From positions 248,001-312,000 of the forward strand of contig NZ_WTYY01000001.1 in the NCBI RefSeq assembly GCF_009827405.1: a DNA stretch of 64,000 nucleotides, written 5' to 3'. Position numbers and translations under genes: made by a program. Below the pieces are notes generated by a model, which saw nothing but the letters and a program-made list of their open reading frames with translations, ran no database searches and had not been told where the DNA came from. The DNA comes from Alteraurantiacibacter aestuarii. GTDB taxonomy: Bacteria; Pseudomonadota; Alphaproteobacteria; Sphingomonadales; Sphingomonadaceae. Position 1 is the stretch's first letter. Every line of letters begins with the position of its first letter. Shown piece after piece: positions 1 through 64,000 of this stretch.

Positions 1-113
1 TCCACCCAGAACAGCTCATGATCCTCACGTCCATCGGACATGGGGAACACGCCGCTGCGATAGGCCAGCAACAGCAGTTCGGCGGGCAGAACAAAGGGTA
101 TCGGTGCATGCAT
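1..113 (-). CDS. aat: Leucyl/phenylalanyl-tRNA--protein transferase, N-terminal fragment
   Basis: Only the first 37 codons are inside the window; the rest lies beyond base 1. The reading frame begins MHAPIPFVLP and continues into AYRSGVFPMSD and ELFWV. This is the conserved N-terminal Aat block (AY..GxFPM...FWV). Aat adds Leu or Phe to the N-terminus of proteins carrying Arg or Lys, making N-end-rule substrates. The start is taken at the ATG at 113; a TTG one codon upstream is possible, and no strong Shine-Dalgarno site is visible. It diverges from tRNA-Trp. Recognition rests on a short stretch, so the call is good but not certain. Confidence 0.7.
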   Translation of the reverse strand, partial: MHAPIPFVLPAELLLLAYRSGVFPMSDGREDHELFWV

Positions 114-192
114 CAACCGCGCTCTAGCAATTCGGAACGCATCCGTCGCTTGCCATTGATGAGAAGGCGCTATAGAGGCGCACTCCGCCTGC

Positions 193-268
193 AGGGGTGT
201 AGCTCAGTTGGTAGAGCATCGGTCTCCAAAACCGAGGGCCTGCGGTTCGAGTCCGCACACCCCTGCCA
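193..268 (+). tRNA. tRNA-Trp (CCA anticodon)
   Basis: A full cloverleaf can be drawn. The acceptor stem 193-199 pairs with 258-264, and the anticodon stem 219-223 pairs with 231-235. The 7-base loop carries CCA at 226-228. A TTCGAGTC T-loop follows, and the 3' CCA is encoded at 266-268. tRNA-Trp just upstream of secE-nusG is a widespread bacterial arrangement, which supports the assignment. Confidence 0.95.
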
Positions 269-311
269 TTTACCGGTGGTGCCATTTACCTGTGGCGCCA
301 TTTACTTGTGG
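264..311 (+). repeat. Three tandem 16-bp repeats starting in the tRNA-Trp 3' end
   Basis: Three near-identical 16-mers lie head to tail at 264-279, 280-295 and 296-311, with consensus TGCCATTTACCTGTGG. The first copy includes the last acceptor-stem base, the discriminator and the CCA of the tRNA. The later copies differ by one to three bases. Slippage duplication of the tRNA tail is the simplest explanation. Confidence 0.8.
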
Positions 312-445
312 ATCATTGGTCCGCCTCTCTTTGAGAATCACCCATGGCGGGCATAGCCATGCACGGTCGGGTATTTCGCTTTGCGCGGGAACCTGGCCGG
401 CCCTTCGGCATTTCATGCCGCGGGGGTGCTATAAGGAGCAGTCAC

Positions 446-622
446 ATGGCGAAGATTTTTCGTTCAGCACGGACAGTTTCAGGCCAGCTAGGCTCAGGGC
501 GGGCAAATATTTCCCGTCGCGCCCGTGCTCAGGTCGACATGGCCTTTCCCCACGCATCGCATGGTCCGATCCTGCCGATGGAAGAACCAGGCTTCTTCGC
601 GCGGCTGTTCCGCCGCCACTGA
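446..622 (+). CDS. Small hypothetical protein (58 aa)
   Basis: An open frame begins MAKIFRSART and ends PGFFARLFRRH. An AGGAG site 7 bases upstream of the ATG fits this start better than the in-frame ATG at 344. The product is basic, with a hydrophobic and arginine-rich C-terminus. It sits between tRNA-Trp and a strong hairpin terminator, so it may be cotranscribed with the tRNA. No family was recognised. The ribosome-binding site and terminator context argue for a real gene, but protein-level evidence is absent. Confidence 0.5.
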   Translation: MAKIFRSARTVSGQLGSGRANISRRARAQVDMAFPHASHGPILPMEEPGFFARLFRRH

Positions 623-662
623 AGCAGTCGGGGGCTGACCCGAAAACCTCAGCCAAAGTACA

Positions 663-689
663 AAGGGCCGGTCATGATGACCGGCCCTT
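663..689. terminator. Hairpin terminator
   Basis: A perfect 12-bp stem (663-674 with 678-689) has a 3-base TGA loop. It lies between the small gene on + and the symporter on -, which converge here, so it can serve both strands. Confidence 0.8.
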
Positions 690-725
690 CGTGTTTGTGG
701 TGACTTGCCTGGCCGGGGCTGCCGG

Positions 726-2261
726 TCAGTATTCGTCCGGTTCTTCAGGTGTATCGGCGAGATGGTCCGGCCCGGCCTTGCGATCGCCGCGGGCCAGCGC
801 GAACACCACGCCAGACAGCAGCGCCAGCGCCAGCAGGTTGGGCAGGGCCATCGCCGCATTGGCGATATCTCCCAACCGCCAGACCAGCGTCAGGTCCTGC
901 GAACTGCCGACATAGATCACCACGCACCACAGCACGCGCCAGGCCATGTGCAGCACCTTTTCGCCCTGACGGGTCGATCCCGGCACGCGGTCATAAATGA
1001 AGGTGATCGCCCGCTCACCGTAATAGGACCAGGTCAGCAAGGTGGTGAACACGAACAGGATCAGCGCGATGCTGGCGATCAGCGTGCCCAGCGGGATGGA
1101 GGCGATTTCGAACGGGAAGGCCGCAGCAAAGGCGCCGCTGGTCATGGCAAAGCCCTGAAGGTCGGAATTCCACGCGTGGCGCACAGCCTCACCGCCGGCG
1201 GTGAAATTGCCCTCCACCGTCAGCATGACCAGCGCGGTCATGGTGCAGATCACGATGGTATCGATGAACGTGCCCAGCATGGCCATGCGGCCCTGCTGTT
1301 CGGGATCGTCGGTCTGCGCCACGGCATGGGCGATAGGGGTGGAGCCCTGGCCCGCCTCGTTGGAGAACAGCCCGCGCGCCACGCCCGCACGGATCGCCAG
1401 CATGATCGCTGCGCCGATGAAGCCGCCGCTTGCCGCCTGCGTGTTGAAGGCGCCGTTGAAGATCAGGGCGAATGTTTCGGGCAGGTCGCCGAAGTTCAGG
1501 ATCAGCGCGATCACCGCCATCACGATATAGGCTGCGGCCATGAAGGGGACGACCTTCTCCGCCACATTGCCGATGGACTTGATGCCGCCGATGATGACCA
1601 CGAAAACCAGCACGGCAGTGATCAGGCCGCCCAGCCATTCCTCAATTCCGAACAACTCGTTCATGCCGTCTGCAACGGCATTGGCCTGAATCGAATTGCC
1701 GGTAACCAGCGCGGAAAACAGCGTGCCGATACAAAAGACGATCGCCAGCCAGGTCCATTTCGGGCCGAGGCCGATCATGATGTAGCTCATTGGACCGCCG
1801 CGATAGACGCCGTCACTGGTCCTTTCACGATAGCGGATGGCCAGCGAGCCTTCGGCAAAGGCCAACGCCATGCCGATCAGCGCGGTCATCCACATCCAGA
1901 AGATCGCTCCGGGTCCGCCCAGCGCGATGGCGGTGGCAACGCCCGCCAGATTGCCCGTGCCCACCTGGCCCGAAAGGGCGGTGGAAAGCGCGGCGAACGG
2001 GCTGATCTCACCCGAACCGGCGCTCTTGCGGCTCTTGAACAGGCCGGCAAAGGCATTGCCCAGCTTGATGATGGGATAGAACCGCAGCCCGATCATCACA
2101 TACAGGCCAATGCCCAGCAGGATAATGGTCATCGGTGGCAGCGGCTGGCCGCCGATGGAAAGCCAGCCAAGGGTTTCCCCGTTCCACGTGCCACCCCAGA
2201 TGAAATCGGATACATTGGTGACATGGTCGATCATGCCGACCGATTGCTGCGCTTGTGCCAA
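726..2261 (-). CDS. Alanine/glycine:cation symporter (AGCS family)
   Basis: This 511-residue inner-membrane transporter takes up alanine or glycine with Na+ or H+. About ten hydrophobic segments are visible. Conserved AGCS features include SGQVGTGN (about 97-104), GGPGAIFWMW (about 115-124) and the Asn-Glu-rich loop FSNEAGQGSTPIAHA. Length is normal for the family. The start at 2261 gives a short N-terminal tail before the first membrane segment. It is transcribed opposite to secE and sits between tRNA-Trp and secE, interrupting the usual neighbourhood. The exact substrate is inferred from the family only. Confidence 0.9.
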   Translation of the reverse strand: MAQAQQSVGMIDHVTNVSDFIWGGTWNGETLGWLSIGGQPLPPMTIILLGIGLYVMIGLRFYPIIKLGNAFAGLFKSRKSAGSGEISPFAALSTALSGQVGTGNLAGVATAIALGGPGAIFWMWMTALIGMALAFAEGSLAIRYRERTSDGVYRGGPMSYIMIGLGPKWTWLAIVFCIGTLFSALVTGNSIQANAVADGMNELFGIEEWLGGLITAVLVFVVIIGGIKSIGNVAEKVVPFMAAAYIVMAVIALILNFGDLPETFALIFNGAFNTQAASGGFIGAAIMLAIRAGVARGLFSNEAGQGSTPIAHAVAQTDDPEQQGRMAMLGTFIDTIVICTMTALVMLTVEGNFTAGGEAVRHAWNSDLQGFAMTSGAFAAAFPFEIASIPLGTLIASIALILFVFTTLLTWSYYGERAITFIYDRVPGSTRQGEKVLHMAWRVLWCVVIYVGSSQDLTLVWRLGDIANAAMALPNLLALALLSGVVFALARGDRKAGPDHLADTPEEPDEY

Positions 2262-2428
2262 GGTGGCGACCCCCTCAAGAAATCCCTGTTTGAGCGCAAG
2301 AGGCTATAGGCAAGATGCAGGAGTGGCCAGCCCTAATGTTGCAGCTGTAACCAGCGCCGCTGGCCTGGGGCGTACCCGGTCGCAGGCGATGCAATCGGCG
2401 GGGCCATTAACGCTGCCACAAGCGTGTC

Positions 2429-2457
2429 TTGCCATATGCGCGCCAGCACCCTAAATA
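2429..2457 (+). promoter_or_regulatory. Probable sigma70 promoter for secE-nusG
   Basis: TTGCCA at 2429-2434 and TAAATA at 2452-2457 are separated by 17 bases. The site is about 120 bp upstream of secE, in the 314-bp gene-free stretch 2262-2575. Otherwise that stretch contains only a short hairpin near 2494-2513. Confidence 0.45.
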
Positions 2458-2575
2458 GCCCCACGTCTTCCGACATCGGAGCATCAAAGCCCCTCCCGAT
2501 CCACAATCGGGGCGGCGATGGACCTATGGCGAAAGGCAAATCTGGTTTTATCGCAAGGAAGCGAAGGGCACGAAT

Positions 2576-2779
2576 ATGGCCAAGGACGGAAAGACATCGC
2601 CGGGTGAATTCATCCGGCAGGTGCGTTCGGAAACATCCAAGGTGGTGTGGCCTTCGCGCGAAGAGACCATCCGCACGTCGATCTTCGTCGGCATTCTGGT
2701 GCTGATTCTCTCGCTCTTCTTCCTTGGCGTTGATTCGCTGTTCGGCGCGCTTGTGCGCTGGCTGCTCTCGCTGGTCTGA
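2576..2779 (+). CDS. secE: Preprotein translocase subunit SecE
   Basis: This 67-residue subunit of the SecYEG channel has the short single-span form. The amphipathic segment carries the conserved E...KVVWPSREET motif (about 19-31). One membrane helix (about 36-57) follows, then a short tail. It lies 50 bp upstream of nusG on the same strand, the standard secE-nusG pairing. Confidence 0.95.
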   Translation: MAKDGKTSPGEFIRQVRSETSKVVWPSREETIRTSIFVGILVLILSLFFLGVDSLFGALVRWLLSLV

Positions 2780-2829
2780 GCGCCCGAGCGTTCCTGGCCC
2801 GACACATTTCGTAACGAAAGAGATTTCAG

Positions 2830-3366
2830 ATGGCCCGCTGGTACATCATCCACGCTTATTCCGGCTTCGAGAACAAGGTTCGCGATTCCATCCTTTCCGA
2901 GGCCGAGCGCCTGGGTCTGTCCGATGGCGTGGAAGAAGTGGAAGTCCCCACGGAAACCGTGACCGAAGTGAAGCGCGGCAAGAAGGTTCAGGTCGAACGC
3001 AAGTTCATGCCCGGCTATGTGCTGGCCAAGCTGAACATGACCGATGACGTGTATCACCTCATCAAGAACACCCCCAAGGTCACCGGCTTCCTGGGCGCCA
3101 ACAACAAGCCGCAGCCGATCACCGAGAAGGAAGCCGCGCGCTACTTCGGCGGTGTCGAGGATGCCAAGTCCGCTCCCAAGAAGCAGGTCACGGTCGAATA
3201 CGATATCGGCGATCAGGTAAAGGTGCTCGAAGGTCCCTTTGCCAGCTTCAACGGCCTGGTGGAAGAACTCGATTTCGACAAGCAGAAGGTCAAGGTCAGC
3301 GTTTCGATCTTCGGCCGCGCCACCCCGGTGGAGCTGGAATTCGAACAGGTCGAACTGGTCAAGTAA
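2830..3366 (+). CDS. nusG: Transcription termination/antitermination factor NusG
   Basis: This 178-residue protein has an NGN domain beginning MARWYIIHAYSGFE, followed by PGYVLAKL and VTGFLG motifs. A C-terminal KOW domain (about 122-155, GDQVKVLEGPF.SFNG) completes it. NusG binds RNA polymerase and links it to Rho or to the ribosome. Length is typical. A 13-base palindrome (TTTCG TAA CGAAA, near 2809-2821) lies just before the start and may form a small stem in the leader. Confidence 0.97.
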   Translation: MARWYIIHAYSGFENKVRDSILSEAERLGLSDGVEEVEVPTETVTEVKRGKKVQVERKFMPGYVLAKLNMTDDVYHLIKNTPKVTGFLGANNKPQPITEKEAARYFGGVEDAKSAPKKQVTVEYDIGDQVKVLEGPFASFNGLVEELDFDKQKVKVSVSIFGRATPVELEFEQVELVK

Positions 3367-3380
3367 CGGCGCAGGCGTGA

Positions 3381-3399
3381 CCCCGGATTTGATCCGGGG
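3381..3399. repeat. REP-like palindrome or terminator after nusG
   Basis: CCCCGGAT and ATCCGGGG form an 8-bp stem with a TTG loop. There is no T-run, so it is a weak intrinsic terminator. The motif resembles small dispersed palindromes common in sphingomonad genomes (from memory). It lies between nusG and the convergent exported-protein gene. Confidence 0.5.
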
Positions 3400-3453
3400 C
3401 CACCAGCAACCAACGTGCGGCCAGCGTCGGCTGGCCTTGTTGATATCTGGTTA

Positions 3454-4359
3454 TTAGTTCCTGACCAGATAGAGAACCGAGGTCTGGTAGAAGCTGTCGA
3501 TTGGCTCACCATTTTCATCCAGGGCCGGATTGAAATTGTTGCCAAGCCTGTCGCATGCCGCTTCGGCGAAGGCTTCCGGGGCATTGGGCAGCTGGACGAC
3601 ACATTGTGTCGCGAGTCCGCTGGCCGGCACCATCACACGCAAGGGGATGAACCCGTTGGTGCCGCGCCACGCGAGAGAGTCCGGATAGCTCTCCGTTACC
3701 GCCCTCACCGCATCGGCATTGGGAAATGCGCGCCGACTGATCAACCTTTGTTGCTCAGGGTTAAGGCCCCAACTGGCTCGCAAGTCGTCCACGCAATGAC
3801 GCATTGCCTCCAGCGCTGGTCCGATCGGGCCGGTTTCGAGCCTTATTGGTCGACCCCGCCGCATTTCAACGGTGAAGGAATCGACCAGGGATTCGAACTG
3901 CAGATCAATTTGATTGGGCGCGGCAGCTTCGCCAAGGGCCTCGTTATCGGTGGGCCGAACTGCAACATTCTGTTCCTTTTCGACTTGTGCCGGAAGAAAT
4001 GCCACTGAGAATTGGATAGAGCGGAACTCTCCGATTGTGCCGTTGAGAGCCCCGATGTCGGTTCGCAATTCGGTGTCAGGAGACTGTGAATAGGCAATGT
4101 TGCTGACTGGCCGCCGGTTGCGCGGTACGAGATCGCCGATCAAGCTTATCCGAAACGAGGCGAGCGAGCCATAAGAGTCGATCCGCAGGCCGAGTCCCTC
4201 TTCATTGAGCTGACCGAAATCGCGTATCAGACTGCATCTTTCTTCCCCGTAATCCAGAGTCCAATCTGATGTTGGTTCCAGGACCTTCGGTTCCGCCGCC
4301 AGTGCGGCCCCCGAAAAGAACATCGACAGGACTGCCAAATTTGCAAAATATCTCCGAAT
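3454..4359 (-). CDS. Exported protein with TonB-C-like domain, probable AUU start
   Basis: The mature protein follows a clear signal peptide: RRYFAN n-region, hydrophobic core, AALAAEP cleavage region. The C-terminal 60 residues (CVVQLP..., then FNPALDENGEPIDSFY) resemble the TonB C-terminal fold used by many sphingomonad 'energy transducer TonB-like' secreted proteins. No N-terminal membrane anchor or Pro-rich linker is present, so it is not a true TonB. No ATG or GTG fits the signal peptide. The first in-frame alternative codon is a TTG at 4338, inside the n-region. An ATT at 4359 with AAGGAG 8 bases upstream restores the Arg-Arg n-region. I therefore place the start at the ATT; function is unknown. 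Confidence 0.65.
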   Translation of the reverse strand: MRRYFANLAVLSMFFSGAALAAEPKVLEPTSDWTLDYGEERCSLIRDFGQLNEEGLGLRIDSYGSLASFRISLIGDLVPRNRRPVSNIAYSQSPDTELRTDIGALNGTIGEFRSIQFSVAFLPAQVEKEQNVAVRPTDNEALGEAAAPNQIDLQFESLVDSFTVEMRRGRPIRLETGPIGPALEAMRHCVDDLRASWGLNPEQQRLISRRAFPNADAVRAVTESYPDSLAWRGTNGFIPLRVMVPASGLATQCVVQLPNAPEAFAEAACDRLGNNFNPALDENGEPIDSFYQTSVLYLVRN

Positions 4360-4500
4360 GTCCCCTACTCCTTTTCTTTAAAGCACTAAGATTATTGGCA
4401 GATATTTGCAAGGATAGTGCTTTCCCGGACCTTGCTGCGGAAATATTGTGTTGGACTGTTGGTGTTTCGATGTTTCTCATCGCTACATGCGCATGATCGG

Positions 4501-4529
4501 TTGATTTTTACAGATTGCGCGCCTATTCG
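4501..4529 (+). promoter_or_regulatory. Possible promoter for rplKA
   Basis: TTGATT (4501-4506) and TATTCG (4524-4529) have 17-bp spacing, about 110 bp upstream of rplK. The leader between them and rplK contains two small hairpins (TTCCC-GAAA-GGGAA and a GGCCC/GGGGCC stem) that could take part in ribosomal-protein autoregulation. Confidence 0.35.
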
Positions 4530-4639
4530 CGCCCCTTCCCGAAAGGGAATCCATGCGGGAGGCTCGCTTGCGGGCCGTTTGTACCGCTTACCATGAGGCC
4601 CTGGGAAACCGGGGCCGACAGTGAGAAAGGAATGGTCAC

Positions 4640-5071
4640 ATGGCCAAGAAGATTACCGGCTATATCAATTTGCAGGTGCCTGCGGGCGCTGCAAACCCTT
4701 CACCCCCGATTGGCCCTGCACTGGGTCAGCGCGGCGTGAACATCATGGAATTCTGCAAGGCTTTCAACGCCTCGACCGACAGCCTTGAAAAGGGCATGCC
4801 GATCCCGACGAAGATCACCGTCTATGCCGATCGCAGCTTTACCTTCATCACCAAGACCCCGCCTGCCAGCTACCTGCTGAAGAAGGCCGCCAACCTGAAA
4901 TCCGGTTCGAAAGAGCCGGGCAAGGTTGTTGCCGGCAAGGTCACCAAGTCACAGGTCAAGGAAATTGCCGAGACCAAGATGGTCGATCTCAACGCAAATG
5001 ACATCGATCAGGCAATGAAGATCATCGAAGGCTCTGCCCGTTCGATGGGCTTCGAAGTGGTGGAGGGCTGA
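4640..5071 (+). CDS. rplK: Large subunit ribosomal protein L11
   Basis: This 143-residue protein matches L11 throughout. Motifs are [19 protein letters not shown] near the N-terminus (about 13-31), [16 protein letters not shown] (about 71-86) and a C-terminal rRNA-binding domain ending GSARSMGF. L11 binds 23S rRNA in the GTPase-associated centre. A GAAAGGAA Shine-Dalgarno site precedes the ATG. It is 4 bp from rplA. Confidence 0.98.
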
Positions 5072-5075
5072 CACA

Positions 5076-5771
5076 ATGGCAAAGCTGACCAAGAAGCAGA
5101 AGACTCTGGCCGTTCTCGATGCCGAGAAGGCCTATAATGTCGATGAGGCGATTGCCCTGCTGCGTGAACACGCATCCAAGAAGTTTGACGAAACCGTCGA
5201 AGTGGCCATGAACCTGGGCGTTGACCCGCGTCATGCCGATCAGATGGTTCGCGGCATGGTGTCGCTGCCTTCGGGCACCGGCAAGGACGTGAAGGTTGCC
5301 GTGTTTGCGCGCGGTGACAACGCTGAAAAGGCTCTGGCCGCTGGCGCCGACAAGGTTGGTGCAGAGGACCTGATGGAAGACATGCAGGCCGGCAACCTCG
5401 ATTATGACCGCGTGATTGCCACGCCGGACATGATGGGTGTGGTTGGCCGCCTGGGCAAGGTGCTGGGCCCCAAGGGCCTGATGCCGAACCCCAAGCTGGG
5501 CACCGTTACTCCGAACGTGGAACAGGCCGTCAAGGACGCCAAGGGCGGCCAGGTTGAATTCCGTGTCGAGAAGATGGGCATCATCCACACCGGTATCGGC
5601 AAATTGTCGTTCAAGGATGAGGACATCAAGGCTAATTTCAAGGCACTGACCGATGCCATCGTGCGGGCCAAGCCCTCGGGTGCCAAGGGCAAGTTCGTCC
5701 GCAAGATCTCGATTACCTCGACCATGGGCCCCGGCCTGAAGGTCGATTTGGCCGAAGTCGAAGGCGCCTGA
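5076..5771 (+). CDS. rplA: Large subunit ribosomal protein L1
   Basis: This 231-residue L1 has the signatures [33 protein letters not shown] and the closing [14 protein letters not shown]1 forms the mobile stalk near the E site and often represses its own operon. The gene ends in a strong terminator. rplJ-rplL-rpoBC, which follow rplKA in many bacteria, are not here. Confidence 0.98.
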
Positions 5772-5799
5772 GCGACCTTTCACTGAAGAACAGATAAGC

Positions 5800-5833
5800 A
5801 AAGGGCCGGGGGAGCGATCCTCCGGCCCTTTTT
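5800..5833 (+). terminator. Intrinsic terminator after rplA
   Basis: AAAGGGCCGG (5800-5809) pairs with CCGGCCCTTT (5822-5831) and is followed by a short T-run. Confidence 0.85.
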
Positions 5834-5896
5834 CTTTGTCAGCTGGAATGCATCGGCCTGCGTTTGCGCACACCCTTGATCCGGGACGATAACTCT

Positions 5897-6661
5897 TCAG
5901 ATACCGCCCGGCGTGAAGTCGAAGCCCATCTCGCCCAGTCCTTCGCACAAGGTATCGACGCAGCTCGCCAGCGCGTCTGCGTCTGTGGAGCGGATCACGA
6001 AATTGGCACCGGTCTGGCCTTCGCGGAAGAACGGGTAGGAGCCGATCTGGCAATCTGCATGGGCCTTCTCCACCTCGCGCAGCAGGTCCGCCACTTCGCT
6101 TTCCTTGATCCAGCCGCCAACGGTTTCACTCAGCAGCGGCGCGCCGCCTTCCAGCGTGCCGGTCAGCGCGTCGAGCATCTGCGCGGTGATGGTGGGGACA
6201 CCGGCCATCAGATGCACATTGCCGTGCTTGATGCCCGGCGCGCCGGACATGCGGTTGGGGATCAGGTCGGCACCTTGCGGAACGCGCGCCATGCGCAGGC
6301 GCGCATCGGTCAGCCCGCCTGGACGATCCCTGTAATACTCCTCCAGAATGGCGCGCGCTTCGGGGTGGATCACCACCGGAACGCCCAGGGCCTGCGCCAC
6401 CGCATCGACGGTGATATCGTCATGGGTGGGGCCAATCCCGCCGGTGGTGAAGAGATAGTCATATTGATGGCGCAGCGCATTCACCGCCGCGACAATGGCA
6501 TCCATATCGTCACTGACGACGCGCACTTCCTTCAGACGGATGCCCTGCACCTGCAGCCAGCTGGCAATCTGGGCGATATTCTTGTCATGCGTGCGGCCTG
6601 AGAGGATCTCGTCCCCGATAACGACCAGGGCGGCGGTCCAGATGCGGTCTGATGTGCTCAT
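5897..6661 (-). CDS. CinA N-terminal-type competence/damage-inducible protein
   Basis: This 254-residue protein has the molybdopterin-binding-like (MoCF_biosynth) domain of CinA. Motifs are VIGDEILSGRTHDKN (about 14-28) and FTTGGIGPTHDDIT (about 70-83), with GVP and PGI loops after them. The C-terminal PncC/nicotinamide-nucleotide amidase domain of full CinA is absent, so this is the short alphaproteobacterial form (COG1058 type). It starts 11 bp after the monooxygenase stop and is probably cotranscribed with it. The role in nucleotide-repair or cofactor metabolism is inferred. Confidence 0.85.
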   Translation of the reverse strand: MSTSDRIWTAALVVIGDEILSGRTHDKNIAQIASWLQVQGIRLKEVRVVSDDMDAIVAAVNALRHQYDYLFTTGGIGPTHDDITVDAVAQALGVPVVIHPEARAILEEYYRDRPGGLTDARLRMARVPQGADLIPNRMSGAPGIKHGNVHLMAGVPTITAQMLDALTGTLEGGAPLLSETVGGWIKESEVADLLREVEKAHADCQIGSYPFFREGQTGANFVIRSTDADALASCVDTLCEGLGEMGFDFTPGGI

Positions 6662-6672
6662 GCGAGCGAGGG

Positions 6673-8175
6673 TTAGGCCATTTCCGGCTGGTCCGCCACT
6701 GGGCTTTGGTCCGTGACGCGCGGTGCCAGTTCGAACTGCAGATGTCCGTCATCCACGCCATTGCGGCGAAAGTCCCGGCAATCGGCAAGGTAATCATGAT
6801 TGAGCCGCCATGGCAGCGCATCGGTGCTCTTGGGAACCTGCGCCAGGTCCCGCATCAGATAGCCGGAACTGAACGGGAATGGCTCCCCCTCCACCAGCCC
6901 GTCTGCGGGCGGACGCGCGATGGCAATCTGCGTTCCGCTGGTGCGCAGGTGATTGAGCACGCGGCAGCTGTAAGCCGCGGTATTATCCGCCCGCAGCGTG
7001 AAGCTGGCGTTGAGATAGCCGAACACGAAGGTCAGGTTGGGCACGTTGGAGATCATGCAGCCGCGATAGAAGAATTCCTCACCCCAGTTGACCGGGCGGC
7101 CCTCTATGCTGACCTTGATATGGCCGCCCAGGCTGAGCTTGAGGCCGGTGGCGGTCACGATGATATCGGCGGGCAGGACTTCACCGCCCTCCAGCGCAAT
7201 GCCATCTGTCTGCACCGTGTCGATCTTGGCGGTGACGATGCTGGCCTTGCCCTGCCGGATCGATTTGAACAGATCGCTGTCTGGCACCAGGCACAGGCGC
7301 TGTTCCCACGGATTATAGGGCGGGGTGAAGTCTTCGGGCGAATAGAGATCGCCCAGTTCCTTGCGCACGCCTTCGCTCAGTTTCTCGGCCGCCATGTGCG
7401 GATTGCGCCGCGCCGCGTGATAGAGGAAATCGAACAGGCGGATATTGCGCTGGCGCACCAGCCAATAGGCCAGCTTGCGCGGCAGTATCCTGCGCAGCAC
7501 GCGCGCCAGCCTGTCACGCGACGGGCCGACGGACATCCACGTGGGCGTGCGCTGGAGCATGGTCACATGACCGGCCTGTTCTGCCATTGCAGGAACCAGC
7601 GTCACCGCGGTGGCACCCGATCCGATCACCACCACGCGCTTGTCCGCATAATCGAGATTCTCGGGCCAGAACTGCGGATGGACGAGCGTGCCCGCAAAAC
7701 TTTCCAGCCCGGTGATCTGCGCGTCATAGGGGTGGTCGTAATCGTAATAGCCGGTGGACATGTACAGCCAGCGGGCGCGGACTTTCTCAGGGCCGTCAGG
7801 GCCTTCGACCGATACCAGCCAGCACGCCTGATCGCCTTGCCAGTCGGCGGAAATCACCGTGGTGGAGGTGCGGATATGATCGGCAATTCCGCGCTTGTGG
7901 ATCACGCCGCGCAAATATTCCAGGATCGAACCGCCCGGCGCGATGGACTGGTCATCGTCCCACGGCTCGAACGCAAAACCCAGCGTCTGCATGTCGCTGT
8001 CGGAGCGCACGCCGGGATAGCGGAACAGGTCCCACGTGCCGCCCGGTTGTGCGCGCCGCTCAACCATCATGAAGCTGAGATTGGCGCATTTGTCCTGCAG
8101 ATGTGCTGCCATGGAAATACCGGCAATACCGGCACCCACGATCAGCACATCACAGTCGCTCGCGTTTGATCTCAT
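6673..8175 (-). CDS. Flavin-containing (Baeyer-Villiger-type) monooxygenase
   Basis: A 500-residue FAD/NADPH enzyme. GAGIAG (14-19) is the FAD Rossmann loop. FAGTLVHPQFWP (160-171) fits the type I Baeyer-Villiger fingerprint FxGxxxHxxxWP. GSGATA is the NADPH Rossmann loop. Such enzymes insert oxygen next to a ketone, for example in aryl ketones. The ATG at 8175 has AGGA 8 bases upstream; an in-frame TTG at 8211 and an ATG at 8181 are less well placed. It lies 50 bp downstream of folD, so it may be the fourth gene of the metF-purU-folD operon. An aryl-ketone (acetovanillone-like) substrate is only a guess. Confidence 0.85.
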   Translation of the reverse strand: MRSNASDCDVLIVGAGIAGISMAAHLQDKCANLSFMMVERRAQPGGTWDLFRYPGVRSDSDMQTLGFAFEPWDDDQSIAPGGSILEYLRGVIHKRGIADHIRTSTTVISADWQGDQACWLVSVEGPDGPEKVRARWLYMSTGYYDYDHPYDAQITGLESFAGTLVHPQFWPENLDYADKRVVVIGSGATAVTLVPAMAEQAGHVTMLQRTPTWMSVGPSRDRLARVLRRILPRKLAYWLVRQRNIRLFDFLYHAARRNPHMAAEKLSEGVRKELGDLYSPEDFTPPYNPWEQRLCLVPDSDLFKSIRQGKASIVTAKIDTVQTDGIALEGGEVLPADIIVTATGLKLSLGGHIKVSIEGRPVNWGEEFFYRGCMISNVPNLTFVFGYLNASFTLRADNTAAYSCRVLNHLRTSGTQIAIARPPADGLVEGEPFPFSSGYLMRDLAQVPKSTDALPWRLNHDYLADCRDFRRNGVDDGHLQFELAPRVTDQSPVADQPEMA

Positions 8176-8225
8176 CCGCATGATCCTGTCACGCTCTGCG
8201 CGTGCTGGCAATCATGGGCTGAAGG

Positions 8226-9158
8226 TCAGCTGCTTGCGGCAGCCTCGGTAAACATGGAGCGCGATGGAACATCGGCATAATCGCTCGATGCCGAATTATC
8301 GCCCTGCAGCGCGCGTGCTGCCTGCACCGTATTGGCCAGCAGGCAGGCAATCGTCATCGGGCCCACGCCGCCCGGAACGGGGGTGACGGCCTTGGCGTGC
8401 TGCACTTCGTCAAAGGCGATATCGCCAACCAGCTTTTCCTTGCCGTCTTCACCCTTGATGCGGGTGATGCCAACGTCGATCAGCACAGCGCCGGGCTTGA
8501 CCCAGCTGCCCTTGACCAGTTCGGGAGCGCCGGCAGCGGCCACGATGATATCGGCCTTGCGGGCGATCTCCGGCAGGTTTTCGGTATAGATATGGGTCAC
8601 GGTCACCGTGCATTCGGCATCCAGCAGCAGATTGGCCACCGGCTTGCCGACGATGTTGGACTTGCCGATCACGACAGCATCCAGGCCCTTGAAATCATCG
8701 ATCACGCTGCCGAGCAGGATCATCACGCCCAGCGGAGTGCACGGGACGATGCCGCCGGTGCCGGTGGACAGGCGGCCCACATTGACCGGGTGGAAGCCGT
8801 CGACATCCTTGTCCGGGCTGATCGAGCGCAGCACCAGCCGCGTATCGATATGATCGGGCAGCGGCACCTGGCACAGGATGCCGTGCACTTCGGGGTCCTT
8901 GTTGAGCTTCTCGATCAGCGCCAGCAGGTCTTCCTGCGAGGTATCGGCCGGCAGGCGGTGTTCTGAACTGTTGATGCCGACCTTTTCGCAAGCCTTGATC
9001 TTGCGGCGAACATAGACCTCGCTGGCGCCATCTTCGCCCACCAGGATCACGGTCAGGCCCGGGCGTTTCATGCCCGCTGCCACCATCTCGTCAACCTGTG
9101 CCTTGGTCTTTTCGTCCAGCGCGCGTGCAATCGCGCGGCCATCGATCTTCTCAGCCAT
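8226..9158 (-). CDS. folD: Bifunctional methylene-THF dehydrogenase/methenyl-THF cyclohydrolase
   Basis: FolD interconverts 5,10-methylene-THF, methenyl-THF and 10-formyl-THF with NADP. Seen in the 310 residues: the catalytic Y49-x3-K53 (YVRRK), [18 protein letters not shown], the dinucleotide loop GKSNIVGKP (about 164-172) and [12 protein letters not shown] near the C-terminus. The C-terminus is about 25 residues longer than the E. coli protein. It lies 23 bp downstream of purU, with AAAGGG as ribosome-binding site. Next to the LigM-like demethylase it supplies the second oxidation of the methyl group. Confidence 0.96.
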
Positions 9159-9181
9159 CGTTATCCCTTTGGGTTTGTCCG

Positions 9182-10033
9182 TTATGCGTCAAATACGACC
9201 GTGCGGTCGCCATTGAGAAATACGCGGTCCTGCAAGTGCGACTTGACCGCCCTGGCCAGCACCCGGCGTTCCACGTCGCGGCCCTTGGCCACCAGGTCTT
9301 CCGGGCTTTCGCTGTGGCCGCAAGGCTCCACATCCTGCGCGATGATCGGACCTTCATCCAGATCCATCGTCACATAATGGCTGGTCGCGCCGATCATCTT
9401 CACGCCGCGCTTGTAAGCCTGGTGATAGGGCTTGGCGCCCTTGAAGCCGGGCAGGAAGGAGTGGTGGATGTTGATGCAGCGCCCGTTGAGGAAGGCCGTC
9501 ATCTCGTCCGACAATATCTGCATGTAACGCGCCAGCACCACCAGGTCTGCACCAGTATCGGTGATGATCTTGCGGATCTGCGCTTCCTGCTGCGGCTTGG
9601 TGTCCTTGGTGATCGGCAGATGGTGATAGGGGATATCGCCCATCAGCGACGTGGTCAGCACTTCCTGCGGATGGTTGGAGATGATCGCCACCACCTCCAT
9701 GTCCAGCTCACCAATGCGGTTGCGATACAGAAGGTCGCCCAGGCAGTGGTCGAACTTGCTGACCATCAGTACCACCTTGGGCAGCCAGTCCGGATCGCGC
9801 AGCTTCCATTCCATCTGGAAGTTTTCCGCAATCGCGGCAAAGTCGCGCCGCAGGTCGGCCGGGTTATTGGTCTGCGGATCGAGGACAAGCCGCATGAAGA
9901 AGCGGCCCGTCCTGCGATCGGCAAATTGCTGCGCTTCCAGGATCACGCAGTCACGATCAGCCGTGAAGCTGGAAACGCGCGAGGAAATCCCCGTGCGGAT
10001 CGGGCAGGACAGGCTGAGCGTGCAGGTGGCCAT
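9182..10033 (-). CDS. purU: Formyltetrahydrofolate deformylase
   Basis: PurU hydrolyses 10-formyl-THF to formate and free THF. The 283-residue protein has an N-terminal ACT-like domain (about 1-85) and a formyltransferase-fold domain. The latter carries [17 protein letters not shown] (about 187-203; conserved His) and [13 protein letters not shown] (about 218-230; conserved Asp). It follows metF by 13 bp, with a GGGGG site spanning the gap. In this setting it would close the C1 cycle by releasing formate and regenerating THF for the demethylase. Confidence 0.95.
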
Positions 10034-10046
10034 GGTGCTGGCCCCC

Positions 10047-10919
10047 TCAGCTATGCTTGGCGTGGTATTCGTTGATCCACTCGGCAGACGCGGTCAGCGC
10101 GCCGAATGGATAGAAGTGCAGGCGCACGCGGCCATGAGCCTCGCCCAGCTTGCTGTTGAGCGAATCGACCAGCTTGTCCGGACCGGCGCGGCCGATCAGG
10201 TTGGTCAGCGATACGCCGTATTTCTTCATCACGCTGGCAGAGGCGCCAACGCCGCAGCGCTTGGCAAAGCCCAGCAGGCGCTTGATGCCGGCCGGGCCGG
10301 GCACGCCAAGGCGCACAGGCACATCGATGCCGCGTTCGCGCATCTCGGCCAGCCAGGCGACGATTGCGTCATCGTCAAAAGCGAACTGGGTGACCACCAG
10401 CGGGGTCATGCCATGGGCGCGGACGGCGGCAATCTTGCGCTCCATCCAGTCCCACAATTGCGCGGCGGTATTGTTGGGGTGGCCTTCAGGATGGCCGCCA
10501 ACGCCGACGATTTCGATACCGTGCTTTTCCAGCAGGCCGGTTTCGATGATCTGCAGCGAATCGGAATAGGGGCCTTCGGCTTCGGGCGGATCGCCAGCGA
10601 TGATGAAAACGCGCTTCACGCCGGCCTTCTGGGTGATTTCGCCCAGGTACCAGTCCAGCTGCTGTTCTGATTCGATGCGGCGGGCAGACAGGTGGACAAT
10701 CGGCTCGAACCCGAGTTCGCGCACCAGCACGGCGGCCTCAACACGCTGCTCCAGCTCTTCGCCGGGCAGGAAGGTCACGGCAACCTGTGTGCCGGGGCGG
10801 ATCAGCGGGGCTGCTTCCTTCAGGCCCTCGATCTCCTTCGCGGTCATTTCCAGCGAATAGCCGTCCACCATATTGTCGGCGGGCTTTTCCCAGTTGGGAT
10901 GAATGGCGGAATAGGACAT
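10047..10919 (-). CDS. metF: Methylenetetrahydrofolate reductase
   Basis: This 290-residue TIM-barrel flavoprotein interconverts 5-methyl-THF and 5,10-methylene-THF. Motifs are [18 protein letters not shown] and [11 protein letters not shown], with a C-terminal [15 protein letters not shown]. The ATG at 10919 has AGAGGAGA 8 bases upstream and is preferred to an upstream in-frame start at 10970. It is first in the operon metF-purU-folD and diverges from the hydrolase/LigM-like pair. The context suggests it oxidises methyl-THF made by O-demethylation, as proposed for the ligM-linked metF of Sphingobium SYK-6. Confidence 0.93.
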
Positions 10920-11001
10920 CAAAACTTCTCCTCTCGAAAGCGCGTGCAGCAGCGCCTTAGCGTCAGCCACTCTTATGACAAAGCCCCTAGCGCAATGCGA
11001 T

Positions 11002-11038
11002 TTATTCGTATAGACGAAAATTTCATAACTGCGAATAA
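11002..11038. promoter_or_regulatory. Inverted repeats in the metF / hydrolase-ligM divergent promoter
   Basis: TTATTCG (11002-11008) is repeated inverted as CGAATAA (11032-11038). Inside it is a tighter palindrome, TTCGT-ATAG-ACGAA (11005-11018). The site lies midway between two divergent operons of one pathway. Its 14-bp palindrome is the size bound by IclR-type regulators, and an IclR gene lies at 13996-14748. A regulatory role is inferred. Confidence 0.45.
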
Positions 11039-11060
11039 CGGTGAATTTCCAACCTTAGTC

Positions 11061-11762
11061 ATGCTGCTGTTTCTGCCGGGTCTGATCTGCGATTCACGCA
11101 TTTATGCGCCGCAATCTGCGGCTTTCGCGGATTCGCACGTGGTCAACAGTTATGGTCTGGCCGATTCCCTGTCCGAAATGGCGCGAATCGCATTGGCCGA
11201 TGCAGACCGTATCGGTGCCCAGCGCTTCGACCTGTTCGGCCATTCCATGGGCGGACGTGTGGCGCTGGAAGTCTATCGCCAGGCACCAGAGCGGGTGCGC
11301 CGACTGGCATTGGTTTCCACCGGCATTCACCCCTTGGGCGCGAATGAGCCTGCCAGCCGAGAGGCATTGATGGCGGTGGGTCATGACAATGGCTTTGAAG
11401 CGCTGGTGGATCAGTGGCTGCCGCCGATGGTGGCAGACGCAAACCGGGCCGATCCGGCAATCTACTCACCGATGCGGGACATGTGCCTGTCCATGGGGCA
11501 GGAGGTTTTCGACGCGCAGATCAATGCTTTGGTCACCCGCCCCGAAGTGGAAACCCTGTTGCCGCAGATCGCCTGCCCGACGCTGGTCATGACCGGCGAA
11601 CTGGACGCATGGGCGGGGCCGCAGCAGCATGAAGCCATCGCCGCGCGCATCACCAATTCCCGCCTCGTTATCGTTCCGGGGGCTGGTCACATGATCCAGC
11701 TGGAAGCGCCGGACGCAGTAAATGAAGCAATCAAACGCTGGCTTGAAATCCCGGCATCCTGA
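11061..11762 (+). CDS. Alpha/beta hydrolase
   Basis: A 233-residue alpha/beta-fold hydrolase. The nucleophile elbow is GHSMGG (Ser62), the acid is in GELDAWAG and the base in GAGHMIQ. The family normally begins right at the first strand, here MLLFLPGLICD, so the ATG at 11061 is preferred. An in-frame ATG at 10995 would add 22 residues and would place the palindromic operator inside the gene. Neither start has a clear Shine-Dalgarno site. It is 38 bp upstream of the LigM-like gene and probably cotranscribed, perhaps supplying methoxylated aromatic acids from esters. The substrate is not readable. Confidence 0.8.
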   Translation: MLLFLPGLICDSRIYAPQSAAFADSHVVNSYGLADSLSEMARIALADADRIGAQRFDLFGHSMGGRVALEVYRQAPERVRRLALVSTGIHPLGANEPASREALMAVGHDNGFEALVDQWLPPMVADANRADPAIYSPMRDMCLSMGQEVFDAQINALVTRPEVETLLPQIACPTLVMTGELDAWAGPQQHEAIAARITNSRLVIVPGAGHMIQLEAPDAVNEAIKRWLEIPAS

Positions 11763-11800
11763 TCTAACCCTTTAACCTATCAATGGAGAGGACAGTACCG

Positions 11801-13225
11801 ATGAGTGAACAGAACCTTCAGCAGAAGCTGGACGCACAGGCCAATGTGGTCGACTTCCTGCGTAACCAGCAGGTTGGCCCCAACACCTATCCCGGTGTTC
11901 CGGCAGAATATTCCAACTGGCGCAATGAACAGAAGGCATGGGCAGACAGCGCCGTGCTGTTCAACCAGTCCTATCACATGGTTGAGCTGTATGTTCGCGG
12001 TCCGGAAGCTCTGGCGCTGCTGGAATATACCGCCATCAACAGCATGAAGAATTTCGCCGTCAACAAGGCCAAGCAGTATGTGGCCGTGACCCCGAATGGC
12101 TATGTCATCGGTGACGAAATCCTGTTCTATCTGGCCGAGAATGAATTCAGCCTGGTGGGCCGTGCGCCCGCGCTGGACTGGATCGAATTCCATGCCCAGT
12201 ATCCCAAGCCGGACGGCAGCAAGTGGGACGTGACCGTGGAGCGTGACGAACGCACCGCGCTGCGTACTGACGGTGTCCGCAAGAACTATCGCTTCCAGCT
12301 TCAGGGCCCCAACGCCATGAAGATCCTGGAAAAGGCCATGGGCCAGACCCCGCCAGATCTGAAGTTCTTCAACATGGCCCATGTCGGCATTGGCGGCAAA
12401 GACGTGATCGCTCTGCGTCACGGCATGGCTGGCCAGCCGGGCTACGAACTGTTCGGCCCATGGGCTGATTACAAGGCTGTGCATGCGGCACTGGTCGAAG
12501 CGGGCAAGGACCATGGTCTGACGCTGGTTGGCGGCCGCGCCTATTCGTCCAACACGCTGGAATCCGGCTGGCTGCCTTCGCCGTTGCCTTCGTTCTACAC
12601 TGACGATTGCGACATGATGAAGGCTTTCCGCAGCTGGGCTTCGGGCACTTCCTATGCCGGCATGTGCTCGATCGGCGGCAGCTATGTTCCTGACAGCATC
12701 GAGGGCTATTACCTCACGCCGTGGGACATTGGTTATGGCCACATCGTAAAGTTCGATCATGATTTCGTGGGCCGTGAAGCGCTCGAAAAAATGAAGGACC
12801 AGAAGCACAAGCAGAAGGTTACGCTGGCGCTGGACAATGAAGAAGTCACCCGTGTGATGTCTTCGCTGTTTGCTGAAGGCGGCCGTGCCAAGTACTTCGA
12901 ATTCCCCAGCGCCGTGTATGCCATGCACCCGTTTGACGAAGTGAAGATGGACGGCGAAGTGATCGGCGTTTCCACCTGGATCGGTTACTCCTCCAACGAA
13001 GGCAAGATGCTCTCGCTGGCCATGATTGATCCGGACAAGGTGGAAATGGGCAAGGAAGTGACGCTGGTATGGGGCGAACCCAATGGCGGCACGTCCAAGC
13101 CGACTGTCGAGCCGCACGAGCAGGTAGAGATCAAGGCGATCATCTCGCCGGTTCCCTATTCGAACGTCGCGCGTGACAGCTATGCTGACAGCTGGCGTCA
13201 GACAGGTGTTGGTGCCAACGCCTGA
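11801..13225 (+). CDS. ligM: THF-dependent aryl O-demethylase (LigM/DesA-like, GcvT fold)
   Basis: A 474-residue protein of the aminomethyltransferase (GcvT) fold with the size of LigM. It would move the O-methyl group of vanillate, 3-O-methylgallate or syringate to THF. QSYHM (His59), SLVGRAP (Arg121) and GGRAYSSNTLESGW (Tyr248) fall where I recall LigM's His60, the carboxylate-binding Arg122 and the catalytic Tyr247. The ATG at 11801 has GGAGAGGA upstream and is better placed than an in-frame ATG at 11783. metF, purU and folD opposite it support THF dependence. Which aryl acid it prefers cannot be told. A betaine or DMSP demethylase of the same fold is less likely given the length and motifs. 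Confidence 0.85.
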   Translation: MSEQNLQQKLDAQANVVDFLRNQQVGPNTYPGVPAEYSNWRNEQKAWADSAVLFNQSYHMVELYVRGPEALALLEYTAINSMKNFAVNKAKQYVAVTPNGYVIGDEILFYLAENEFSLVGRAPALDWIEFHAQYPKPDGSKWDVTVERDERTALRTDGVRKNYRFQLQGPNAMKILEKAMGQTPPDLKFFNMAHVGIGGKDVIALRHGMAGQPGYELFGPWADYKAVHAALVEAGKDHGLTLVGGRAYSSNTLESGWLPSPLPSFYTDDCDMMKAFRSWASGTSYAGMCSIGGSYVPDSIEGYYLTPWDIGYGHIVKFDHDFVGREALEKMKDQKHKQKVTLALDNEEVTRVMSSLFAEGGRAKYFEFPSAVYAMHPFDEVKMDGEVIGVSTWIGYSSNEGKMLSLAMIDPDKVEMGKEVTLVWGEPNGGTSKPTVEPHEQVEIKAIISPVPYSNVARDSYADSWRQTGVGANA

Positions 13226-13250
13226 TCGGTCCTGCCGATACGCAAGCTTT

Positions 13251-13277
13251 GGGGCGGTCACGGAAGTGGCCGCCCTT
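13251..13277 (+). terminator. Intrinsic terminator after the LigM-like gene
   Basis: GGGCGGTCAC and GTGGCCGCCC form a 10-bp stem with one G-T pair and a GGAA loop, followed by TTTT. Confidence 0.8.
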
Positions 13278-13344
13278 TTGCTGTCCGGCTTTGACGTCCG
13301 CTTTTGCTTGCATTCATCTGCTTTGCTGCAGACAATCCATCATC

Positions 13345-13992
13345 ATGTTGCACAAATTCCTGCTCGCCCTTGCCGTATTGCTTCTGCCCGTATCGGCCCT
13401 TGCGCAGGGGATTGAGGGCAACTGGGACCTGCGCAGCGGGGACACCACGATCTTCCGCTTCACCATTGCCGAAGGCGATGGCGGCGAGTGGAGCGGCACC
13501 TGGCAGCGCCCGGCCAGCTTCAACACCGATGGCAATGCCTTTGCCCGCCTCAGCGGCGGGGTGGAGGACGTGCCCAGCATGACCGGGATCGAGTTTCTCG
13601 AACGGGTCGAGCTCAGCTTCGATGACCCCCGGCCCGGAGCCATTCCCGACATTTTCCGCTTTGAACTGATCGATGAAGGCCACGTGCGCATGACCTATGT
13701 CGGCACGGATCTGGAGCCTTATCTGCTGGTGCGATCAGGCGAGAATGATCCAATGGGTGACTGGGATATCACCGCCATCTATCGCCGGACGCTGCCTGCC
13801 AGCGCGGCCGATGGCGACATCAGGGTGCGCAGCAACCAGCCGGCTCTGGAACTGCGCAGCGCAAGGCCATCCGCCGCGCCGCCTCCACCGCCAGCAGACG
13901 AGCCTGTTGCCGCTGCCGAGCAAGAGGATGAAGCGCCGCAGGTAGAAGAGCCCGAAACGCGCATCGGATCCGATTTCCTCGAAGGGTTCTGA
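13345..13992 (+). CDS. Exported protein of unknown function
   Basis: The protein begins with a standard signal peptide (MLHKFLLALAVLLLP...ALAQ). A beta-rich lipocalin-like stretch follows, with GNWDLRSGD and WSGTWQRP repeats. The tail (about 170-215) is rich in Pro, Ala and acidic residues. The ATG at 13345 is chosen because it starts the signal peptide; upstream in-frame codons would precede it with unlikely residues. It converges on the iclR gene 3 bp away. I do not recognise the family. Confidence 0.75.
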   Translation: MLHKFLLALAVLLLPVSALAQGIEGNWDLRSGDTTIFRFTIAEGDGGEWSGTWQRPASFNTDGNAFARLSGGVEDVPSMTGIEFLERVELSFDDPRPGAIPDIFRFELIDEGHVRMTYVGTDLEPYLLVRSGENDPMGDWDITAIYRRTLPASAADGDIRVRSNQPALELRSARPSAAPPPPPADEPVAAAEQEDEAPQVEEPETRIGSDFLEGF

Positions 13993-13995
13993 GGC

Positions 13996-14748
13996 CTAGC
14001 TGTCTTCCAGCAGAGAGGCTGTGCGTTCCAGCAGGTCTGCCACGCGGGCGTGCAGGTCATCGTCGAAGCGGACCTTGGGTACGGCTACCGAAAGCGAGCC
14101 GACCGCTTCCCCGCCGATTGTCACCAGCCTGCCAATACCGACGATGCCGAGCGAGAATTCCTCGTCCGTCATGGCGTATCCGGTCTTGCGGGCCTCTTCC
14201 ACCTGCGCGCGCAGGCGCGGTTCATCGGTCACGGTTGCCTCGGTGAAGCTCACCCTGTCGGTCTCGGCGAAATAGCGTTCCAGCTCTTCATCGGACAGGG
14301 CGGACAGCAGCACCTTGCCCGCTGCCAGAGCATGCATCGGCAGGCGGCGGCCCTGCGGCACCGAATAACGCAGCGCCTGTTCGCTGCTTTCGGTGACGAT
14401 CGCCTCGATCTCCCAATCCTGCCGCACAAAGAAGCTGGTCGTTTCATCCAGCTGCACGCGCAGCGTGCGCACCAGCGGCGCGGCGCGGTCGGCCAGGCTG
14501 AAGCTGTTGCTGCTGGCCTGCAGGCGGGCCAGTCCCGGACCGGCGGAATAGCGCCGCCCGTCGCGCGCCAGATATTGCCGCTCCACCAATGTGGACAGGA
14601 GATAGGACAGGCTGGACACCGGAATGCCCAGCGCGGTGGCGATCTCCTGCGCCACCAGCGGGCGATCGTGCGCCACCACATACTCGATGATGTCGAGCGT
14701 GCGGATCGCCGATTTGACCTGGCTGGATGGAGGGAGCGCGTCGGCCAT
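13996..14748 (-). CDS. IclR-family transcriptional regulator
   Basis: This 250-residue regulator has an N-terminal winged helix (about 12-70: AIRTLDIIEYV, LVAQEIATALGIPVSSLSYLL) and a C-terminal effector-binding domain with LPMHALAAGKVLLS and GIVGIGRLV. IclR proteins commonly control aromatic catabolism. Its ATG follows the MetE-like stop codon directly, so the two are cotranscribed. It is the best local candidate to bind the palindrome at 11002-11038. Confidence 0.92.
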   Translation of the reverse strand: MADALPPSSQVKSAIRTLDIIEYVVAHDRPLVAQEIATALGIPVSSLSYLLSTLVERQYLARDGRRYSAGPGLARLQASSNSFSLADRAAPLVRTLRVQLDETTSFFVRQDWEIEAIVTESSEQALRYSVPQGRRLPMHALAAGKVLLSALSDEELERYFAETDRVSFTEATVTDEPRLRAQVEEARKTGYAMTDEEFSLGIVGIGRLVTIGGEAVGSLSVAVPKVRFDDDLHARVADLLERTASLLEDS

Positions 14749-15873
14749 CTATCCGATCCGCTGGTCGGCAATATCGGCGCCTGCGCGCAGGTTGGCGAGC
14801 TTCTTCCACGCCACCGCCGGGTCAATCTTGCCATAGCCTGCAAAGGTGCCGAAGCCGCAATCGCTGCTGGCGATAACACGGTCCTTGCCGGCAAATTCGG
14901 CAAAGCGTTCAATCCGTTGGGCTATCAGTTCGGGCGTTTCGATATAGTTGGAACAGCTGTCGATGAAGCCGGGAGCCAGAACCTTGCCGCTGGTATCGGC
15001 ATCGCGCCAGACCTTCCATTCATGCTCGTGACGCGGGTTGGCGTGTTCGAACAAGATGGTCGCGGGCCGGGCCGAGAGGACCACGTCGATGATATCCTCC
15101 AGCGGGATATCAAAATCGTGCGGGCCTTCGTAATTGCCCCAGCACACGTGCATGCGCATCTGTTCGGGCGGGATATTGCTGGTCGCCTCGTTCAGCGCGG
15201 CAACATTGGCGCGGATGGCGGCGATGAATTCCGCGTCGCTCATGTCCTGATAGCCGGTGTGCCGGCTCATCGCCAGATCGGGGCAATCGAACTGGACCTG
15301 GAATCCTGCTGCGGCGATCGCTTCATATTCCGGGCGCATGGCGGCAACCAGATCGGCCAGATAGGCCTCGTGGCTGGGATAATACTGGTTGGGCTGGAAC
15401 GCGGTGATCAGGCCGGGAGATGCGGTGTTGAGAAAGGCCCTGGTGCCCTTGCCATGCCGCTCCAGCGCCAGCTTGAACCGGCGCACATCGTCATGCAGCG
15501 GCTGGAGGTTGACCAGTTCCACCTTGTCTATCGCGCTGGCGCGGGTGAATTCCTGCGCGCCCATGATATGCGCCAGCTTCTTTGCCAGTTCGGGCACGGC
15601 GGCCAGATCCTTTGCAGGTTTGCGCGGCGTATGGCCGCCAAAGCCGGACAGGCGCTCGATAATATAGGTGGAATAGCCGACCTTGCCCAGTTCGCCATCG
15701 CTTACAATGGACACGCCGGCCTCGACCTGGTTCCGCACAGCCTCATCAATGGCGGCCTGCACCACGCGGTCAAATTCAGCTTCGTCATAGGCCTCACCCT
15801 TGTCGCGGGCGAGCAACAGCGGAACGAGCTTGGGCCCGCGGGGAAGGCTGCCGACATGGGTGGTTTCGATCAC
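14749..15873 (-). CDS. MetE-core (cobalamin-independent methionine synthase family) methyltransferase
   Basis: A 374-residue TIM-barrel protein equal to the catalytic half of MetE. Putative zinc ligands are H242 and C244 (MHVCWGNY), E276 in the FEHANPRHE stretch and C339 (SSDCGFGTF), the usual H-C-E-C set. The N-terminal MetE half is missing, so it is not standard methionine synthase. Start: GTG at 15873 with AGGAG about 10 bases upstream. It is cotranscribed with iclR beside the O-demethylase block. It may transfer methyl groups from methyl-THF or from a methylated thiol; the acceptor is unknown. Confidence 0.8.
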   Translation of the reverse strand: MIETTHVGSLPRGPKLVPLLLARDKGEAYDEAEFDRVVQAAIDEAVRNQVEAGVSIVSDGELGKVGYSTYIIERLSGFGGHTPRKPAKDLAAVPELAKKLAHIMGAQEFTRASAIDKVELVNLQPLHDDVRRFKLALERHGKGTRAFLNTASPGLITAFQPNQYYPSHEAYLADLVAAMRPEYEAIAAAGFQVQFDCPDLAMSRHTGYQDMSDAEFIAAIRANVAALNEATSNIPPEQMRMHVCWGNYEGPHDFDIPLEDIIDVVLSARPATILFEHANPRHEHEWKVWRDADTSGKVLAPGFIDSCSNYIETPELIAQRIERFAEFAGKDRVIASSDCGFGTFAGYGKIDPAVAWKKLANLRAGADIADQRIG

Positions 15874-15979
15874 TGAATATACGCTCCTGAATGAAGCGAC
15901 GTTCTTTCAGATATGCGAAATCAACGCAAGTGCGAAACGCTGGCAGTTGGCGCCCCTGCATGCACAGGGGCGCACAATT

Positions 15980-16993
15980 CTATTCCCCGCTGGCCCCTTC
16001 GGCGGGCGCTGCGGCATCGTCTTCCCAGCCGGTGGCGGCATTCAGATCGGCGCGGAAACCCATGGCTTCGATCTCATGCACCATGCCGTCTGCGCCCACC
16101 TTGAAGATATGCGCAGCGGGCAGATCGAACGGATCGAACGGCAGGCGTGCGGTGTCATACATGATCTTCGAACCGTCGAGCGCGGTAACCTCATAGGGTT
16201 CGAAATCCATCGGATGGCGGAAGTGCGACAGGCCCATCACCAGGCCGGTAACCGGATCTGCGGCGAAAACCCGCCGGTTATCGATGCGGGTGATATAGGC
16301 CATCACATTACTGCTCAGCTGTCCGGCACAATCGCGCGCGATGGGCGATGTGTTGTTGTTCGGACCCGCCCCGGCATCGGCACCGGCGGTGACCATGCCG
16401 TTTTCGTGCCGCTGGCAATCGGCGGAAAATGGCATCAGCGTACCGTCATTGTCATCCAGCGCGTCATAATAGCTGGCGCCGAGCGTGATCAGCGCATCAT
16501 GGTCCATGCGCGCATCTGCGGGAACTTCGGCCAGCAATCCGGGGCGCGGAGTGGTGAGCCGTTCTTCCGCGCGGTCGGCGGGAACTTCGGCATACAGATG
16601 CTCGGCTTCGGCGATCTTGCCCTGATCGTCCAGTTTGAGGCGGATGGCCACCACGGTGGGCACGCCCGCGCGTTCGATCATGCCGAGCCAGCCGGCGGTC
16701 TGGTTGATCTCATCAGGCACGGTCACGCCGAAATCGGTGCCCGCTCCGGTGGTGTCAGCCCACAGGCCTTCACCGGCGTGAATGCGATGCAGGTTCTCGA
16801 CGATCTTTGCCTCGTCCGCAAAGGTGATGCCCTCGGCATTATTGCCTTCGATTCCGGCCACATAGTTTGCTGTCAGGTCGATCAGGCAGGCGCGGTCGCA
16901 AACAGGTGCGGCCTCTTCCGTCGCGGTTTCCCCGCAGGCGGTCAGTGCAGTGGCAAGCAGCAGGCTACCGGCGAATGTAAGTGTCTTTCTCAT
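15980..16993 (-). CDS. Exported two-domain NTF2-like protein, DCxRxENG family (copy A)
   Basis: A lipoprotein signal (MRKTLTFAGS, LTAC lipobox) is followed by CDRACLIDLTANYV and two similar halves. The second half carries the family signature DCQRHENG, then a conserved DCAGQ and INTR-like IDNRRVFAADPVTGL, and ends AAHIFKVGADGMVHEIEAMG. Three more proteins here share these blocks (17025, 24193 and 32371). The ATG at 16993 has GGAGG 7 bases upstream. The fold is inferred as tandem SnoaL/NTF2 domains from the pattern of the segments. Function is unknown, but all copies lie beside aromatic oxidoreductases. Confidence 0.7.
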   Translation of the reverse strand: MRKTLTFAGSLLLATALTACGETATEEAAPVCDRACLIDLTANYVAGIEGNNAEGITFADEAKIVENLHRIHAGEGLWADTTGAGTDFGVTVPDEINQTAGWLGMIERAGVPTVVAIRLKLDDQGKIAEAEHLYAEVPADRAEERLTTPRPGLLAEVPADARMDHDALITLGASYYDALDDNDGTLMPFSADCQRHENGMVTAGADAGAGPNNNTSPIARDCAGQLSSNVMAYITRIDNRRVFAADPVTGLVMGLSHFRHPMDFEPYEVTALDGSKIMYDTARLPFDPFDLPAAHIFKVGADGMVHEIEAMGFRADLNAATGWEDDAAAPAEGASGE

Positions 16994-17024
16994 TGTCATC
17001 CCTCCCAAGATTTCATGTGACGCA

Positions 17025-17972
17025 TTACCAGCCGCTGGGCATGCCATAGGGCACTGTCGTCAGCACCGCCTCGATCTGGCGGATGCGGCCATCGCGGATC
17101 TTGAACACCTCCGCGATAACGAAGCTGAATGGCTGGCTGAATGGACCCGAGACCGGCTGCACCGTGCCATCCGGGCGGCCATATTCGGGCACTGCACCGG
17201 CATGATCGAAGAAGCCAAGCGCATAGACCAGCCCGTGCTCCTCATCGACAATGGGAAAGCGCCGTGCGCGGATATTGGTGACGATCACCTGAAAGCCAGT
17301 ATCGAACTGCGCCTTGCAGCCGAGTGCCTGCATCGATCCGGGTTCAGCGGTGGGCGAATTGGCCATGTAGCCACCGTTCTCCAGCCGCTGGCAATCGGGA
17401 TCGAAAGGCACGTTGGCGCCCGTCACTTCGCTGTCCAGCCCGGTGAAATAGGCATTGGCGGCCGCAATCAGTTCGCTGCGGCTGGAGCGGGTTTCAACAG
17501 GCTCAATCTCGTTGAAAATCGGGAAAGGCTCGGACCTGGGTTCAGGACTGCCAAAGCCGCTGGGGCCGGAGATACTGCGCACCACCAGGTTCTCGATCTC
17601 GGTAATCCGGCGATTCTCCACCTTGATGCGGGTGGAAAAGAAATTCTCATTCGTGCCTTCGGTAACCACGCCCAGCGTGCCGATCTCACCCGCTTCCACA
17701 TCGACAATATCGAAACGATAGGATGGCGCGGCGCGCACGGTCTGCCACAGGCCGTCGGTGATCGCGAGAGTCACCCCGTTCTCGGTATATTTGATATCGT
17801 TGCTGAGCGGCAGCTGGCCCGAATCATGCGCGATCAGGGCGTCGAAATACTGGTCCATCATGCCTGTCAGGCAGGCGCGGTCGCATGTCGCGCCAATCTG
17901 CGCAGCCGCGCTTTGCGGCGCCAGCAGGCTCGCCCCGGCCATAGCAGCGGCCATCACCAATGTGGATTTCAT
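17025..17972 (-). CDS. Exported two-domain NTF2-like protein, DCxRxENG family (copy B)
   Basis: This 315-residue protein has a Sec signal peptide (MKSTLVMAAA...SAAAQ) and the N-terminal block CDRACLTGMMDQYFDALIAHD. The DCQRLENG signature, GCKAQF and IRARRFPIVD...GLVYALGFFDH follow. It lacks a lipobox, unlike copy A, which follows 31 bp downstream in the same direction. The ATG at 17972 has GGGAGGG 6 bases upstream. Two adjacent paralogues, one anchored and one periplasmic, suggest duplication with divided roles. The activity is unknown. Confidence 0.7.
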   Translation of the reverse strand: MKSTLVMAAAMAGASLLAPQSAAAQIGATCDRACLTGMMDQYFDALIAHDSGQLPLSNDIKYTENGVTLAITDGLWQTVRAAPSYRFDIVDVEAGEIGTLGVVTEGTNENFFSTRIKVENRRITEIENLVVRSISGPSGFGSPEPRSEPFPIFNEIEPVETRSSRSELIAAANAYFTGLDSEVTGANVPFDPDCQRLENGGYMANSPTAEPGSMQALGCKAQFDTGFQVIVTNIRARRFPIVDEEHGLVYALGFFDHAGAVPEYGRPDGTVQPVSGPFSQPFSFVIAEVFKIRDGRIRQIEAVLTTVPYGMPSGW

Positions 17973-18038
17973 TCGCTTCCCTCCCATTCCCCGTGCGGAA
18001 TGTGCCGGGGGTGAGCGCGCTTGGCAAGCGCCATGCAC

Positions 18039-18434
18039 TCAGGGAACGATGGCGCACCCAACGCTGGCAATCTTTCCGTCCTCCAGATGGTAATGGATAT
18101 ACTGCCGCATCTCCTGCACGTCGCCGTTGGCGATGGGGAAGAACTGCTGCATTCCGTGTGCATCCAGGATCTCGCGGGTCAGGTCACGGTAGGCCTCTAT
18201 CCGGATCACCCCCTCCACCGCAGCCAGTTCATCGCTGCTGGCGAATTTCTCGACCACGATGGTTTCATGCACATAGCTGTGGAGGAAGCTGTAGAATTCG
18301 CGCAGCTGGTCGCGCGTGGTGATCTTGATCCCGAAAAATTCCATGCGCGGATTCTCGGCGTAGAAGTCAAACACGCCATCATAATCGCGGGCATTGAAGG
18401 CCGCGGCATATCGTTCGTAATCTTCGCGCGTCAT
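18039..18434 (-). CDS. SnoaL-like NTF2-fold protein
   Basis: 131 residues, cytoplasmic, with the typical opening helix (MTREDYERYAAAFNARDYDGVFDFYAEN) and closing strands of the NTF2 fold (HYHLEDGKIASVG). SnoaL-like proteins act as small cyclases, isomerases or lyases without cofactors. GGGAGGG precedes the ATG. It diverges from the GMC oxidoreductase across a palindromic operator (18465-18476). It lies upstream of copies B and A and may head that operon. Confidence 0.8.
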   Translation of the reverse strand: MTREDYERYAAAFNARDYDGVFDFYAENPRMEFFGIKITTRDQLREFYSFLHSYVHETIVVEKFASSDELAAVEGVIRIEAYRDLTREILDAHGMQQFFPIANGDVQEMRQYIHYHLEDGKIASVGCAIVP

Positions 18435-18451
18435 GGTTTCCCTCCCTGTGC

Positions 18452-18480
18452 TTGCGCACCATAGTAACGAGCGTTAGCAA
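18452..18480 (+). promoter_or_regulatory. GMC-operon promoter with TAACR-NN-YGTTA operator
   Basis: The perfect palindrome TAACGAGCGTTA (18465-18476) lies inside the likely promoter: TTGCGC at 18452-18457, a 17-bp spacer, then TAGCAA at 18475-18480. The same operator recurs at 28773, 33276 and 38781. A repressor here would block the divergent SnoaL and GMC operons. Confidence 0.6.
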
Positions 18481-18499
18481 GGCGGCAAGGGAGACAGGA

Positions 18500-20161
18500 A
18501 TGGCCGAGGCGCAATTCGATTACATTGTCGTTGGCGGGGGCAGCGCGGGCTGCGTCATGGCCGCGCGGCTGAGCGAGGATGGCAAGAGCAACGTGCTGCT
18601 GCTGGAAGCCGGCGGGCGCGACGATCACCTCTATCTCAAGATGCCGCTGGCCTTCCTGAAAGCCATGCCCGATCCGCGTTTCAACTGGAAATACTGGACC
18701 GAGGAAGAGCCGCATCTGGATGGCCGCCGCATGCCCATGCCGCGCGGAAAGGTGATGGGTGGTTCCGGCTCCATCAACGGCATGTTCGCCATGCGCGGCC
18801 ATCCGGCGGATTATGACCAGTGGGCGCAAATGGGCGCACGCGGCTGGAGCTATGCCGACTGCCTGCCCTATTTCCGTAAGCTGGAAGACAGCTGGCGCGG
18901 CGATGGCGCCTATCACGGCACGGGCGGACCGGTGGCGATCCAGCCCATCGTCAGCCCGCATTTGCTGCATGAAGAAATGATGGCCACGGCCAAGGCGGCT
19001 GGCTTTGCCACCAGCGACGATTTGGCAGGCGCTGTGCCCGAAGGGTTCGCACGCGGTGAGCAGACCGTGGATGCGCGCGGACGCAGGGTCAGCGCGGCCA
19101 CCGCCTATATCAAACCCGCGCTGGGCAGGCGCAATCTGGATGTCCGTTCGGGCGCGCAGGTGCGACGCGTGGTGTTTGAAGGCAAGCGCGCGATTGGCGT
19201 GGAGATCGATTCCCCCGGCGGCCCGCAGCTTGTCCGCGCTGCGCGGGAGGTGGTCCTGTGCGGCGGCACCTATAACTCGCCGCATCTGCTGATGCTGTCG
19301 GGCATCGGGCCTGCCGCCCATTTGAAGGCGCACGGGATCGATGTGCTGCATGACAGCCCCGGCGTGGGCCGCAATCTGCAGGAACATCCCACCGCATCGC
19401 TGGAATGGAATGCGAAGGACAAGACCACCTTCCTCACGCAGTTGCGCTGGGACCGGATCCTGCTCAACTCCGCCAAATGGATGCTGACCGGCAAGGGCAC
19501 GATGGCCAGCCAGGTGAACAGCTGCAACGTGGTGATCCGCACCGCGCCGCATCTGGAGCGGCCCGACCTGCAGATCATGGTCAACCCGATCCGTTTCGAC
19601 GCCGCACCGTGGTTCCCCGGCATCAAGGCCGAGCAGGAGCATGTGTTCTGGGCCGGGCTGGTGCAATTGCATCCGCAGAGCAGGGGCTGGGTGGAGCTGA
19701 AAAGCGCAGACCCGATGCAGGAAGCGGCCATCACGCTCAACATCATGGCCGAGGAGGCCGACCGCGAGCAGATGCGCCGCGCCATCCGCACCGCCCGCAA
19801 GATCTATACCACGCCGCCGATGGGCAATCTGCTGGCGGACGAGCGTGGCCTGAGCGCCGGCAAGGAAAGCGATGAGGAGCTGGACGCGTTCGTGCGCGCC
19901 ACCTGCTATACCGCGCAGCATCCCACCAGCACCTGCGCCATGGGCATGGGTGAGCAATCGGTGGTGGATGAAGCCTGCCGGGTGATCGGGGTGGAAGGCC
20001 TGCGCGTGGTCGATGCCAGCGTCATGCCCACCGTGCCCGGCGGCAATACCAACCTGCCCACCATCATGGTGGCGGAAAAGGCGGCGGACATGATGCGCGG
20101 GCAATCGCTGCCCGCTGCCGAACTGCCGCCCACAAAGCCGGAAGGAAGGGCAGCCGCATGA
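18500..20161 (+). CDS. GMC-family FAD oxidoreductase (choline/aryl-alcohol dehydrogenase type)
   Basis: A 553-residue GMC enzyme. GGGSAGC (about 11-17) is the FAD loop and GSGSINGM the GMC signature 1 region. The C-terminal block holds [11 protein letters not shown] (active-site His) and [14 protein letters not shown] (second catalytic residue and FAD contact). Such enzymes oxidise primary alcohols, in this neighbourhood perhaps lignin-derived side-chain alcohols. The ATG at 18500 is preceded by GGGAG. It leads an operon whose next three genes (SnoaL-like, SDR, DUF3237) overlap or nearly overlap it. Confidence 0.9.
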
Positions 20162-20547
20162 ACCGCACTGCCGGCGAGGCTGCCAATCTGCAACTGGTGC
20201 TGGACATGTTCGCCCATGTCCTCAACCCGATGGATTCATCTGCGGTCGACCGCTTCATTGCGCCCGGCTACATCCAGCACAATCAGGCTGCCGAGCCGGG
20301 GCGGGAGGGGCTGAAGAAGTTCCTCGACATGATCCGCGAGGCCACGCCCGAGGCGGTGCACGATGTGAAGCGCGCCTTTGTGGATGGTGACCATGTGACG
20401 GTGCATTACCATGTGCGCCGCTGGCCGGATGACCTGGGCTGGGCGGTGATGGACATCTTCCGCATCGAAGACGGCATGATCGCCGAACACTGGGACGTGA
20501 TGCAGGATGTTATCGAGGGCGGGCCGAATCCGGCATCCCCCTTCTGA
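20158..20547 (+). CDS. SnoaL-like NTF2-fold protein
   Basis: 129 residues with the COG4922-type pattern [18 protein letters not shown] and the closing [18 protein letters not shown]. Family members bind a small aromatic or polyketide in a cone-shaped pocket. Its ATG overlaps the GMC stop (ATGA), so translation is coupled. It probably acts on the product of the GMC enzyme or of the following SDR. Confidence 0.85.
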
Positions 20548-20557
20548 GGAGAGATTG

Positions 20558-21307
20558 ATGCGTTTCGAAAACAAGATCGTGCTGGTGCTGGGCGGCAACA
20601 GCGGCATGGGGCTGGCCGCTGCGCAGGCATTCGCGGCAGAGGGTGCAAAGGTTCACCTGACCGGCCGCAATCAGGATACGATCGATGCGGCAGTGGCCTC
20701 CATTCCCGGCTCTACCGGCTATGCTTCCGACATTGCCGATGTCGCCGCGACGCAGGATGTTGTGGCCAAGGTCGAAGCTGCCGACGGGCGGATCGATGTG
20801 CTGTATATCAATGCCGGCGTGGGCGGTTTCGCTCCGCTGGAAGCCATCACCGAAGATGACTGGGACCACATCCATTCGATCAATCTGAAAGGCTGCGTAT
20901 TCGCCCTGCAAAAGGCGGTGCGGATCATGGGCAAGGGCGGCTCCATCGTCGTAACCGGCTCCATCGGCGCACATGGCGCGATAGAGGCCAATGGTGCCTA
21001 TGGTGCGGCCAAGGCTGGCCTGGCGATGGCGATGAAGATTTTTGCCAAGGAGCTGGTGCCGCGCGGCATCCGCCTCAACATGGTCAGCCCCGGCCCGATC
21101 GACACCCCGCTGCTCTATCGCAATCCGGGCATGAGCGATGAGCAGATCGAAGGCCTGAAAAAGATGATGATCGACAACATCCCGATGCACCGCATGGGGA
21201 CGAGCGACGAAGTTGCCAAGGCCGTGCTGTTCCTGGCGAGCGAGGACGCCAGCTTCATCACCGCCGCCAATCTTTTCGTCGATGGCGGATTACTGGAGTT
21301 ACGTTGA
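20558..21307 (+). CDS. Short-chain dehydrogenase/reductase
   Basis: 249 residues of classical SDR. GGNSGMG (12-18) is the NAD(P) loop and YINAGVG follows strand 4. The catalytic set is S135, Y148 and K152 (YGAAK), then SPGPIDTPL. The ATG at 20558 follows GAGGAGAG, 10 bp after the SnoaL-like stop. It is the third gene of the GMC operon, expected to oxidise or reduce an alcohol/ketone in the same route. Confidence 0.92.
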   Translation: MRFENKIVLVLGGNSGMGLAAAQAFAAEGAKVHLTGRNQDTIDAAVASIPGSTGYASDIADVAATQDVVAKVEAADGRIDVLYINAGVGGFAPLEAITEDDWDHIHSINLKGCVFALQKAVRIMGKGGSIVVTGSIGAHGAIEANGAYGAAKAGLAMAMKIFAKELVPRGIRLNMVSPGPIDTPLLYRNPGMSDEQIEGLKKMMIDNIPMHRMGTSDEVAKAVLFLASEDASFITAANLFVDGGLLELR

Positions 21308-21837
21308 TGAGCAATTTTTCCGACACCACGCCTTTCGCCAAGCCCTACTCGGAGCTGGACAATCCCCGCCTTGAGCTGGTGATGGAAGTGCGGCTGCAAT
21401 TTCCGGAAGTCTATTCGATGGCGCCTCTTCCCGGCGGCGGTATGCGCACGGCGGTGCTGGTGCAGGGCGGCACGTTTGAAGGGCCGTTGCTGAAGGGCAA
21501 GGCGGTCCCCGGATCGGGCGGCGATTATGCCTATTGGCGCGGTGACGATGTCTCCTGCCTCGATGCGCGATATCTGCTGCAGGAGGACGATGGCACCACC
21601 ATCATGTTGCAGAACCGCGGCTTCCTGTGGGGCCGCAAGCCAGACACTATGGCCCGCCTGCGCGACTGGGCCTTCAACGATGGCGAGCCCGTTCCGCATG
21701 ACGAATATTACCTGCGCAGCCAGACCACCTTCGAATGCGCGGCAGGCAAGCATGACTGGCTGACCAAGCACGTGTTCATCGGCGTGGGCGAGCGCAAGAG
21801 CGACGGCAACCGGTTGCGCTATTACGCGCTGACCTGA
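21307..21837 (+). CDS. DUF3237 family protein
   Basis: 176 residues, a beta-barrel-type small protein. It has the DUF3237 pattern: RLELVMEVRLQF, GGTFEGPLLKGKAVPGSGGDY, RGFLWG and a C-terminal TTFECAAGKHDWLTKHVFIGVGER. The ATG overlaps the SDR stop (TGATG). DUF3237 proteins often accompany aromatic or steroid degradation genes, but no activity is established to my knowledge. Last gene of the GMC operon; no hairpin terminator follows. Confidence 0.85.
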   Translation: MSNFSDTTPFAKPYSELDNPRLELVMEVRLQFPEVYSMAPLPGGGMRTAVLVQGGTFEGPLLKGKAVPGSGGDYAYWRGDDVSCLDARYLLQEDDGTTIMLQNRGFLWGRKPDTMARLRDWAFNDGEPVPHDEYYLRSQTTFECAAGKHDWLTKHVFIGVGERKSDGNRLRYYALT

Positions 21838-21876
21838 GGGCGTTGCGGCCGGGATCGGACTGGGAGGAGATCGCCT

Positions 21877-21928
21877 ACCCGGCCCAAGAACCCGGCCCAA
21901 GAACCCAGCCCGAGAACCCGGCCTAAAA
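21877..21928. repeat. Four tandem 13-bp repeats
   Basis: Four copies of ACCCGGCCCAAGA (later copies with one to three changes) run from 21877 to 21928, between two convergent genes. Copies 1 and 2 are identical. It may act as a boundary or be slippage-prone junk DNA; no coding frame uses it. Confidence 0.85.
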
Positions 21929-21934
21929 ACCGCT

Positions 21935-22495
21935 CTAGAAGCTGAAATCCAGCCGCGGGGTCCAGTTTTCGTACTGGCCTTCGGGCAGGCCGCTTTCGGC
22001 GATGACGACGCGGTGGGTGAACAGCCATTTGCCGTCCACCTTCTGCAACTTGTCATATTCCCGGCCCTGTTCCACCAGCACCGGAGGGGCGCTGATTTCG
22101 GCGTTGCGGATACCGGTCCACAGGAACTGGGCGGTGGCGTGGTCGCCATCCACCCTGATCACCGGATTGGACAGGATCATGTGGAACTGCCCGCCACCGT
22201 TGGAGGCGCTTGTCTCGTCCTCGCCTATGCCTGCATAGATCGCCTCGATCTCCTCGCGGCCATTGGCGACAAGGCCGTTGACGTCGAAGATCGCGTCTTC
22301 GGTGAAGTAATCGCCAAATGCGCTCGCTTCGCCGCCGCCCAGATGGGCGTAATATTCGATCACCATATCCTCAATCGCGACGCGGTCCATCACGGCCTGG
22401 GTTTCGCTGTCGACGTCGGCCGAGACGTCAATGTCGGCGCAGGCGGATAGGGCCAGTGCTGCAATGGCAGTGGCGGTAATGGCATGGAATTTCAT
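21935..22495 (-). CDS. SnoaL-like lipoprotein
   Basis: 186 residues: a lipoprotein signal (MKFHAITATAIAALALSAC, Cys19) followed by an NTF2-fold domain (VAIEDMVIEYYAHLGGGEASAFGDYFTEDAIF ... KVDGKWLFTHRVV). GGAGG precedes the ATG. It is exported and lipid-anchored, unlike most SnoaL-like enzymes. The role is unknown; it may bind or isomerise an aromatic compound in the periplasm. Confidence 0.8.
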   Translation of the reverse strand: MKFHAITATAIAALALSACADIDVSADVDSETQAVMDRVAIEDMVIEYYAHLGGGEASAFGDYFTEDAIFDVNGLVANGREEIEAIYAGIGEDETSASNGGGQFHMILSNPVIRVDGDHATAQFLWTGIRNAEISAPPVLVEQGREYDKLQKVDGKWLFTHRVVIAESGLPEGQYENWTPRLDFSF

Positions 22496-22561
22496 GAAAC
22501 AAGTCCTCCCCGGCGCGGATCATGTCACTGCGCGCAAACAATGCAAGCCAATCCGTCGCGC

Positions 22562-22590
22562 ATTATAACCAAATTGGTGAAAATCAGTAA
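22562..22590 (-). promoter_or_regulatory. Promoter of the SnoaL-like lipoprotein with internal palindrome
   Basis: On the minus strand, TTACTG (22590-22585) and a perfect TATAAT (22567-22562) have 17-bp spacing. The spacer contains the 11-bp palindrome ACCAAATTGGT (22568-22578). It overlaps the last codons of the upstream SDR gene. Confidence 0.5.
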
Positions 22591-23339
22591 ACCCATTTAC
22601 CGGAAACGCCCATCGCGTCCTGCAATTCGGGCGAATAGATCGCAAGTTCCTGCCCGATGAACGGATCGGCGCCTGATGTGCACAGGAAGGCAATCACCTG
22701 CGCGGGATCTTCAGGCGGCAGCATCTTGTCCGCCGGTGGCAGCATTTCCCTGGGCAGGCCGCTGTTCTGCAATCCGGCCTGCATGTCTGTGTCCACGACA
22801 CCCGGCTGGAAACCGAATGTGCGAATGCCGCTGTCGCGATATTCCACGTCAATCGCCCGTGTCGCCATGTTGAGGCCAGCCTTGGTGATGCAATAATTGC
22901 CCATCCGGGGGAAGGCACGCATGGCCAGCCCGGAGGAGATATTGATGATCGTCCCGCCGCCACTTTCCAGCATCCGGGTGATCGCCAGCTGCGCCGTCTG
23001 GATCGCAGCGATCAGGTTGACCTCGATACACTCGGCGATCTCATCGGGCGGTGTTTCATGCAGCGTGGCGAAGCCTCCGCCCAGGGCGGCGTTGTTCACC
23101 AGCACGTCGCAGCCCTCGGCGATGACCGCGGCCATCGCAGCGGTGTCGCGCACGTCGCAGGCGTGGCCGGTCACATTGGCGGGGTGGCCCAGCTGGTCCA
23201 GCGCGCGCTCCACGGCTTGCGCGGTGCGTCCGGTGAAGGCCACCTGCGCCACTTGCTGCGCCAGCAGGCGGACCGTCTCCAGCCCCACGCCGCGCGTCCC
23301 GCCTGTCACCACTATGCGTTTGCCGGTCAGATCGCTCAT
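22584..23339 (-). CDS. Short-chain dehydrogenase/reductase
   Basis: 251 residues, classical SDR: TGGTRGVG (12-19), NNAALGGG, catalytic S135/S136, Y149 and K153 (YCITK), then PGVVDTDM. The ATG at 23339 has GAGGAG upstream; an upstream in-frame start would add an unlikely basic tail. It lies upstream of the SnoaL-like lipoprotein in the same direction, but that gene has its own promoter. Confidence 0.9.
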   Translation of the reverse strand: MSDLTGKRIVVTGGTRGVGLETVRLLAQQVAQVAFTGRTAQAVERALDQLGHPANVTGHACDVRDTAAMAAVIAEGCDVLVNNAALGGGFATLHETPPDEIAECIEVNLIAAIQTAQLAITRMLESGGGTIINISSGLAMRAFPRMGNYCITKAGLNMATRAIDVEYRDSGIRTFGFQPGVVDTDMQAGLQNSGLPREMLPPADKMLPPEDPAQVIAFLCTSGADPFIGQELAIYSPELQDAMGVSGKWVY

Positions 23340-23573
23340 CTGTGTATCTCCTCGCCCATCGGAATACCCATCCGAATACATGGCCGCGCGCCGGGCGACA
23401 ATGCGCCGCGGTGCTGCCAATCCAGCGCCAGCATGCGGCTTATCCACTAGGTAGCTTTACGGCTTGGAAAGCATGCAGTAGATTTCCCCGCCTGCGTCCG
23501 GATGGGGAACGCCGCCAACAGTGCGGGACCGGGGCAGCTTTATAATAAGAATTGTTTTGGGGAGGGAGTTTTC

Positions 23574-24080
23574 ATGTCTGCATATCTCGCACTTGCCTTG
23601 TCTGTCGGTGTTCTGGCCGTACTCGACACCTGGCTGTTCGTTAGCCCGTTGGCGACAACGGCGCTGGCCGGACTCGTCTGGATTTCTTTCATCGCCTGGG
23701 GTTGCCACTTCCATTCCGGCGGCGGAACCAAGGGCACGGCCACCACGCTTGCCTGCATGAGCTTTGGCGCGGTTGTCGGCATGGCGGCAGTCATGGCAGC
23801 AGGCGGCCCGCTGGCTGCTCTGGGCGGTCTGGCGGCACCTGTTGCAGTGGGTGTTGGCGCGGCGGTTATCTGCCTTGCCAGTGCCGTATCCATCCTCTCC
23901 ACAATCCCGGCCAGCGTCTATGGCTTTGCCTCCATTGCCGGCCCGATCCTGTTGCAGGACCGCTCTCCCACAGAGGCGCTGTTCCCGGTTATCGGCGCCA
24001 TCGTGATTGGCGCGGCATTCGGCTATCTGTCCGAAACCTTCGCCAATGCGATGACCAAGAAGGGCGCTGCCGCCGAATAG
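23574..24080 (+). CDS. DUF1097 family inner-membrane protein
   Basis: 168 residues with four to five hydrophobic segments rich in Ala, Gly and Val. It shows the DUF1097 pattern (WISFIAWGCHFHSGGGTKG, then GAVVGM and PASVYGFASIAG). GGGAGGG lies 7 bases upstream of the ATG. It is a single-gene unit ended by a strong terminator. Function is not known for the family. Confidence 0.8.
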   Translation: MSAYLALALSVGVLAVLDTWLFVSPLATTALAGLVWISFIAWGCHFHSGGGTKGTATTLACMSFGAVVGMAAVMAAGGPLAALGGLAAPVAVGVGAAVICLASAVSILSTIPASVYGFASIAGPILLQDRSPTEALFPVIGAIVIGAAFGYLSETFANAMTKKGAAAE

Positions 24081-24103
24081 GCCAGAGCGTCCCCAGGGAC
24101 ATG

Positions 24104-24140
24104 AAAAAGGGCGGGGAGGCATGTGCCTTCCCGCCCTTTT
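24104..24140. terminator. Intrinsic terminator
   Basis: A 13-bp GC-rich stem (from GGGCGGGG, one G-T pair, 2-base loop) is flanked by AAAAA and TTTT, so it is usable from both strands. It separates the DUF1097 gene from the convergent five-gene operon. Confidence 0.85.
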
Positions 24141-24192
24141 CATTGCCCGGCAATGGCCGGCGTATCAGCGCCCGAAGCTTGGTTTTCGAAAC

Positions 24193-25155
24193 TCAATGTT
24201 CGAAGCTGTGCGCGGACTGATAGGGCATGACGATGCCCAGCGCCTCGATCTCGTGAATCGCGCCGCCCCAGACCTTGTAGATGTGGATGGCGGGCATATC
24301 GAATTCGTTGAAGCGGCTCATGTCCCGCTCGGTGAACCACGGCACGCCGATCAGCGGAGTGGTATCTTCCGCCATGTCATGGTGGAAATGGCTCATGCCC
24401 CAGACAAGGCCGGTCACCGGATCGGCAATCTCGACACGGCGGTTTTCGATCGTGTCGATATATTCCCACATGTTGGTGTCCATCTGCGCGGCGCAGCCCA
24501 GGCCGCCCAGATAGGTGAACTCGCTGTCACTGAACATCATCCCTGGCCGGGTGAAGCTGTTGCGCGCGGTCTGGAAGCCATTTTCATGGCGCACGCAGTC
24601 ATCGGCCATGTTGGAGAAGCGCGAATTGTTGGAATCCAGCGCATCGTAATAGGACCGGCCCAGCCACAGCAGGCGGCTGCGCGAATCGACATAGGCCTCT
24701 GGCACCGGCATCAGGATCTGCGCCCGCGGGGCCTGCAGATTGGCCAGCTGGGCTTCTGACAGATTGCGCGCGATCAGGTGCTCCGCTTCCGAGATAACAC
24801 CCGCCTCGTTCAGCTTCAGGCGGATGCCGACCAGCACGGGTTCATCGCCTTCCACCATCATCTTGAGCAGGCCGACCTGCTGGCTGATGGGATCGGCAAC
24901 GTGGATGGCATAGTCATCATCGCCATCGCCGGTAATTGTGTCGAATGCGCCTTCGCCCGCGCTGCTGGGGGCGAGGTTTTCCATCACCACCGCGCCGCGT
25001 GCCCATTGCACCGCGCCGGGCTCATCCGCGATCAGCGCATCGGCATAGGCATCGGCCAGTGCGATCAGGCAGTCACGGTCGCAATTCTGTGCGGCAGCAG
25101 GTGCGGCCAGTGACATCGCCGCCCCGGCCAGCAGCGTGGCTATCAACTTGGTCAT
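24193..25155 (-). CDS. Exported two-domain NTF2-like protein, DCxRxENG family (copy C)
   Basis: 320 residues with a Sec signal peptide (MTKLIATLLAGAAMS...AAAQ) and the shared blocks NCDRDCLIALADAYADALIAD, DDCVRHENG, GCAAQM, IENRRVEIADPVTGLVWGMSHF and AIHIYKVWGGAIHEIEALG. It is closest to copy A in the second half. The ATG overlaps the stop of the DoxX-like gene by 4 bp, so it is the last gene of a coupled operon led by a lignostilbene dioxygenase. It probably acts in the periplasm on an aromatic compound; the activity is unknown. Confidence 0.75.
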   Translation of the reverse strand: MTKLIATLLAGAAMSLAAPAAAQNCDRDCLIALADAYADALIADEPGAVQWARGAVVMENLAPSSAGEGAFDTITGDGDDDYAIHVADPISQQVGLLKMMVEGDEPVLVGIRLKLNEAGVISEAEHLIARNLSEAQLANLQAPRAQILMPVPEAYVDSRSRLLWLGRSYYDALDSNNSRFSNMADDCVRHENGFQTARNSFTRPGMMFSDSEFTYLGGLGCAAQMDTNMWEYIDTIENRRVEIADPVTGLVWGMSHFHHDMAEDTTPLIGVPWFTERDMSRFNEFDMPAIHIYKVWGGAIHEIEALGIVMPYQSAHSFEH

Positions 25156-25604
25156 ACTTGTTTCTCCCCCTTGATGACGACATCTGAAAATTGCGGGCGC
25201 AGGCTATGCTGCGCTTCCCCGCGGAAAGTCAGCAGCGGCCAGAAATACTGGCGCCAGCTCCACGCCAGATAGGCGGTGCACAAGAAGGTCAGCGCGCCGG
25301 CGATGAAGGTTCCGCGCGCGGGTTCGAGCACCCAGTTGTAATAGACCACCACGAAGTTGATCGGCACCAGCGCCAGCACGCTCAACGGCATGAAGCGGTT
25401 GAACAGCAGAGTGATGCCCAGCACGCATTCGGCGGCCTTGACCCAGGTGAACAGGCCGCTGTCGATCAGCGCGACGGTGAAATCATGCGACGCCGGAACC
25501 TGCCCCAGCCGCTGGTTATCCGGGTACAGGAAGAAGTTGAAACCGGCATAGATGAACCATGCCGCAGTGAACAGGCGAACGCCGTGATAGAGCCAGCGCA
25601 TCAT
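25152..25604 (-). CDS. DoxX-like membrane protein (copy 1)
   Basis: About 150 residues with four hydrophobic helices in the DoxX-like pattern (FTAAWFIYAGFNFFLYP, FTWVKAAECVLGITLL, ALVPINFVVVYYNWV, LAWSWRQYFWPLL). Related to the next gene upstream along most of its length, so the pair arose by duplication. The ATG at 25604 overlaps the stop of copy 2 by 4 bp. DoxX-type proteins often act as membrane anchors or quinone-linked partners of oxidoreductases; here the partners may be the two exported proteins of the operon. Confidence 0.75.
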   Translation of the reverse strand: MMRWLYHGVRLFTAAWFIYAGFNFFLYPDNQRLGQVPASHDFTVALIDSGLFTWVKAAECVLGITLLFNRFMPLSVLALVPINFVVVYYNWVLEPARGTFIAGALTFLCTAYLAWSWRQYFWPLLTFRGEAQHSLRPQFSDVVIKGEKQV

Positions 25605-26104
25605 ACGCTGCGCTCGTCCACCTGCTGCCGGGGCAGGCGGCTGTTCATCGAATAATCGGGAAGGCCGCGCCAGGTAAACAGGCCCCAGAAATAATGCCGC
25701 CACGGCCATGCCAATATGGCGTTGAAGACGATGGTGAGGATGCCGAAGGTCCATTCGACCATCCCTTCATCCAGCACGAAATTCCAGTACACGATCACCA
25801 CGTTGATCGGCACCAGCGCGATGATGGTCAGCGGCATGGCGCGGTTGGCCAGCAGGGTCAGGCCCAGCACGATCTCCAGCACCTTGACCCAGTCGAACAG
25901 GCCGCTGGCCATCAGGGCAAGGGTGAAATCGATCGCCGCAGGCTCATCCCCCAGCGGCTGCAATTCGGGCCAGAAGAAATGCATCAGCCCCGAAAACAGC
26001 CACCACGCTCCGAAGATCAGCCGCGCGGTATGATAGACCCAGCGAAACACCGGCCCGCGAACATCGCTCAGCGCCGCGACCTCCGCGCCAGCCCCCTCGT
26101 TCAC
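25601..26104 (-). CDS. DoxX-like membrane protein (copy 2)
   Basis: 167 residues, four membrane helices. The layout matches copy 1 (LIFGAWWLFSGLMHFFWPE, FDWVKVLEIVLGLTLL, ALVPINVVIVYWNFV, LAWPWRHYFWGLF). It starts with GTG at 26104, overlapping the upstream stop by 4 bp. Shared acidic (KVLEIVLG) and aromatic residues in helices 2 and 4 suggest a conserved ligand or partner site. It probably forms a heteromer with copy 1. Confidence 0.75.
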   Translation of the reverse strand: MNEGAGAEVAALSDVRGPVFRWVYHTARLIFGAWWLFSGLMHFFWPELQPLGDEPAAIDFTLALMASGLFDWVKVLEIVLGLTLLANRAMPLTIIALVPINVVIVYWNFVLDEGMVEWTFGILTIVFNAILAWPWRHYFWGLFTWRGLPDYSMNSRLPRQQVDERSV

Positions 26105-27120
26105 TCATCGCCTCCTGACTCGCGTGAGGCCCATGCGGCCTCGCGCTCGGCGGCAAAGCGGGGGGATGTGGAGGTGATATAGCCGCGCACCTGCACATTA
26201 CCCTCATGGCAGGCATATTCGAACATGCCGTAATCGGAATCGCGCAGCCACGGCAGGTCCAGCTTGTAGCTGCCTTCCATCACCAGCGGATCGCTCACCC
26301 ACGCCTCGTAATGGATCTGGTCGGGATTCCTGATCGTCAGATGCTCGGTCACATGCAGTTGTTCGCTGTTGGGAGCAGGGCCGGCAGACATGCCGGGGCG
26401 GAAGTTGGTGGTTTCGATCACCAGCGTGTCTCCTTCCCAGTGTCCGATCGAATAGCCCAGATCATATTGCATGTTGGCTGGCGGCGGGGACCGGCCATCC
26501 AGATAGACCATGCGCGTTTCGTGGATCATCTCCAGGCTGATGGCGACCAGTCCGGGAGACTGGAAGATCTCGATCCCGCCATTATAGGCGCCGGGCAGCA
26601 TGGAACTGGGCAATCCGCGCGTCAGGCAGCGGTCGAAAATTCCGAAATCATCCATCGAATCGAACACCTCTGTGTTCCACGACGTGTGCTCGTTCGCGCG
26701 CAATTGCTGGCCCAGCGCGGTCAGCTGCGGGTAGCGGCCGTTTTCGGGTTCAACCACCATCGAATTCTGCCGCAGCGGATGGCCGCGTTCCGCCCAATGG
26801 CCCATCGACATCACGCCGACCTGAACCTCCTCGTCATAACGGTCCAGCTGGGCCTGCGCGTCAGCGAAGGCCTCGCGGTATTCCTCATCGGTCAGGAAGG
26901 CGCGGGTGCCGAAATGGGCGGGGCGTTCGCGCGGGGTCTGGCCCAGATAATCGACCGGCCATTTGCCGCGCAGGTCCGGATCGCCCCAGTCCGTGCGCGG
27001 CACTTCCCAGCCAGCAGGCGGCGCTTCAAAGCGCGCCTCCATCTGCGCGGCGTCCTGCGCCATTGCCGGCGCGCCGATGAATGCAAATGCCAGTGCGGCG
27101 GCGAAAACCTTGGTCCTCAT
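26101..27120 (-). CDS. Exported protein of unknown function (339 aa)
   Basis: A signal peptide (MRTKVFAAALAFAFIG...AMAQ) is followed by a protein with tryptophan-rich N-terminal blocks (WEVPRTDWGDPDLRGKWP) and NGRYPQLT, DRCLTRG, YSIGHWEGDTLVIETTNF, and the C-terminal YGMFEYACHEGN. I have seen this C-terminal pattern in uncharacterised exported proteins of sphingomonads and acidobacteria, but know no activity. The ATG at 27120 has GGGGAGAT upstream. It is second in the dioxygenase-led operon, and its stop overlaps the first DoxX-like start. Confidence 0.7.
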   Translation of the reverse strand: MRTKVFAAALAFAFIGAPAMAQDAAQMEARFEAPPAGWEVPRTDWGDPDLRGKWPVDYLGQTPRERPAHFGTRAFLTDEEYREAFADAQAQLDRYDEEVQVGVMSMGHWAERGHPLRQNSMVVEPENGRYPQLTALGQQLRANEHTSWNTEVFDSMDDFGIFDRCLTRGLPSSMLPGAYNGGIEIFQSPGLVAISLEMIHETRMVYLDGRSPPPANMQYDLGYSIGHWEGDTLVIETTNFRPGMSAGPAPNSEQLHVTEHLTIRNPDQIHYEAWVSDPLVMEGSYKLDLPWLRDSDYGMFEYACHEGNVQVRGYITSTSPRFAAEREAAWASRESGGDE

Positions 27121-27216
27121 CGCATATCTCCCCTCGGACGGAGTGTATGCCCTAGCTTTGCCATGACACAAGTCCCGTCGTGAAAGGCCCCGTCCAGAGG
27201 GAGCGCGCGGCGGGCA

Positions 27217-28701
27217 TTACCGCACCTTGCTGGCATCAAGCCTTGCGCGGCTGACCCATGCGCCGTGGACCTGGCTGCGCAGGGCAAGGCCGGTCCTGAT
27301 CTTGGCAATCGGGCCGTTCTCCACCGCGTCGGCCTCCACCACCCACAGCTCGCTGGAATAATCCGCCGGATTGCCTCCGGGCGGGCCATTGGGAATATCG
27401 ACCACGGTCAGCAGCCAGCCGCCGTGGCCTTCCTGCGAAGAGGGGACATGCGCCGGTTCGCTGATGCCAGCGCCGGGCGGCACAGCCATCATCGTCAGGC
27501 GGCCATTACCCGGTTCGATTCGCAGCAGGGCGTTGAAATTGGCACCCACCGGACCACCCAGCATGGGTGGACCCTGCGCTTCGGGGTTCATGGAGAGATA
27601 CCATGCGCGGTTATACGGACGGCCCTGATCGGCATCGGCAAGACGCGGCAGATCACCGGGAGGGCCAAGCGGGCGCTCCTCAATCTGCGGGTCGGCCTTG
27701 GACATGTCGATGGTCCAGCGGGTCAGCGCACCCTGGATGGACTGCTGATCGCGGTGGATGCCGCCCGCTTCGCGCATGAAGGAAAAGGCCACCGTGTCCG
27801 TCAGGCACAGGTCGATATGCACAAGGTCGCCATCGTCATAGGCGTTGACCTCGTGGAAGCAGGAGACGCCGACCGGCCCCTTGATCCACTGCATGTCCTC
27901 CACCTTGCCATAGCGCGGCATGATGGCGATCCAGCTTTCCAGATCCTGCTGGTGCGCCCAGTGCGCGCCGCCGGCCTTGATCCGGTCCAGATCGGCGGTG
28001 GTCGGGAAGATCGGCCAGATGGCGTATTTCTCGGTAATCACGAAGTCATGGATGGTGGCGATATAGGGCTGCTTGAACCACTGCTCACTCACCAGATTGC
28101 CGTCCTTGTCGGCAATGCCATAGGCGATGTCATCGCTGCACAGGCCGCCTGCCTCGTAACCGAAGAAGAACAACTCGCCCGTCTCACTGTCCACGCGCGG
28201 ATGGGCGGTGAAGGTCTCTGATTTCAGCGCGCCGTAATAATCCCATTTGCCCACTGTCTCCAGCGTGTGCGGGTTGATCTCGTACCCGCGGCCATCCTCC
28301 TTGGTCATGAACAGGCGCCCGGCGTGCCATACAGGCGTGGTGTTGGCGAGCGTGCGGTCCACGCCCTTGACGCTGGGATCATCGGTGAAGGGATTGCGAT
28401 ATTTGCCAAACAGCGCGTGGCGGGCCTTCTTCTCGGCCAGATAGCGTTCCGTCTCGACATATCTGATGGCGAAATCCACCGCGCCATCGGTGAAGGTGAA
28501 AGCGGCGATCATGCCATCGGCATTGAGCGCGATATCATCCTCGAACATCGGCGCATGGGCGTTGTCCGGCACGGCGCGGAAAAAGGCACCCTCGATCTCG
28601 GCGGGGATTTCCCCTTCCACCGCCAGGTTGCGTACTGACATCTCGACGCGGCGCGGCGTATTGGTGCCGATGAAGTGAATTGTCTGCGGAAAGGCGTTCA
28701 T
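27217..28701 (-). CDS. Carotenoid-oxygenase family lignostilbene dioxygenase
   Basis: 494 residues. The four iron ligands are H167, H218, H283 and H479 (AHPRV, IHDFV, FHEVNAYDD, VHGAW). Tyr101, Lys134 and Glu135 coincide with the phenol-binding residues I recall for NOV1/LSD enzymes. This supports cleavage of the central double bond of 4-hydroxystilbenes into two aldehydes. The ATG at 28701 has GGGAGG upstream; an in-frame ATG at 28746 is possible. It is the first gene of a five-gene operon, divergent from a MarR regulator across two kinds of repeat. Confidence 0.88.
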   Translation of the reverse strand: MNAFPQTIHFIGTNTPRRVEMSVRNLAVEGEIPAEIEGAFFRAVPDNAHAPMFEDDIALNADGMIAAFTFTDGAVDFAIRYVETERYLAEKKARHALFGKYRNPFTDDPSVKGVDRTLANTTPVWHAGRLFMTKEDGRGYEINPHTLETVGKWDYYGALKSETFTAHPRVDSETGELFFFGYEAGGLCSDDIAYGIADKDGNLVSEQWFKQPYIATIHDFVITEKYAIWPIFPTTADLDRIKAGGAHWAHQQDLESWIAIMPRYGKVEDMQWIKGPVGVSCFHEVNAYDDGDLVHIDLCLTDTVAFSFMREAGGIHRDQQSIQGALTRWTIDMSKADPQIEERPLGPPGDLPRLADADQGRPYNRAWYLSMNPEAQGPPMLGGPVGANFNALLRIEPGNGRLTMMAVPPGAGISEPAHVPSSQEGHGGWLLTVVDIPNGPPGGNPADYSSELWVVEADAVENGPIAKIRTGLALRSQVHGAWVSRARLDASKVR

Positions 28702-28748
28702 GGCCTCTGGTCCTCCCAACTGATCCTGCGCGATGTGATGATTCATCT

Positions 28749-28796
28749 ACAACGCTAACTCGTCAACAACGCTAACAGGTGTTACGGTTGGCGCAA
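28749..28796 (-). promoter_or_regulatory. Operator region between dioxygenase operon and marR
   Basis: ACAACGCTAAC occurs twice as a direct repeat (28749-28759 and 28766-28776). A 22-bp inverted repeat at 28768-28789, eight of ten pairs matching, has the core TAACAGGTGTTA (28773-28784). It fits the operator seen at 18465, 33276 and 38781. On the minus strand TTGCGC (28796-28791) and TAGCGT (28774-28769) flank it with 16-bp spacing, so the operator sits in the promoter spacer. Confidence 0.6.
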
Positions 28797-28829
28797 ACAT
28801 ACATTGATTGTGGTCAAGCGGGGGACAAG

Positions 28830-29363
28830 GTGCACGACAGCGCGCAGGCAAAGATGGAAGACCGGGTGGCGGCAGGCATGGACAGCAAGGGTGCGCTGCT
28901 GCACCGCTTGCTGAAGCTGACCAACCGGCTGATGGCGCCGTTCTCGACCCATCTGGCGCATCGCTATCGCATCTCCCTCAACGAATTCCGCCTGCTGATG
29001 ACGATCGGCGCGCTGGGACGTACCGCCAGCCATGAAGTGGCGGAGATGACCGGCGTGAACGTGATGAGCGTCAGCCGAGCGGTGGCCACGCTGCAACGCC
29101 ACGGGCGCGTGAAGGTGGAGCGCGATCCGGCCAATCGCCGCCGCAAATGGCTGACCCTGACGACCGAAGGCCAGCACCTGTATGAGGTGATGCGCCCGCA
29201 GAGTGAGAAGGTGGCCGATTATCTCTTTTCCGAAATGGTGGACAGTGACCTGGCCGCGCTGGAAGGCCTGGTCGAACGGCTGATCTCCCGGCTGGAGGCA
29301 CGCGATGACAGCGGCCGATCGGTATTCCTGGAAGCAACCAAGCCTGACGAGGACGAAGCCTGA
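28830..29363 (+). CDS. MarR-family transcriptional regulator
   Basis: About 177 residues. The winged helix covers ISLNEFRLLMTIGALG, ASHEVAEMTGVNVMSVSRAVATLQRHGRVKVERDPANRRRKWLTLT. MarR proteins are usually repressors released by phenolic ligands. The start is uncertain: GTG at 28830 (GGGGGA nearby) or ATG at 28854 or 28878; any of these keeps the operator outside the gene. It diverges from the dioxygenase operon and probably represses it and itself. It may also act on the three similar operators elsewhere in the window. Confidence 0.88.
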   Translation: MHDSAQAKMEDRVAAGMDSKGALLHRLLKLTNRLMAPFSTHLAHRYRISLNEFRLLMTIGALGRTASHEVAEMTGVNVMSVSRAVATLQRHGRVKVERDPANRRRKWLTLTTEGQHLYEVMRPQSEKVADYLFSEMVDSDLAALEGLVERLISRLEARDDSGRSVFLEATKPDEDEA

Positions 29364-29794
29364 TGCATATGGATGAACGCCGCGCGATCGAATGGGACTG
29401 CACCCGCCTGATCCATCAGTATGTGAACCTCAACGATGCGCAGGACTGGCATGCCGTGGCGGCGTTGTACACGCCCGACGCGCGCTTTGCCCGGCCCAGC
29501 AAGCCCGATGAATTCATCGAGGGGCGCGAGGCCATTCTTGCCAGCTTCACCGCACGGCCTCCGCGCGCCCAGCGCCATGTCATCGCCAATACGGTGGTCG
29601 ATGTGGAAGGCCCCGCCACCGCGCGCGCCTTCAGCGTGATCGTGCTGTATATGGGCGATGTGCCCGAAGGCGGCGGCCTGCCGGTGCAGGATGCCAAAAG
29701 CCCGCTGATCGGCACGTTTACCGATCTGATTGTGAACACGCCCGATGGCTGGCGGTTCAAGCAACGCGTGGGCGGGCTGGACTTTCGCCCTTAG
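29363..29794 (+). CDS. SnoaL-like NTF2-fold protein
   Basis: 143 residues with the SnoaL_4 pattern: IEWDCTRLIHQYVNLNDAQDWHAVAALYTPDARFARPS and the closing DGWRFKQRVGGLDFRP. The ATG overlaps the marR stop (TGATG), so it is coupled to the regulator. It sits opposite a lignostilbene dioxygenase, like the NTF2-like gene at 57537, and may supply stilbene substrates. Confidence 0.85.
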   Translation: MHMDERRAIEWDCTRLIHQYVNLNDAQDWHAVAALYTPDARFARPSKPDEFIEGREAILASFTARPPRAQRHVIANTVVDVEGPATARAFSVIVLYMGDVPEGGGLPVQDAKSPLIGTFTDLIVNTPDGWRFKQRVGGLDFRP

Positions 29795-29833
29795 GCGGGC
29801 ACCGGGAATAGGCGCAGGCGGGAGGCTGAACTG

Positions 29834-30280
29834 ATGGTTCGCGTTGTCGGCATCGATCATCTCGCCATCCGCGTTTCCGACCTCGCGCGTTCCAGGCAGT
29901 TCTATGACCGGCTGCTCGGCTTCATGGGGTTTGAGCGCGAATGGGAATTTGGCGAAGTCGTCGGCTGGAACAATTGGGACACGATGTTCTGGATCACCCA
30001 GGCCGACCCTGAAGGGATGCGCCACCCGCACCGCACCGGCAATATCGGCTTCCATCACTACGCCTTCGAGCTGGAAAGCGCGAGCCAGGTCGATGATCTC
30101 CATGCCTTCCTGCTTGGTGAGGGGGTTGAAATCATCGATCCGCCCGCAGCCTATCCCAGTTACGGCGAAGGCTATTATGCGGTCTTCTTCCTCGACCCTG
30201 ACGGACTCAAGCTGGAAGCCATGCACTTTGTCGAAAAGGACAAGCGCCGCGCGCGATTGGCGGCGGGCGGCAAGCCCTGA
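29834..30280 (+). CDS. VOC-family (glyoxalase/extradiol dioxygenase fold) protein
   Basis: 148 residues forming two beta-alpha-beta-beta-beta modules. Likely metal ligands are H9 (IDHLAIRV), H74/H75 (GFHHYAFEL) and the Glu in LKLEAMHF. One module pair gives a glyoxalase I- or lactoylglutathione-lyase-like site; small extradiol dioxygenases and isomerases share it. GGGAGG lies 8 bases upstream. It ends the marR-SnoaL-VOC unit. The reaction is not predictable. Confidence 0.85.
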   Translation: MVRVVGIDHLAIRVSDLARSRQFYDRLLGFMGFEREWEFGEVVGWNNWDTMFWITQADPEGMRHPHRTGNIGFHHYAFELESASQVDDLHAFLLGEGVEIIDPPAAYPSYGEGYYAVFFLDPDGLKLEAMHFVEKDKRRARLAAGGKP

Positions 30281-30375
30281 AGCTGCGGTGTTGGTGTTGG
30301 GCGGGAAGGGTGGTTGGTTGAAAGGCGGTCATCTATCCAAGAGCAGACATTCGCTCCTACACACACGCCACCCCT

Positions 30376-31080
30376 CTAACCGACCACAGCGCCAAACGCT
30401 TGCCCCACCAGAGCCGTGGCGACCATCGCCAGCACGCCCCAGAAGGTGACGCGCAGCACGGACGGGCCAAGCGGCGCGCCGCCTGCTCGGGCGCCCAGCG
30501 CGCCCAGTATGGCGAGGCAGATCAGCGACACCACGCTGACCACCGGAATCAGCATGGCCGCGCTGACAAAGGGCACCACGATCAGCGGGGCAGCGGCACC
30601 GGCGGTGAAGGTCAGCGCTGATGCCAGTGCTGCCTGCAATGGCTTTGCGGCGGTGGTGTCCGATATGCCCAGTTCATCCCTGGCATGCGCGGCGAGCGCA
30701 TCATGCGCCATCATCTGATCGGCAACCTGCAAGGCGGTTTCGCGGCTGACCCCGCGCTGCTCATAGATTTGCGCCAGCTCCTCGCGCTCGGCCTCGGGCA
30801 ATTCAGCCAGTTCGGCCTTTTCGCGGGCGAGATCGGCCTTCTCCGTATCGGATTGCGAGCTGACGGAGACATATTCGCCCGCCGCCATAGACATCGCCCC
30901 GGCGATCAGCGCGGCCATGCCCGCCACCAGCACGGCGGATTTGCCTGCATCTGCCGATGCAACGCCGACAATCAGGCTGGCGGTGGAGACGATACCGTCA
31001 TTGGCCCCCATCACGGCGGCCCGCAGCCAGCCAATGCGTGAGACTGCGTGCGATTCCCGGTGGAGATGAAGTCTGCTCAT
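30376..31080 (-). CDS. VIT1/CCC1-family metal transporter
   Basis: 234 residues: an N-terminal HRESHAVSRIGWLRAAVMGANDGIVSTASLIVGV block typical of VIT family iron/manganese transporters, five membrane helices and a charged cytoplasmic loop (EKADLAREKAELAELPEAEREELA) that binds metal in relatives. The ATG at 31080 has AGGAG 7 bases upstream. It follows the MFS gene by 10 bp and is probably cotranscribed. A role in metal storage or detoxification is inferred, perhaps linked to the non-haem iron enzymes. Confidence 0.9.
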   Translation of the reverse strand: MSRLHLHRESHAVSRIGWLRAAVMGANDGIVSTASLIVGVASADAGKSAVLVAGMAALIAGAMSMAAGEYVSVSSQSDTEKADLAREKAELAELPEAEREELAQIYEQRGVSRETALQVADQMMAHDALAAHARDELGISDTTAAKPLQAALASALTFTAGAAAPLIVVPFVSAAMLIPVVSVVSLICLAILGALGARAGGAPLGPSVLRVTFWGVLAMVATALVGQAFGAVVG

Positions 31081-31090
31081 GGCGTGTCTC

Positions 31091-32308
31091 CTATGCCTCG
31101 TCAGCGGCAACGCGCTCTTTTACCAGCAGTGCGCGTGCCACCAGCAGCGCCACCACCACGCACGCGAAGGCCGGGATCGCGGCCACGCCCAGGAACACCC
31201 GTGCAGGCACTTCGGCTGCCAGCATGGCAGCGCCCAGCGGCGGCCCGGCAAAGGCACCCAGCCGTGCCACCAGCACGCCCATGCCCACCGCACTGGACAG
31301 CAGCCTTGCGGGGAACAGATGCGCCGCCAGCCCCGGCAGCACCATGCCGCCTGCATTGGCGCCGCCTACTCCCACCATCAGCAACAGCGTCCAGCGCGTC
31401 TGATCGGGCGCGGTCAGTGCTATCGCGGTAAAGCTGGCCGCCATCGCGCCGAACATCAGCATCAGCGCCGGGCCCTTCTTCCAGTTGTCGAGCAGCAGGC
31501 TGAAGCCGATGCCGATGCCAAGGCCAGCCAGATTGGCCACGCCAGCGACACGCGCGGCATCATCCAGCGACAGGCCGGCCTGTGGCAGCACCGTGGGCAG
31601 CCAGGAATTGAGCAGATAGAGATTGAGCGCGTTCAGCCCCAGCATGGTGGCAAAAACGGCAAAGGGAAAAGCCCACGGCCGCGCGAACAGCACCAGCTGC
31701 GGCAATTTCGCTGCCGGCGCGGCATCCTCCTTGCTTGCCGCGCTTGCCGGAGCGCCGCCTTCAAGCACCAGCCACAGCACGCCTGCCAGCAACACCGCAA
31801 AGCCGCCGGGCACATAGAACAGGCCTTGCCAGCCCCATGCGGCGATCACTTCGGGCGCCAGCACGCCGGCGATTGAAAGCCCCAGCGGGATGCCCGCCGA
31901 AACCACCGCCATCACCGTGGCGCGCAGCCGTTCCGGTGCAAGCTCGCTCGACAGGGCGCTGACATTGGGCAGGCAGGCACCCAGCGCAAAGCCGGTAAGG
32001 AAGCGCCAGACAAGGAACATGGTGGTATCGTCGGCGGTTGCCGTGGCGATGGTGAAAAGGCCCGTGGCAAGGCAACCTGCAACGATCAGCGCCCGTCGCC
32101 CGAAGCGGTCACCCAGGGGTGCCAATGTGGCTCCACCCACGCCCAGGCCCACCAGAATGCCGGTCAGCACCCAGCCGAAACTGGCGGGCGCGATGCCCAG
32201 CGCTTCTTCCAGCCGCGGCACGGCAATGCCCATGGCGGCAATATCGAAGCCTTCCATGATGAACACGCCGCCAAGGAATATCAGCGCCACGATGCGGCTG
32301 TTGGTCAT
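31091..32308 (-). CDS. MFS aromatic-acid:H+ symporter (AAHS-like)
   Basis: 405 residues, twelve membrane helices. MEGFDIAAMGIAVPRL in the first helix matches the AAHS signature (DGFDxxxxGxxxP) with Glu for Asp at the first position. GDRFGRR is in the loop between helices 2 and 3. AAHS members (PcaK, BenK, VanK) import hydroxylated or methoxylated benzoates. The ATG at 32308 has GGGGGAG 9 bases upstream. The location in an aromatic catabolic region supports vanillate-like transport; the substrate is not proven. Confidence 0.85.
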   Translation of the reverse strand: MTNSRIVALIFLGGVFIMEGFDIAAMGIAVPRLEEALGIAPASFGWVLTGILVGLGVGGATLAPLGDRFGRRALIVAGCLATGLFTIATATADDTTMFLVWRFLTGFALGACLPNVSALSSELAPERLRATVMAVVSAGIPLGLSIAGVLAPEVIAAWGWQGLFYVPGGFAVLLAGVLWLVLEGGAPASAASKEDAAPAAKLPQLVLFARPWAFPFAVFATMLGLNALNLYLLNSWLPTVLPQAGLSLDDAARVAGVANLAGLGIGIGFSLLLDNWKKGPALMLMFGAMAASFTAIALTAPDQTRWTLLLMVGVGGANAGGMVLPGLAAHLFPARLLSSAVGMGVLVARLGAFAGPPLGAAMLAAEVPARVFLGVAAIPAFACVVVALLVARALLVKERVAADEA

Positions 32309-32370
32309 CCGGTAAATCTCCCCCACCCGATTCCCGGGCTTGTCCTGCCACGTCTAGTGGGGTGGGCCTT

Positions 32371-33231
32371 TCATTGTCCATCCCACGGCGATGGCATTCG
32401 GTATGGCACGGTCAGAAAGTCGGCTTCCACCTGCTGGATCATACCGTTCCTGATCTTAAAGGCTTCGGCAAGATAATAGGAGTGCGGGCGGCGAACGGGG
32501 CTGACCGCGCGCTCGCCATTGGTCAGCGTATATTCGCCCAGCCTGCCCGAATGATCGATGAAGCCATAGGCCAGCACAATCCCGCGCTCGATATCCACCA
32601 GCGGGAAGCGGCGGGCGCGCAGGTCATCGTCATAGCGATACCAGCCGAGCGCGAACTGCGCCTCGCACCCCATGCGCGCCACCGCCAGCGGGAAGCCTGC
32701 GTTATTGGTGGTTTGCACGCCGTTTTCCACCCGGTTGCAATCGGGATGGAATTTCGTGCGGATGGTACCGTCATTGCGCTCGATCGTCTCGAAATAGCCA
32801 TTGGCGATGCGCACCAGCTCCTCGCGCGTCATGCGCTCGGCTGCCGGGATCACCTCTTCCAGCACCGGCTTGCGCTCATATTTCTGCGGACCGAAGGGAA
32901 AGCCCTCATCCTTGTTGCGGGCGACCACGGTTTCCACACCGGTGATCAGGCCGTCATCGCCCACTTGCAGGCGGATGCAACACGGGTTGAGCGCGTCCGT
33001 CTCCTCGATTGCGGTGAAGACCGCCACCTGCCCGCGCTCGGGATCGGCGAAGCGCAGGTCATAGGGATCGCGCGCGGTGATGGTGTTCCAGCAGCCATCG
33101 CCCGGTGACAGGCGCACGTTGTTCTCAGTGTTGAAGACCTGCGCGGCCAGGGGCGCGCGGCCCACATCGCGCGCAGACAGCGCCGCCAGATAGGCATCGA
33201 GACTTGCATATAATTGATCGCGGGATGCCAA
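32371..33231 (-). CDS. Cytoplasmic two-domain NTF2-like protein, DCxRxENG family (copy D)
   Basis: 286 residues, with no signal peptide, unlike copies A to C. The family blocks are present: PDCNRVENGVQTTN, GCEAQF, LRARRFPLVDIERGIVLAYGFIDHSG and AEAFKIRNGMIQQVEADFLTVPYRMPS, closest to copy B. It starts with TTG at 33231 after GGGGAGAAGG. It diverges from the SDR-PCMH operon across the operator at 33276. Loss of export with the same core suggests that one fold serves both compartments. Activity unknown. Confidence 0.75.
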   Translation of the reverse strand: MASRDQLYASLDAYLAALSARDVGRAPLAAQVFNTENNVRLSPGDGCWNTITARDPYDLRFADPERGQVAVFTAIEETDALNPCCIRLQVGDDGLITGVETVVARNKDEGFPFGPQKYERKPVLEEVIPAAERMTREELVRIANGYFETIERNDGTIRTKFHPDCNRVENGVQTTNNAGFPLAVARMGCEAQFALGWYRYDDDLRARRFPLVDIERGIVLAYGFIDHSGRLGEYTLTNGERAVSPVRRPHSYYLAEAFKIRNGMIQQVEADFLTVPYRMPSPWDGQ

Positions 33232-33275
33232 GACCTTCTCCCCTCGCTTGACTTGAGGCCGTGCTAGCTCAAAAG

Positions 33276-33287
33276 TAACGTCCGTTA
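33276..33287. promoter_or_regulatory. TAACR-NN-YGTTA operator between copy D and SDR-PCMH operons
   Basis: TAACGTCCGTTA is a perfect 5+5 palindrome with a 2-base centre, 45 bp upstream of the copy D start and about 58 bp upstream of the SDR start. It matches the sites at 18465, 28773 and 38781. Confidence 0.6.
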
Positions 33288-33344
33288 AAGTCGCGGTTGA
33301 ATCGTGCGATTGAATCAGGGCCCGAAACGGGGGATGGAGAGGGA

Positions 33345-34109
33345 ATGGATCCGCAAGGCAGGCTGGCCGTCATCACTGGCGGCAATTCCGGATTGGGAGA
33401 AGCCACTGCGCGCGCGCTGCTGGCGCGCGGCGCCAGAGTGGTGAGCCTCGATCTGGGCGGAACAGCGCCTGCGGGGGCGGACTTCATTGCCTGTGATGTT
33501 TCCGATCCGGCGCAGGTGAAAGGCGCAGTGCAGCAGATTGCCGGGCGTCACGGACAGATCCATATCCTTGTGAACAGCGCCGGGATTGGCGGGATGGGCG
33601 CAATTGCCAGCGCCGATGGTCCCGGCGATGTGGCCGCGATCCGCAAGGTCATCGATGTCAATCTGATGGGCGCAATCAATGTCACCGCCGAAGTGGCGCA
33701 CCGCATGATCGGCAATGATCCTGTCGGCCCTGATGATGAGCGCGGCGTGATCATCAACGCCTGCTCCATCGCCAGCTTTGAAGGGCAGGAGGGCATGAGC
33801 GCCTACACCGCCGCCAAGGCTGCGCTTGCGGGCCTGACGCTGGTGTGGACGCGCGACCTTTCCGCCCATCACATCCGCGTGGCGGGCATTGCGCCGGGCT
33901 TCATGGCCACGCCGATGGTGGCCTTCCTGCCCGAAGATTTCGTCGCCGAACTGCTGCAGGGCTGTGAATTTCCCAAGCGCGCGGGGCGGGCAGACGAATT
34001 TGCCTCCACCGCACTTTTCATTATCGAAAATGCCTTGCTCAATGGCGAGGTTATCCGGCTTGATGCCGGGACACGCCCACCTGCCCGCACCGCATGGTCT
34101 GCGTCCTGA
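33345..34109 (+). CDS. Short-chain dehydrogenase (HSD10/3-hydroxyacyl-CoA dehydrogenase-like)
   Basis: 254 residues: TGGNSGLG (11-18), NSAGIGG, catalytic S141, Y154 and K158 (YTAAK), then TRDLSAHHIRVAGIAPGFMATPM. These segments and the overall length resemble type-II 3-hydroxyacyl-CoA/17-beta-HSD10 enzymes. GGAGAGGGA precedes the ATG. It leads an operon with the FAD oxidase and cytochrome c 29 bp downstream, so it may oxidise an aromatic side-chain alcohol rather than an acyl-CoA. Confidence 0.88.
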   Translation: MDPQGRLAVITGGNSGLGEATARALLARGARVVSLDLGGTAPAGADFIACDVSDPAQVKGAVQQIAGRHGQIHILVNSAGIGGMGAIASADGPGDVAAIRKVIDVNLMGAINVTAEVAHRMIGNDPVGPDDERGVIINACSIASFEGQEGMSAYTAAKAALAGLTLVWTRDLSAHHIRVAGIAPGFMATPMVAFLPEDFVAELLQGCEFPKRAGRADEFASTALFIIENALLNGEVIRLDAGTRPPARTAWSAS

Positions 34110-34138
34110 GGTCTGGTGAGCTGAGAAAGTAGGAACTT

Positions 34139-35701
34139 ATGGCTGATATCCCGCTTCCCCCTGATTTTACGCTGCAAAAGCTGGCGCAGGCGCAGCGCGC
34201 CTTCGAAAGCGTGCTGGGTGCCGGCAAGGTGTTCTTCGAGGACCTCGACCGCATTTCCTATCAGGACAAATTCTCGGTCAATGACGAGGCGCATCATGCT
34301 TCGGGCGCGGTGGCGTGTGAAAGCGTCGAGGAAGTGCAGGCGGTGGTGCGCATCGCCAACCAGTACCGCCTGCCGCTCTACCCCATCAGCCGGGGCAAGA
34401 ACCTGGGCTATGGTGGCACCGCGCCGGTGCTGGCAGGCAGCGTGGTGCTGGACCTGTCGCGGATGAAGAAGATCGAGTTCGACGAGGAGCTGGGAACGGT
34501 GATCGTCGAGCCGGGCGTGGGGTTCTATGACCTGTACGACTACATCCAGCGCAACAATCTGCCGTTCTGGCTGTCCACCCCCGGCAACAGCTGGGGATCT
34601 GTCATGGGCAATGCGCTCGATCGCGGCGTGGGCTACACTCCCTATGGCGAGCATACCAAGAACATCTGCGGCCTCGAAGTGGTGCTGCCCGATGGCGATC
34701 TGGTGCGCACGGGCATGGGCGCGTTTTCCAATGCGCCGACATGGCAGGCCTATCCCTTCGGCTTTGGCCCGGGGTGGGACCAGATGTTCGTCCAGTCCAA
34801 CTTTGGCATCGTGACCAAGATGGGCATGTGGCTGATGCCGGAGCCGGAAAGCCTGATGGGCATGGATGTCGAATTCGACAAGCCTGAGGATTTGAAGGTG
34901 ATGGTCGACACCATCGCTCCGCTGCGGCGCGAACGCGTGCTGACGCAGAGCCCCTCCATCGGCAACTGGATGCGCGCGGCGGCCGTGCTCACCCGGCGGA
35001 CCGACTGGACCGATGAGCCAGGGTCCGTTTCGGACGCGGTAATCGATGCCATTCGCAAGCAGTTCAACATCGGCTGGTGGGGCGTTTCGCTGCGCCTGTA
35101 TGGCCGCGAGGACGTGAACAAGGCGGCCTACAAGATCCTGGAAGAGGCGATGGGCAATGCCGGCCCCATGGCGATCAAGCCGACCGTGTGGAAACGCGGC
35201 GAGCCGCTGGAATACACCGGCTGGACCGGCACGCCGATGACCTTCCCGATGCAGAATGTGAACTGGTATGGCGGGCGCGGCGGACACATCGGTTTCAGCC
35301 CGATCATTCCGCAGGATGGCGATGCCGCGCTGGCGCAGTTCCAGCGCACCTATGCCAGGTACCGGGAATTCGGCGTCGACTATCAGGGCAGCTTTGCCTT
35401 TGGCGAGCGGCACCTGACCAATGTCAACGCGATGATCTTCAACAAGGATGATCCCGCCATGATGGCCAAGGTCGATCCGTTCTTCCGCACGCTGGTGGCC
35501 GATGCTAAGGAACAGGGTTACGGCGAATACCGCACGCACCTTGATTACATGGATCTGGTGGCGGGAAGTTATGACTTCAATAACAACGCTTTGCTGCGCC
35601 TGAATGAGAAGGTGAAGAACGCGCTCGATCCCAACGGAATCATCGCGCCGGGCAAGAGCGGCATCTGGCCCAGAGCCTTTGCACAGGAGCGCGGACAATG
35701 A
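34139..35701 (+). CDS. VAO/PCMH-family flavoprotein (p-cresol methylhydroxylase/eugenol hydroxylase type)
   Basis: 520 residues: an FAD_binding_4 domain (YPISRGKNLGYGG, VVEPGVGFYDLYDYI, STPGNSWGSVMGNALDRGVGYTPYG) and a C-terminal cap. His383 in GGHIGFSP lies about where the flavin-linking residue of VAO/EUGO-type enzymes falls (inference). These enzymes hydroxylate or oxidise 4-alkylphenols, eugenol or vanillyl alcohol. The next gene is a cytochrome c, overlapping by 4 bp, as in p-cresol methylhydroxylase and eugenol hydroxylase. Electrons therefore pass to cytochrome, not oxygen. A 4-alkylguaiacol substrate fits the neighbourhood. Confidence 0.88.
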   Translation: MADIPLPPDFTLQKLAQAQRAFESVLGAGKVFFEDLDRISYQDKFSVNDEAHHASGAVACESVEEVQAVVRIANQYRLPLYPISRGKNLGYGGTAPVLAGSVVLDLSRMKKIEFDEELGTVIVEPGVGFYDLYDYIQRNNLPFWLSTPGNSWGSVMGNALDRGVGYTPYGEHTKNICGLEVVLPDGDLVRTGMGAFSNAPTWQAYPFGFGPGWDQMFVQSNFGIVTKMGMWLMPEPESLMGMDVEFDKPEDLKVMVDTIAPLRRERVLTQSPSIGNWMRAAAVLTRRTDWTDEPGSVSDAVIDAIRKQFNIGWWGVSLRLYGREDVNKAAYKILEEAMGNAGPMAIKPTVWKRGEPLEYTGWTGTPMTFPMQNVNWYGGRGGHIGFSPIIPQDGDAALAQFQRTYARYREFGVDYQGSFAFGERHLTNVNAMIFNKDDPAMMAKVDPFFRTLVADAKEQGYGEYRTHLDYMDLVAGSYDFNNNALLRLNEKVKNALDPNGIIAPGKSGIWPRAFAQERGQ

Positions 35702-36096
35702 GAATCCTGACCGCAACATCGTTTGTCGCCGCCTCGCTGGCGCTTTCTGCCTGCTCAGGCGGAGAAGCCGAACAGGCTGCCACAGGCGGCCCGCCGCCGA
35801 TGCCGCAGCCGGTCACCATGGCGCAGCGTCCCGATGCCACCGGGGGTGAGGCTCTGTATGTCGAATTTTGCGCCATGTGCCACGCGCCCAACGGCATGGG
35901 CACCGGGCTGATCGCGCGCCGCGCCGATGTTTCCCTGCTGGAGGAGCGTGACGATCTAACGGTGGAACTGGTGGTGCTGTCTGCCCGCAACGGCATTGGC
36001 AACATGCCCGCCATTCCGCGCGGAGAAGTGTCGGACGAACAATTGCAGCAGATCGCCGAATATCTCGCCGCCGGACCGCATGGAGGGGCACAATGA
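35698..36096 (+). CDS. Cytochrome c lipoprotein, partner of the PCMH-type flavoprotein
   Basis: 132 residues: a lipoprotein signal with LSAC (Cys19), a Pro/Gln linker, haem motif C58-A-M-C61-H62 and likely axial Met103 (GNMPAIP) in a class I cytochrome c fold. The start overlaps the flavoprotein stop (ATGA). It accepts electrons from the flavoprotein. Free PCMH cytochromes are soluble; the lipid anchor here is unusual and would tether the complex to a membrane. Confidence 0.9.
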   Translation: MRILTATSFVAASLALSACSGGEAEQAATGGPPPMPQPVTMAQRPDATGGEALYVEFCAMCHAPNGMGTGLIARRADVSLLEERDDLTVELVVLSARNGIGNMPAIPRGEVSDEQLQQIAEYLAAGPHGGAQ

Positions 36097-36623
36097 AAAC
36101 CACCCGCCGCAACATGCTGCTGGGCGCGCTGGCTGTCCCCACAGTGGCCGGGCTGGCGCGCTGGCGCTGGCAATATGGCGCGCACAGCGGTCTGGTCCAT
36201 GATCCGTCATTGGATGCAGGCCAACGCTTTGCGGCGGCTGGCCGCGCGGCGGGCACGTCATCGCGCGCCATCGAGGGCGATACGATCCGTTTCGCGCAGG
36301 AACTGGTCGCCAGCCGGCCTGCCCTGATCGCCGGCGTATCGCGCCATGCCGATGCGCTGATGATCGGCGAAGTGGCACTGGAAGCAGGCTATACGCTGGC
36401 CGCAGAGATTCGCGGACAGTCTGAAGGCTGCGAGTGCTTCACGCATGATTCCGCCTGGCTACCGCTCGCCCGCATGGCGGTGGGCGCAAGGCATGACTGG
36501 GCGGAGCGGTTTGCCGGCTGGGCGGCCAGGCCCGATGGCACCGCCGAGGCGATGTCCATCGCTGCCCGTCGCCAGCCCGATCGCGAGCTGGCACTGGGCT
36601 GGCTGCTGGTGCCGCGCGGCTAG
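36093..36623 (+). CDS. Tat-signal protein of unknown function in the PCMH operon
   Basis: 176 residues beginning with a twin-arginine signal (TTRRNMLLGALAVPTVAG). The mature part has conserved-looking HADALMIGEVALEAGYTL and GCECFTHDSAW segments. The start overlaps the cytochrome stop by 4 bp, so synthesis is coupled. No family was recognised. Being third after flavoprotein and cytochrome suggests an assembly factor or extra subunit. Cys-Glu-Cys could bind a metal. Confidence 0.6.
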   Translation: MKTTRRNMLLGALAVPTVAGLARWRWQYGAHSGLVHDPSLDAGQRFAAAGRAAGTSSRAIEGDTIRFAQELVASRPALIAGVSRHADALMIGEVALEAGYTLAAEIRGQSEGCECFTHDSAWLPLARMAVGARHDWAERFAGWAARPDGTAEAMSIAARRQPDRELALGWLLVPRG

Positions 36624-36644
36624 GGCGCAGTTGGGGCGCGGTTC

Positions 36645-38213
36645 CTAACTTACCTCGCAGGTAAAACTGCTGGCCACGGCGGTGTCGCCCGTCCCGTCAT
36701 ATTTCGCCACCATCGGATAGGGGCACAGCGGGCGTTCCATCGGCGCGCGCGGGGGCGGCGGAGGTCCGCCAAAACCGCCGCCAGCCTGCACTGGCCGCGT
36801 GGCGATGATGCGATTGGGCGCGCGTCCGCTTGTGGCCCATGCGTCGATCGTTCCCAGCGTATCGAAATCGCTCGGGCCGTCCCCGCCAGAGCAGTGATCC
36901 ATGCCCGGCGCCATGAACAGCCGCGTCTGGCTTTGTGCCACGCTGGCGGGCAGCGAATTATACATGCCGTGATAGAAGGCCAGCGTGTTGGTTGCCGGGA
37001 TCAGCCCGTCGGACCAGCCGTGGCTCATCAGCAATTTGCCGCCGCGCGCGAAGAAGGCGGTCAGCCCGTCTGACGGCACGTTGAGCATCTCGGCACCAAA
37101 GCTGCGCGCATCGTTCATGTAGTCGCGATAGTCGGTTTCCTGCCAGTTCCAGCCTGTGCGCCCGGCATAGGCCAGGTCCCGGAAATAGCTCATGGCGACG
37201 GGGAAGGGCTCTGCCCCCATGGTGAGCGCCACCATCTGCCCTTCGGAGCCAACCGGCCACCCGGGCAGGAGGTGCGAGCCATCGGCAGCGCGTGTGCCGC
37301 CATAGATGTTCTGCATCGTCAGCACCTGTCCCGATGACAGGCAGCCTTCGGTCTGGCCGGGCGCGCATTGCAGGCTGGAGGGCTGGAAGTTGCATTGCAG
37401 CGGGCGGCTGATCACACCGTCTGCCACACCGTCCTGTGCATCGCACTGGGCGATCGCGGCGGCATGCACCAGGCCCAGTTGCTGCGGCCCAAGCTGCACG
37501 CCAAAGCGTTGCGGCTGCCAGCCCTGCCACATCGACTGGGTCATCAGGTCGGTCATCGGATTGGCCGGAGCCATGGCCGAAATCGCATCAAAATCATCAG
37601 GATAGCGGTGTGCCGCCATCAGGCCCTGCCGTCCGCCGGTGGAACAGCTGTTCCAGAAGGACAGCTCCGGCCCGCGGCCATAGAAGGCCTCAACCGCCGC
37701 CTTGGCCGCCACCGTGGTGACATGCACCGCGCGGTAGCCGAAATCGACCAGCTTTTCCGGGTGGCCGATGGCCCATTCAGCGGTCATCCCGCTGCCGGTA
37801 TGGCCGGTGTCGGTTGCTGCCGTGGCATAGTTGCGGCTGAGTGACCGGCCCATCTCGGCATAGGAGATCGATCCTGCCCAGATGCCATTGCCAATGCCGA
37901 CATATTTGCCGTTCCAGCCTTCCATCGGCAGCCAGATCTCGGTCTTGATGTCCGAATCGCTGCTGGGGGTCAGAGTGACCTGAACGCGGCAGAAGGAGGG
38001 CACATCGGCAAAGGGCGATGCAGCCACGCCCGGCGGCGGACCAAAGCCGCTGGCGGGTGCCTCGAACCCGCCAGCGGCCACGACGGCAGCCGATGTGACG
38101 CGGCCATTTTCCAGATCAAGCGAGAGCATATCCTCGCACGCGGCCTGTGCCGGTGCGGCGATAGCCAGCGCCGCCAGCGATGCCGTGGCGGCGAATGCGG
38201 TCTTCAAATTCAT
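36645..38213 (-). CDS. Tannase/feruloyl esterase family protein
   Basis: 522 residues: signal peptide (MNLKTAFAATASLAALAIAAPAQA), nucleophile S191 in CSTGGRQG, acid in HGWSDGLIPA and base in DHCSGG. Flanking cysteines (C190 and the Cys after the His) give the CS-D-HC arrangement of the family. It hydrolyses esters of hydroxycinnamic or gallic acids outside the cytoplasm. GAGGGG precedes the ATG at 38213. It converges with the Tat-signal gene. Feruloyl- or galloyl-ester specificity cannot be told. Confidence 0.92.
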   Translation of the reverse strand: MNLKTAFAATASLAALAIAAPAQAACEDMLSLDLENGRVTSAAVVAAGGFEAPASGFGPPPGVAASPFADVPSFCRVQVTLTPSSDSDIKTEIWLPMEGWNGKYVGIGNGIWAGSISYAEMGRSLSRNYATAATDTGHTGSGMTAEWAIGHPEKLVDFGYRAVHVTTVAAKAAVEAFYGRGPELSFWNSCSTGGRQGLMAAHRYPDDFDAISAMAPANPMTDLMTQSMWQGWQPQRFGVQLGPQQLGLVHAAAIAQCDAQDGVADGVISRPLQCNFQPSSLQCAPGQTEGCLSSGQVLTMQNIYGGTRAADGSHLLPGWPVGSEGQMVALTMGAEPFPVAMSYFRDLAYAGRTGWNWQETDYRDYMNDARSFGAEMLNVPSDGLTAFFARGGKLLMSHGWSDGLIPATNTLAFYHGMYNSLPASVAQSQTRLFMAPGMDHCSGGDGPSDFDTLGTIDAWATSGRAPNRIIATRPVQAGGGFGGPPPPPRAPMERPLCPYPMVAKYDGTGDTAVASSFTCEVS

Positions 38214-38251
38214 GGTCGTTCCCCTCAAACCCCGATGCAGATATTCTTAGC

Positions 38252-38749
38252 TCACTTGCGGATGATCAGCGAGTCCGGTCGCTTGCGCGGCTTCCACTCG
38301 CCGTGGCCGGGGAAGCGTTGTAGTACCTCGCCATCCCACAGCCGTACGATGCGCCGGGCAAAGCGCCATTGGCCATCCGCGCATTTGACCGCATGGTCAT
38401 CATACCAGCCGCAGAAGCGCAGTTCATAAGGCGGTTCGCCGTGGCATTCGGTCACGAAGGCAAAGCTCTTCAGCTTCACGCTGCCATCGTCCTGCGGGAA
38501 ATACTTCACCTGCGTGACGTGATGCTGGCGGCCGGGGAAACCAGGGGCATTGGCATAATGCTTCATCAGGCCGCGAATGCCGTCATGCCCTTCCCAGATA
38601 TCGGGATCTTCGAACACTTCCTCGCTCATCAGGCAGTCAGGCGTGAAGCAGGCGACCAGCCCTTCGGTATCGCCTGTATCCAGCGCCCAGCTGTAGTCCG
38701 CGATCAGGTCCTGCAAAGCGAGGCGGTCCTCGACAGTCAATTTCGGCAC
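38252..38749 (-). CDS. SnoaL-like NTF2-fold protein, GTG start
   Basis: 165 residues: VPKLTVEDRLALQDLIADYSWALDTGDTEGLVACFTPDCLM, HHVTQVKYF and ELRFCGWYDDHAVKCADGQWRFARRIV. The frame stays open upstream, but the GTG at 38749 has GGGAGAGAG 5 bases before it and no ATG fits. It is divergent from the NmrA-PQQ-ALDH operon across an operator. Size and pattern suit the ring-hydroxylating-dioxygenase beta-subunit or NTF2-lyase type. Confidence 0.82.
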   Translation of the reverse strand: MPKLTVEDRLALQDLIADYSWALDTGDTEGLVACFTPDCLMSEEVFEDPDIWEGHDGIRGLMKHYANAPGFPGRQHHVTQVKYFPQDDGSVKLKSFAFVTECHGEPPYELRFCGWYDDHAVKCADGQWRFARRIVRLWDGEVLQRFPGHGEWKPRKRPDSLIIRK

Positions 38750-38768
38750 GTAATCTCTCTCCCGATTG

Positions 38769-38796
38769 TTGCCACAACCGTAACACTCGTTATGAT
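38769..38796 (+). promoter_or_regulatory. Promoter with TAACR-NN-YGTTA operator for the NmrA-PQQ-ALDH operon
   Basis: TTGCCA (38769-38774) and TATGAT (38791-38796) are 16 bp apart. TAACACTCGTTA (38781-38792) fills the spacer and the start of the -10. The run CAACCGTAACAC is shared with the minus strand of the dioxygenase promoter at 28.8 kb. Confidence 0.62.
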
Positions 38797-38822
38797 CGCT
38801 CCGCAAGAAGGAGAGGTAAATC

Positions 38823-39737
38823 GTGGGCAAGATCATCGTCACCGGCGCATCGGGACAATTTGGCAATGCGGCCGCAAAGCAGCTTCTGGAGATCGTTCCG
38901 GCGGAGGACCTGGTGTTCCTGTCGCGCACTCCGGAAAAACTGGCCGAGTTTGCCGAAACGGGCGCGCATATTCGTTGCGCCGATTTTGACGATCCCGCCA
39001 GCCTGCCCGCTGCGATGGAAGGTGGGGAGCGCATGCTGCTGATCTCCACCGCGCGTGTGGGCACGCGGGTGGGCCAGCATACCAATGCAGCGCGGGCAGC
39101 CGCCGCGGCAGGCGTCAGGCAGATCGCCTATACCAGCATCATCAATTGCGACCGGCCTGATAATCCCGCGATCGTCAAGAACGACCACCTCGCGACCGAG
39201 CAAGCCATCCGCGCGACGGGTGTCGAATACACATTCCTGCGCGACAACCAGTATTCGGAAGCCATCGCTCTCGCCATGGCGATCCCCGCGCTGCAGATGG
39301 GTGTGAAGCCCGACAATTGCGGGCAGGGCCGGGTGGGCTTTGTCAGCCGCGATGATTGCGTGAACGTGGCCGTTGGTGTGCTGACTCAGGAGGGGCACGG
39401 CAACCATGCCTATCCGGTGACAGGCCCTGAAGCGATCTCCATTCCCGAAGCGATGGCGATGGTTTCGCAAATGGCCGGCAAGCCGATCGAGGTTCAGCAT
39501 GTCGATGATGAAGGGATGTTCGCATATTTCGATTCACTGGGCGTACCGCGCCACGCCAGCGACATCGTGCCTGATGGCCCGATTCCGTGGTCGAGCGATG
39601 ACATGGTAACCTTCGGCACCGCCATCCGCGCCGGGTTCATGGATGAGGTGAGCGACTGCGTTGAACGCATCACCGGCAAGACCCCGCGCACGCTTCGCAG
39701 CGTGTTCGAACAGTATCAGGGAGCATGGCCGGTATGA
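38823..39737 (+). CDS. NmrA-like NAD(P)-binding oxidoreductase
   Basis: 304 residues: TGASGQFG (about 7-14) is the dinucleotide loop, YTSIINCDRPDNP follows strand 5 and the C-terminal half is NmrA/QOR2-like. Starts with GTG at 38823 after AAGGAGAGG. Family members reduce quinones or act as redox sensors. It overlaps nothing but lies 11 bp upstream of the quinoprotein start, so it may handle quinonoid products. Confidence 0.82.
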   Translation: MGKIIVTGASGQFGNAAAKQLLEIVPAEDLVFLSRTPEKLAEFAETGAHIRCADFDDPASLPAAMEGGERMLLISTARVGTRVGQHTNAARAAAAAGVRQIAYTSIINCDRPDNPAIVKNDHLATEQAIRATGVEYTFLRDNQYSEAIALAMAIPALQMGVKPDNCGQGRVGFVSRDDCVNVAVGVLTQEGHGNHAYPVTGPEAISIPEAMAMVSQMAGKPIEVQHVDDEGMFAYFDSLGVPRHASDIVPDGPIPWSSDDMVTFGTAIRAGFMDEVSDCVERITGKTPRTLRSVFEQYQGAWPV

Positions 39738-39748
39738 TCGGGGCTGGC

Positions 39749-41950
39749 ATGATGCGGCGCGCACTTTTCATTGGCATGGCCGCACTGGCGCTGACCGCCT
39801 GCGGCGACGACGTGCCCGAGGTGGACACTTCCGTCTATGGCGCGGGTGAGAACTGGGACAATCCCGGCGGTGACTGGGCTGAAAGTCATTTTTCCCGGCT
39901 GGAAGGGCTGACGAAGGAGAATGTCTCCGGACTTGGTCTGGCGTGGGAATATGATCTGGGCACGGCGCGCGTGCAGGAAGCCACTCCGGTGGTGATTGAC
40001 GGGGTGATGTACACCTCGGGCAATCTGGGCCGCGTCTATGCCATCAATGCCGTGACGGGGGAGGAATTGTGGACCTTCGTGCCCGAAATGGACATGCAGA
40101 TCGTCCGCTCCGCCTGTTGTGACTGGGCCAATCGCGGCATCGCGGTTGCGCAGGGCAAGGTGATGGTCGCTGCGCTGGACGGCATGCTCTATGCGCTCGA
40201 CATGACAGACGGGTCGGTTGCGTGGAGCGTCGATACGATTGCCGAACATGACCGCGGCTATACCTCCACCGGCGCGCCCGAAGTGGCGGGCAATCTGGTG
40301 GTTATCGGCAATGCCGGCGCGGAATATGACACGCGCGGCTATGTCACCGCCTATGATATCACCGATGGCAGCGAAGCCTGGCGCTTCTACACCATCCCGC
40401 ATGATCCGGCCGATGGCCCGCAGGAGAGTGAGGAGCTGGAAGCCGCGCTTTCCACATGGTCCGAAGATACACGCTGGGACATTGGCGGCGGCGGCACCGC
40501 ATGGGATGCGATCACCTACGATCCGCAATTTGACCAGATCATCGTCGGCACCGGCAATGGCGGGCCTTACCCGCAGGCAGTCCGCTCGCCCGGCGGAGGC
40601 GACAATCTCTACCTGAACTCGCTCGTCGCGCTTGATCGTGAAACGGGGCGGATGAAATGGCATTTCCAGGAAACGCCGCAGGACAACTGGGACCTCACCG
40701 CCACCCAGCCGATGATGCTGGCCGAAATGGAAGTGGCGGGCGAGCAGCGCCCGGTGATCCTGCACACGCCCAAGAACGGCTTTTTCTTTGTGGTGGACCG
40801 CGAAACGGGCCGTCCGCTGGCCGCCAACCCCATCGTCCGCACCAGCTGGGCAGACAGCTGGAACCTGGAAACCGGCCAACCCAACATGACGATGGAACTG
40901 GCCGATTATACCAATGGGCCAAAGGTCGTTTATCCCGGCTCACCGGGCGCGCGCAACTGGTATCCGGCGGCCTATGATCCGGGCCGCAACACCTATTTTG
41001 CCCATGTGCTCGATATGGGCAATCTGCTGTTCCTGACCGGCCCGACCGAGGGTGTGGAGCGGCAGAAGAGCTTCCTCAATGCCGGGGCCGCGATCATCTT
41101 CACGCCCGATCTGGAAGCCGCCGCGCCCAGCCTGCCGCCGTTCATTCGCGAGGCGATGATGGCCACGCCGCAATGGCAATGGGTGCTGGATGAACCTTTC
41201 CGCAGCGAACTTCGCGCGATGGACCCGCTGACTGGCAAAACCAAATGGGCGGTTGAATCGCTCGGCTGGCAGGACCGCAACGGCGTGCTGGCCACGCAGA
41301 GCGGGATCATCTTCCACGGCAATGTTGCTGGCCAGCTGTTCGCGCGCGACAGCGATACGGGCGAGGAATTGTGGCACATCGACACCGGCTCCAGCATCAT
41401 GGCCGCGCCGATGACCTATTCGGTGGACGGGGTGCAATATGTCGCCGTGCAGACCGGCTGGGGCGGCGGTGGCTGGGGCTTCGTGCCCCCCTATGCCGCG
41501 GCCTATAGCAAGGGCAATCGCAACCGCCTGCTGGTGTTCAAGCTGGGTGGCGGCGCCGTGCCCGTTCCCGATGATCTGCCGGCGCTGGAACCCGCGCCCC
41601 AGCCGCCCGCGCAATTTGCCGATGCCACGCCGGACATGATCGCCATGGGCAGCGGCCTGTTCACCGAGAATTGCGGCATCTGCCATTCCAACCAGCCGCG
41701 CGCTCCTCTGCCCGATCTGCGGCGGATGAACAGCGGCGTGCACGGGGCCTTCAACCAGATCGTGCTGGAAGGGCTGCTGATGCCCAATGGCATGCCGCGC
41801 TGGGATGACCGGCTTTCACCCGATCAGGTGAAGGCGATCCACGCCTATCTGATCGATACGCAAGCCGCTTTGCGGACAAGAGAGCTGGAATTGCAGCGCC
41901 GCGGCCTGCCGCTGGACACGCAATCGCTGACGATCCTGTCCAATTATTGA
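39749..41950 (+). CDS. PQQ-dependent quinohaem alcohol dehydrogenase (lipoprotein)
   Basis: 733 residues: a lipoprotein signal (MMRRALFIGMAALALTAC, Cys18), then an eight-bladed PQQ propeller with vicinal cysteines C123-C124 (SACCDW). A C-terminal cytochrome c domain carries C642-x2-C645-H646. It oxidises alcohols outside the cytoplasm and passes electrons through its haem. Other in-frame starts at 39725 and 39734 overlap the NmrA stop. No PQQ-synthesis genes are in the window. Confidence 0.9.
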   Translation: MMRRALFIGMAALALTACGDDVPEVDTSVYGAGENWDNPGGDWAESHFSRLEGLTKENVSGLGLAWEYDLGTARVQEATPVVIDGVMYTSGNLGRVYAINAVTGEELWTFVPEMDMQIVRSACCDWANRGIAVAQGKVMVAALDGMLYALDMTDGSVAWSVDTIAEHDRGYTSTGAPEVAGNLVVIGNAGAEYDTRGYVTAYDITDGSEAWRFYTIPHDPADGPQESEELEAALSTWSEDTRWDIGGGGTAWDAITYDPQFDQIIVGTGNGGPYPQAVRSPGGGDNLYLNSLVALDRETGRMKWHFQETPQDNWDLTATQPMMLAEMEVAGEQRPVILHTPKNGFFFVVDRETGRPLAANPIVRTSWADSWNLETGQPNMTMELADYTNGPKVVYPGSPGARNWYPAAYDPGRNTYFAHVLDMGNLLFLTGPTEGVERQKSFLNAGAAIIFTPDLEAAAPSLPPFIREAMMATPQWQWVLDEPFRSELRAMDPLTGKTKWAVESLGWQDRNGVLATQSGIIFHGNVAGQLFARDSDTGEELWHIDTGSSIMAAPMTYSVDGVQYVAVQTGWGGGGWGFVPPYAAAYSKGNRNRLLVFKLGGGAVPVPDDLPALEPAPQPPAQFADATPDMIAMGSGLFTENCGICHSNQPRAPLPDLRRMNSGVHGAFNQIVLEGLLMPNGMPRWDDRLSPDQVKAIHAYLIDTQAALRTRELELQRRGLPLDTQSLTILSNY

Positions 41951-41989
41951 TATGATGGGCCGCACGTGGCCCGAATACGGAGAGATATG

Positions 41990-43456
41990 ATGACCCCCGA
42001 AGGCGTGAACATCAAACACCCGGACAAGCTTTTCATCGGCGGCGAATGGGTGGCCCCGCACGGCCCCGGCCAGATCGAGATCGAGAACCCGGACCGCGAG
42101 GAAATCGTCGCCCGCGTGGCCGAGGCGGACGAGGTGGACATGGACCGCGCGGCTGCTGCGGCGCGCGAGGCGTTCGACAATGGCCCCTGGTCCACCACCC
42201 CTCCGCTGGAGCGCATGGCCAAGTTGATGGAGATGGTCGACTATCTGGAAACCCGCGTGCCCGAACTGGCGGCTGCATGGACCGCGCAGATCGGCGGCCT
42301 GTCCAGCGCGTCAGGCCCGATGCATGCAGGCGGGGTGGCCGGCCTGCGCGGCATCGCATCGCTGGGAGAGCGCTTCCAGTGGGAAGAACGCCGCCCCGGC
42401 ATGGCGGTGGATACCGTCATCATCACGCGTGAACCGGTGGGCGTTGTGGCCGCCATCGCGCCGTGGAACGGACCGTTCGCGATCATGGCGAACAAGGTGT
42501 TCTATTCGCTGATCGCAGGCTGCACGGTGATCATGAAACCATCGCCCGAAACGCCGCTGGAAGCCTATATCATTGCCGAGGCGGCAGAGGCCGTGGGCAT
42601 GCCCGCCGGAACGGTGAACCTTGTTCCCGCGCACCGCGAGGCGGCCGATCACCTGGTCCATTCCAGGCTGATCGACAAGGTGACCTTCACCGGTTCCTCG
42701 GCTGCGGGCATGCATATCGCCAGTGTCTGCGGATCGAACATGACCCGCTGCACGCTGGAACTGGGCGGCAAGTCCGCCGCCATCATCCGCGACGACTTCC
42801 CGATCGAGGCCGCAGCCGGTATTCTTGGCAACACCATCACCGTGATGAGCGGGCAGGTGTGCGCCATGCTCAGCCGCGCCATCGTTCCCCGCGCGCGGCA
42901 TGACGAACTGGCACAAGCGATCGCCAAGGTCATGCAGGGCGTGAAGATCGGCCATCCCGAAGACGCTGACACGCAGCTTGGCCCGCTCGCCATGCGCCGC
43001 CAGCTGGAACGGGTGGAAATGTATATCGAGGAAGGCAAGAAGTCCGGCGCCGATCTGGTGACAGGCGGCAACCGCCCGGCGCATATGAACAAGGGCTATT
43101 ACATGGAGCCCACATTGTTCGCCAACGTCGATAACTCCAGCCGCATCGCTCAGGAGGAGATCTTCGGACCGGTGCTGTGCCTGATCCCGGCAGAGGATGA
43201 GGAAGACGCCATTCGCATCGCCAATGACAGCAACTTCGGCCTCAACGGCAGCGTGCTGACCAATGATCCGCAAGCCGCCTATGACATTGCCCGGCGCATC
43301 CGCACCGGCGTGGTCGGCCAGAACGGAATGCGCATGGAATGGACCGCGCCGTTCGGCGGGTTCAAGCAGTCGGGCATCGGCCGCGAAGGCGGCGATGAAG
43401 GCATCTGGGCCTATACCGAAACCAAGACCATCTTGCTGGACGGCGCTCCGGCCTGA
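41990..43456 (+). CDS. NAD(P)-dependent aldehyde dehydrogenase
   Basis: 488 residues: catalytic Cys291 (SGQVCAM), general base Glu in LELGGKS, coenzyme loop FTGSSAAG and the C-terminal GGFKQSGIGREGG. ALDH superfamily, broad (betaine/vanillin/coniferyl-type). GGAGAG precedes two adjacent ATGs (41987 and 41990). It is 39 bp after the quinoprotein, so the operon turns an alcohol to an aldehyde and then an acid. Confidence 0.93.
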   Translation: MTPEGVNIKHPDKLFIGGEWVAPHGPGQIEIENPDREEIVARVAEADEVDMDRAAAAAREAFDNGPWSTTPPLERMAKLMEMVDYLETRVPELAAAWTAQIGGLSSASGPMHAGGVAGLRGIASLGERFQWEERRPGMAVDTVIITREPVGVVAAIAPWNGPFAIMANKVFYSLIAGCTVIMKPSPETPLEAYIIAEAAEAVGMPAGTVNLVPAHREAADHLVHSRLIDKVTFTGSSAAGMHIASVCGSNMTRCTLELGGKSAAIIRDDFPIEAAAGILGNTITVMSGQVCAMLSRAIVPRARHDELAQAIAKVMQGVKIGHPEDADTQLGPLAMRRQLERVEMYIEEGKKSGADLVTGGNRPAHMNKGYYMEPTLFANVDNSSRIAQEEIFGPVLCLIPAEDEEDAIRIANDSNFGLNGSVLTNDPQAAYDIARRIRTGVVGQNGMRMEWTAPFGGFKQSGIGREGGDEGIWAYTETKTILLDGAPA

Positions 43457-43476
43457 TTTCCGGCTACCGGGAAGTG

Positions 43477-43508
43477 AAGGGGGGCGACCGAAAGGCCGCC
43501 CCCTTTTG
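43477..43508. terminator. Intrinsic terminator after the aldehyde dehydrogenase
   Basis: A GGGGGGCG stem pairs with CGCCCCC across GAAA-centred bases, followed by TTTT. It serves the converging lipoprotein gene as well. Confidence 0.75.
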
Positions 43509-43919
43509 TCATTCTGCCGCCGCGTCTTCTTCCTGAACGGGCGTGACATAGGCGATCTGGCCATCTGGCATGGTCAGGGCGCGTGTGCCGTTCTCGTCCG
43601 CTGCGCCAATCGTGTAGCAGCGTGGCTCATCCTCGCCCGTTGGCATCCAGCACGAAGACCCGTCATCCTGCATCGACCACGTGCCTTCCGATACGGTGCC
43701 ATCGGCCATCTGCGTGGTGAAGGTGCCGTCAGGCCGGTTGGTGGTGACGGCGGTTGTCTCGTCGGGATAGACGACATCCCAGGCCCCCAGGTGTTCCTCG
43801 AAGGTAAAGTCGCTCACCGGTTGCACTGTTTCTGCGCTTTCTTGTGCAGCGTCGTCCGACGTTTCGGAGCAGGCCGATAGAATGGCCAGGCATGCGGCGC
43901 AGGCGATCAATTTCTTCAT
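43509..43919 (-). CDS. Small lipoprotein (paralogue of 44805-45224)
   Basis: 136 residues: lipoprotein signal (MKKLIACAACLAILSAC), acidic linker, then a small beta domain with LGAWDVVYPDETTAV, NRPDGTF, CWMPTG, CYTIGAADENG and MPDGQIAYVTPV. The same order of motifs occurs in the lipoprotein at 44805. Two conserved Cys pairs suggest a disulphide. GAGGGG precedes the ATG. Function unknown. Confidence 0.8.
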   Translation of the reverse strand: MKKLIACAACLAILSACSETSDDAAQESAETVQPVSDFTFEEHLGAWDVVYPDETTAVTTNRPDGTFTTQMADGTVSEGTWSMQDDGSSCWMPTGEDEPRCYTIGAADENGTRALTMPDGQIAYVTPVQEEDAAAE

Positions 43920-44081
43920 GGTACTATCCCCTCAGCTGTCTTTGAGGAGGGCATTCTAAACAGACTTGGCCGGTTTGCGGGACATTTCTGGCCTGTTTGC
44001 AGCGATGGCGCAGCATCAGGCTGTTTTCGCGATACAAATTGAACGAATCTTTGCCGTGTTTGCGCTGTTCGCTTTGTTGCA

Positions 44082-44110
44082 TTGTAATTAAACGCAAGTG
44101 AGCCTATATA
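44082..44110 (+). promoter_or_regulatory. Strong sigma70 promoter for infA
   Basis: TTGTAA (44082-44087) and TATATA (44105-44110) have 17-bp spacing. It lies in the 328-bp gene-free stretch 43920-44247, leaving a leader of about 130 nt. The leader contains small inverted repeats (GTCGCTTGCGAC and CCGGTCGAACCGG). Confidence 0.65.
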
Positions 44111-44247
44111 GCTCTTGCCTGACGTCGCTTGCGACGGAATTTGCCAGCCGGTCGAACCGGCTTTCACCTTTCCTTATCACGCTACCTGGCTGCGCAACGC
44201 GGAATGATTCGCGAAGCGACAACTCACATGCCTGAAGGATTAGAAAT

Positions 44248-44526
44248 TTGGCGAAGGAAGAGCTGCTTACACTGGAAGGCCATATCGACGAGGTTCTGCC
44301 CGACGGTCGCTTTCGCGTAAAGCTCGACAATGATCATGAGATCATCGCCTATACCGCTGGCAAGATGCGCCGCTTCCGGATTCGTTCGGTGGCTGGTGAC
44401 AGGGTTCATGTTGAAATGACGCCCTATGATCTTTCCAAGGGCCGCATAATCTTCCGCGAACGCACTCCGGGCTCCGGCCCAACGGGTGGTGCTGGCGGCG
44501 GCAAGCGCGGCAAATTCAGGCGCTAG
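44248..44526 (+). CDS. infA: Translation initiation factor IF-1, TTG start, C-terminal extension
   Basis: 92 residues. The S1/OB-fold core ([53 protein letters not shown]) is followed by about 20 Gly, Lys and Arg-rich residues ([12 protein letters not shown]) that E. coli IF-1 lacks. The start is TTG with AAGGA 7 bases upstream; no ATG fits. The core differs from the usual alphaproteobacterial IF-1 (KNRIRVLAGD), so this may be a second, divergent IF-1 copy. It has its own promoter and a long leader, followed by a 50-residue gene. Confidence 0.9.
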
Positions 44527-44580
44527 ACTACAATTTACGAAGGGCAAGGCGCATCAGACGCCGCCCTCCAGAGGAATATT

Positions 44581-44733
44581 ATGACAATCCAGACCAGCGT
44601 GCGCACTCCGCGCACCACACTTTCGCTGCCTTTTGGCGGTCGGAAGCCCGTTTCGCATACCGCGCCGCAGCATTGCTCGAGCGCGCTGAGCGAACGGGAA
44701 CTGCGGCGCCTCGTCGCCGCCATGATCGACTGA
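44581..44733 (+). CDS. Small conserved-looking protein (50 aa)
   Basis: An open frame of 50 codons begins MTIQTSVRTPRTT and ends LSERELRRLVAAMID. AGAGGA lies 5 bases upstream of the ATG. It is 54 bp after infA and before a hairpin, so probably cotranscribed with infA. The C-terminal amphipathic helix (SERELRRLVAAMID) resembles helices at the end of small sphingomonad proteins. Function unknown. Confidence 0.6.
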   Translation: MTIQTSVRTPRTTLSLPFGGRKPVSHTAPQHCSSALSERELRRLVAAMID

Positions 44734-44745
44734 CAATCATCACCA

Positions 44746-44775
44746 CGGGGTGGTGGGCGAAATCCTGCCACCCCG
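44746..44775. terminator. Hairpin terminator between infA unit and lipoprotein
   Basis: CGGGGTGG (44746-44753) pairs with CCACCCCG (44768-44775) across a 14-base loop. There is no T-run, so efficiency is uncertain. Confidence 0.45.
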
Positions 44776-44804
44776 CTGGGTAAGCCGCCTTTGCGGCACC
44801 AGAC

Positions 44805-45224
44805 CTAATTTACCGGACTGATTGTAACGACCGAGCCGTCTTCCATGATGGCAGTGCGTGAGCCGTATTCATTGGCTTCGCCAATCACATAGCACCACGG
44901 CCGGTCTTCCGCCTTCAGCGACAGCAGGCAGGTCCGTTCTTCGGCAAAGATCCACAATCCGCGATCCGCGCTATCTACTCCCGCAATGCGTTCATAACTG
45001 CCATCGGCGCGAAGGATAATCGTGCTCTGCGTGCCATCGGGATAGGTGAATTCCCATCTCCCGGCATGCTGTTCCAGCGTGATTCCGGCTTTTGCCGTCT
45101 CACCCTGTATGGACCCGGGCGTTGCCGCTTCGGCTGCATTGGTGGCCGCGTTCTGTTCGGGCGCCTGCCTGCCACAGGAAGACAGGGCCAAGAGCAAGAT
45201 GGCGCAGGCGATCGGTGTCCTCAT
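44805..45224 (-). CDS. Small lipoprotein (paralogue of 43509-43919)
   Basis: 139 residues: lipoprotein signal (MRTPIACAILLLALSSC), then HAGRWEFTYPDGTQS, LRADGSYERI, CLLSL, CYVIGEANEYG and MEDGSVVTISPV, matching the motif order of the lipoprotein at 43509. The pair flanks infA in the same direction. Function unknown. Confidence 0.78.
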   Translation of the reverse strand: MRTPIACAILLLALSSCGRQAPEQNAATNAAEAATPGSIQGETAKAGITLEQHAGRWEFTYPDGTQSTIILRADGSYERIAGVDSADRGLWIFAEERTCLLSLKAEDRPWCYVIGEANEYGSRTAIMEDGSVVTISPVN

Positions 45225-45291
45225 CCAGTTATGCGTCCCTTGCTTTCTTGCTGTTGGGCGGATGCTAGCCGCCAATGGTTAGCAATTCCTG

Positions 45292-47490
45292 TTATTCTCC
45301 TATGCCAATGGCGGCCAGCATGGCCTGATCGGGGTCCAGCGCCGCGCCGGCAGGAAAATCGTTGGCTTCCAGAAGATAGGCAATCACGGCCAGATACTGG
45401 CTGTCGGGCAGCGATCCGCCTGCGGCCACCGGCATGTTGCCGCGCGTATAGGCGAACAGGTCGCCCACGGACTTGCCGCGCCAGTTGGCCATGAATGCGC
45501 CACCTTTCAGCGTGGGTGAACCTGGCGCGGGCTGGAAATCCACCCCGTGGCAGGCCGCGCAGGCGCGTTCATACACCGCCTGTCCCGCGCGTGCCTGGGC
45601 AGCCGAATACACGCCATCCGCCGTATGCCGGGCAAAGCCGCCACCCGGATTGTTCAGCGCCGGATTGTTCAGGGCCGGATCGACGGAGGACAGGCGGCCT
45701 GCCGGATTGATCGGCGCGCGATAGGGACCGGCATGACCGATACCCGCCTGCGGCAGGGCGAACACATACAGCGTGTTCTGCGTGCCATGCGTCAGTTCGG
45801 GGGTGAAGCTGTCATTCAGCCAGCGCCCGGTTGAAACCGCCACATATTGCTGGCCATCGACTTCGAACGTTGCCGGATAGCCGGTGACGCTGGAGCCAAG
45901 GTTCATCTCCCACAGCACTGCGCCATCGTGTTGGTCCATCGCGCGGAAGCGCCCGTCGGCATCGCCTGCAAACAGCAACCCACCGCCGGTCGTCATCAGC
46001 GACTGCATTCCTGTGCGGGTGGAAAATTCCCACAATGTGCGGCCGGTCACGGCATTGACCGCGTGGATCACGCCCACATTATTGTTGGCGCCCGGCGCGA
46101 TATACTGGCGCGAAGACATGCCATAGACGCCCGGATTATCCGCCGGGTCGAGCGCGGCCATCTCCGCACAGCTGTTGTTGGAGGTGAGATACATGGTGCT
46201 GGTGAGCGGGCTGTAGGCCCCCGCCGGATAATTGGTGCCGCCCGATGGGGCCGGGCACACGGTCAGCTTTGCGCCAAAGGCAGTGAAGATCGTCTCCGGG
46301 TTCACGGTCACGCGGCCCGTTGCCCCGTCAATATCGCCGACAACGTTCTGGTGAATGGTCGGGCGCGCCCACAGGAACTGCCCGGTTTCGCGGTCGAGCG
46401 TGTAGATCACCCCGGTCTTGCCGGGTACGCCGGTCAGCACCTTGTAGGTGCGGCCCGCCTCGATGGCGGGATTGATCCAGGTGACTTCGGAAGGATCGGG
46501 TGCCACCGCCTCATCCACCAGCATGCGCGGGAAGGGATGATCCAGGTCCCAGTGATCCACCAGATGCTGGTAATGCCACACGATCCGCCCCGTCTCCACA
46601 TCCAGCGCGAGGGTGGAATTGTGGTAGAGGTAATCGTAATCCGGCCCCGCCAGCGATATCTTGGGCGCAGGTGCGGAAACTGACGTGCCCATATAGATCA
46701 GCCGCAGTTCGGGATCATAGCTGGCCACCATCCATGCACCCACCTGCTGGCGGTCTTCCAGCGGCACGCCGCCCCATGTGGCATCGTTGGGATCATCGCC
46801 GCGGGCGATGGTGCTGGTGCGCCAGACTTCCTCGCCCGTCAGCGCATTATGCGCGGTGATGACGCAGGCATCGGGCCCGCCCTCAGGCTCGCAACTGCGC
46901 CCGGTGATGGCGAGGCCTTCGGCAATGATCGGGCCGGAGCTTTGCTTGGCACCGTTGCGGTAATCCATGATCCTGGTTTCCCACACCATTTCCCCGGTGC
47001 GGGCGTCGAGCGCATAGATATAGTCATCCGCGCCATTGGCGATGATCAGATTGCCATAGATCGCCAGATTGCGGTTGGTATCCCAGACAGGCAGGTAATT
47101 GCCGATGTCCTCGGGAATGTCGCGGCGGTACTGCCAGATCAGCTGGCCAGAGCGGGCATCGATCGCTTCGATCACATCGCCCGGCGCGGGGAAATACATC
47201 ACCCCGTCATGCACCAGCGGCGTGCCTTCCTGCGATCCTGTATTGAGCGGCCGCGCCCACACCATGCGCAGGCTGGCCACATTGTCGCGGGTGATCTGCG
47301 CCAGCGGGGAATAGCCCCAGCTATCCAGCGTGCGCCGCCAGCTGAGCCAGTCAGCCGGATCGGGGTTCTGGATGTCCGCATCGGTCACGGGGGTGAAATC
47401 GCTCAATGTCTGGCCACCGGCCTGCGCTATGGCCAGCACCCCGATTGCAACTCCCAGACTGGCCTTTGCGGCCCAGTTCGTCACGGCCAT
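45292..47490 (-). CDS. PQQ-dependent quinohaem dehydrogenase
   Basis: 732 residues: signal peptide (MAVTNWAAKASLGVAIGVL), an eight-bladed quinoprotein propeller (WARPLNTGSQEGTPLVHDGVMYF, GTSVSAPAPKIS, GMSSRQYIAPGANN) and a C-terminal cytochrome c with C644-x2-C647-H648. The vicinal cysteine pair of the other PQQ enzyme (39749) is not present; the nearest pair is CEPEGGPDAC. It therefore belongs to a different quinoprotein branch, with unknown alcohol substrate. GGGGAG precedes the ATG. It lies just downstream of a SnoaL-like lipoprotein. Confidence 0.88.
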   Translation of the reverse strand: MAVTNWAAKASLGVAIGVLAIAQAGGQTLSDFTPVTDADIQNPDPADWLSWRRTLDSWGYSPLAQITRDNVASLRMVWARPLNTGSQEGTPLVHDGVMYFPAPGDVIEAIDARSGQLIWQYRRDIPEDIGNYLPVWDTNRNLAIYGNLIIANGADDYIYALDARTGEMVWETRIMDYRNGAKQSSGPIIAEGLAITGRSCEPEGGPDACVITAHNALTGEEVWRTSTIARGDDPNDATWGGVPLEDRQQVGAWMVASYDPELRLIYMGTSVSAPAPKISLAGPDYDYLYHNSTLALDVETGRIVWHYQHLVDHWDLDHPFPRMLVDEAVAPDPSEVTWINPAIEAGRTYKVLTGVPGKTGVIYTLDRETGQFLWARPTIHQNVVGDIDGATGRVTVNPETIFTAFGAKLTVCPAPSGGTNYPAGAYSPLTSTMYLTSNNSCAEMAALDPADNPGVYGMSSRQYIAPGANNNVGVIHAVNAVTGRTLWEFSTRTGMQSLMTTGGGLLFAGDADGRFRAMDQHDGAVLWEMNLGSSVTGYPATFEVDGQQYVAVSTGRWLNDSFTPELTHGTQNTLYVFALPQAGIGHAGPYRAPINPAGRLSSVDPALNNPALNNPGGGFARHTADGVYSAAQARAGQAVYERACAACHGVDFQPAPGSPTLKGGAFMANWRGKSVGDLFAYTRGNMPVAAGGSLPDSQYLAVIAYLLEANDFPAGAALDPDQAMLAAIGIGE

Positions 47491-47514
47491 GCCGCTCTCC
47501 CCATGATTATAGTG

Positions 47515-48096
47515 CTATTCTTCCAGACGCTGTGAATTGGGATCGATCGGCGTATCGCTCTTCAGCATCGGGTCCCAATGTTCGGCGATCTTGCCGTCCT
47601 CGATCCGGTAGAGATCGAACCAGGTCGAATAATAGGTCGCGCCGTTCGCATCGGCTTCCGTGCGCACGAAGGCGGTGGTGACAAAATCGCCCTCTGCTAG
47701 CAGGTTGATCAGCGGCAGTTCCAGCTTGTCCTCAAGCGCGCGTTCGGGCCGCGTGTTGCGGATGTATTCCTGAACACCCGCCAGACCCTGTCCGGCGTTG
47801 GGATTGTGCTGGATGTAATCGTCGGCGATGAACTCTCCCGCGCGGTCGGCATAGCCGCCCTGCAACACGATGCGGTACATGTCATAGACCAGCCGCTTGT
47901 TCGCCGCGAGCTGCGGATCGTCGCTGGCAAGAAGCGCTGTGTGATCCTGTGGCACAGCGGGCGGCGTGGCGGTCATGTCGGTCTCTCCCTCGCTCGCAGG
48001 CGCGGGCGCTGCGGCGGTTTCTTCAGTGTCTGTCAGCTTGTTGTCAGAGCAGCCAGCCAGCAAGGCGGCGGCGATGCAAAGCGTCAAAATGCGCAT
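47515..48096 (-). CDS. SnoaL-like lipoprotein
   Basis: 193 residues: lipoprotein signal (MRILTLCIAAALLAGC), acidic linker and an NTF2-like domain with YIQHNPNAGQGLAGVQEYIRN and DLYRIEDGKIAEHWDPM, the COG4922 pattern of 20158. GAGAGGGG precedes the ATG. It lies 24 bp upstream of the quinoprotein and is likely cotranscribed with it. A periplasmic partner of that enzyme is possible. Confidence 0.82.
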   Translation of the reverse strand: MRILTLCIAAALLAGCSDNKLTDTEETAAAPAPASEGETDMTATPPAVPQDHTALLASDDPQLAANKRLVYDMYRIVLQGGYADRAGEFIADDYIQHNPNAGQGLAGVQEYIRNTRPERALEDKLELPLINLLAEGDFVTTAFVRTEADANGATYYSTWFDLYRIEDGKIAEHWDPMLKSDTPIDPNSQRLEE

Positions 48097-48199
48097 CCAA
48101 TTCCCCTCTCCGATTGCCTTCCTGCCATTGCCGGGGTGACGCGGCAAGCATGAGACGCTAAAGCGCGCCGGACAAAATCAATTTGGGATGATTTCCACC

Positions 48200-50215
48200 A
48201 TGAAAACCCTGCTCCTTGCCAGCACTGCAACCATGCTGATCGCCGCTCCCGCTTTCGCACAGGAGGAGCCCGCGGATCCGGCAGAAGAGACAGTCATCGT
48301 CGTGCTGGGCGATGGCCTGGCAGAAACGCCCGCCACGCCCGCCTATTCGCATGTCGAGATTGAGCGTGAGCAGATCGTCAGCTCTGGTTCGGGCCGTCTG
48401 GAAGACGTGCTGAGCAATGTCGCCGGCTTCCAGCAATTCCGCCGTTCGGACAGCCGTTCGGCCAATCCCACGGCGCAGGGCGCCACGCTGCGCGCGCTTG
48501 GCGGCAATGCCACCAGCCGCGCGCTGGTGTTGCTGGACGGCGTGCCGATGACCGATCCGTTCTTCGGCCATATCCCGTTCAGCGCCATTGCGCCTGAGCG
48601 GCTCGGCCTCATCCACGTCACGCGTGGCGGCGGTTCCGGCCCGTTCGGCTCGGGCGCTCTAGCTGGCACGATAGAGCTCAACAGCGCCGATGCTTCCGCG
48701 CTTGGCCTGTTCACCGGACAGGTGCTGGCCAACCAGCGTGAAGACACCGAAATGTCCGCCAGCATCGCGCCGGAATTTGGCAATGGTTATGCCGTGTTCA
48801 GCGGTCGGTGGGATCGCGGCGATGGCTTCTTCACCACGCCTCTGGCGGACCGTGTGCCCGCCACCAGCCGCGCCAATTTTGATGACTGGTCCGCCAGCGG
48901 ACGCCTTGTGCAGAGCCTTGGCCCGGTAGAATTGCAGCTGCGCGGTTCGGCTTTCGAGACCAGCCGCACGCTGCGTTTCGAAGGCGCGGACAGCACCACA
49001 TCAGGTGAAGATGTCAGCCTGCGACTGGTCAGCCGCGGATCATGGCAGGTGGACGCGCTGGCCTATGCCCAGTGGCGCAATTTCAGCAATATCATCGTGT
49101 CCTCCACCCGCTATGTGCCCGTTCTCGACCAGAAGAACACGCCTGCGGAAGGGCAGGGCGGCAAGATCGAGGTGCGCCCGCCCGTGGGTGATGACATGAC
49201 GCTGCGCCTTGGTGCCGATTTCCGCCGCAGCGCGGGCGACCTGTTCGAAGATGCCTACAGCGCCTTCTCCGGCAACTTGACCGAGGAACGCTTTGCCGGC
49301 GGTGTGAACACCAACTTCGGCCTGTTTGCAGAGAACGATATCGAGCTTGGCCCGGTCACGCTGACCGGCGGCCTGCGCGCAGACCGCTATGCGATCAAGG
49401 ATGGCTATTACCGCAGCTTCACCGGTGCGGGCGCGCCGGTGCGCAATGACAGCTATGCCAATCGCTCCGACTGGGAAGTGACTTGGCGCGCGGGCGCCCT
49501 GGTTCAGGCCAATGATGTGATCACCTTCCGCGCGGCGGCCTATACCGGCCTGCGCCTGCCCACCCTGAATGAGCTGTACCGCCCGTTCGTGGTCTTCCCG
49601 GTGACGACCAATGCCAATGAGAACCTCGTTCCCGAAAAGCTGGAAGGCTATGAAGTCGGGGCCGATTTCGCGGTCGATCCCGGCACGCGCTTTTCCGTCA
49701 CCGTGTTCGACAACAAGGTGAAGAACGCCATCGCCAATGTCACCATCGCCACCAACCTGCGTGAACGGCAGAATCTGGATGCGATCGATGCCTTCGGGGT
49801 GGAATTTGCCACATCCGTGCAGCGCGGACCGTGGGGATTTGATGCCAGCATGGCGCTTACCAATTCCGAAGTGCGCGGCACCGGCTTTGCCGCCGGTCTG
49901 GATGGCCTCACGCCGTCGCAGACGCCCAAGTTCTCCGCCAGTGCCACGGCCAGCTATCGCGCCGACAACGGGATGAACTTTGCCGCCACGCTGCGCCATG
50001 TCTCCAGCCAGTTCGAGGACGATCAGGAAACCGACGTTCTGCCTGCCGCCACCACGGTGGATCTGTTTGCGCAAATGCCGGTCGCGGGCCGCCTTTCGGC
50101 TGTCGCCCGGGTGGAGAACCTGTTCGATGAGACGATCGTCACGCGCAACCAGGGCGGATCGATGGATATCGGCGTGCCGCAGACCGTCTGGCTGGGCCTG
50201 CGCTACGGCTTCTGA
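48200..50215 (+). CDS. TonB-dependent outer-membrane receptor
   Basis: 671 residues: signal peptide (MKTLLLASTATMLIAAPAFAQ), TonB-box-like region (EETVIVVLGD), plug domain (SNVAGFQQFRRSD, LVLLDGVPMTDPF, VTRGGGSGPFGSGALAGTIEL) and a 22-strand barrel ending in Phe (LGLRYGF). Imports scarce or large compounds with TonB energy. In this catabolic region it may take up aromatic oligomers, as sphingomonad receptors do; a metal-chelate receptor remains possible. An in-frame ATG four codons upstream is an alternative start. Confidence 0.92.
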   Translation: MKTLLLASTATMLIAAPAFAQEEPADPAEETVIVVLGDGLAETPATPAYSHVEIEREQIVSSGSGRLEDVLSNVAGFQQFRRSDSRSANPTAQGATLRALGGNATSRALVLLDGVPMTDPFFGHIPFSAIAPERLGLIHVTRGGGSGPFGSGALAGTIELNSADASALGLFTGQVLANQREDTEMSASIAPEFGNGYAVFSGRWDRGDGFFTTPLADRVPATSRANFDDWSASGRLVQSLGPVELQLRGSAFETSRTLRFEGADSTTSGEDVSLRLVSRGSWQVDALAYAQWRNFSNIIVSSTRYVPVLDQKNTPAEGQGGKIEVRPPVGDDMTLRLGADFRRSAGDLFEDAYSAFSGNLTEERFAGGVNTNFGLFAENDIELGPVTLTGGLRADRYAIKDGYYRSFTGAGAPVRNDSYANRSDWEVTWRAGALVQANDVITFRAAAYTGLRLPTLNELYRPFVVFPVTTNANENLVPEKLEGYEVGADFAVDPGTRFSVTVFDNKVKNAIANVTIATNLRERQNLDAIDAFGVEFATSVQRGPWGFDASMALTNSEVRGTGFAAGLDGLTPSQTPKFSASATASYRADNGMNFAATLRHVSSQFEDDQETDVLPAATTVDLFAQMPVAGRLSAVARVENLFDETIVTRNQGGSMDIGVPQTVWLGLRYGF

Positions 50216-50224
50216 TCCTGTTGC

Positions 50225-50242
50225 ATAGGGAAATTTCCCTAT
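50225..50242. promoter_or_regulatory. 18-bp perfect palindrome upstream of the ALDH-ADH operon
   Basis: ATAGGGAAATTTCCCTAT reads the same on both strands, with no loop, so it looks like an operator rather than a terminator. It lies 10 bp after the TonB receptor stop and 50 bp before the aldehyde dehydrogenase start. Confidence 0.55.
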
Positions 50243-50291
50243 TCTCGGCTGGCCTGAGAGATTAGGTTCACTGGCAAACAGGGAGGATCAA

Positions 50292-51758
50292 ATGGCATCA
50301 CGGCCTGCCGTGCTGAATGTGCGCAATCCACGCAGTGGCGAAGTCGATTTCCAGCTGCAGGTTTCATCGCGGGAGGAGGTAGCAGCCAAGGCTGCACGCC
50401 TGCGTGAAAACCAGATCGCATGGGAGGCGATGGGCGTGGATGCGCGCTGCGGCGTCATGGCGCGCTGGCTGGAGGTGGTGAAAACCCGCGCTGGCGACAT
50501 TGGCGAGGCCGATGCGCACGATACCGGCGGCTGCCACACGTCATACGTCCAGGGCTTCATCACCATGGCCAATGTGGGCGGCTGGCTGCAGGATGCGCCA
50601 AAGGCTTTCGCCGACCTGAAATGGGAAGGCAAAAGCTTCACCATGCCCAGCGTGGAGCTGGAATCGCAGGTTGTCGCCATGCCGCTGACCGGGGTGATCA
50701 GCCCGTGGAACGCCCCGCTGATGCTGGCGTTGCTGGATGCGGTGCCGGCACTGTTTGCCGGCTCCGCCGTGTTGCTGAAGCCCAGCGAAGTGACCCCGCG
50801 CGTGATCGAGACATTGTTTGAAACCGTGCGCGAAGTGCCCGAACTGGCAGCGGTGTTCGATTACGTCTCCGGCGCGGCCGACGTTGGCCAGGCGCTGATT
50901 GCCGAGGTCGATACGATCTGCTTCACCGGCTCCGTCCCCACGGGCCGCAAGGTGGCGATTGCCTGCGCCGAACGGCTGATCCCGTGCAATCTGGAACTGG
51001 GCGGCAAGGACCCGTGCATCGTCACCGAAAATGCCGATCTGGACCGCGCGGTAACCTCGGTGCTGCGCGGCGCGGTCTATGCCACGGGGCAGGTCTGCTA
51101 TTCGATTGAGCGGGTCTATGTGCACGAGAGCGTGCACGATGCATTCGTGGCGAAGCTGGTGGAGCAGGCGCAGGCCGTGCGCCTCAATTCCGATAATCCG
51201 CGTGCCGGCCATATCGGTCCCTTCACCTTCGCCCCGCAGGCAGAGATCGTCACCCGCCACATCGCCGATGCCGTGGCCAAGGGCGCCATGGTGCTGACCG
51301 GCGGCGCGGTGGAGAATATTGGCGGCGGGCTGTACCTGCGCCCCACGGTGCTGACCGGCGTGACGCATGACATGGAGATCATGCGCGATGAGACTTTCGG
51401 GCCGTGTATCCCGGTGATGGCCTATTCCGACACCGAGGAGGCGATCCGGCTGGCCAATGATACGCAGTTCGGCCTTACCGCCAGCGTGATCGCGGGCGAT
51501 GCGGAGGAGGCCAAGGCCATCGGCAGGCGCATCAATGCGGGCGGAATCTTCCTGCAGGACACGTTCCTGACGTTCGCCAAATTGCGCACTTTCGGGTCTG
51601 ACAGCTTCGGCTGGTCGGGCCACGGCGCCCCGCGCATCGGACCGGAATCGCTGCGCCGCTTCCTGCGCCGCAAGAGCCTGATGGTGCAGCATGGCGATGT
51701 TGCCAATATCCAGAACGATCATCATCTGGGACCGCCCCCGGGGAGGCCGGAAGCATGA
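50292..51758 (+). CDS. Aldehyde dehydrogenase
   Basis: 488 residues: catalytic Cys269 (TGQVCYS), base Glu in LELGGKD, loop FTGSVPTG, SPWNAP. The C-terminal segment lacks the GGxKxSGxGRE motif and instead has FGWSGHGAPRIGPESLRRF, unlike the ALDH at 41990. It starts an operon of four overlapping genes (ALDH, Zn-ADH, esterase, GFA). The substrate is probably the aldehyde made by the next gene. Confidence 0.9.
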   Translation: MASRPAVLNVRNPRSGEVDFQLQVSSREEVAAKAARLRENQIAWEAMGVDARCGVMARWLEVVKTRAGDIGEADAHDTGGCHTSYVQGFITMANVGGWLQDAPKAFADLKWEGKSFTMPSVELESQVVAMPLTGVISPWNAPLMLALLDAVPALFAGSAVLLKPSEVTPRVIETLFETVREVPELAAVFDYVSGAADVGQALIAEVDTICFTGSVPTGRKVAIACAERLIPCNLELGGKDPCIVTENADLDRAVTSVLRGAVYATGQVCYSIERVYVHESVHDAFVAKLVEQAQAVRLNSDNPRAGHIGPFTFAPQAEIVTRHIADAVAKGAMVLTGGAVENIGGGLYLRPTVLTGVTHDMEIMRDETFGPCIPVMAYSDTEEAIRLANDTQFGLTASVIAGDAEEAKAIGRRINAGGIFLQDTFLTFAKLRTFGSDSFGWSGHGAPRIGPESLRRFLRRKSLMVQHGDVANIQNDHHLGPPPGRPEA

Positions 51759-52855
51759 AAATCACCGCCGCACTCAGCGGACGAGGCGGCGATGCGCCGC
51801 AATTGACCGAGCTTGAGCAGGAGGAACCGCGCGCTGGCGAGATGCGCATCCGCCTGGTCGCCACCGGTATCTGCCACACCGATCTGCATGAACATCCCGG
51901 ACGCCATTCGCCGCAACCCATTGTGCTGGGCCATGAAGGCGCAGGCGTGGTGGAGAAACTGGGTGAGGGGGTGACCGGTTTCGCACTGGGCGATCACGTG
52001 ATCCTGAGCGGTAACAGCTGCGGTAAATGCCCGTCATGCCTCGATAATCGTCCCACCTATTGCGATCTGGCCATGCCGCTGTGCTTTGGCGGAAAGCGCC
52101 TCGATGGCTCCACTGCGCTGTGCAGCGACGGGGCTGCAATCCACTCGCATTTCTTCGGCCAGTCGAGCTTTGCCACCCACTCCATCGTGCCCCAGCGCAC
52201 GGCGGTGAAGATGGACAAGGATCTGCCGCTGGAGAAGCTGGGACCGCTTGGCTGCGGGATCATAACCGGGGCTGGCGGGGTCATAGAGGCGTTGAAAGTC
52301 GGCTATGGCGACACAATCGCCATCTTCGGGACCGGAGGCGTGGGCCTTTCGGCAGTGATGGCGGCCAGGCTGGTGGGCGCCAGGCGCATCGTTGCGGTGG
52401 ACCTTGACCCCGTCCGGCTGGAACTGGCGCGTGAATTTGGCGCGACCGATTGCCTGCCCGGCGATGAAGATGATCTTGCCGCCAAGATCCGCGGCATCAC
52501 CGGGCGCGGTGTGGATTTCACCTTCAACACCACCAATGTGCCGAGCGTTCACACTCTGGCGCTGGACGTGCTGGCGATGAACGGCACCGCCGGCTTCGTG
52601 GCCGCGCCGCGCGGCGAATGGGCGCCGCAGATGTTCGGCATGCTGGCGGGCGGCAAGCAGTTGCGCGGCATATTGGGCGGCGATGCCCATCCCGGCATTT
52701 TCCTGCCCAAGCTGGCCGATTACTGGCGGCAGGGGCGCTTCCCGTTTGACCGCATGATCAGCTTCTACCCCTTTGCCGATATTTCCCGTGCCTTTGCCGA
52801 TGCGCACAGCGGCAAGGCAATCAAGCCCGTGCTGTTGATGGAGACACCTGAATGA
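51755..52855 (+). CDS. Zinc-dependent alcohol dehydrogenase (aryl-alcohol type)
   Basis: 366 residues of the medium-chain family. Catalytic zinc: C40, H60 and E61. Structural zinc: C89, C92, C95 and C103. NAD loop GTGGVG in [18 protein letters not shown]. The pattern resembles benzyl/aryl-alcohol and class III-like dehydrogenases. Its start overlaps the ALDH stop by 4 bp, so it oxidises an alcohol to the ALDH substrate. A formaldehyde dehydrogenase role is conceivable because a GFA protein follows. Confidence 0.9.
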
Positions 52856-53724
52856 CGCCAGATATGCGCGCAAGACTGCAAGCATTTGGTCCCGATCTCT
52901 CGCCAGAAATGCTCGGCGGGACACAAGCCATGATGGCGGCCATCAACAAGGGCCTGCACCCAGAGACCAAGGTCGTGCGCGATCTGTCCTATGGCCCGGA
53001 TGAGCGGCACAAGCTTGATATCTTCTCCATGCTGTCCCCCAGGGATGCACCGGTTCTGGTGTTTGTCCACGGTGGCGGTTTCGTGATGGGGGACAAGCAT
53101 ACCGAAGGCTCCCCCTTCTATTCCAACATGGGCGATTTTGCTGCCCGGCACGGCATGGTGGGGGTGACGATCACCTATCGGCTTGCCCCGGCGCACAAAT
53201 ACCCCGCCGGACCTGAAGACCTCAAGCTGGTGGTCGAATGGCTGCGTGAGAATATCGCCAGCCACGGCGGCAATCCGGACAAGATCGTGCTGGCCGGACA
53301 GTCCGCCGGGGCAACGCATGTGGCAGGCTATGTCGCGCACCGTCAGCATCATGCGGTGGAGGGCGGCGGCATTGCCGGTGCCGTTCTGATGAGCGGGATC
53401 TACGACACCATGACTGCCGAGCCCAACAGCTTTGCAGAGGCCTATTACGGCGAAGATCGCAAGGGCTGGGGGCCTGCTTCGTGCATGGCGGGCATGCTCA
53501 ATTCATCGATCCCGTTGCAGTTTTCAGTCGCCGAATTCGACCCGGACGATTTTCACCGCCAGGCAGCGCAAGTGGTGACCCAGTTCACGCAGGCGCAGGG
53601 CCGCTACCCGGAAATGCATTTCCTCTCCGGCCACAACCACCTCTCGCCCGCGCTTTCCATCGGCAGCGACCAGCTGGAGACAGAGACCATGGTGGCAGAC
53701 TTCGTGCGGCGCGTTACCCGGTGA
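52852..53724 (+). CDS. Alpha/beta hydrolase, HSL-type esterase
   Basis: 290 residues: oxyanion motif HGGGF (73-77), nucleophile Ser151 in GQSAGA and the closing [11 protein letters not shown] (base His). Family: hormone-sensitive-lipase-like carboxylesterases. Start overlaps the dehydrogenase stop by 4 bp. It may hydrolyse short aromatic esters feeding the two dehydrogenases. Confidence 0.9.
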
Positions 53725-54080
53725 CGCGCGAGCGGGCGGACTATCAGGGCAGCTGCCATTGCGGGGCGGTGAAATTCGCCATCACCAGCGATTTCCCTGA
53801 GCTGACCACCTGCGACTGTTCGATCTGCCGCAAGAAGAATGCGCTGATGGTGCGCGTGCATGAGGATGATTTCCGCCTGCTTTCGGGTGAGGAAAGCCTG
53901 CGCGAATATCGCTTTCACACCGGCACGGCGCGGCATTTCTTCTGCGGGACCTGCGGCATCTACACCTTCCACCGCAAGCGCATGATGCCAGACAGCTATG
54001 GCGTGAATGTCTTCTGCCTGGATGATTTCGATCCCGCCGGAATCCCGCTGCGCGAAACGCACGGGACGCAGCTGCCCTGA
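53721..54080 (+). CDS. GFA/CENP-V domain protein
   Basis: 119 residues with zinc-binding cysteines in SCHCGAVKF (C12, C14), [10 protein letters not shown] and [14 protein letters not shown]. The family includes glutathione-dependent formaldehyde-activating enzyme. Starts with GTG overlapping the esterase stop by 4 bp. Formaldehyde is a known product of NTF2-type lignin lyases, so local scavenging is plausible; many GFA proteins have unrelated roles. Confidence 0.85.
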
Positions 54081-54082
54081 TC

Positions 54083-55363
54083 TCAGCGCAGCTGGTCGCG
54101 GAACAGATCGCGCATGGTCTGGCGCATGATCTGGTTGCTGATCGATGCGCGCTTGTCGAAAGCGTGTTCGGCCAGCGGCAGGGTGATCAGCCGCGCGGGC
54201 GCGCCAACCCTGCGGGCATTTTCAAACCAGTAATTGGCGGCATCGATCTGCACCGTTGAATCGTTGGTACCGTGCAGCACCAATGCCGGCGGCGCTTCCG
54301 GCGTCAGATATTGCACCGGGTCCAGGCTGGCATAGCGCTCAGGATATTCGCGCGGTGTGCCGCCGGTATAGAAGGATGCCATGCGCCGGGATGCGGGTGC
54401 ATATTCGAAATGCGGATTGTCGTGGAAATCGGCCACGCTGATCACCGGATAGATGGCGCCGATTGCAGCCACTTGCGCCGCTTCGCCATCGCACGACACG
54501 GGCAATGTGCCATCCGCACGGCGATAACCTGCGTTGAGGGCGAGATTGCCGCCCGCCGATTCTCCCAGGACCGCGATCCGCTTGCCATCGCCGCCCCAGC
54601 GCTGCGCATTGGAGCGGATCCATGCGAGGGCGCAGCCGATTTCGCCCAAAGTGCGATCCCAGCGATGATCGTCCTGCGTGGACAGGCCATATTCGAGCGA
54701 GATGACCAGAAAGCCCTGATCGGCGAACCAGCCCAGATCGTCTCCGCGCGTCAGATAACTCCCGCCGGTAAAGCCGCCGCCGTGGATATAGGCGAGGACT
54801 GGTGCATCGCCGGCACCACCGGCAGGCGGGTAAATGGCGAAGTCCAGCTGCTTGCCGTTGTTGTCGGTGACCGAATCCCGGATCGTCGAAACCGGCGTTC
54901 GCACAATGGCGACAGGGTCCAGCAGCGGCAGGAGAGACACGGTAACATCGTTCTGCCAGGCGACCGCCACCATCCGTGCCGCGCCTGCCAGCGACAGCAC
55001 GGTGCTGACCGCGCCCGCCGTTATCAGCACTTTCCCGGCGCCGCGACGCCAGCCGCCGAACGATGCCAGCACGATGCTGGCCAGCAGCGGAACTGCGACC
55101 ATATAGACCGTATAATGGGTGATGGCAGACGACCCGCGCGATCCCAGATAGGGGATGGACGGGAACCAGGCCCCGGCCGCGTTCAGTGCGGAGGCGATGA
55201 TTGCCACCACCGAGATTACGATCAGCACGGTGCGCACCACGAACATGGGGCGCACGCTTGCGGGCGCGGCGGCGGGGGCCTGCGTGTCCTGCGTCCCCTG
55301 CTGCGGCGCGGCCGGAAGTGTGTTCTCAATTGCCATGGTCGATCTGCTTACCGGGCCGAGCAT
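54083..55363 (-). CDS. Membrane-anchored alpha/beta hydrolase (esterase)
   Basis: 426 residues. Three hydrophobic helices in the first 130 residues (VLIVISVVAIIASAL, MVAVPLLASIVLASF, VLITAGAVSTVLSLAG) precede an HSL-type hydrolase domain with HGGGF, GESAGG and the closing base in AEHAF. The ATG at 55363 has GGGAG 7 bases upstream. It converges on the GFA gene. Location and fold suggest an ester hydrolase at the inner membrane. Confidence 0.85.
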   Translation of the reverse strand: MLGPVSRSTMAIENTLPAAPQQGTQDTQAPAAAPASVRPMFVVRTVLIVISVVAIIASALNAAGAWFPSIPYLGSRGSSAITHYTVYMVAVPLLASIVLASFGGWRRGAGKVLITAGAVSTVLSLAGAARMVAVAWQNDVTVSLLPLLDPVAIVRTPVSTIRDSVTDNNGKQLDFAIYPPAGGAGDAPVLAYIHGGGFTGGSYLTRGDDLGWFADQGFLVISLEYGLSTQDDHRWDRTLGEIGCALAWIRSNAQRWGGDGKRIAVLGESAGGNLALNAGYRRADGTLPVSCDGEAAQVAAIGAIYPVISVADFHDNPHFEYAPASRRMASFYTGGTPREYPERYASLDPVQYLTPEAPPALVLHGTNDSTVQIDAANYWFENARRVGAPARLITLPLAEHAFDKRASISNQIMRQTMRDLFRDQLR

Positions 55364-55508
55364 TAGCGCACTCCCGTCAGCATTTGGTTAAACCGGCCCG
55401 GCGGGCGCATTTTGCCCGCAGCATTTCATGGACAGCGGCGGCGGATGGCGTAATCTGGTGCAATCAAGGCCGGCACATTCCGACCGGCCACAAGGCAGGA
55501 GAATGCAT

Positions 55509-55697
55509 GTGTTCGTAAAATTCGTAAGCGTCGACAGGGTCCCGGTCGTCGTCAACGCGTCGCAGGTCTCCTTCATCTCCTCGGTCGAGGACGGAACGCG
55601 CATCCGCTTTGGCGAAGGGCGCAGCGTCACGGTGACCGAGCCGATGGATGAAGTGCTCCACCGGCTCGACCAGACGCATCAATTGCCCAAGATTTAG
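55509..55697 (+). CDS. Small protein of unknown function (62 aa)
   Basis: Starts FVKFVSVDRVPVVVNASQVSFISS and ends RLDQTHQLPKI. AGGAG at 55497-55501 is 7 bases from the GTG at 55509 but only 1 base from the ATG at 55503, so the GTG is preferred. A short beta-rich protein with a charged middle; similar small proteins in alphaproteobacteria are uncharacterised. Confidence 0.6.
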   Translation: MFVKFVSVDRVPVVVNASQVSFISSVEDGTRIRFGEGRSVTVTEPMDEVLHRLDQTHQLPKI

Positions 55698-55715
55698 GCC
55701 GAAACCCGCTAACGA

Positions 55716-56039
55716 TCAGACCTTGCGCGCGCAGTCTATGCACAAGGCGGCTTCGGGCCGCGCGGCAAGGCGATTGGCGGAGATATCATCGCCGCACTGC
55801 ATGCAGGTGCCATAGCTGCCGTCTTCCACCCGCAGCAGGGCGCGCCGGGTCGAGGCGACATCGCGTGAGACGATGGCCGCCTGGCCTTCCAGCGATTCGT
55901 CATCTTCCATCTGCACCGCGCGTTCGGATGAATCGGGATCGAGCGGTTCGGCCAGATCGCGCTCAATATGGCTCAGGCGCGTTTCGAGTTCGGCCAGCTG
56001 CGCTTCCAGCACGGCCTTGGCCTTGGTCAGATCAGTCAT
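55716..56039 (-). CDS. DksA/TraR-family zinc-finger protein
   Basis: 107 residues: a coiled coil (MTDLTKAKAVLEAQLAELETRL...) and a C4 zinc finger (CMQCGDDISANRL...CIDCARK). Such proteins bind the RNA polymerase secondary channel. The ATG at 56039 is 9 bases from AGGAG; an ATG at 56045 is only 3 bases away. It follows the second dioxygenase by 12 bp and is cotranscribed, an odd pairing for a catabolic operon. Confidence 0.9.
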   Translation of the reverse strand: MTDLTKAKAVLEAQLAELETRLSHIERDLAEPLDPDSSERAVQMEDDESLEGQAAIVSRDVASTRRALLRVEDGSYGTCMQCGDDISANRLAARPEAALCIDCARKV

Positions 56040-56051
56040 TCCCATATTCTC

Positions 56052-57455
56052 CTATGCGGGCATCCAGCAGCCGTGAAACGCCATCGGCTGGGCAAAAGGC
56101 AGTTTGATTGTGGCGAGTGGCGGACGGCTGACATCATTGCCATCCAGAATCAGCAGATCCATGCGCTTTTCCGCCATGCGGTCAACCGCGACAAGCACGA
56201 AACCATCGCCTTCGGCGCTATAGGCAGAGCGCGGCACGAACAGCGGTTCCTGCGATGCGGCGCCTTCCAGCTCATGCACTTTGACCTCGCCTGTCTCCCA
56301 GTCGATCTGGCCGATGCCCATCTGCGGGAAATCGCGCAGGGCAAAATAGCCGGTGCGATATTTCTCCATCGCGAAGCGGTCATCGATGCGGGGCATGTCG
56401 CCCAGCGCGCCATTGACCGGGTGCAGTGAAACCGCCTCACTATCGGGCTTGGAAAGATCGAACACGATGCGGGTGATCTGGGTGATGGTTTCCGCCGGGG
56501 CAGGCTGGTTGCCGTGCTTGTCCTTGAAGAAGCTGAAGCAGTTTCCGGGCGAACACGGCGTATCGATGATGACTTTGGTGCCCTCGCTATAGGCGTTCAT
56601 CACATGGCCCATCACGATGCCGGGAATATCGAACCAGCGCATCTGATCGGGCGTGCCACCGCGCGGCATGATCCCCCATTTGCTCGGCAGGTCAGGATCG
56701 TACTGGTAATAATCGCCGCCCGCCCGCAGCCGCGCATCGCTGGCGGTCAGCGGCATGATCGGGAAGATCAGGTGCTCGCGCGTCACGCCCCAGTCATGGC
56801 TCAGGCCGGGATAGGGGGTGTGGAACCAGTTCTCGCGGATCAGCCTGCCCGACTTGTCGAACACGTGCAGGCTGGCATCGGTGGTCGGCTCTCCGCCGGC
56901 AAAAACCCCGTAGCTCCACCATTCGCCGGTCTTGGGATCGATCTTGGGATGGGCGGTCAATGCGGTCGACTTCAGCGTGCCGAACTCGCCGATCTCCAGC
57001 GTGTCGAGCGTTTGCGGATCGAGCCTGTAGGGCCGCGAATCCTCGCGCAGGGCGTACAGCTCGCCGTGGTGAGCAAAGGCATAGGTGTTGCCGGTGTTGT
57101 CACGGTTGGGGAGGTTGGAGACGCTTTCATCGTCGGAATACTTGTTGCGATAGGCACCGTACAGCCGCCGCCGCGCCTCCCGCTCCGCCTTCAGGCGCTG
57201 GGTCTGCACGTAGCGGCTGCGATAGCTGACATGGCCATTGTCGAAGCGGAACATGGAGAACATGCCATCGCCGTTGAGGATGATGTCATCCTCCAGCGTG
57301 GGGAACTGGCGATCACCGCCGGTGCGATAATAGGCACCCTGCAACTCGGCCGGAATTTCGCCTTCCACTTCGCATTCAAAGACATCGGCTTCAAAACGCA
57401 TCGGCATGCGCTTTTGCAGGCCGAAACTGTGAAAGGCCTGAAATACTTCCGGCAT
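56052..57455 (-). CDS. Carotenoid-oxygenase family dioxygenase, second copy
   Basis: 467 residues. Iron ligands H169, H220, H284 and H461 (AHPKI, SHDWG, GHVMNAY, FHGCW) are conserved. Tyr102 matches the phenol-binding Tyr, but Arg137 replaces the Lys of typical lignostilbene dioxygenases (compare Lys134 of the copy at 27217). GGGAGAGAG precedes the ATG at 57455. It is divergent from an NTF2-like lyase gene, the arrangement I recall for the lsdD-ldpA pair of Novosphingobium. It may cleave the stilbene that the lyase makes. Confidence 0.86.
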   Translation of the reverse strand: MPEVFQAFHSFGLQKRMPMRFEADVFECEVEGEIPAELQGAYYRTGGDRQFPTLEDDIILNGDGMFSMFRFDNGHVSYRSRYVQTQRLKAEREARRRLYGAYRNKYSDDESVSNLPNRDNTGNTYAFAHHGELYALREDSRPYRLDPQTLDTLEIGEFGTLKSTALTAHPKIDPKTGEWWSYGVFAGGEPTTDASLHVFDKSGRLIRENWFHTPYPGLSHDWGVTREHLIFPIMPLTASDARLRAGGDYYQYDPDLPSKWGIMPRGGTPDQMRWFDIPGIVMGHVMNAYSEGTKVIIDTPCSPGNCFSFFKDKHGNQPAPAETITQITRIVFDLSKPDSEAVSLHPVNGALGDMPRIDDRFAMEKYRTGYFALRDFPQMGIGQIDWETGEVKVHELEGAASQEPLFVPRSAYSAEGDGFVLVAVDRMAEKRMDLLILDGNDVSRPPLATIKLPFAQPMAFHGCWMPA

Positions 57456-57497
57456 CGCTCTCTCCCTTGTGATAGCCCGTGATTCAAATAGCATTAG

Positions 57498-57520
57498 GCG
57501 CGCAAATCAAGCGCGCATTT
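57498..57520. promoter_or_regulatory. Paired GCGCGC boxes in the dioxygenase/NTF2-lyase promoter
   Basis: GCGCGCAAAT (57498-57507) and GCGCGCATTT (57511-57520) repeat with a 13-bp period in the 81-bp divergent promoter. Either an operator for both genes or chance; no TAACR site is present here. Confidence 0.35.
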
Positions 57521-57536
57521 GACGGGAGGCAAATTG

Positions 57537-58094
57537 ATGAACCAGCCGTGCTGGCCAGATGGGGTGCCGCAGATCATGCCGGCGGACGACCGCGGGGAGA
57601 TAGAGGAGCTTTATGCCCGCTATGCCTGGGGCATCGATCTGGCGGATGAGGAACAGGCGATCGGCACTTTCGCCCGCGATGCCGAATTCGATCACCTGTG
57701 GCAGGGCAAGGTGAAGGGCCATGATGCCATTCGCGAGAATCTGCGCAGCCTTTGGTACGATCGCCAGCACTGGTGGTATGGCCGCCAGCACCTGATGAGC
57801 CAGTTCATCATGGACCCGCATGAAGAAGGCGCGCGGGTGCGGTGCTTTTTCCAGATCATCCAGTGGAACGCCGATTACCGCACCAATTTCGTGTTCGGCA
57901 TCGGCACGCGCGACGATCGGCTGATCCGCGAAGACGGGCGCTGGAAGTTCTGGCGCCTGACGGTCAATGCATGGACCGATGTGGACCAGATCCCGTGGAA
58001 GGGGGAGCGCACCTTGCCCCAGCGCCCGCCCTACCGCAGCGAACCTGCCGACACGCGGCCTTTTCACGAACAGTCACAGGACAAGTTCGCCTGA
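57537..58094 (+). CDS. NTF2-fold protein, candidate LdpA-type diarylpropane lyase
   Basis: 185 residues: ADDRGEIEELYARYAWGIDLADEEQAIGTFARDAEFDHLWQ and HWWYGRQHLMSQFIMDPHEEGARVRCFFQII, then GRWKFWRLTVNAWT. The pattern and length fit the NTF2-like enzymes that release formaldehyde from diarylpropane-diols to give lignostilbenes (LdpA, from memory). Gene order with the dioxygenase opposite supports that role. GGGAGG lies 7 bases before the ATG. An ordinary SnoaL-like protein remains possible; no catalytic residues could be fixed. Confidence 0.6.
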   Translation: MNQPCWPDGVPQIMPADDRGEIEELYARYAWGIDLADEEQAIGTFARDAEFDHLWQGKVKGHDAIRENLRSLWYDRQHWWYGRQHLMSQFIMDPHEEGARVRCFFQIIQWNADYRTNFVFGIGTRDDRLIREDGRWKFWRLTVNAWTDVDQIPWKGERTLPQRPPYRSEPADTRPFHEQSQDKFA

Positions 58095-58151
58095 AGGTTA
58101 GGGGTGCAGGGTAAGGAGCGCGGACGGCCCGGCTATATGGCTGTTCGCGCC

Positions 58152-58481
58152 TTACTTCTTGTCCTTCTGACCCGGAATTCTGGCCAGCTTGCGCTTCTTG
58201 CCGCCTGATTTCCCGGAGGCGGACGCCTTCTTCTTCTTCTTTTTCTTCCCGGTTTCAGCAGACTTTGCCAGCACCGCCTCTGCCAGACGGCGCACCGTGG
58301 AAACCTTGGGGCGAAAATCGCGCGCCAGCACGCCCTTGGCCAGTGCTTTCACATCCAGCGAATCCTGATCCACGGCGGTAGCGGCTGCGGCTGCGGGGGC
58401 GGCTTCAGGGGCGGCTTCAGGGGCGGGGGGCAGCGTATCATTCGCTGCATGTGGAGCCTGGGTCGATGCCTTTGAAACCAT
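58152..58481 (-). CDS. Small lysine-rich hypothetical protein
   Basis: 109 residues: Ala/Pro-rich N-terminal part (APEAAPEAAPAAAAATA), a conserved-looking segment LDVKALAKGVLARDFRPKVSTVRRLAEAVLA, and a Lys-rich tail (GKKKKKKKASASGKSGG). Probably a nucleic-acid-binding protein. The ATG at 58481 follows GAGGACA. Unrelated to the genes around it. Confidence 0.6.
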   Translation of the reverse strand: MVSKASTQAPHAANDTLPPAPEAAPEAAPAAAAATAVDQDSLDVKALAKGVLARDFRPKVSTVRRLAEAVLAKSAETGKKKKKKKASASGKSGGKKRKLARIPGQKDKK

Positions 58482-58603
58482 GTCTGTCCTCGATGAATAG
58501 GTGGTCGCACAGCAGACCTGTTTTGCGCAGGCCCTGCAACAATTGCGTAACATGGTCACAAAAATGTCAAGGAGTCCTCACCCGCAACTCCGGCGGGGAG
58601 CGG

Positions 58604-60103
58604 TCAGGCCTGGCCGATGCGCAGTTCAGGTTCGCAATTGAGCCACAGCGCCAGCGTCTTGAGATCGGATTGCACGCTGTCCGATGCCAGCTGTTCGCGG
58701 CTTTCGTCCAGCCACAGCACCAACCTGCCATCGTCGCGGGTGAGGCGGCTGGTGAGCATGGAGGCACGCGATCCCGCGCCGATCCGGCGGCACAGGCGGA
58801 ACGCCAGCCCCCATCCCGCCGCCTCGCGCAGTTCCTCCTCCTCCGCCAGTTGCAGCAGTTCCAGCGTGGGTTCGGGCTTGCCGCAAGCCCCGCGCAGGGC
58901 AGCGCCGATGATCGCGCGGCCCTTGTGATCAAGGCCCAGCCAGCGCTTGTCCATCGCCCAGTCGAACGAATGCCGCAGCCGCATGTTCGGCTCCAGCCGC
59001 GCCTGCGCCATCGCCAGCATGATCGATGCCATGCGCAGCCGCTCCAGCGCCTTGTCATTGCCCGCCACCACGCCCGAAGTCCAACCCGCGATCATCGCCG
59101 CAGCGCTGAGCGAGGCGCCGCGCGGAGCCACGAAATGGGCGATAGCGGCCAGCAGCGGATCCTGCTCGCGCGCGGCGGGTTCCAGCTGTTGGAACAGCAG
59201 GCCTTCGCGCAGGCCCCATGATGAAATCACGATGCCATCGGGCTTGAGCGTGGAGAGGATCACCCGCAGCATGGCCGCGGCATCGGGCAGGCCCGCAGCG
59301 CGTGAAGAGGATATTCCGCTGATCGAACTGAGCTGCGCGGGCTGCATCTGCATCAGCTTGCGGGCGACCTTCTCCGCCTCCTCGTTGGAAAGGCAATAGG
59401 CTTGCGGATCGGAAAGCGGATATTTGCTGCGGTACATGGAAAAGGCGGCAAAGGCGCGCCACGTCCCGCCCACCAGATACAGCGGGCCATCCAGATGCCG
59501 GGCCCAGTCCGCGCCGACCAGCTCCTTGTTCACCGCCTTGCGGAACGCTGCCTCACCCTTTTCGCGCAGGGCAGGCAGGCGCAATGTGCCCAGCGGCAGG
59601 GATACGCCATCATGGCTGGTGCCATCGCCGATGGCCACCAGTTCCAGGCTGCCACCGCCAAGATCGGCCACCACGCCCTGTGCGCCGGGAAAGGCACCGA
59701 TCACGCCATAGGCTGAAATAGTGGCCTCTTCCTCACCCGTCAGCAGGCGCGGTTGCAGGCCAAGCGCGCGCACCCGTTCGAGAAACTCGAGGCCGTTGCG
59801 GGCATCGCGCACCGCTGCGGTTGCCACCACCTGCACATCGCGCACATCAATATCGGAAAGGATCGCGGCAAAGCGGGCCAGCCCCGAGAGCGCCAGATCC
59901 ATCGCCTTGTCCGGCATGGAGCCGGTGGATGCCAGGTCGCGGCCCAGCTTGGCGGTGACTTTTTCGTTCAGCCAGACGTTGGGTGCGCGGCGCGATCCGG
60001 AATAGATCACCAGACGCACCGTGTTGGAACCGATATCGATGACTGCACGATCGGGCCGGTCACCTACCCCGCCATTCAGCGTGCCCCTGCGGATAGCTGT
60101 CAC
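58604..60103 (-). CDS. ppx: Exopolyphosphatase/pppGpp phosphohydrolase
   Basis: 499 residues of the Ppx/GppA ASKHA family: VIDIGSNTVRLVIY (about 21-34), VVADLGGGSLELV (about 143-155) and a C-terminal HD-like region. Cleaves polyphosphate, or pppGpp. Starts with GTG overlapping the ppk stop by 4 bases. With ppk it sets the polyphosphate pool. Confidence 0.92.
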   Translation of the reverse strand: MTAIRRGTLNGGVGDRPDRAVIDIGSNTVRLVIYSGSRRAPNVWLNEKVTAKLGRDLASTGSMPDKAMDLALSGLARFAAILSDIDVRDVQVVATAAVRDARNGLEFLERVRALGLQPRLLTGEEEATISAYGVIGAFPGAQGVVADLGGGSLELVAIGDGTSHDGVSLPLGTLRLPALREKGEAAFRKAVNKELVGADWARHLDGPLYLVGGTWRAFAAFSMYRSKYPLSDPQAYCLSNEEAEKVARKLMQMQPAQLSSISGISSSRAAGLPDAAAMLRVILSTLKPDGIVISSWGLREGLLFQQLEPAAREQDPLLAAIAHFVAPRGASLSAAAMIAGWTSGVVAGNDKALERLRMASIMLAMAQARLEPNMRLRHSFDWAMDKRWLGLDHKGRAIIGAALRGACGKPEPTLELLQLAEEEELREAAGWGLAFRLCRRIGAGSRASMLTSRLTRDDGRLVLWLDESREQLASDSVQSDLKTLALWLNCEPELRIGQA

Positions 60104-62247
60104 ATGCCGCCCTTGCGCAGCGTCAGTTTGGGAATGCGGCTGTCCTTGAGAGCGCCGCCGCGACCGGAGAGGGATGGATTGACCATGAAATATTCGTGGC
60201 AGTTGAACGGCTCGCCGTCATCCTCCACGCGTTCATATTCCCCGGTTTCCCCATCCAGCAGCCAGCTTTGCTCGGTATCCAGCAAATTGGCCAGCAGCAC
60301 CTGTTCCAGCACCTGATCGTGCACGGTGGGATTGGTGATCGGCACCAGCGTTTCCACCCGGCGGTTGAGGTTGCGGCTCATCGCGTCGGCGCTGGAGATA
60401 TAGATCTTCGCCTGATCGCTGGGCAGCGGCTCGCCGCCCGCAAAGGCCCAGATACGGCTGTGTTCCAGAAAGCGCCCGATGATCGATTTCACGCTGATAT
60501 TGTCAGACAGGCCGGGTACACCGGGACGCAGGCAACAGATGCCGCGCACCACCAGCACAATCCGCACCCCCGCCTGACTGGCCTCGTAAAACCGGTCTAT
60601 GATGCCTTTTTCAGTCAGCGAATTGAGCTTTACCCAGATCGCGGCGGGCCGTCCGGCCTGTGCATTGGCGATCTCATTATCGATATTCTCATAAAGCTTC
60701 TCGCGCAGGTTCAGCGGCGAGATGGCAATGCGTTCAAGGTCCGGAGGCTCGACATAGCCGGTGATGAAATTGAACAGGCGCGAGGCATCGCGGCCGAATG
60801 CCGGATCGGCGGTGAAATACGACAGGTCGGTGTAAATCTTGGTGGTCACCGGGTGGTAATTGCCGGTGCCGAAATGGCAGTATGTGCGGTATCCGCCGTC
60901 TTCCGCGCGCACGACCATGGAAATCTTGGCGTGGGTTTTCCAGTCCACGAAGCCATAGATCACCTGCACGCCCGATCGTTCCAGCTCGCCCGCCCATTTG
61001 AGGTTCTGTTCTTCGTCAAAACGGGCCTTCAGTTCGACCACGGCAGTGACCGATTTGCCCGCCTCGGCAGCGGCGCACAGCGCATTGATGACGGGCGATT
61101 GCTGACCGGCGCGATAAAGCGCCTGCTTGATCGAAACCACCGCCGGATCGGCGGCCGCCTGGCGCAGGAAATCGACCACCACTTCGAAGCTTTCATAGGG
61201 GTGGTGGACCACGATGTCCTTTTCGCGAATGGCGGCGAAGCAATCGCCGTCATGTTCCATCACGCGTTCGGGATAGCGGGGTGTGTAGGGGGTGAATTTC
61301 AGGTCCGGGCGGTCTTCGTCGACCACGCTGGCAAGGCCGGCAATGCCCAGCATGCCTTCGGTATTGGTGACCAGCGCCTGTTCCAGCCCCAGCCTGTCAC
61401 GCAGCAATTCCTCCGCGGCGGCATCGAAGCTTTCGTCGATCTCCAGCATGATCACCTGTCCGCGGCGGCGGCGCTGGATGGCGCTGCGGAAATAGCGGAC
61501 CAGGTCTTCTGCCTCTTCCTCCACTTCGATATCGCTGTCGCGCAGCAGGCGGAAAACGCCGTCTCCCTCTATCCGGAAGCCGGGGAACAGCAGTGTGGCG
61601 AAACGGCAGATCAGGCGTTCTATGGCGACATAGATCGCTTCCTCGCCCGGCACGCGGATGAAACGCGGCAGGGCAGAGGGGATCAGCACCATTTCCACCA
61701 ACTGGCTGCCATCTTCCTCACGCACAAGGTTGAACAGCGCGCCAATGCCGAGGTTGGAAACGAACGGGAAGGGATGCGCCGGGTCGATCGCCTGCGGCGT
61801 GATCACCGGCATGATGTGATCGAGGAAATAGCGCCGCAGCCAGTTCTCCGCCTCGGTATCGATACGGTCTTCGCCCTTGATGTGGATGCCGTTGGCTTCC
61901 AGCAGCGGGCGCAATTCCGAAAGCGTGCGCTGCTGCATCGTTTCCAGTTCGCGCACCTTGGCGTTGATCGCCGCCAGTTGCTGGCTGGGGGTCTTGCCGT
62001 CGATCGAAACCTGGCCCACGCCGGATCGCACCTGTCCGGCCAGTCCGGCCACGCGGATCATCATGAATTCATCGAGATTGCTGCCCGAAATGGACAGGAA
62101 GCGCAGCCGCTCCAGCAGCGGATAGGCGGGATTGCATGCCTCTGCCAGCACGCGCTCATTGAACGAAAGCCAGCTCAGCTCGCGGTTGAAATAGCGGTCT
62201 TCCGGGCTCAGCCGGTCCGCTGCCGTGGTGTGGGGGGCGGTGCTCAT
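60100..62247 (-). CDS. ppk: Polyphosphate kinase 1
   Basis: 715 residues: N-terminal helical domain (RYFNRELSWLSFNERVLAEA), then the phospholipase-D-like catalytic domains. YCHFGTGNYHPVTTKIYTDLSYFT holds the phosphorylated His. The C-terminal part has SADAMSRNLNRRVETLVPI. PPK1 makes polyphosphate from ATP. Downstream ppx overlaps it, the usual ppk-ppx operon. Length is normal. Confidence 0.96.
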   Translation of the reverse strand: MSTAPHTTAADRLSPEDRYFNRELSWLSFNERVLAEACNPAYPLLERLRFLSISGSNLDEFMMIRVAGLAGQVRSGVGQVSIDGKTPSQQLAAINAKVRELETMQQRTLSELRPLLEANGIHIKGEDRIDTEAENWLRRYFLDHIMPVITPQAIDPAHPFPFVSNLGIGALFNLVREEDGSQLVEMVLIPSALPRFIRVPGEEAIYVAIERLICRFATLLFPGFRIEGDGVFRLLRDSDIEVEEEAEDLVRYFRSAIQRRRRGQVIMLEIDESFDAAAEELLRDRLGLEQALVTNTEGMLGIAGLASVVDEDRPDLKFTPYTPRYPERVMEHDGDCFAAIREKDIVVHHPYESFEVVVDFLRQAAADPAVVSIKQALYRAGQQSPVINALCAAAEAGKSVTAVVELKARFDEEQNLKWAGELERSGVQVIYGFVDWKTHAKISMVVRAEDGGYRTYCHFGTGNYHPVTTKIYTDLSYFTADPAFGRDASRLFNFITGYVEPPDLERIAISPLNLREKLYENIDNEIANAQAGRPAAIWVKLNSLTEKGIIDRFYEASQAGVRIVLVVRGICCLRPGVPGLSDNISVKSIIGRFLEHSRIWAFAGGEPLPSDQAKIYISSADAMSRNLNRRVETLVPITNPTVHDQVLEQVLLANLLDTEQSWLLDGETGEYERVEDDGEPFNCHEYFMVNPSLSGRGGALKDSRIPKLTLRKGGM

Positions 62248-62385
62248 CGCCTCATTTTCAAATATTGCCCGATGTTCAATTCATGCCTGCCTGTTGTCAT
62301 CAGGATGTGGCCTTTTTGCCTGCCGCGCGCAAGACACTGGCCGCGCATGTCACAGCCTCTGGCTCAGGTCTTGAGCCTTCAAGGT

Positions 62386-63429
62386 TCAGGCGATTTCGCT
62401 GGAGCGGGCAATCGCGCTGATCCCGCGCTTGCCATTGCTGCGGTCCAGCTGGACGATCACGTCGATCACGCTGGCGGCATAGGCGATGGTGTCGCTGCGG
62501 GTCAGGCCGATACCGGTCTGCATCACCATCAGGCTCAGCTGTTCCAGCGCGCCGCGCAGGCTGTTGGCGTGAATGGTGGAGAAACTGCCGGGATGGCCGG
62601 TGTTGATGGCGCGCAGGAAGGATACGCTCTCCGCGCCGCGCAATTCGCCCAGGACGATGCGGTCCGGGCGCAGGCGCAGGGCCGATTGCAGCAGTTCGTT
62701 GGCGGTCACCTTGGCCTCACCCAGTTCGCCCTTCACGGCCACCAGTCCCACGCCATTGGCGCCCGGCAGCTTGAGCTCGGGCGTGTCTTCCACCAGCACC
62801 ACGCGCTCTTCACGCGGGATTTCGCCCAGCATGGCGTTGAGGAAAGTGGTCTTGCCGGTGCTGGTGCCGCCGGAGATCAAAATGGTCTTTCGCGCGGCAA
62901 TGGCGGCGCGCAGGAAGGCGATCGGCTGCTCCACGGGATCGGGCATGTCATGCTCGGCCTGCTGGTGCAGCGGCCCCGCATCATAGGCATCCAGCGGCAG
63001 GTCCAGCCGGCGGTGACGACGGATCGCCATCGCCCAGTGCTTGCGCGTGGCGGGCGGACCGCAAAACTGCACGCGCGCGCCGTCGGGAAGCGTGGCCCCC
63101 AGCAATGGATGCTCGCGGTTGATACCCTGGTGGCTGACGCGCGCGACCTGTTCGGCCAGACGCTGCACCAGCTTGTCATCCACCTGCGGTGCTTCCACGC
63201 GCTGCATGCCGGGGCGCGCGGCATCTTCCACCCAGATCTCTCCGGGCCGGTTGACCAGAATTTCAGTCACCGTGTCACGGTCCAGCCATTCACGGAACGG
63301 TGCCAGATAGGCGTCGAGATAGACAGAGCCGCTGGCCACAAGCGGCTCAGCGGGTGCAGCGCCGCCGTCCTGTGCAACCGGCGCAGTGCCTTCCGACATC
63401 TCACCCAATTTGTGTATCCTGGCGCTCAT
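62386..63429 (-). CDS. virB11: Type IV secretion ATPase VirB11
   Basis: 347 residues: N-terminal domain, then Walker A GGTSTGKTT (187-195), Walker B-like RVVLVEDTPELKL, LRPDRIVLGELRG and HPGSFSTIHANS. Hexameric ATPase that drives pilus assembly or DNA/protein export. It starts 8 bp after virB10's stop in the same operon. The T4SS genes continue beyond the right edge. Confidence 0.93.
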   Translation of the reverse strand: MSARIHKLGEMSEGTAPVAQDGGAAPAEPLVASGSVYLDAYLAPFREWLDRDTVTEILVNRPGEIWVEDAARPGMQRVEAPQVDDKLVQRLAEQVARVSHQGINREHPLLGATLPDGARVQFCGPPATRKHWAMAIRRHRRLDLPLDAYDAGPLHQQAEHDMPDPVEQPIAFLRAAIAARKTILISGGTSTGKTTFLNAMLGEIPREERVVLVEDTPELKLPGANGVGLVAVKGELGEAKVTANELLQSALRLRPDRIVLGELRGAESVSFLRAINTGHPGSFSTIHANSLRGALEQLSLMVMQTGIGLTRSDTIAYAASVIDVIVQLDRSNGKRGISAIARSSEIA

Positions 63430-63437
63430 GACTGGTG

Positions 63438-64000
63438 TCAGACCTGCGGTGCCTGGCTGAAATCCAGATCGCGCGCGGTGAACACGCGGATCGGTTCACC
63501 CTGCCGCACGCGCACCGTGGGCGGGCGCTGGCCGTCCTGCTGGAGCGCGGTCGAGGCGGCGCTCTCTCCGCCGCCAAGAACTATCGAAGCGCCGCCGCCG
63601 GCAATGGTGGTCAGCCCGCTGATGACAGACAGCAACATGGCGGACCCAAAGCGGGAGAAGAAGTGGCTGTTGACGTCGCCCGCAAGGCCGGTGGTGCCGT
63701 CAAAGCCGGTGGCCGGGCTGGCAAGGTTGACCGAAACGCCATCGGGCCGGATCAGCCGGGTCCAGATGACATAGGCGCGCTTTTGCCCGGCTTGCAGGCC
63801 GGACTGATACTGGCCGACAAGGCGGCTGGAGCGCGGCACGAGGATGCGGCTGCCATCGAAGCTGCGCACGTCCTGGCTCACCACCGCGCGGACATAGCCG
63901 GGCACATCGGTATCGATGGCGGTTTCCAGAATGGCCGGGATCATCGTGCCCTGCGTCACCGTGGTGGCGGGGTTCACATCGCTGCGCGCCATTGCCGGTC
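63438..64000 (-). CDS. virB10: Type IV secretion protein VirB10, C-terminal part
   Basis: The visible 187 residues are the C-terminal VirB10/TrbI domain: GTMIPAILETAIDTDVPG, FDGSRILVPRSSRLVGQY, VIWTRLIRPDGVSVNLAS and the antenna-like SAMLLSVISGL. The frame is open to the edge; the Met at 63992 is internal. VirB10 links inner- and outer-membrane parts of the channel. Confidence 0.9.
   Translation of the reverse strand, partial: PAMARSDVNPATTVTQGTMIPAILETAIDTDVPGYVRAVVSQDVRSFDGSRILVPRSSRLVGQYQSGLQAGQKRAYVIWTRLIRPDGVSVNLASPATGFDGTTGLAGDVNSHFFSRFGSAMLLSVISGLTTIAGGGASIVLGGGESAASTALQQDGQRPPTVRVRQGEPIRVFTARDLDFSQAPQV

Follow-up and report, generated by a model that had tools for sequence, protein, structure and literature searches.

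A palindrome shared by divergent catabolic genes of Alteraurantiacibacter aestuarii as the predicted operator of a MarR-type repressor

The palindrome TAACRNNYGTTA occurs four times in the window, a stretch of 64,000 nucleotides from contig NZ_WTYY01000001.1 of Alteraurantiacibacter aestuarii, and it is very probably the operator of a MarR-family protein encoded in the same stretch (28830–29363). Judged from sequence, this protein would be an autoregulated repressor that closes divergent genes of the lignin-dimer type together. The sites, their conservation, their placement and their co-occurrence with marR were established by computation. The first-pass annotation had proposed an unrecognised regulon, and this reading was upheld, as the pattern occurs above chance and is conserved at orthologous promoters. 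The sphingomonad pathways that handle C–C linked lignin and lignan dimers are being charted one enzyme at a time. The literature searched, including parts of PMC10866074 and PMC8191317, yielded among the matches listed neither a regulator for such a cluster nor the operator TAACRNNYGTTA.

Palindromic sites in the window

The four matches named earlier, at 18465, 28773, 33276 and 38781, are all exact. The chance expectation for the 64 kb is 0.01 on average, and none of 100 dinucleotide shuffles reached four sites. No additional site appeared in the window with the looser pattern TAACNNNNGTTA or with one mismatch permitted. The sequence CAACCG ahead of TAACAC, described as common to 28773 (minus strand) and 38781 (plus strand), is present at both. 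The sites had also been placed between divergent genes, which holds for 4 of 4 in our gene calls, made with a simple codon-usage script of our own and not with a published gene finder:

18465–18476, operator 1, TAACGAGCGTTA, between an NTF2-like gene (18039–18434, minus) and the GMC operon (from 18500, plus)
28773–28784, operator 2, TAACAGGTGTTA, between the lignostilbene dioxygenase gene (27217–28701, minus) and marR (from 28830, plus); predicted autoregulatory site
33276–33287, operator 3, TAACGTCCGTTA, between the double-NTF2-like gene (32371–33231, minus) and the SDR/PCMH/cytochrome operon (from 33345, plus); no clear −35
38781–38792, operator 4, TAACACTCGTTA, between a SnoaL_4 gene (38252–38749, minus) and the NmrA-PQQ-ALDH operon (from 38823, plus)

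A complete scan of the genome gave nine matches to TAACNNNNGTTA. Seven of them have the R..Y form, and three of these seven fall outside the window.

Genes beside the sites

The following genes were assigned around the four operators:

13996–14748, minus, IclR-family regulator; rival regulator or member of the run at site 1
18039–18434, minus, SnoaL_2 (NTF2-like) gene by Pfam; heads a minus-strand run reaching the IclR gene
18500–20161, plus, GMC oxidoreductase, the family of PinY
20158–20547, plus, SnoaL gene of the GMC operon
20558–21307, plus, SDR of the GMC operon
21307–21837, plus, DUF3237 protein, the domain of the PinX decarboxylase
27217–28701, minus, lignostilbene dioxygenase of the RPE65 family (NCBIfam NF053780.1, Pfam RPE65)
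28830–29363, plus, MarR-family regulator, predicted repressor; GTG start, with an in-frame ATG at 28854 as the alternative
29363–29794, plus, SnoaL_4 (NTF2-like) gene behind marR, by Pfam
32371–33231, minus, 286-aa double NTF2-like protein, by AlphaFold2 model and Foldseek
33345–34109, plus, SDR
34139–35701, plus, PCMH-type FAD flavoprotein (FAD_binding_4 and FAD-oxidase_C)
35698–36096, plus, cytochrome c partner of the PinV kind
38252–38749, minus, SnoaL_4 gene
38823–39737, plus, NmrA/YtfG-like oxidoreductase
39734–41950, plus, PQQ dehydrogenase with a cytochrome domain
41987–43456, plus, aldehyde dehydrogenase

As far as sequence comparison reaches, these target genes resemble families of lignin-dimer catabolism enzymes. 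The lignostilbene dioxygenase passes NF053780.1 with 871.6 bits against a cut-off of 650, and the flavoprotein is likely a p-cresol dehydrogenase-like enzyme of the PinW kind.

NTF2-like genes had been reported beside three sites. Those at 18039 and 38252 were confirmed by Pfam SnoaL families, and the third, the 286-aa protein beside 33276, is supported by its predicted fold; it gave no Pfam match at E 0.001. Its AlphaFold2 model (pLDDT 92) matched mainly NTF2-fold proteins in Foldseek, including the double-domain Lsd19. Among the 50 matches listed, whole-chain TM-scores were low (0.25–0.33 of the query) and single-domain TM-scores were 0.5–0.6 of the target. The structure alignment of this family took in 31 of 38 cluster members. 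Sequence comparison of three NTF2-like proteins with the PDB returned weak relatives only. The fourth site indeed faces marR followed by an NTF2-like gene, the SnoaL_4 gene at 29363.

The MarR protein matched Pfam PF01047 with 34.5 bits (cut-off 24.6), and its model (pLDDT 88) is a winged helix with five helices, a two-strand wing and further helices. In helix 78–90, 7 of 13 residues are invariant among 18 orthologs, a comparison that omitted five of the 23 MarR matches (L013, L014, L017, L022 and L026). Two relatives with 37–38% identity, L033 and L034, were not counted among the 23, and no site was found within their 3.4-kb loci.

Co-occurrence of the site with marR

Across genomes the pattern tracks marR, and this disposed of the concern that it might occur at chance frequency. 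In the genus, the 22 genomes with MarR contain 3–16 sites each, with a mean of 10.0. The mean is 0.8 in the 15 genomes without MarR, 14 of which have 0–1 sites and one of which (G032) has 8. The permuted palindrome ATACRNNYGTAT did not follow marR, with means of 1.7 versus 2.4 (p = 0.12; the Mann-Whitney p-values treat related species as independent and hence overstate certainty). The family sample of 199 genomes, 44 listed by row and the other 155 given as without match, comprised 24 MarR-containing genomes with 4–13 sites and 175 genomes without MarR with a median of 1.

The correspondence is not perfect. The assembly of G032, which gave no MarR match, is 86% complete and in about 340 contigs, and G036 contains MarR, yet has only 3 sites. 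Ten stretches around the sites of these two genomes revealed no piece of MarR except G036's own. Furthermore, 4–7 sites were found in 18 of the 175 family genomes without MarR, and thus the pattern has another origin in some genomes. On the supporting side, sites recur outside the cluster as well, next to a gene with a beta-lactamase fold in four species (77–90% identical) and next to an aldehyde dehydrogenase gene in three (87–90% identical).

Co-occurrence by itself indicates linkage, not binding, and a regulator encoded elsewhere, e.g. of the TetR type, might bind the sites, with marR as an ordinary member of the regulon. The 18 family genomes without MarR that have at least four sites would fit such an unlinked regulator. 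However, it is very unlikely in view of the 14 genus genomes with 0–1 sites in the absence of MarR, and of SYK-6, where the sites are confined to the neighbourhood of marR (see below).

Conservation at marR loci

A genome scan with the window MarR yielded 66 loci, and a site is present in all 66. Within these 1.29 Mb TAACNNNNGTTA occurs 198 times, and every one of these 198 sites retains the R and the Y while the middle bases vary; the conservation in orthologous promoters that had been set as a test was therefore found. When the window was included, 197 of 202 sites fell between genes in DNA that is 86% coding, and some of the five sites inside genes may reflect gene miscalls. Start codons lie within 350 bp on both sides of 161 of the 202 sites.

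In 39 of the 66 loci a site is located between −260 and +60 of the marR match. According to the gene calls, a site lies directly upstream of marR in 37 loci and upstream of the marR operon in 18, and five of seven rechecked remaining loci have a one-mismatch site near marR. Most of the 66 loci thus have an exact or one-mismatch site ahead of marR or of its operon. In two loci, L090 and L100, no site was detected between −300 and +60 of the marR match, even with two mismatches allowed.

The genome of Sphingobium sp. SYK-6 has five exact sites (at 3003783, 3005407, 3006927, 3013313 and 3021195), all within 17.4 kb (3003783–3021206) around marR (3005661). The lignostilbene dioxygenase and the GMC oxidase under these sites are presumably lsdF and pinY. 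Together with the sites that precede marR or its operon, this arrangement supports the earlier nomination of MarR as the best candidate regulator.

The window also encodes an IclR regulator (13996–14748), which is absent from the first-pass annotation. This protein might control the palindrome, with MarR merely a target: its gene belongs to the same cluster, downstream of site 1, it is present in 22 of 22 MarR-containing genomes of the genus as well as in G032, and within the genus its correlation with the sites almost equals that of MarR. Nevertheless, G026 has an IclR ortholog (E 6e-110), yet neither site nor MarR. In SYK-6 the five sites all surround marR, and the best IclR match (2690988, 52% identity) is 312 kb away from the closest of them. 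Both observations weaken the case for IclR, as does the placement of sites in front of marR or its operon in most of the loci, and the IclR operators given in the part of PMC13273656 consulted are of other types. Control by IclR is therefore improbable.

Promoter geometry

Three sites had been described as lying in visible promoters, and a −35/−10 pair is readable at 18465 (minus), 28773 (minus) and 38781 (plus):

18461–18466, minus, −10-like TACTAT, overlapping the terminal TA of operator 1
18483–18488, minus, −35-like TTGCCG, 16-bp spacer, operator 1
28769–28774, minus, −10-like TAGCGT towards the dioxygenase, operator 2
28791–28796, minus, −35-like TTGCGC, 16-bp spacer, operator 2
38791–38796, plus, −10-like TATGAT, operator 4
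38769–38774, plus, −35-like TTGCCA, 16-bp spacer, operator 4

A weaker pair is readable at 18465 (plus), and a good −35 was looked for at 33276 and not found. The operator occupies the spacer between the predicted elements, and its terminal TA starts a TANNNT on both strands, so that one dimer could close both promoters. To the 66 loci and the window, 20 stretches were added from the own genome and three relatives, and the flanks of the resulting 222 sites were analyzed. Of 210 non-redundant flanks, 102 carry a TTG at a spacing of 16/17 bp, compared with 0–14 at every other spacing counted. Overlap of the operator with core promoter elements, as in MarR-type repressor regulons, was thus found on predicted elements.

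The −10-like ends and the TTG 16–17 bp upstream would also be expected if the palindrome were mainly a promoter or structural signal built of symmetric −10 elements. However, a signal common to promoters in general would not follow marR, and the invariant R and Y in all 198 sites are more than a −10 requires, which makes this explanation extremely improbable. At one-sided sites, the excess of TTG on gene sides was not significant (0.52 versus 0.32, p = 0.20). The T four bases outside the site was found on 21 of 31 gene sides versus 26 of 31 gene-less sides (p = 0.24); as it is at least as frequent on the latter, its role as a pure promoter base was rejected. It may be a protein contact and thus part of the operator too.

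It is possible, at slightly less than an even chance, that the whole forms a self-contained cassette with mirror symmetry, about 40 bp long, placed between many divergent pairs across sphingomonads. The palindrome would serve both as operator and as origin of two interlocked −10 elements that point outwards, each with a −35 element 16–17 bp behind it. Polymerase would take one orientation at a time, and a single repressor dimer would shut both. As the cassette would lie between many different divergent pairs, a gene pair could enter the lignin-dimer regulon via one short acquired element. Symmetric DNA that RNA polymerase reads either way is described for bidirectional promoters of Escherichia coli in the part of PMC12825309 consulted. 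There, two starts lie around or within one shared −10, usually 18 bp apart, whereas here two separate −10 hexamers surround an 8-bp core and the starts would be about 33 bp apart (calculated, assuming 7 bp from −10 to start).

Comparison with known systems

The closest regulatory parallel is DesR, the MarR-type repressor of vanillate/syringate genes in SYK-6. According to the part of PMC6888825 consulted, DesR acts at scattered aromatic-catabolic promoters and its own gene via inverted repeats, as predicted for the window MarR, and one of its operators overlaps a −35. However, the DesR operator is GTTTGTGTMACATAC, unlike TAACRNNYGTTA, and the present set does not match the DesR regulon. Its gene, SLG_12870, also belongs by its tag, with tag order taken as gene order, to another locus than the SYK-6 marR at 3.006 Mb.

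The pinoresinol pathway PinZYXWVU of Novosphingobium rhizosphaerae LY (PMC12607616, consulted in part) shares with the window the families GMC (PinY), DUF3237 (PinX) and lignostilbene dioxygenase (PinU), as well as the p-cresol-dehydrogenase-like flavoprotein and cytochrome (PinWV). These families occur together at 3 of the 4 sites, and the likeness is at family level. No regulator of the pathway was found in that part of the paper. An identification of the NmrA gene beside site 4 as pinZ was unsupported, as a sequence search, run without PinZ as query, pointed to YtfG/triphenylmethane reductase. SYK-6 encodes a 72% relative of the window flavoprotein, yet Table 1 of PMC12997858, a source seen in part, gives no PinW homolog for SYK-6, which makes it unlikely that the window enzyme is orthologous to PinW. 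In the beta-1/beta-5 routes, NTF2-like gamma-formaldehyde lyases (LdpA/PcfL) act with lignostilbene dioxygenases (parts of PMC11323797 and PMC12997858); the window has the same pairing at the level of enzyme family.

Proposed mechanism and significance

Binding and repression by MarR, the inducer and the substrate are what we infer from these patterns. Without inducer, a MarR dimer would occupy the palindrome and obstruct RNA polymerase. Because the operator lies within the −35/−10 spacer and its terminal TAs start two outward −10 elements (TANNNT), a single dimer would close both genes of a divergent pair, at one site including marR itself. An aromatic inducer (probably a dimeric fragment of lignin or a lignan, or one of its products) would free the MarR dimer and open the whole set, i.e. 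the GMC/DUF3237, PCMH flavocytochrome, lignostilbene dioxygenase, PQQ/ALDH and NTF2-like genes. Genes at the three further sites of the genome would also join the regulon. A 2025 paper in Green Chemistry reportedly describes a repressor of lignin-dimer catabolism in SYK-6, cited elsewhere for beta-O-4 (GGE) regulation, which may overlap with the present regulator.

If this is true, the two-way promoter arrangement would be a testable case of one dimer governing two interlocked promoters, and a lignin-dimer biosensor could draw on the MarR protein as a candidate sensor. The operator would become a genome-wide reading key for sphingomonads: wherever the genome contains this marR, any gene under TAACRNNYGTTA could be regarded as a dimer-catabolic candidate. 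Such candidates would include NTF2-like, DUF3237 and dehydrogenase genes that are so far uncharacterised, as well as the dioxygenase and the GMC oxidase of SYK-6.

Palindrome copies in the window and their neighbors

A pattern scan of the 64-kb window yielded four copies of TAACRNNYGTTA. Dinucleotide shuffles of the window contained 0.01 copies on average, and none of 100 shuffles gave four. No extra copy was found in the window when one mismatch was allowed or when R and Y were freed (TAACNNNNGTTA). According to the gene calls, each copy is situated between a divergent gene pair, and the observation of the first-pass annotation that one palindrome is shared by four divergent gene pairs was confirmed. 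In the surrounding assembly (2.24 Mb searched, 69.7% complete), TAACNNNNGTTA occurs nine times, seven times in the R..Y form.

Palindrome copies (operators) in the window and genes on their two sides
18465, operator 1: SnoaL_2 gene; operon of GMC oxidoreductase, SnoaL, SDR and DUF3237
28773, operator 2: lignostilbene dioxygenase gene; marR (28830-29363, plus strand), then SnoaL_4 gene
33276, operator 3: gene of a 286-aa protein; operon of SDR, PCMH flavoprotein and cytochrome
38781, operator 4: SnoaL_4 gene; operon of NmrA, PQQ dehydrogenase and aldehyde dehydrogenase

The dioxygenase at operator 2 passes the curated NCBIfam model NF053780.1. The 286-aa protein matched no Pfam family. Its structural model (pLDDT 92.2, built on an alignment of 31 sequences including its own) retrieved mostly NTF2-fold proteins with Foldseek, including Lsd19 and ketosteroid isomerases, at low whole-chain TM-scores, and suggests a double NTF2-like fold for this Pfam-less family of about 290 aa. 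Because of the SnoaL-type genes at operators 1, 2 and 4 and these Foldseek matches, the statement that an NTF2-like gene lies on one side of each site, at operator 2 behind marR, fits all four, operator 3 by fold only. Two paralogs of the family are encoded in the window (32371-33231 and 17025-17972) and one more in the SYK-6 region. A tannase/feruloyl esterase family gene (36645-38213) lies within the cluster. A second gene set (45292-57455; PQQ dehydrogenase, SnoaL, TonB receptor, ALDH, ADH, esterases and a second RPE65 dioxygenase) contains no copy of the palindrome.

Conservation at marR loci

When 18 aligned MarR orthologs were used to scan a genome collection, 66 loci (1.29 Mb in total) were obtained from Alteraurantiacibacter, Aurantiacibacter, Croceibacterium, Novosphingobium, Sphingobium and others. 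The palindrome proved to be conserved at orthologous promoters: all 66 loci carry at least one TAACNNNNGTTA, and each of the 198 copies keeps an R as its fifth and a Y as its eighth base. When the window is counted in, 197 of 202 sites fall between genes, although 86% of the DNA is coding. Start codons are found within 350 bp on both sides of 161 sites, on one side of 32 and on neither side of 9. The most frequent target clusters are relatives of the NTF2-like gene at 18039 (39), marR (38) and dioxygenases (36), followed by the 286-aa gene and the SnoaL gene at 20158 (32 each).

Sites close to marR predict that the protein would control its own gene. The genus search gave 23 MarR loci, including that of the window and leaving out two paralogs (37–38% identity). 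In 21 of them, an exact site precedes the MarR match by 53 to 143 bp; in L031 the nearest exact site is 582 bp away, and L029 has only a one-mismatch copy, TAACGTTTGATA, at marR. A site lies within -260 to +60 of the MarR match in 39 of the 66 loci. By gene calls, it is directly upstream of marR in 37 and upstream of a gene run leading into marR in 18, while the remaining 11 have neither arrangement or an uncalled marR. Seven of these 11 were rechecked, and five have a one-mismatch copy 60–141 bp upstream of marR; none was found upstream of marR in loci L090 and L100 at one mismatch.

MarR as the favored regulator

In 37 genomes of the genus, including the own one, the 22 with a MarR ortholog (E<=1e-15) have 3 to 16 sites (mean 10.0), whereas the 15 without have none or one, apart from G032 with 8. 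As the G032 assembly is 86% complete and split into about 340 contigs, with two of the eight sites no more than about 300 bp from a contig start, loss of marR from it is plausible. A search of the DNA next to the G032 sites turned up no marR piece. The permuted palindrome ATACRNNYGTAT did not differ (1.7 with versus 2.4 without MarR; p=0.12, the p-values of these genome comparisons being only indicative because the species are related). In a draw of 199 genomes of the family, site numbers range from 4 to 13 in the 24 genomes with MarR (E<=1e-30); in the 175 genomes without it, the median is 1 and the maximum 7, and 18 of these have at least four. Elsewhere in the order, there are families in which pattern and permuted control are both common without MarR (e.g., 22 and 22 in genome G052). 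Within the genus, the site frequency is thus not a matter of chance, but follows MarR.

An IclR gene (13996-14748, minus strand) stands last in the run of minus-strand genes below operator 1; its neighbor in this run is a gene for a cobalamin-independent methionine-synthase-like protein (14749-15873). It is improbable that this IclR protein is the regulator instead of MarR. It is encoded in the same cluster, in all 22 MarR-containing genomes of the genus and also in G032, yet genome G026 has IclR and neither site nor MarR. In SYK-6, moreover, the best IclR match (52%) is at 2690988, 312 kb from the operator cluster, whereas the genome's five exact sites (3003783-3021206) all surround marR (3005661). 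MarR, proposed earlier as the best candidate, is thus favored clearly, though not finally, by these sequence comparisons.

Predicted operator and promoter architecture

The profile around 222 sites is ANNNTAACRNNYGTTANNNT, and in 355 of 444 flanks the fourth base outside the site is a T. The terminal TA and this outlying T form TANNNT, a -10-like hexamer. At 105 non-redundant sites, TTG precedes TANNNT by 16 or 17 bp in 102 of 210 flanks (0 to 14 at each other counted spacing), on at least one side of 68 sites and on both sides of 34. Because of the TANNNT ends and the TTG peak, the operator is placed within the spacer of two outward predicted promoters. A MarR dimer bound there should block both by steric hindrance. 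One comparison speaks against taking the outlying T for a pure promoter base: at 31 one-sided sites, it is at least as common on the gene-less side (26) as on the gene side (21). It is read as serving both protein and promoter.

The palindrome set is very probably a genuine and conserved regulon with an unusually symmetric promoter design. As to its being unrecognized, no earlier description of the operator or of a regulator for the cluster was found in the mostly open-access literature searched. A MarR repressor that acts on several aromatic targets and on its own gene is an already known type, an example being DesR of SYK-6 (PMC6888825). The DesR operator differs from the palindrome.

Targets and probable function

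Outside the cluster, the own genome and three relatives all have the palindrome next to a beta-lactamase-fold gene (77–90% identical among the four species); in L127 and L113, its other neighbor encodes an FAD protein (85% identical). In three species, the palindrome also precedes a 504-aa aldehyde dehydrogenase gene (87–90% identical) far from the main cluster. Some other out-of-cluster sites of these four genomes have no conserved neighbor.

Out-of-cluster sites (stretch and position)
L127 2292, L113 2281, L116 2265, L122 2238: at the beta-lactamase-fold gene
L126 2229, L112 2264, L121 2256: between PQQ dehydrogenase and aldehyde dehydrogenase genes

A 35-kb region of SYK-6 encodes relatives of the window's flavoprotein (72%), cytochrome (59%), DUF3237 protein (68%), MarR (61%), aldehyde dehydrogenase (70%), 286-aa protein (61%), dioxygenase (66%) and SnoaL_4 protein (73%), and a GMC protein (37%). 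Its adjacent dioxygenase and GMC genes fit lsdF (SLG_27970) and pinY (SLG_27980), consecutive tags in Table 1 of PMC12997858, and its dehydrogenase may be bzaA (SLG_27910), all tags being tentatively assigned from gene order.

In the pinoresinol pathway of Novosphingobium rhizosphaerae LY, PinY is a GMC protein, PinX a DUF3237 protein, PinWV a p-cresol-dehydrogenase-like pair, and PinU is related to lignostilbene dioxygenases (PMC12607616). Matching enzyme families are present at the window sites: GMC, DUF3237, flavoprotein/cytochrome pair and lignostilbene dioxygenase. The window flavoprotein probably belongs to another subfamily than PinW, and no PinZ-like reductase was recognized among the enzymes at the sites. 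Because the enzyme families match known routes, the substrate of the regulon enzymes is, by analogy, likely to be a lignin or lignan dimer from which a stilbene is formed.
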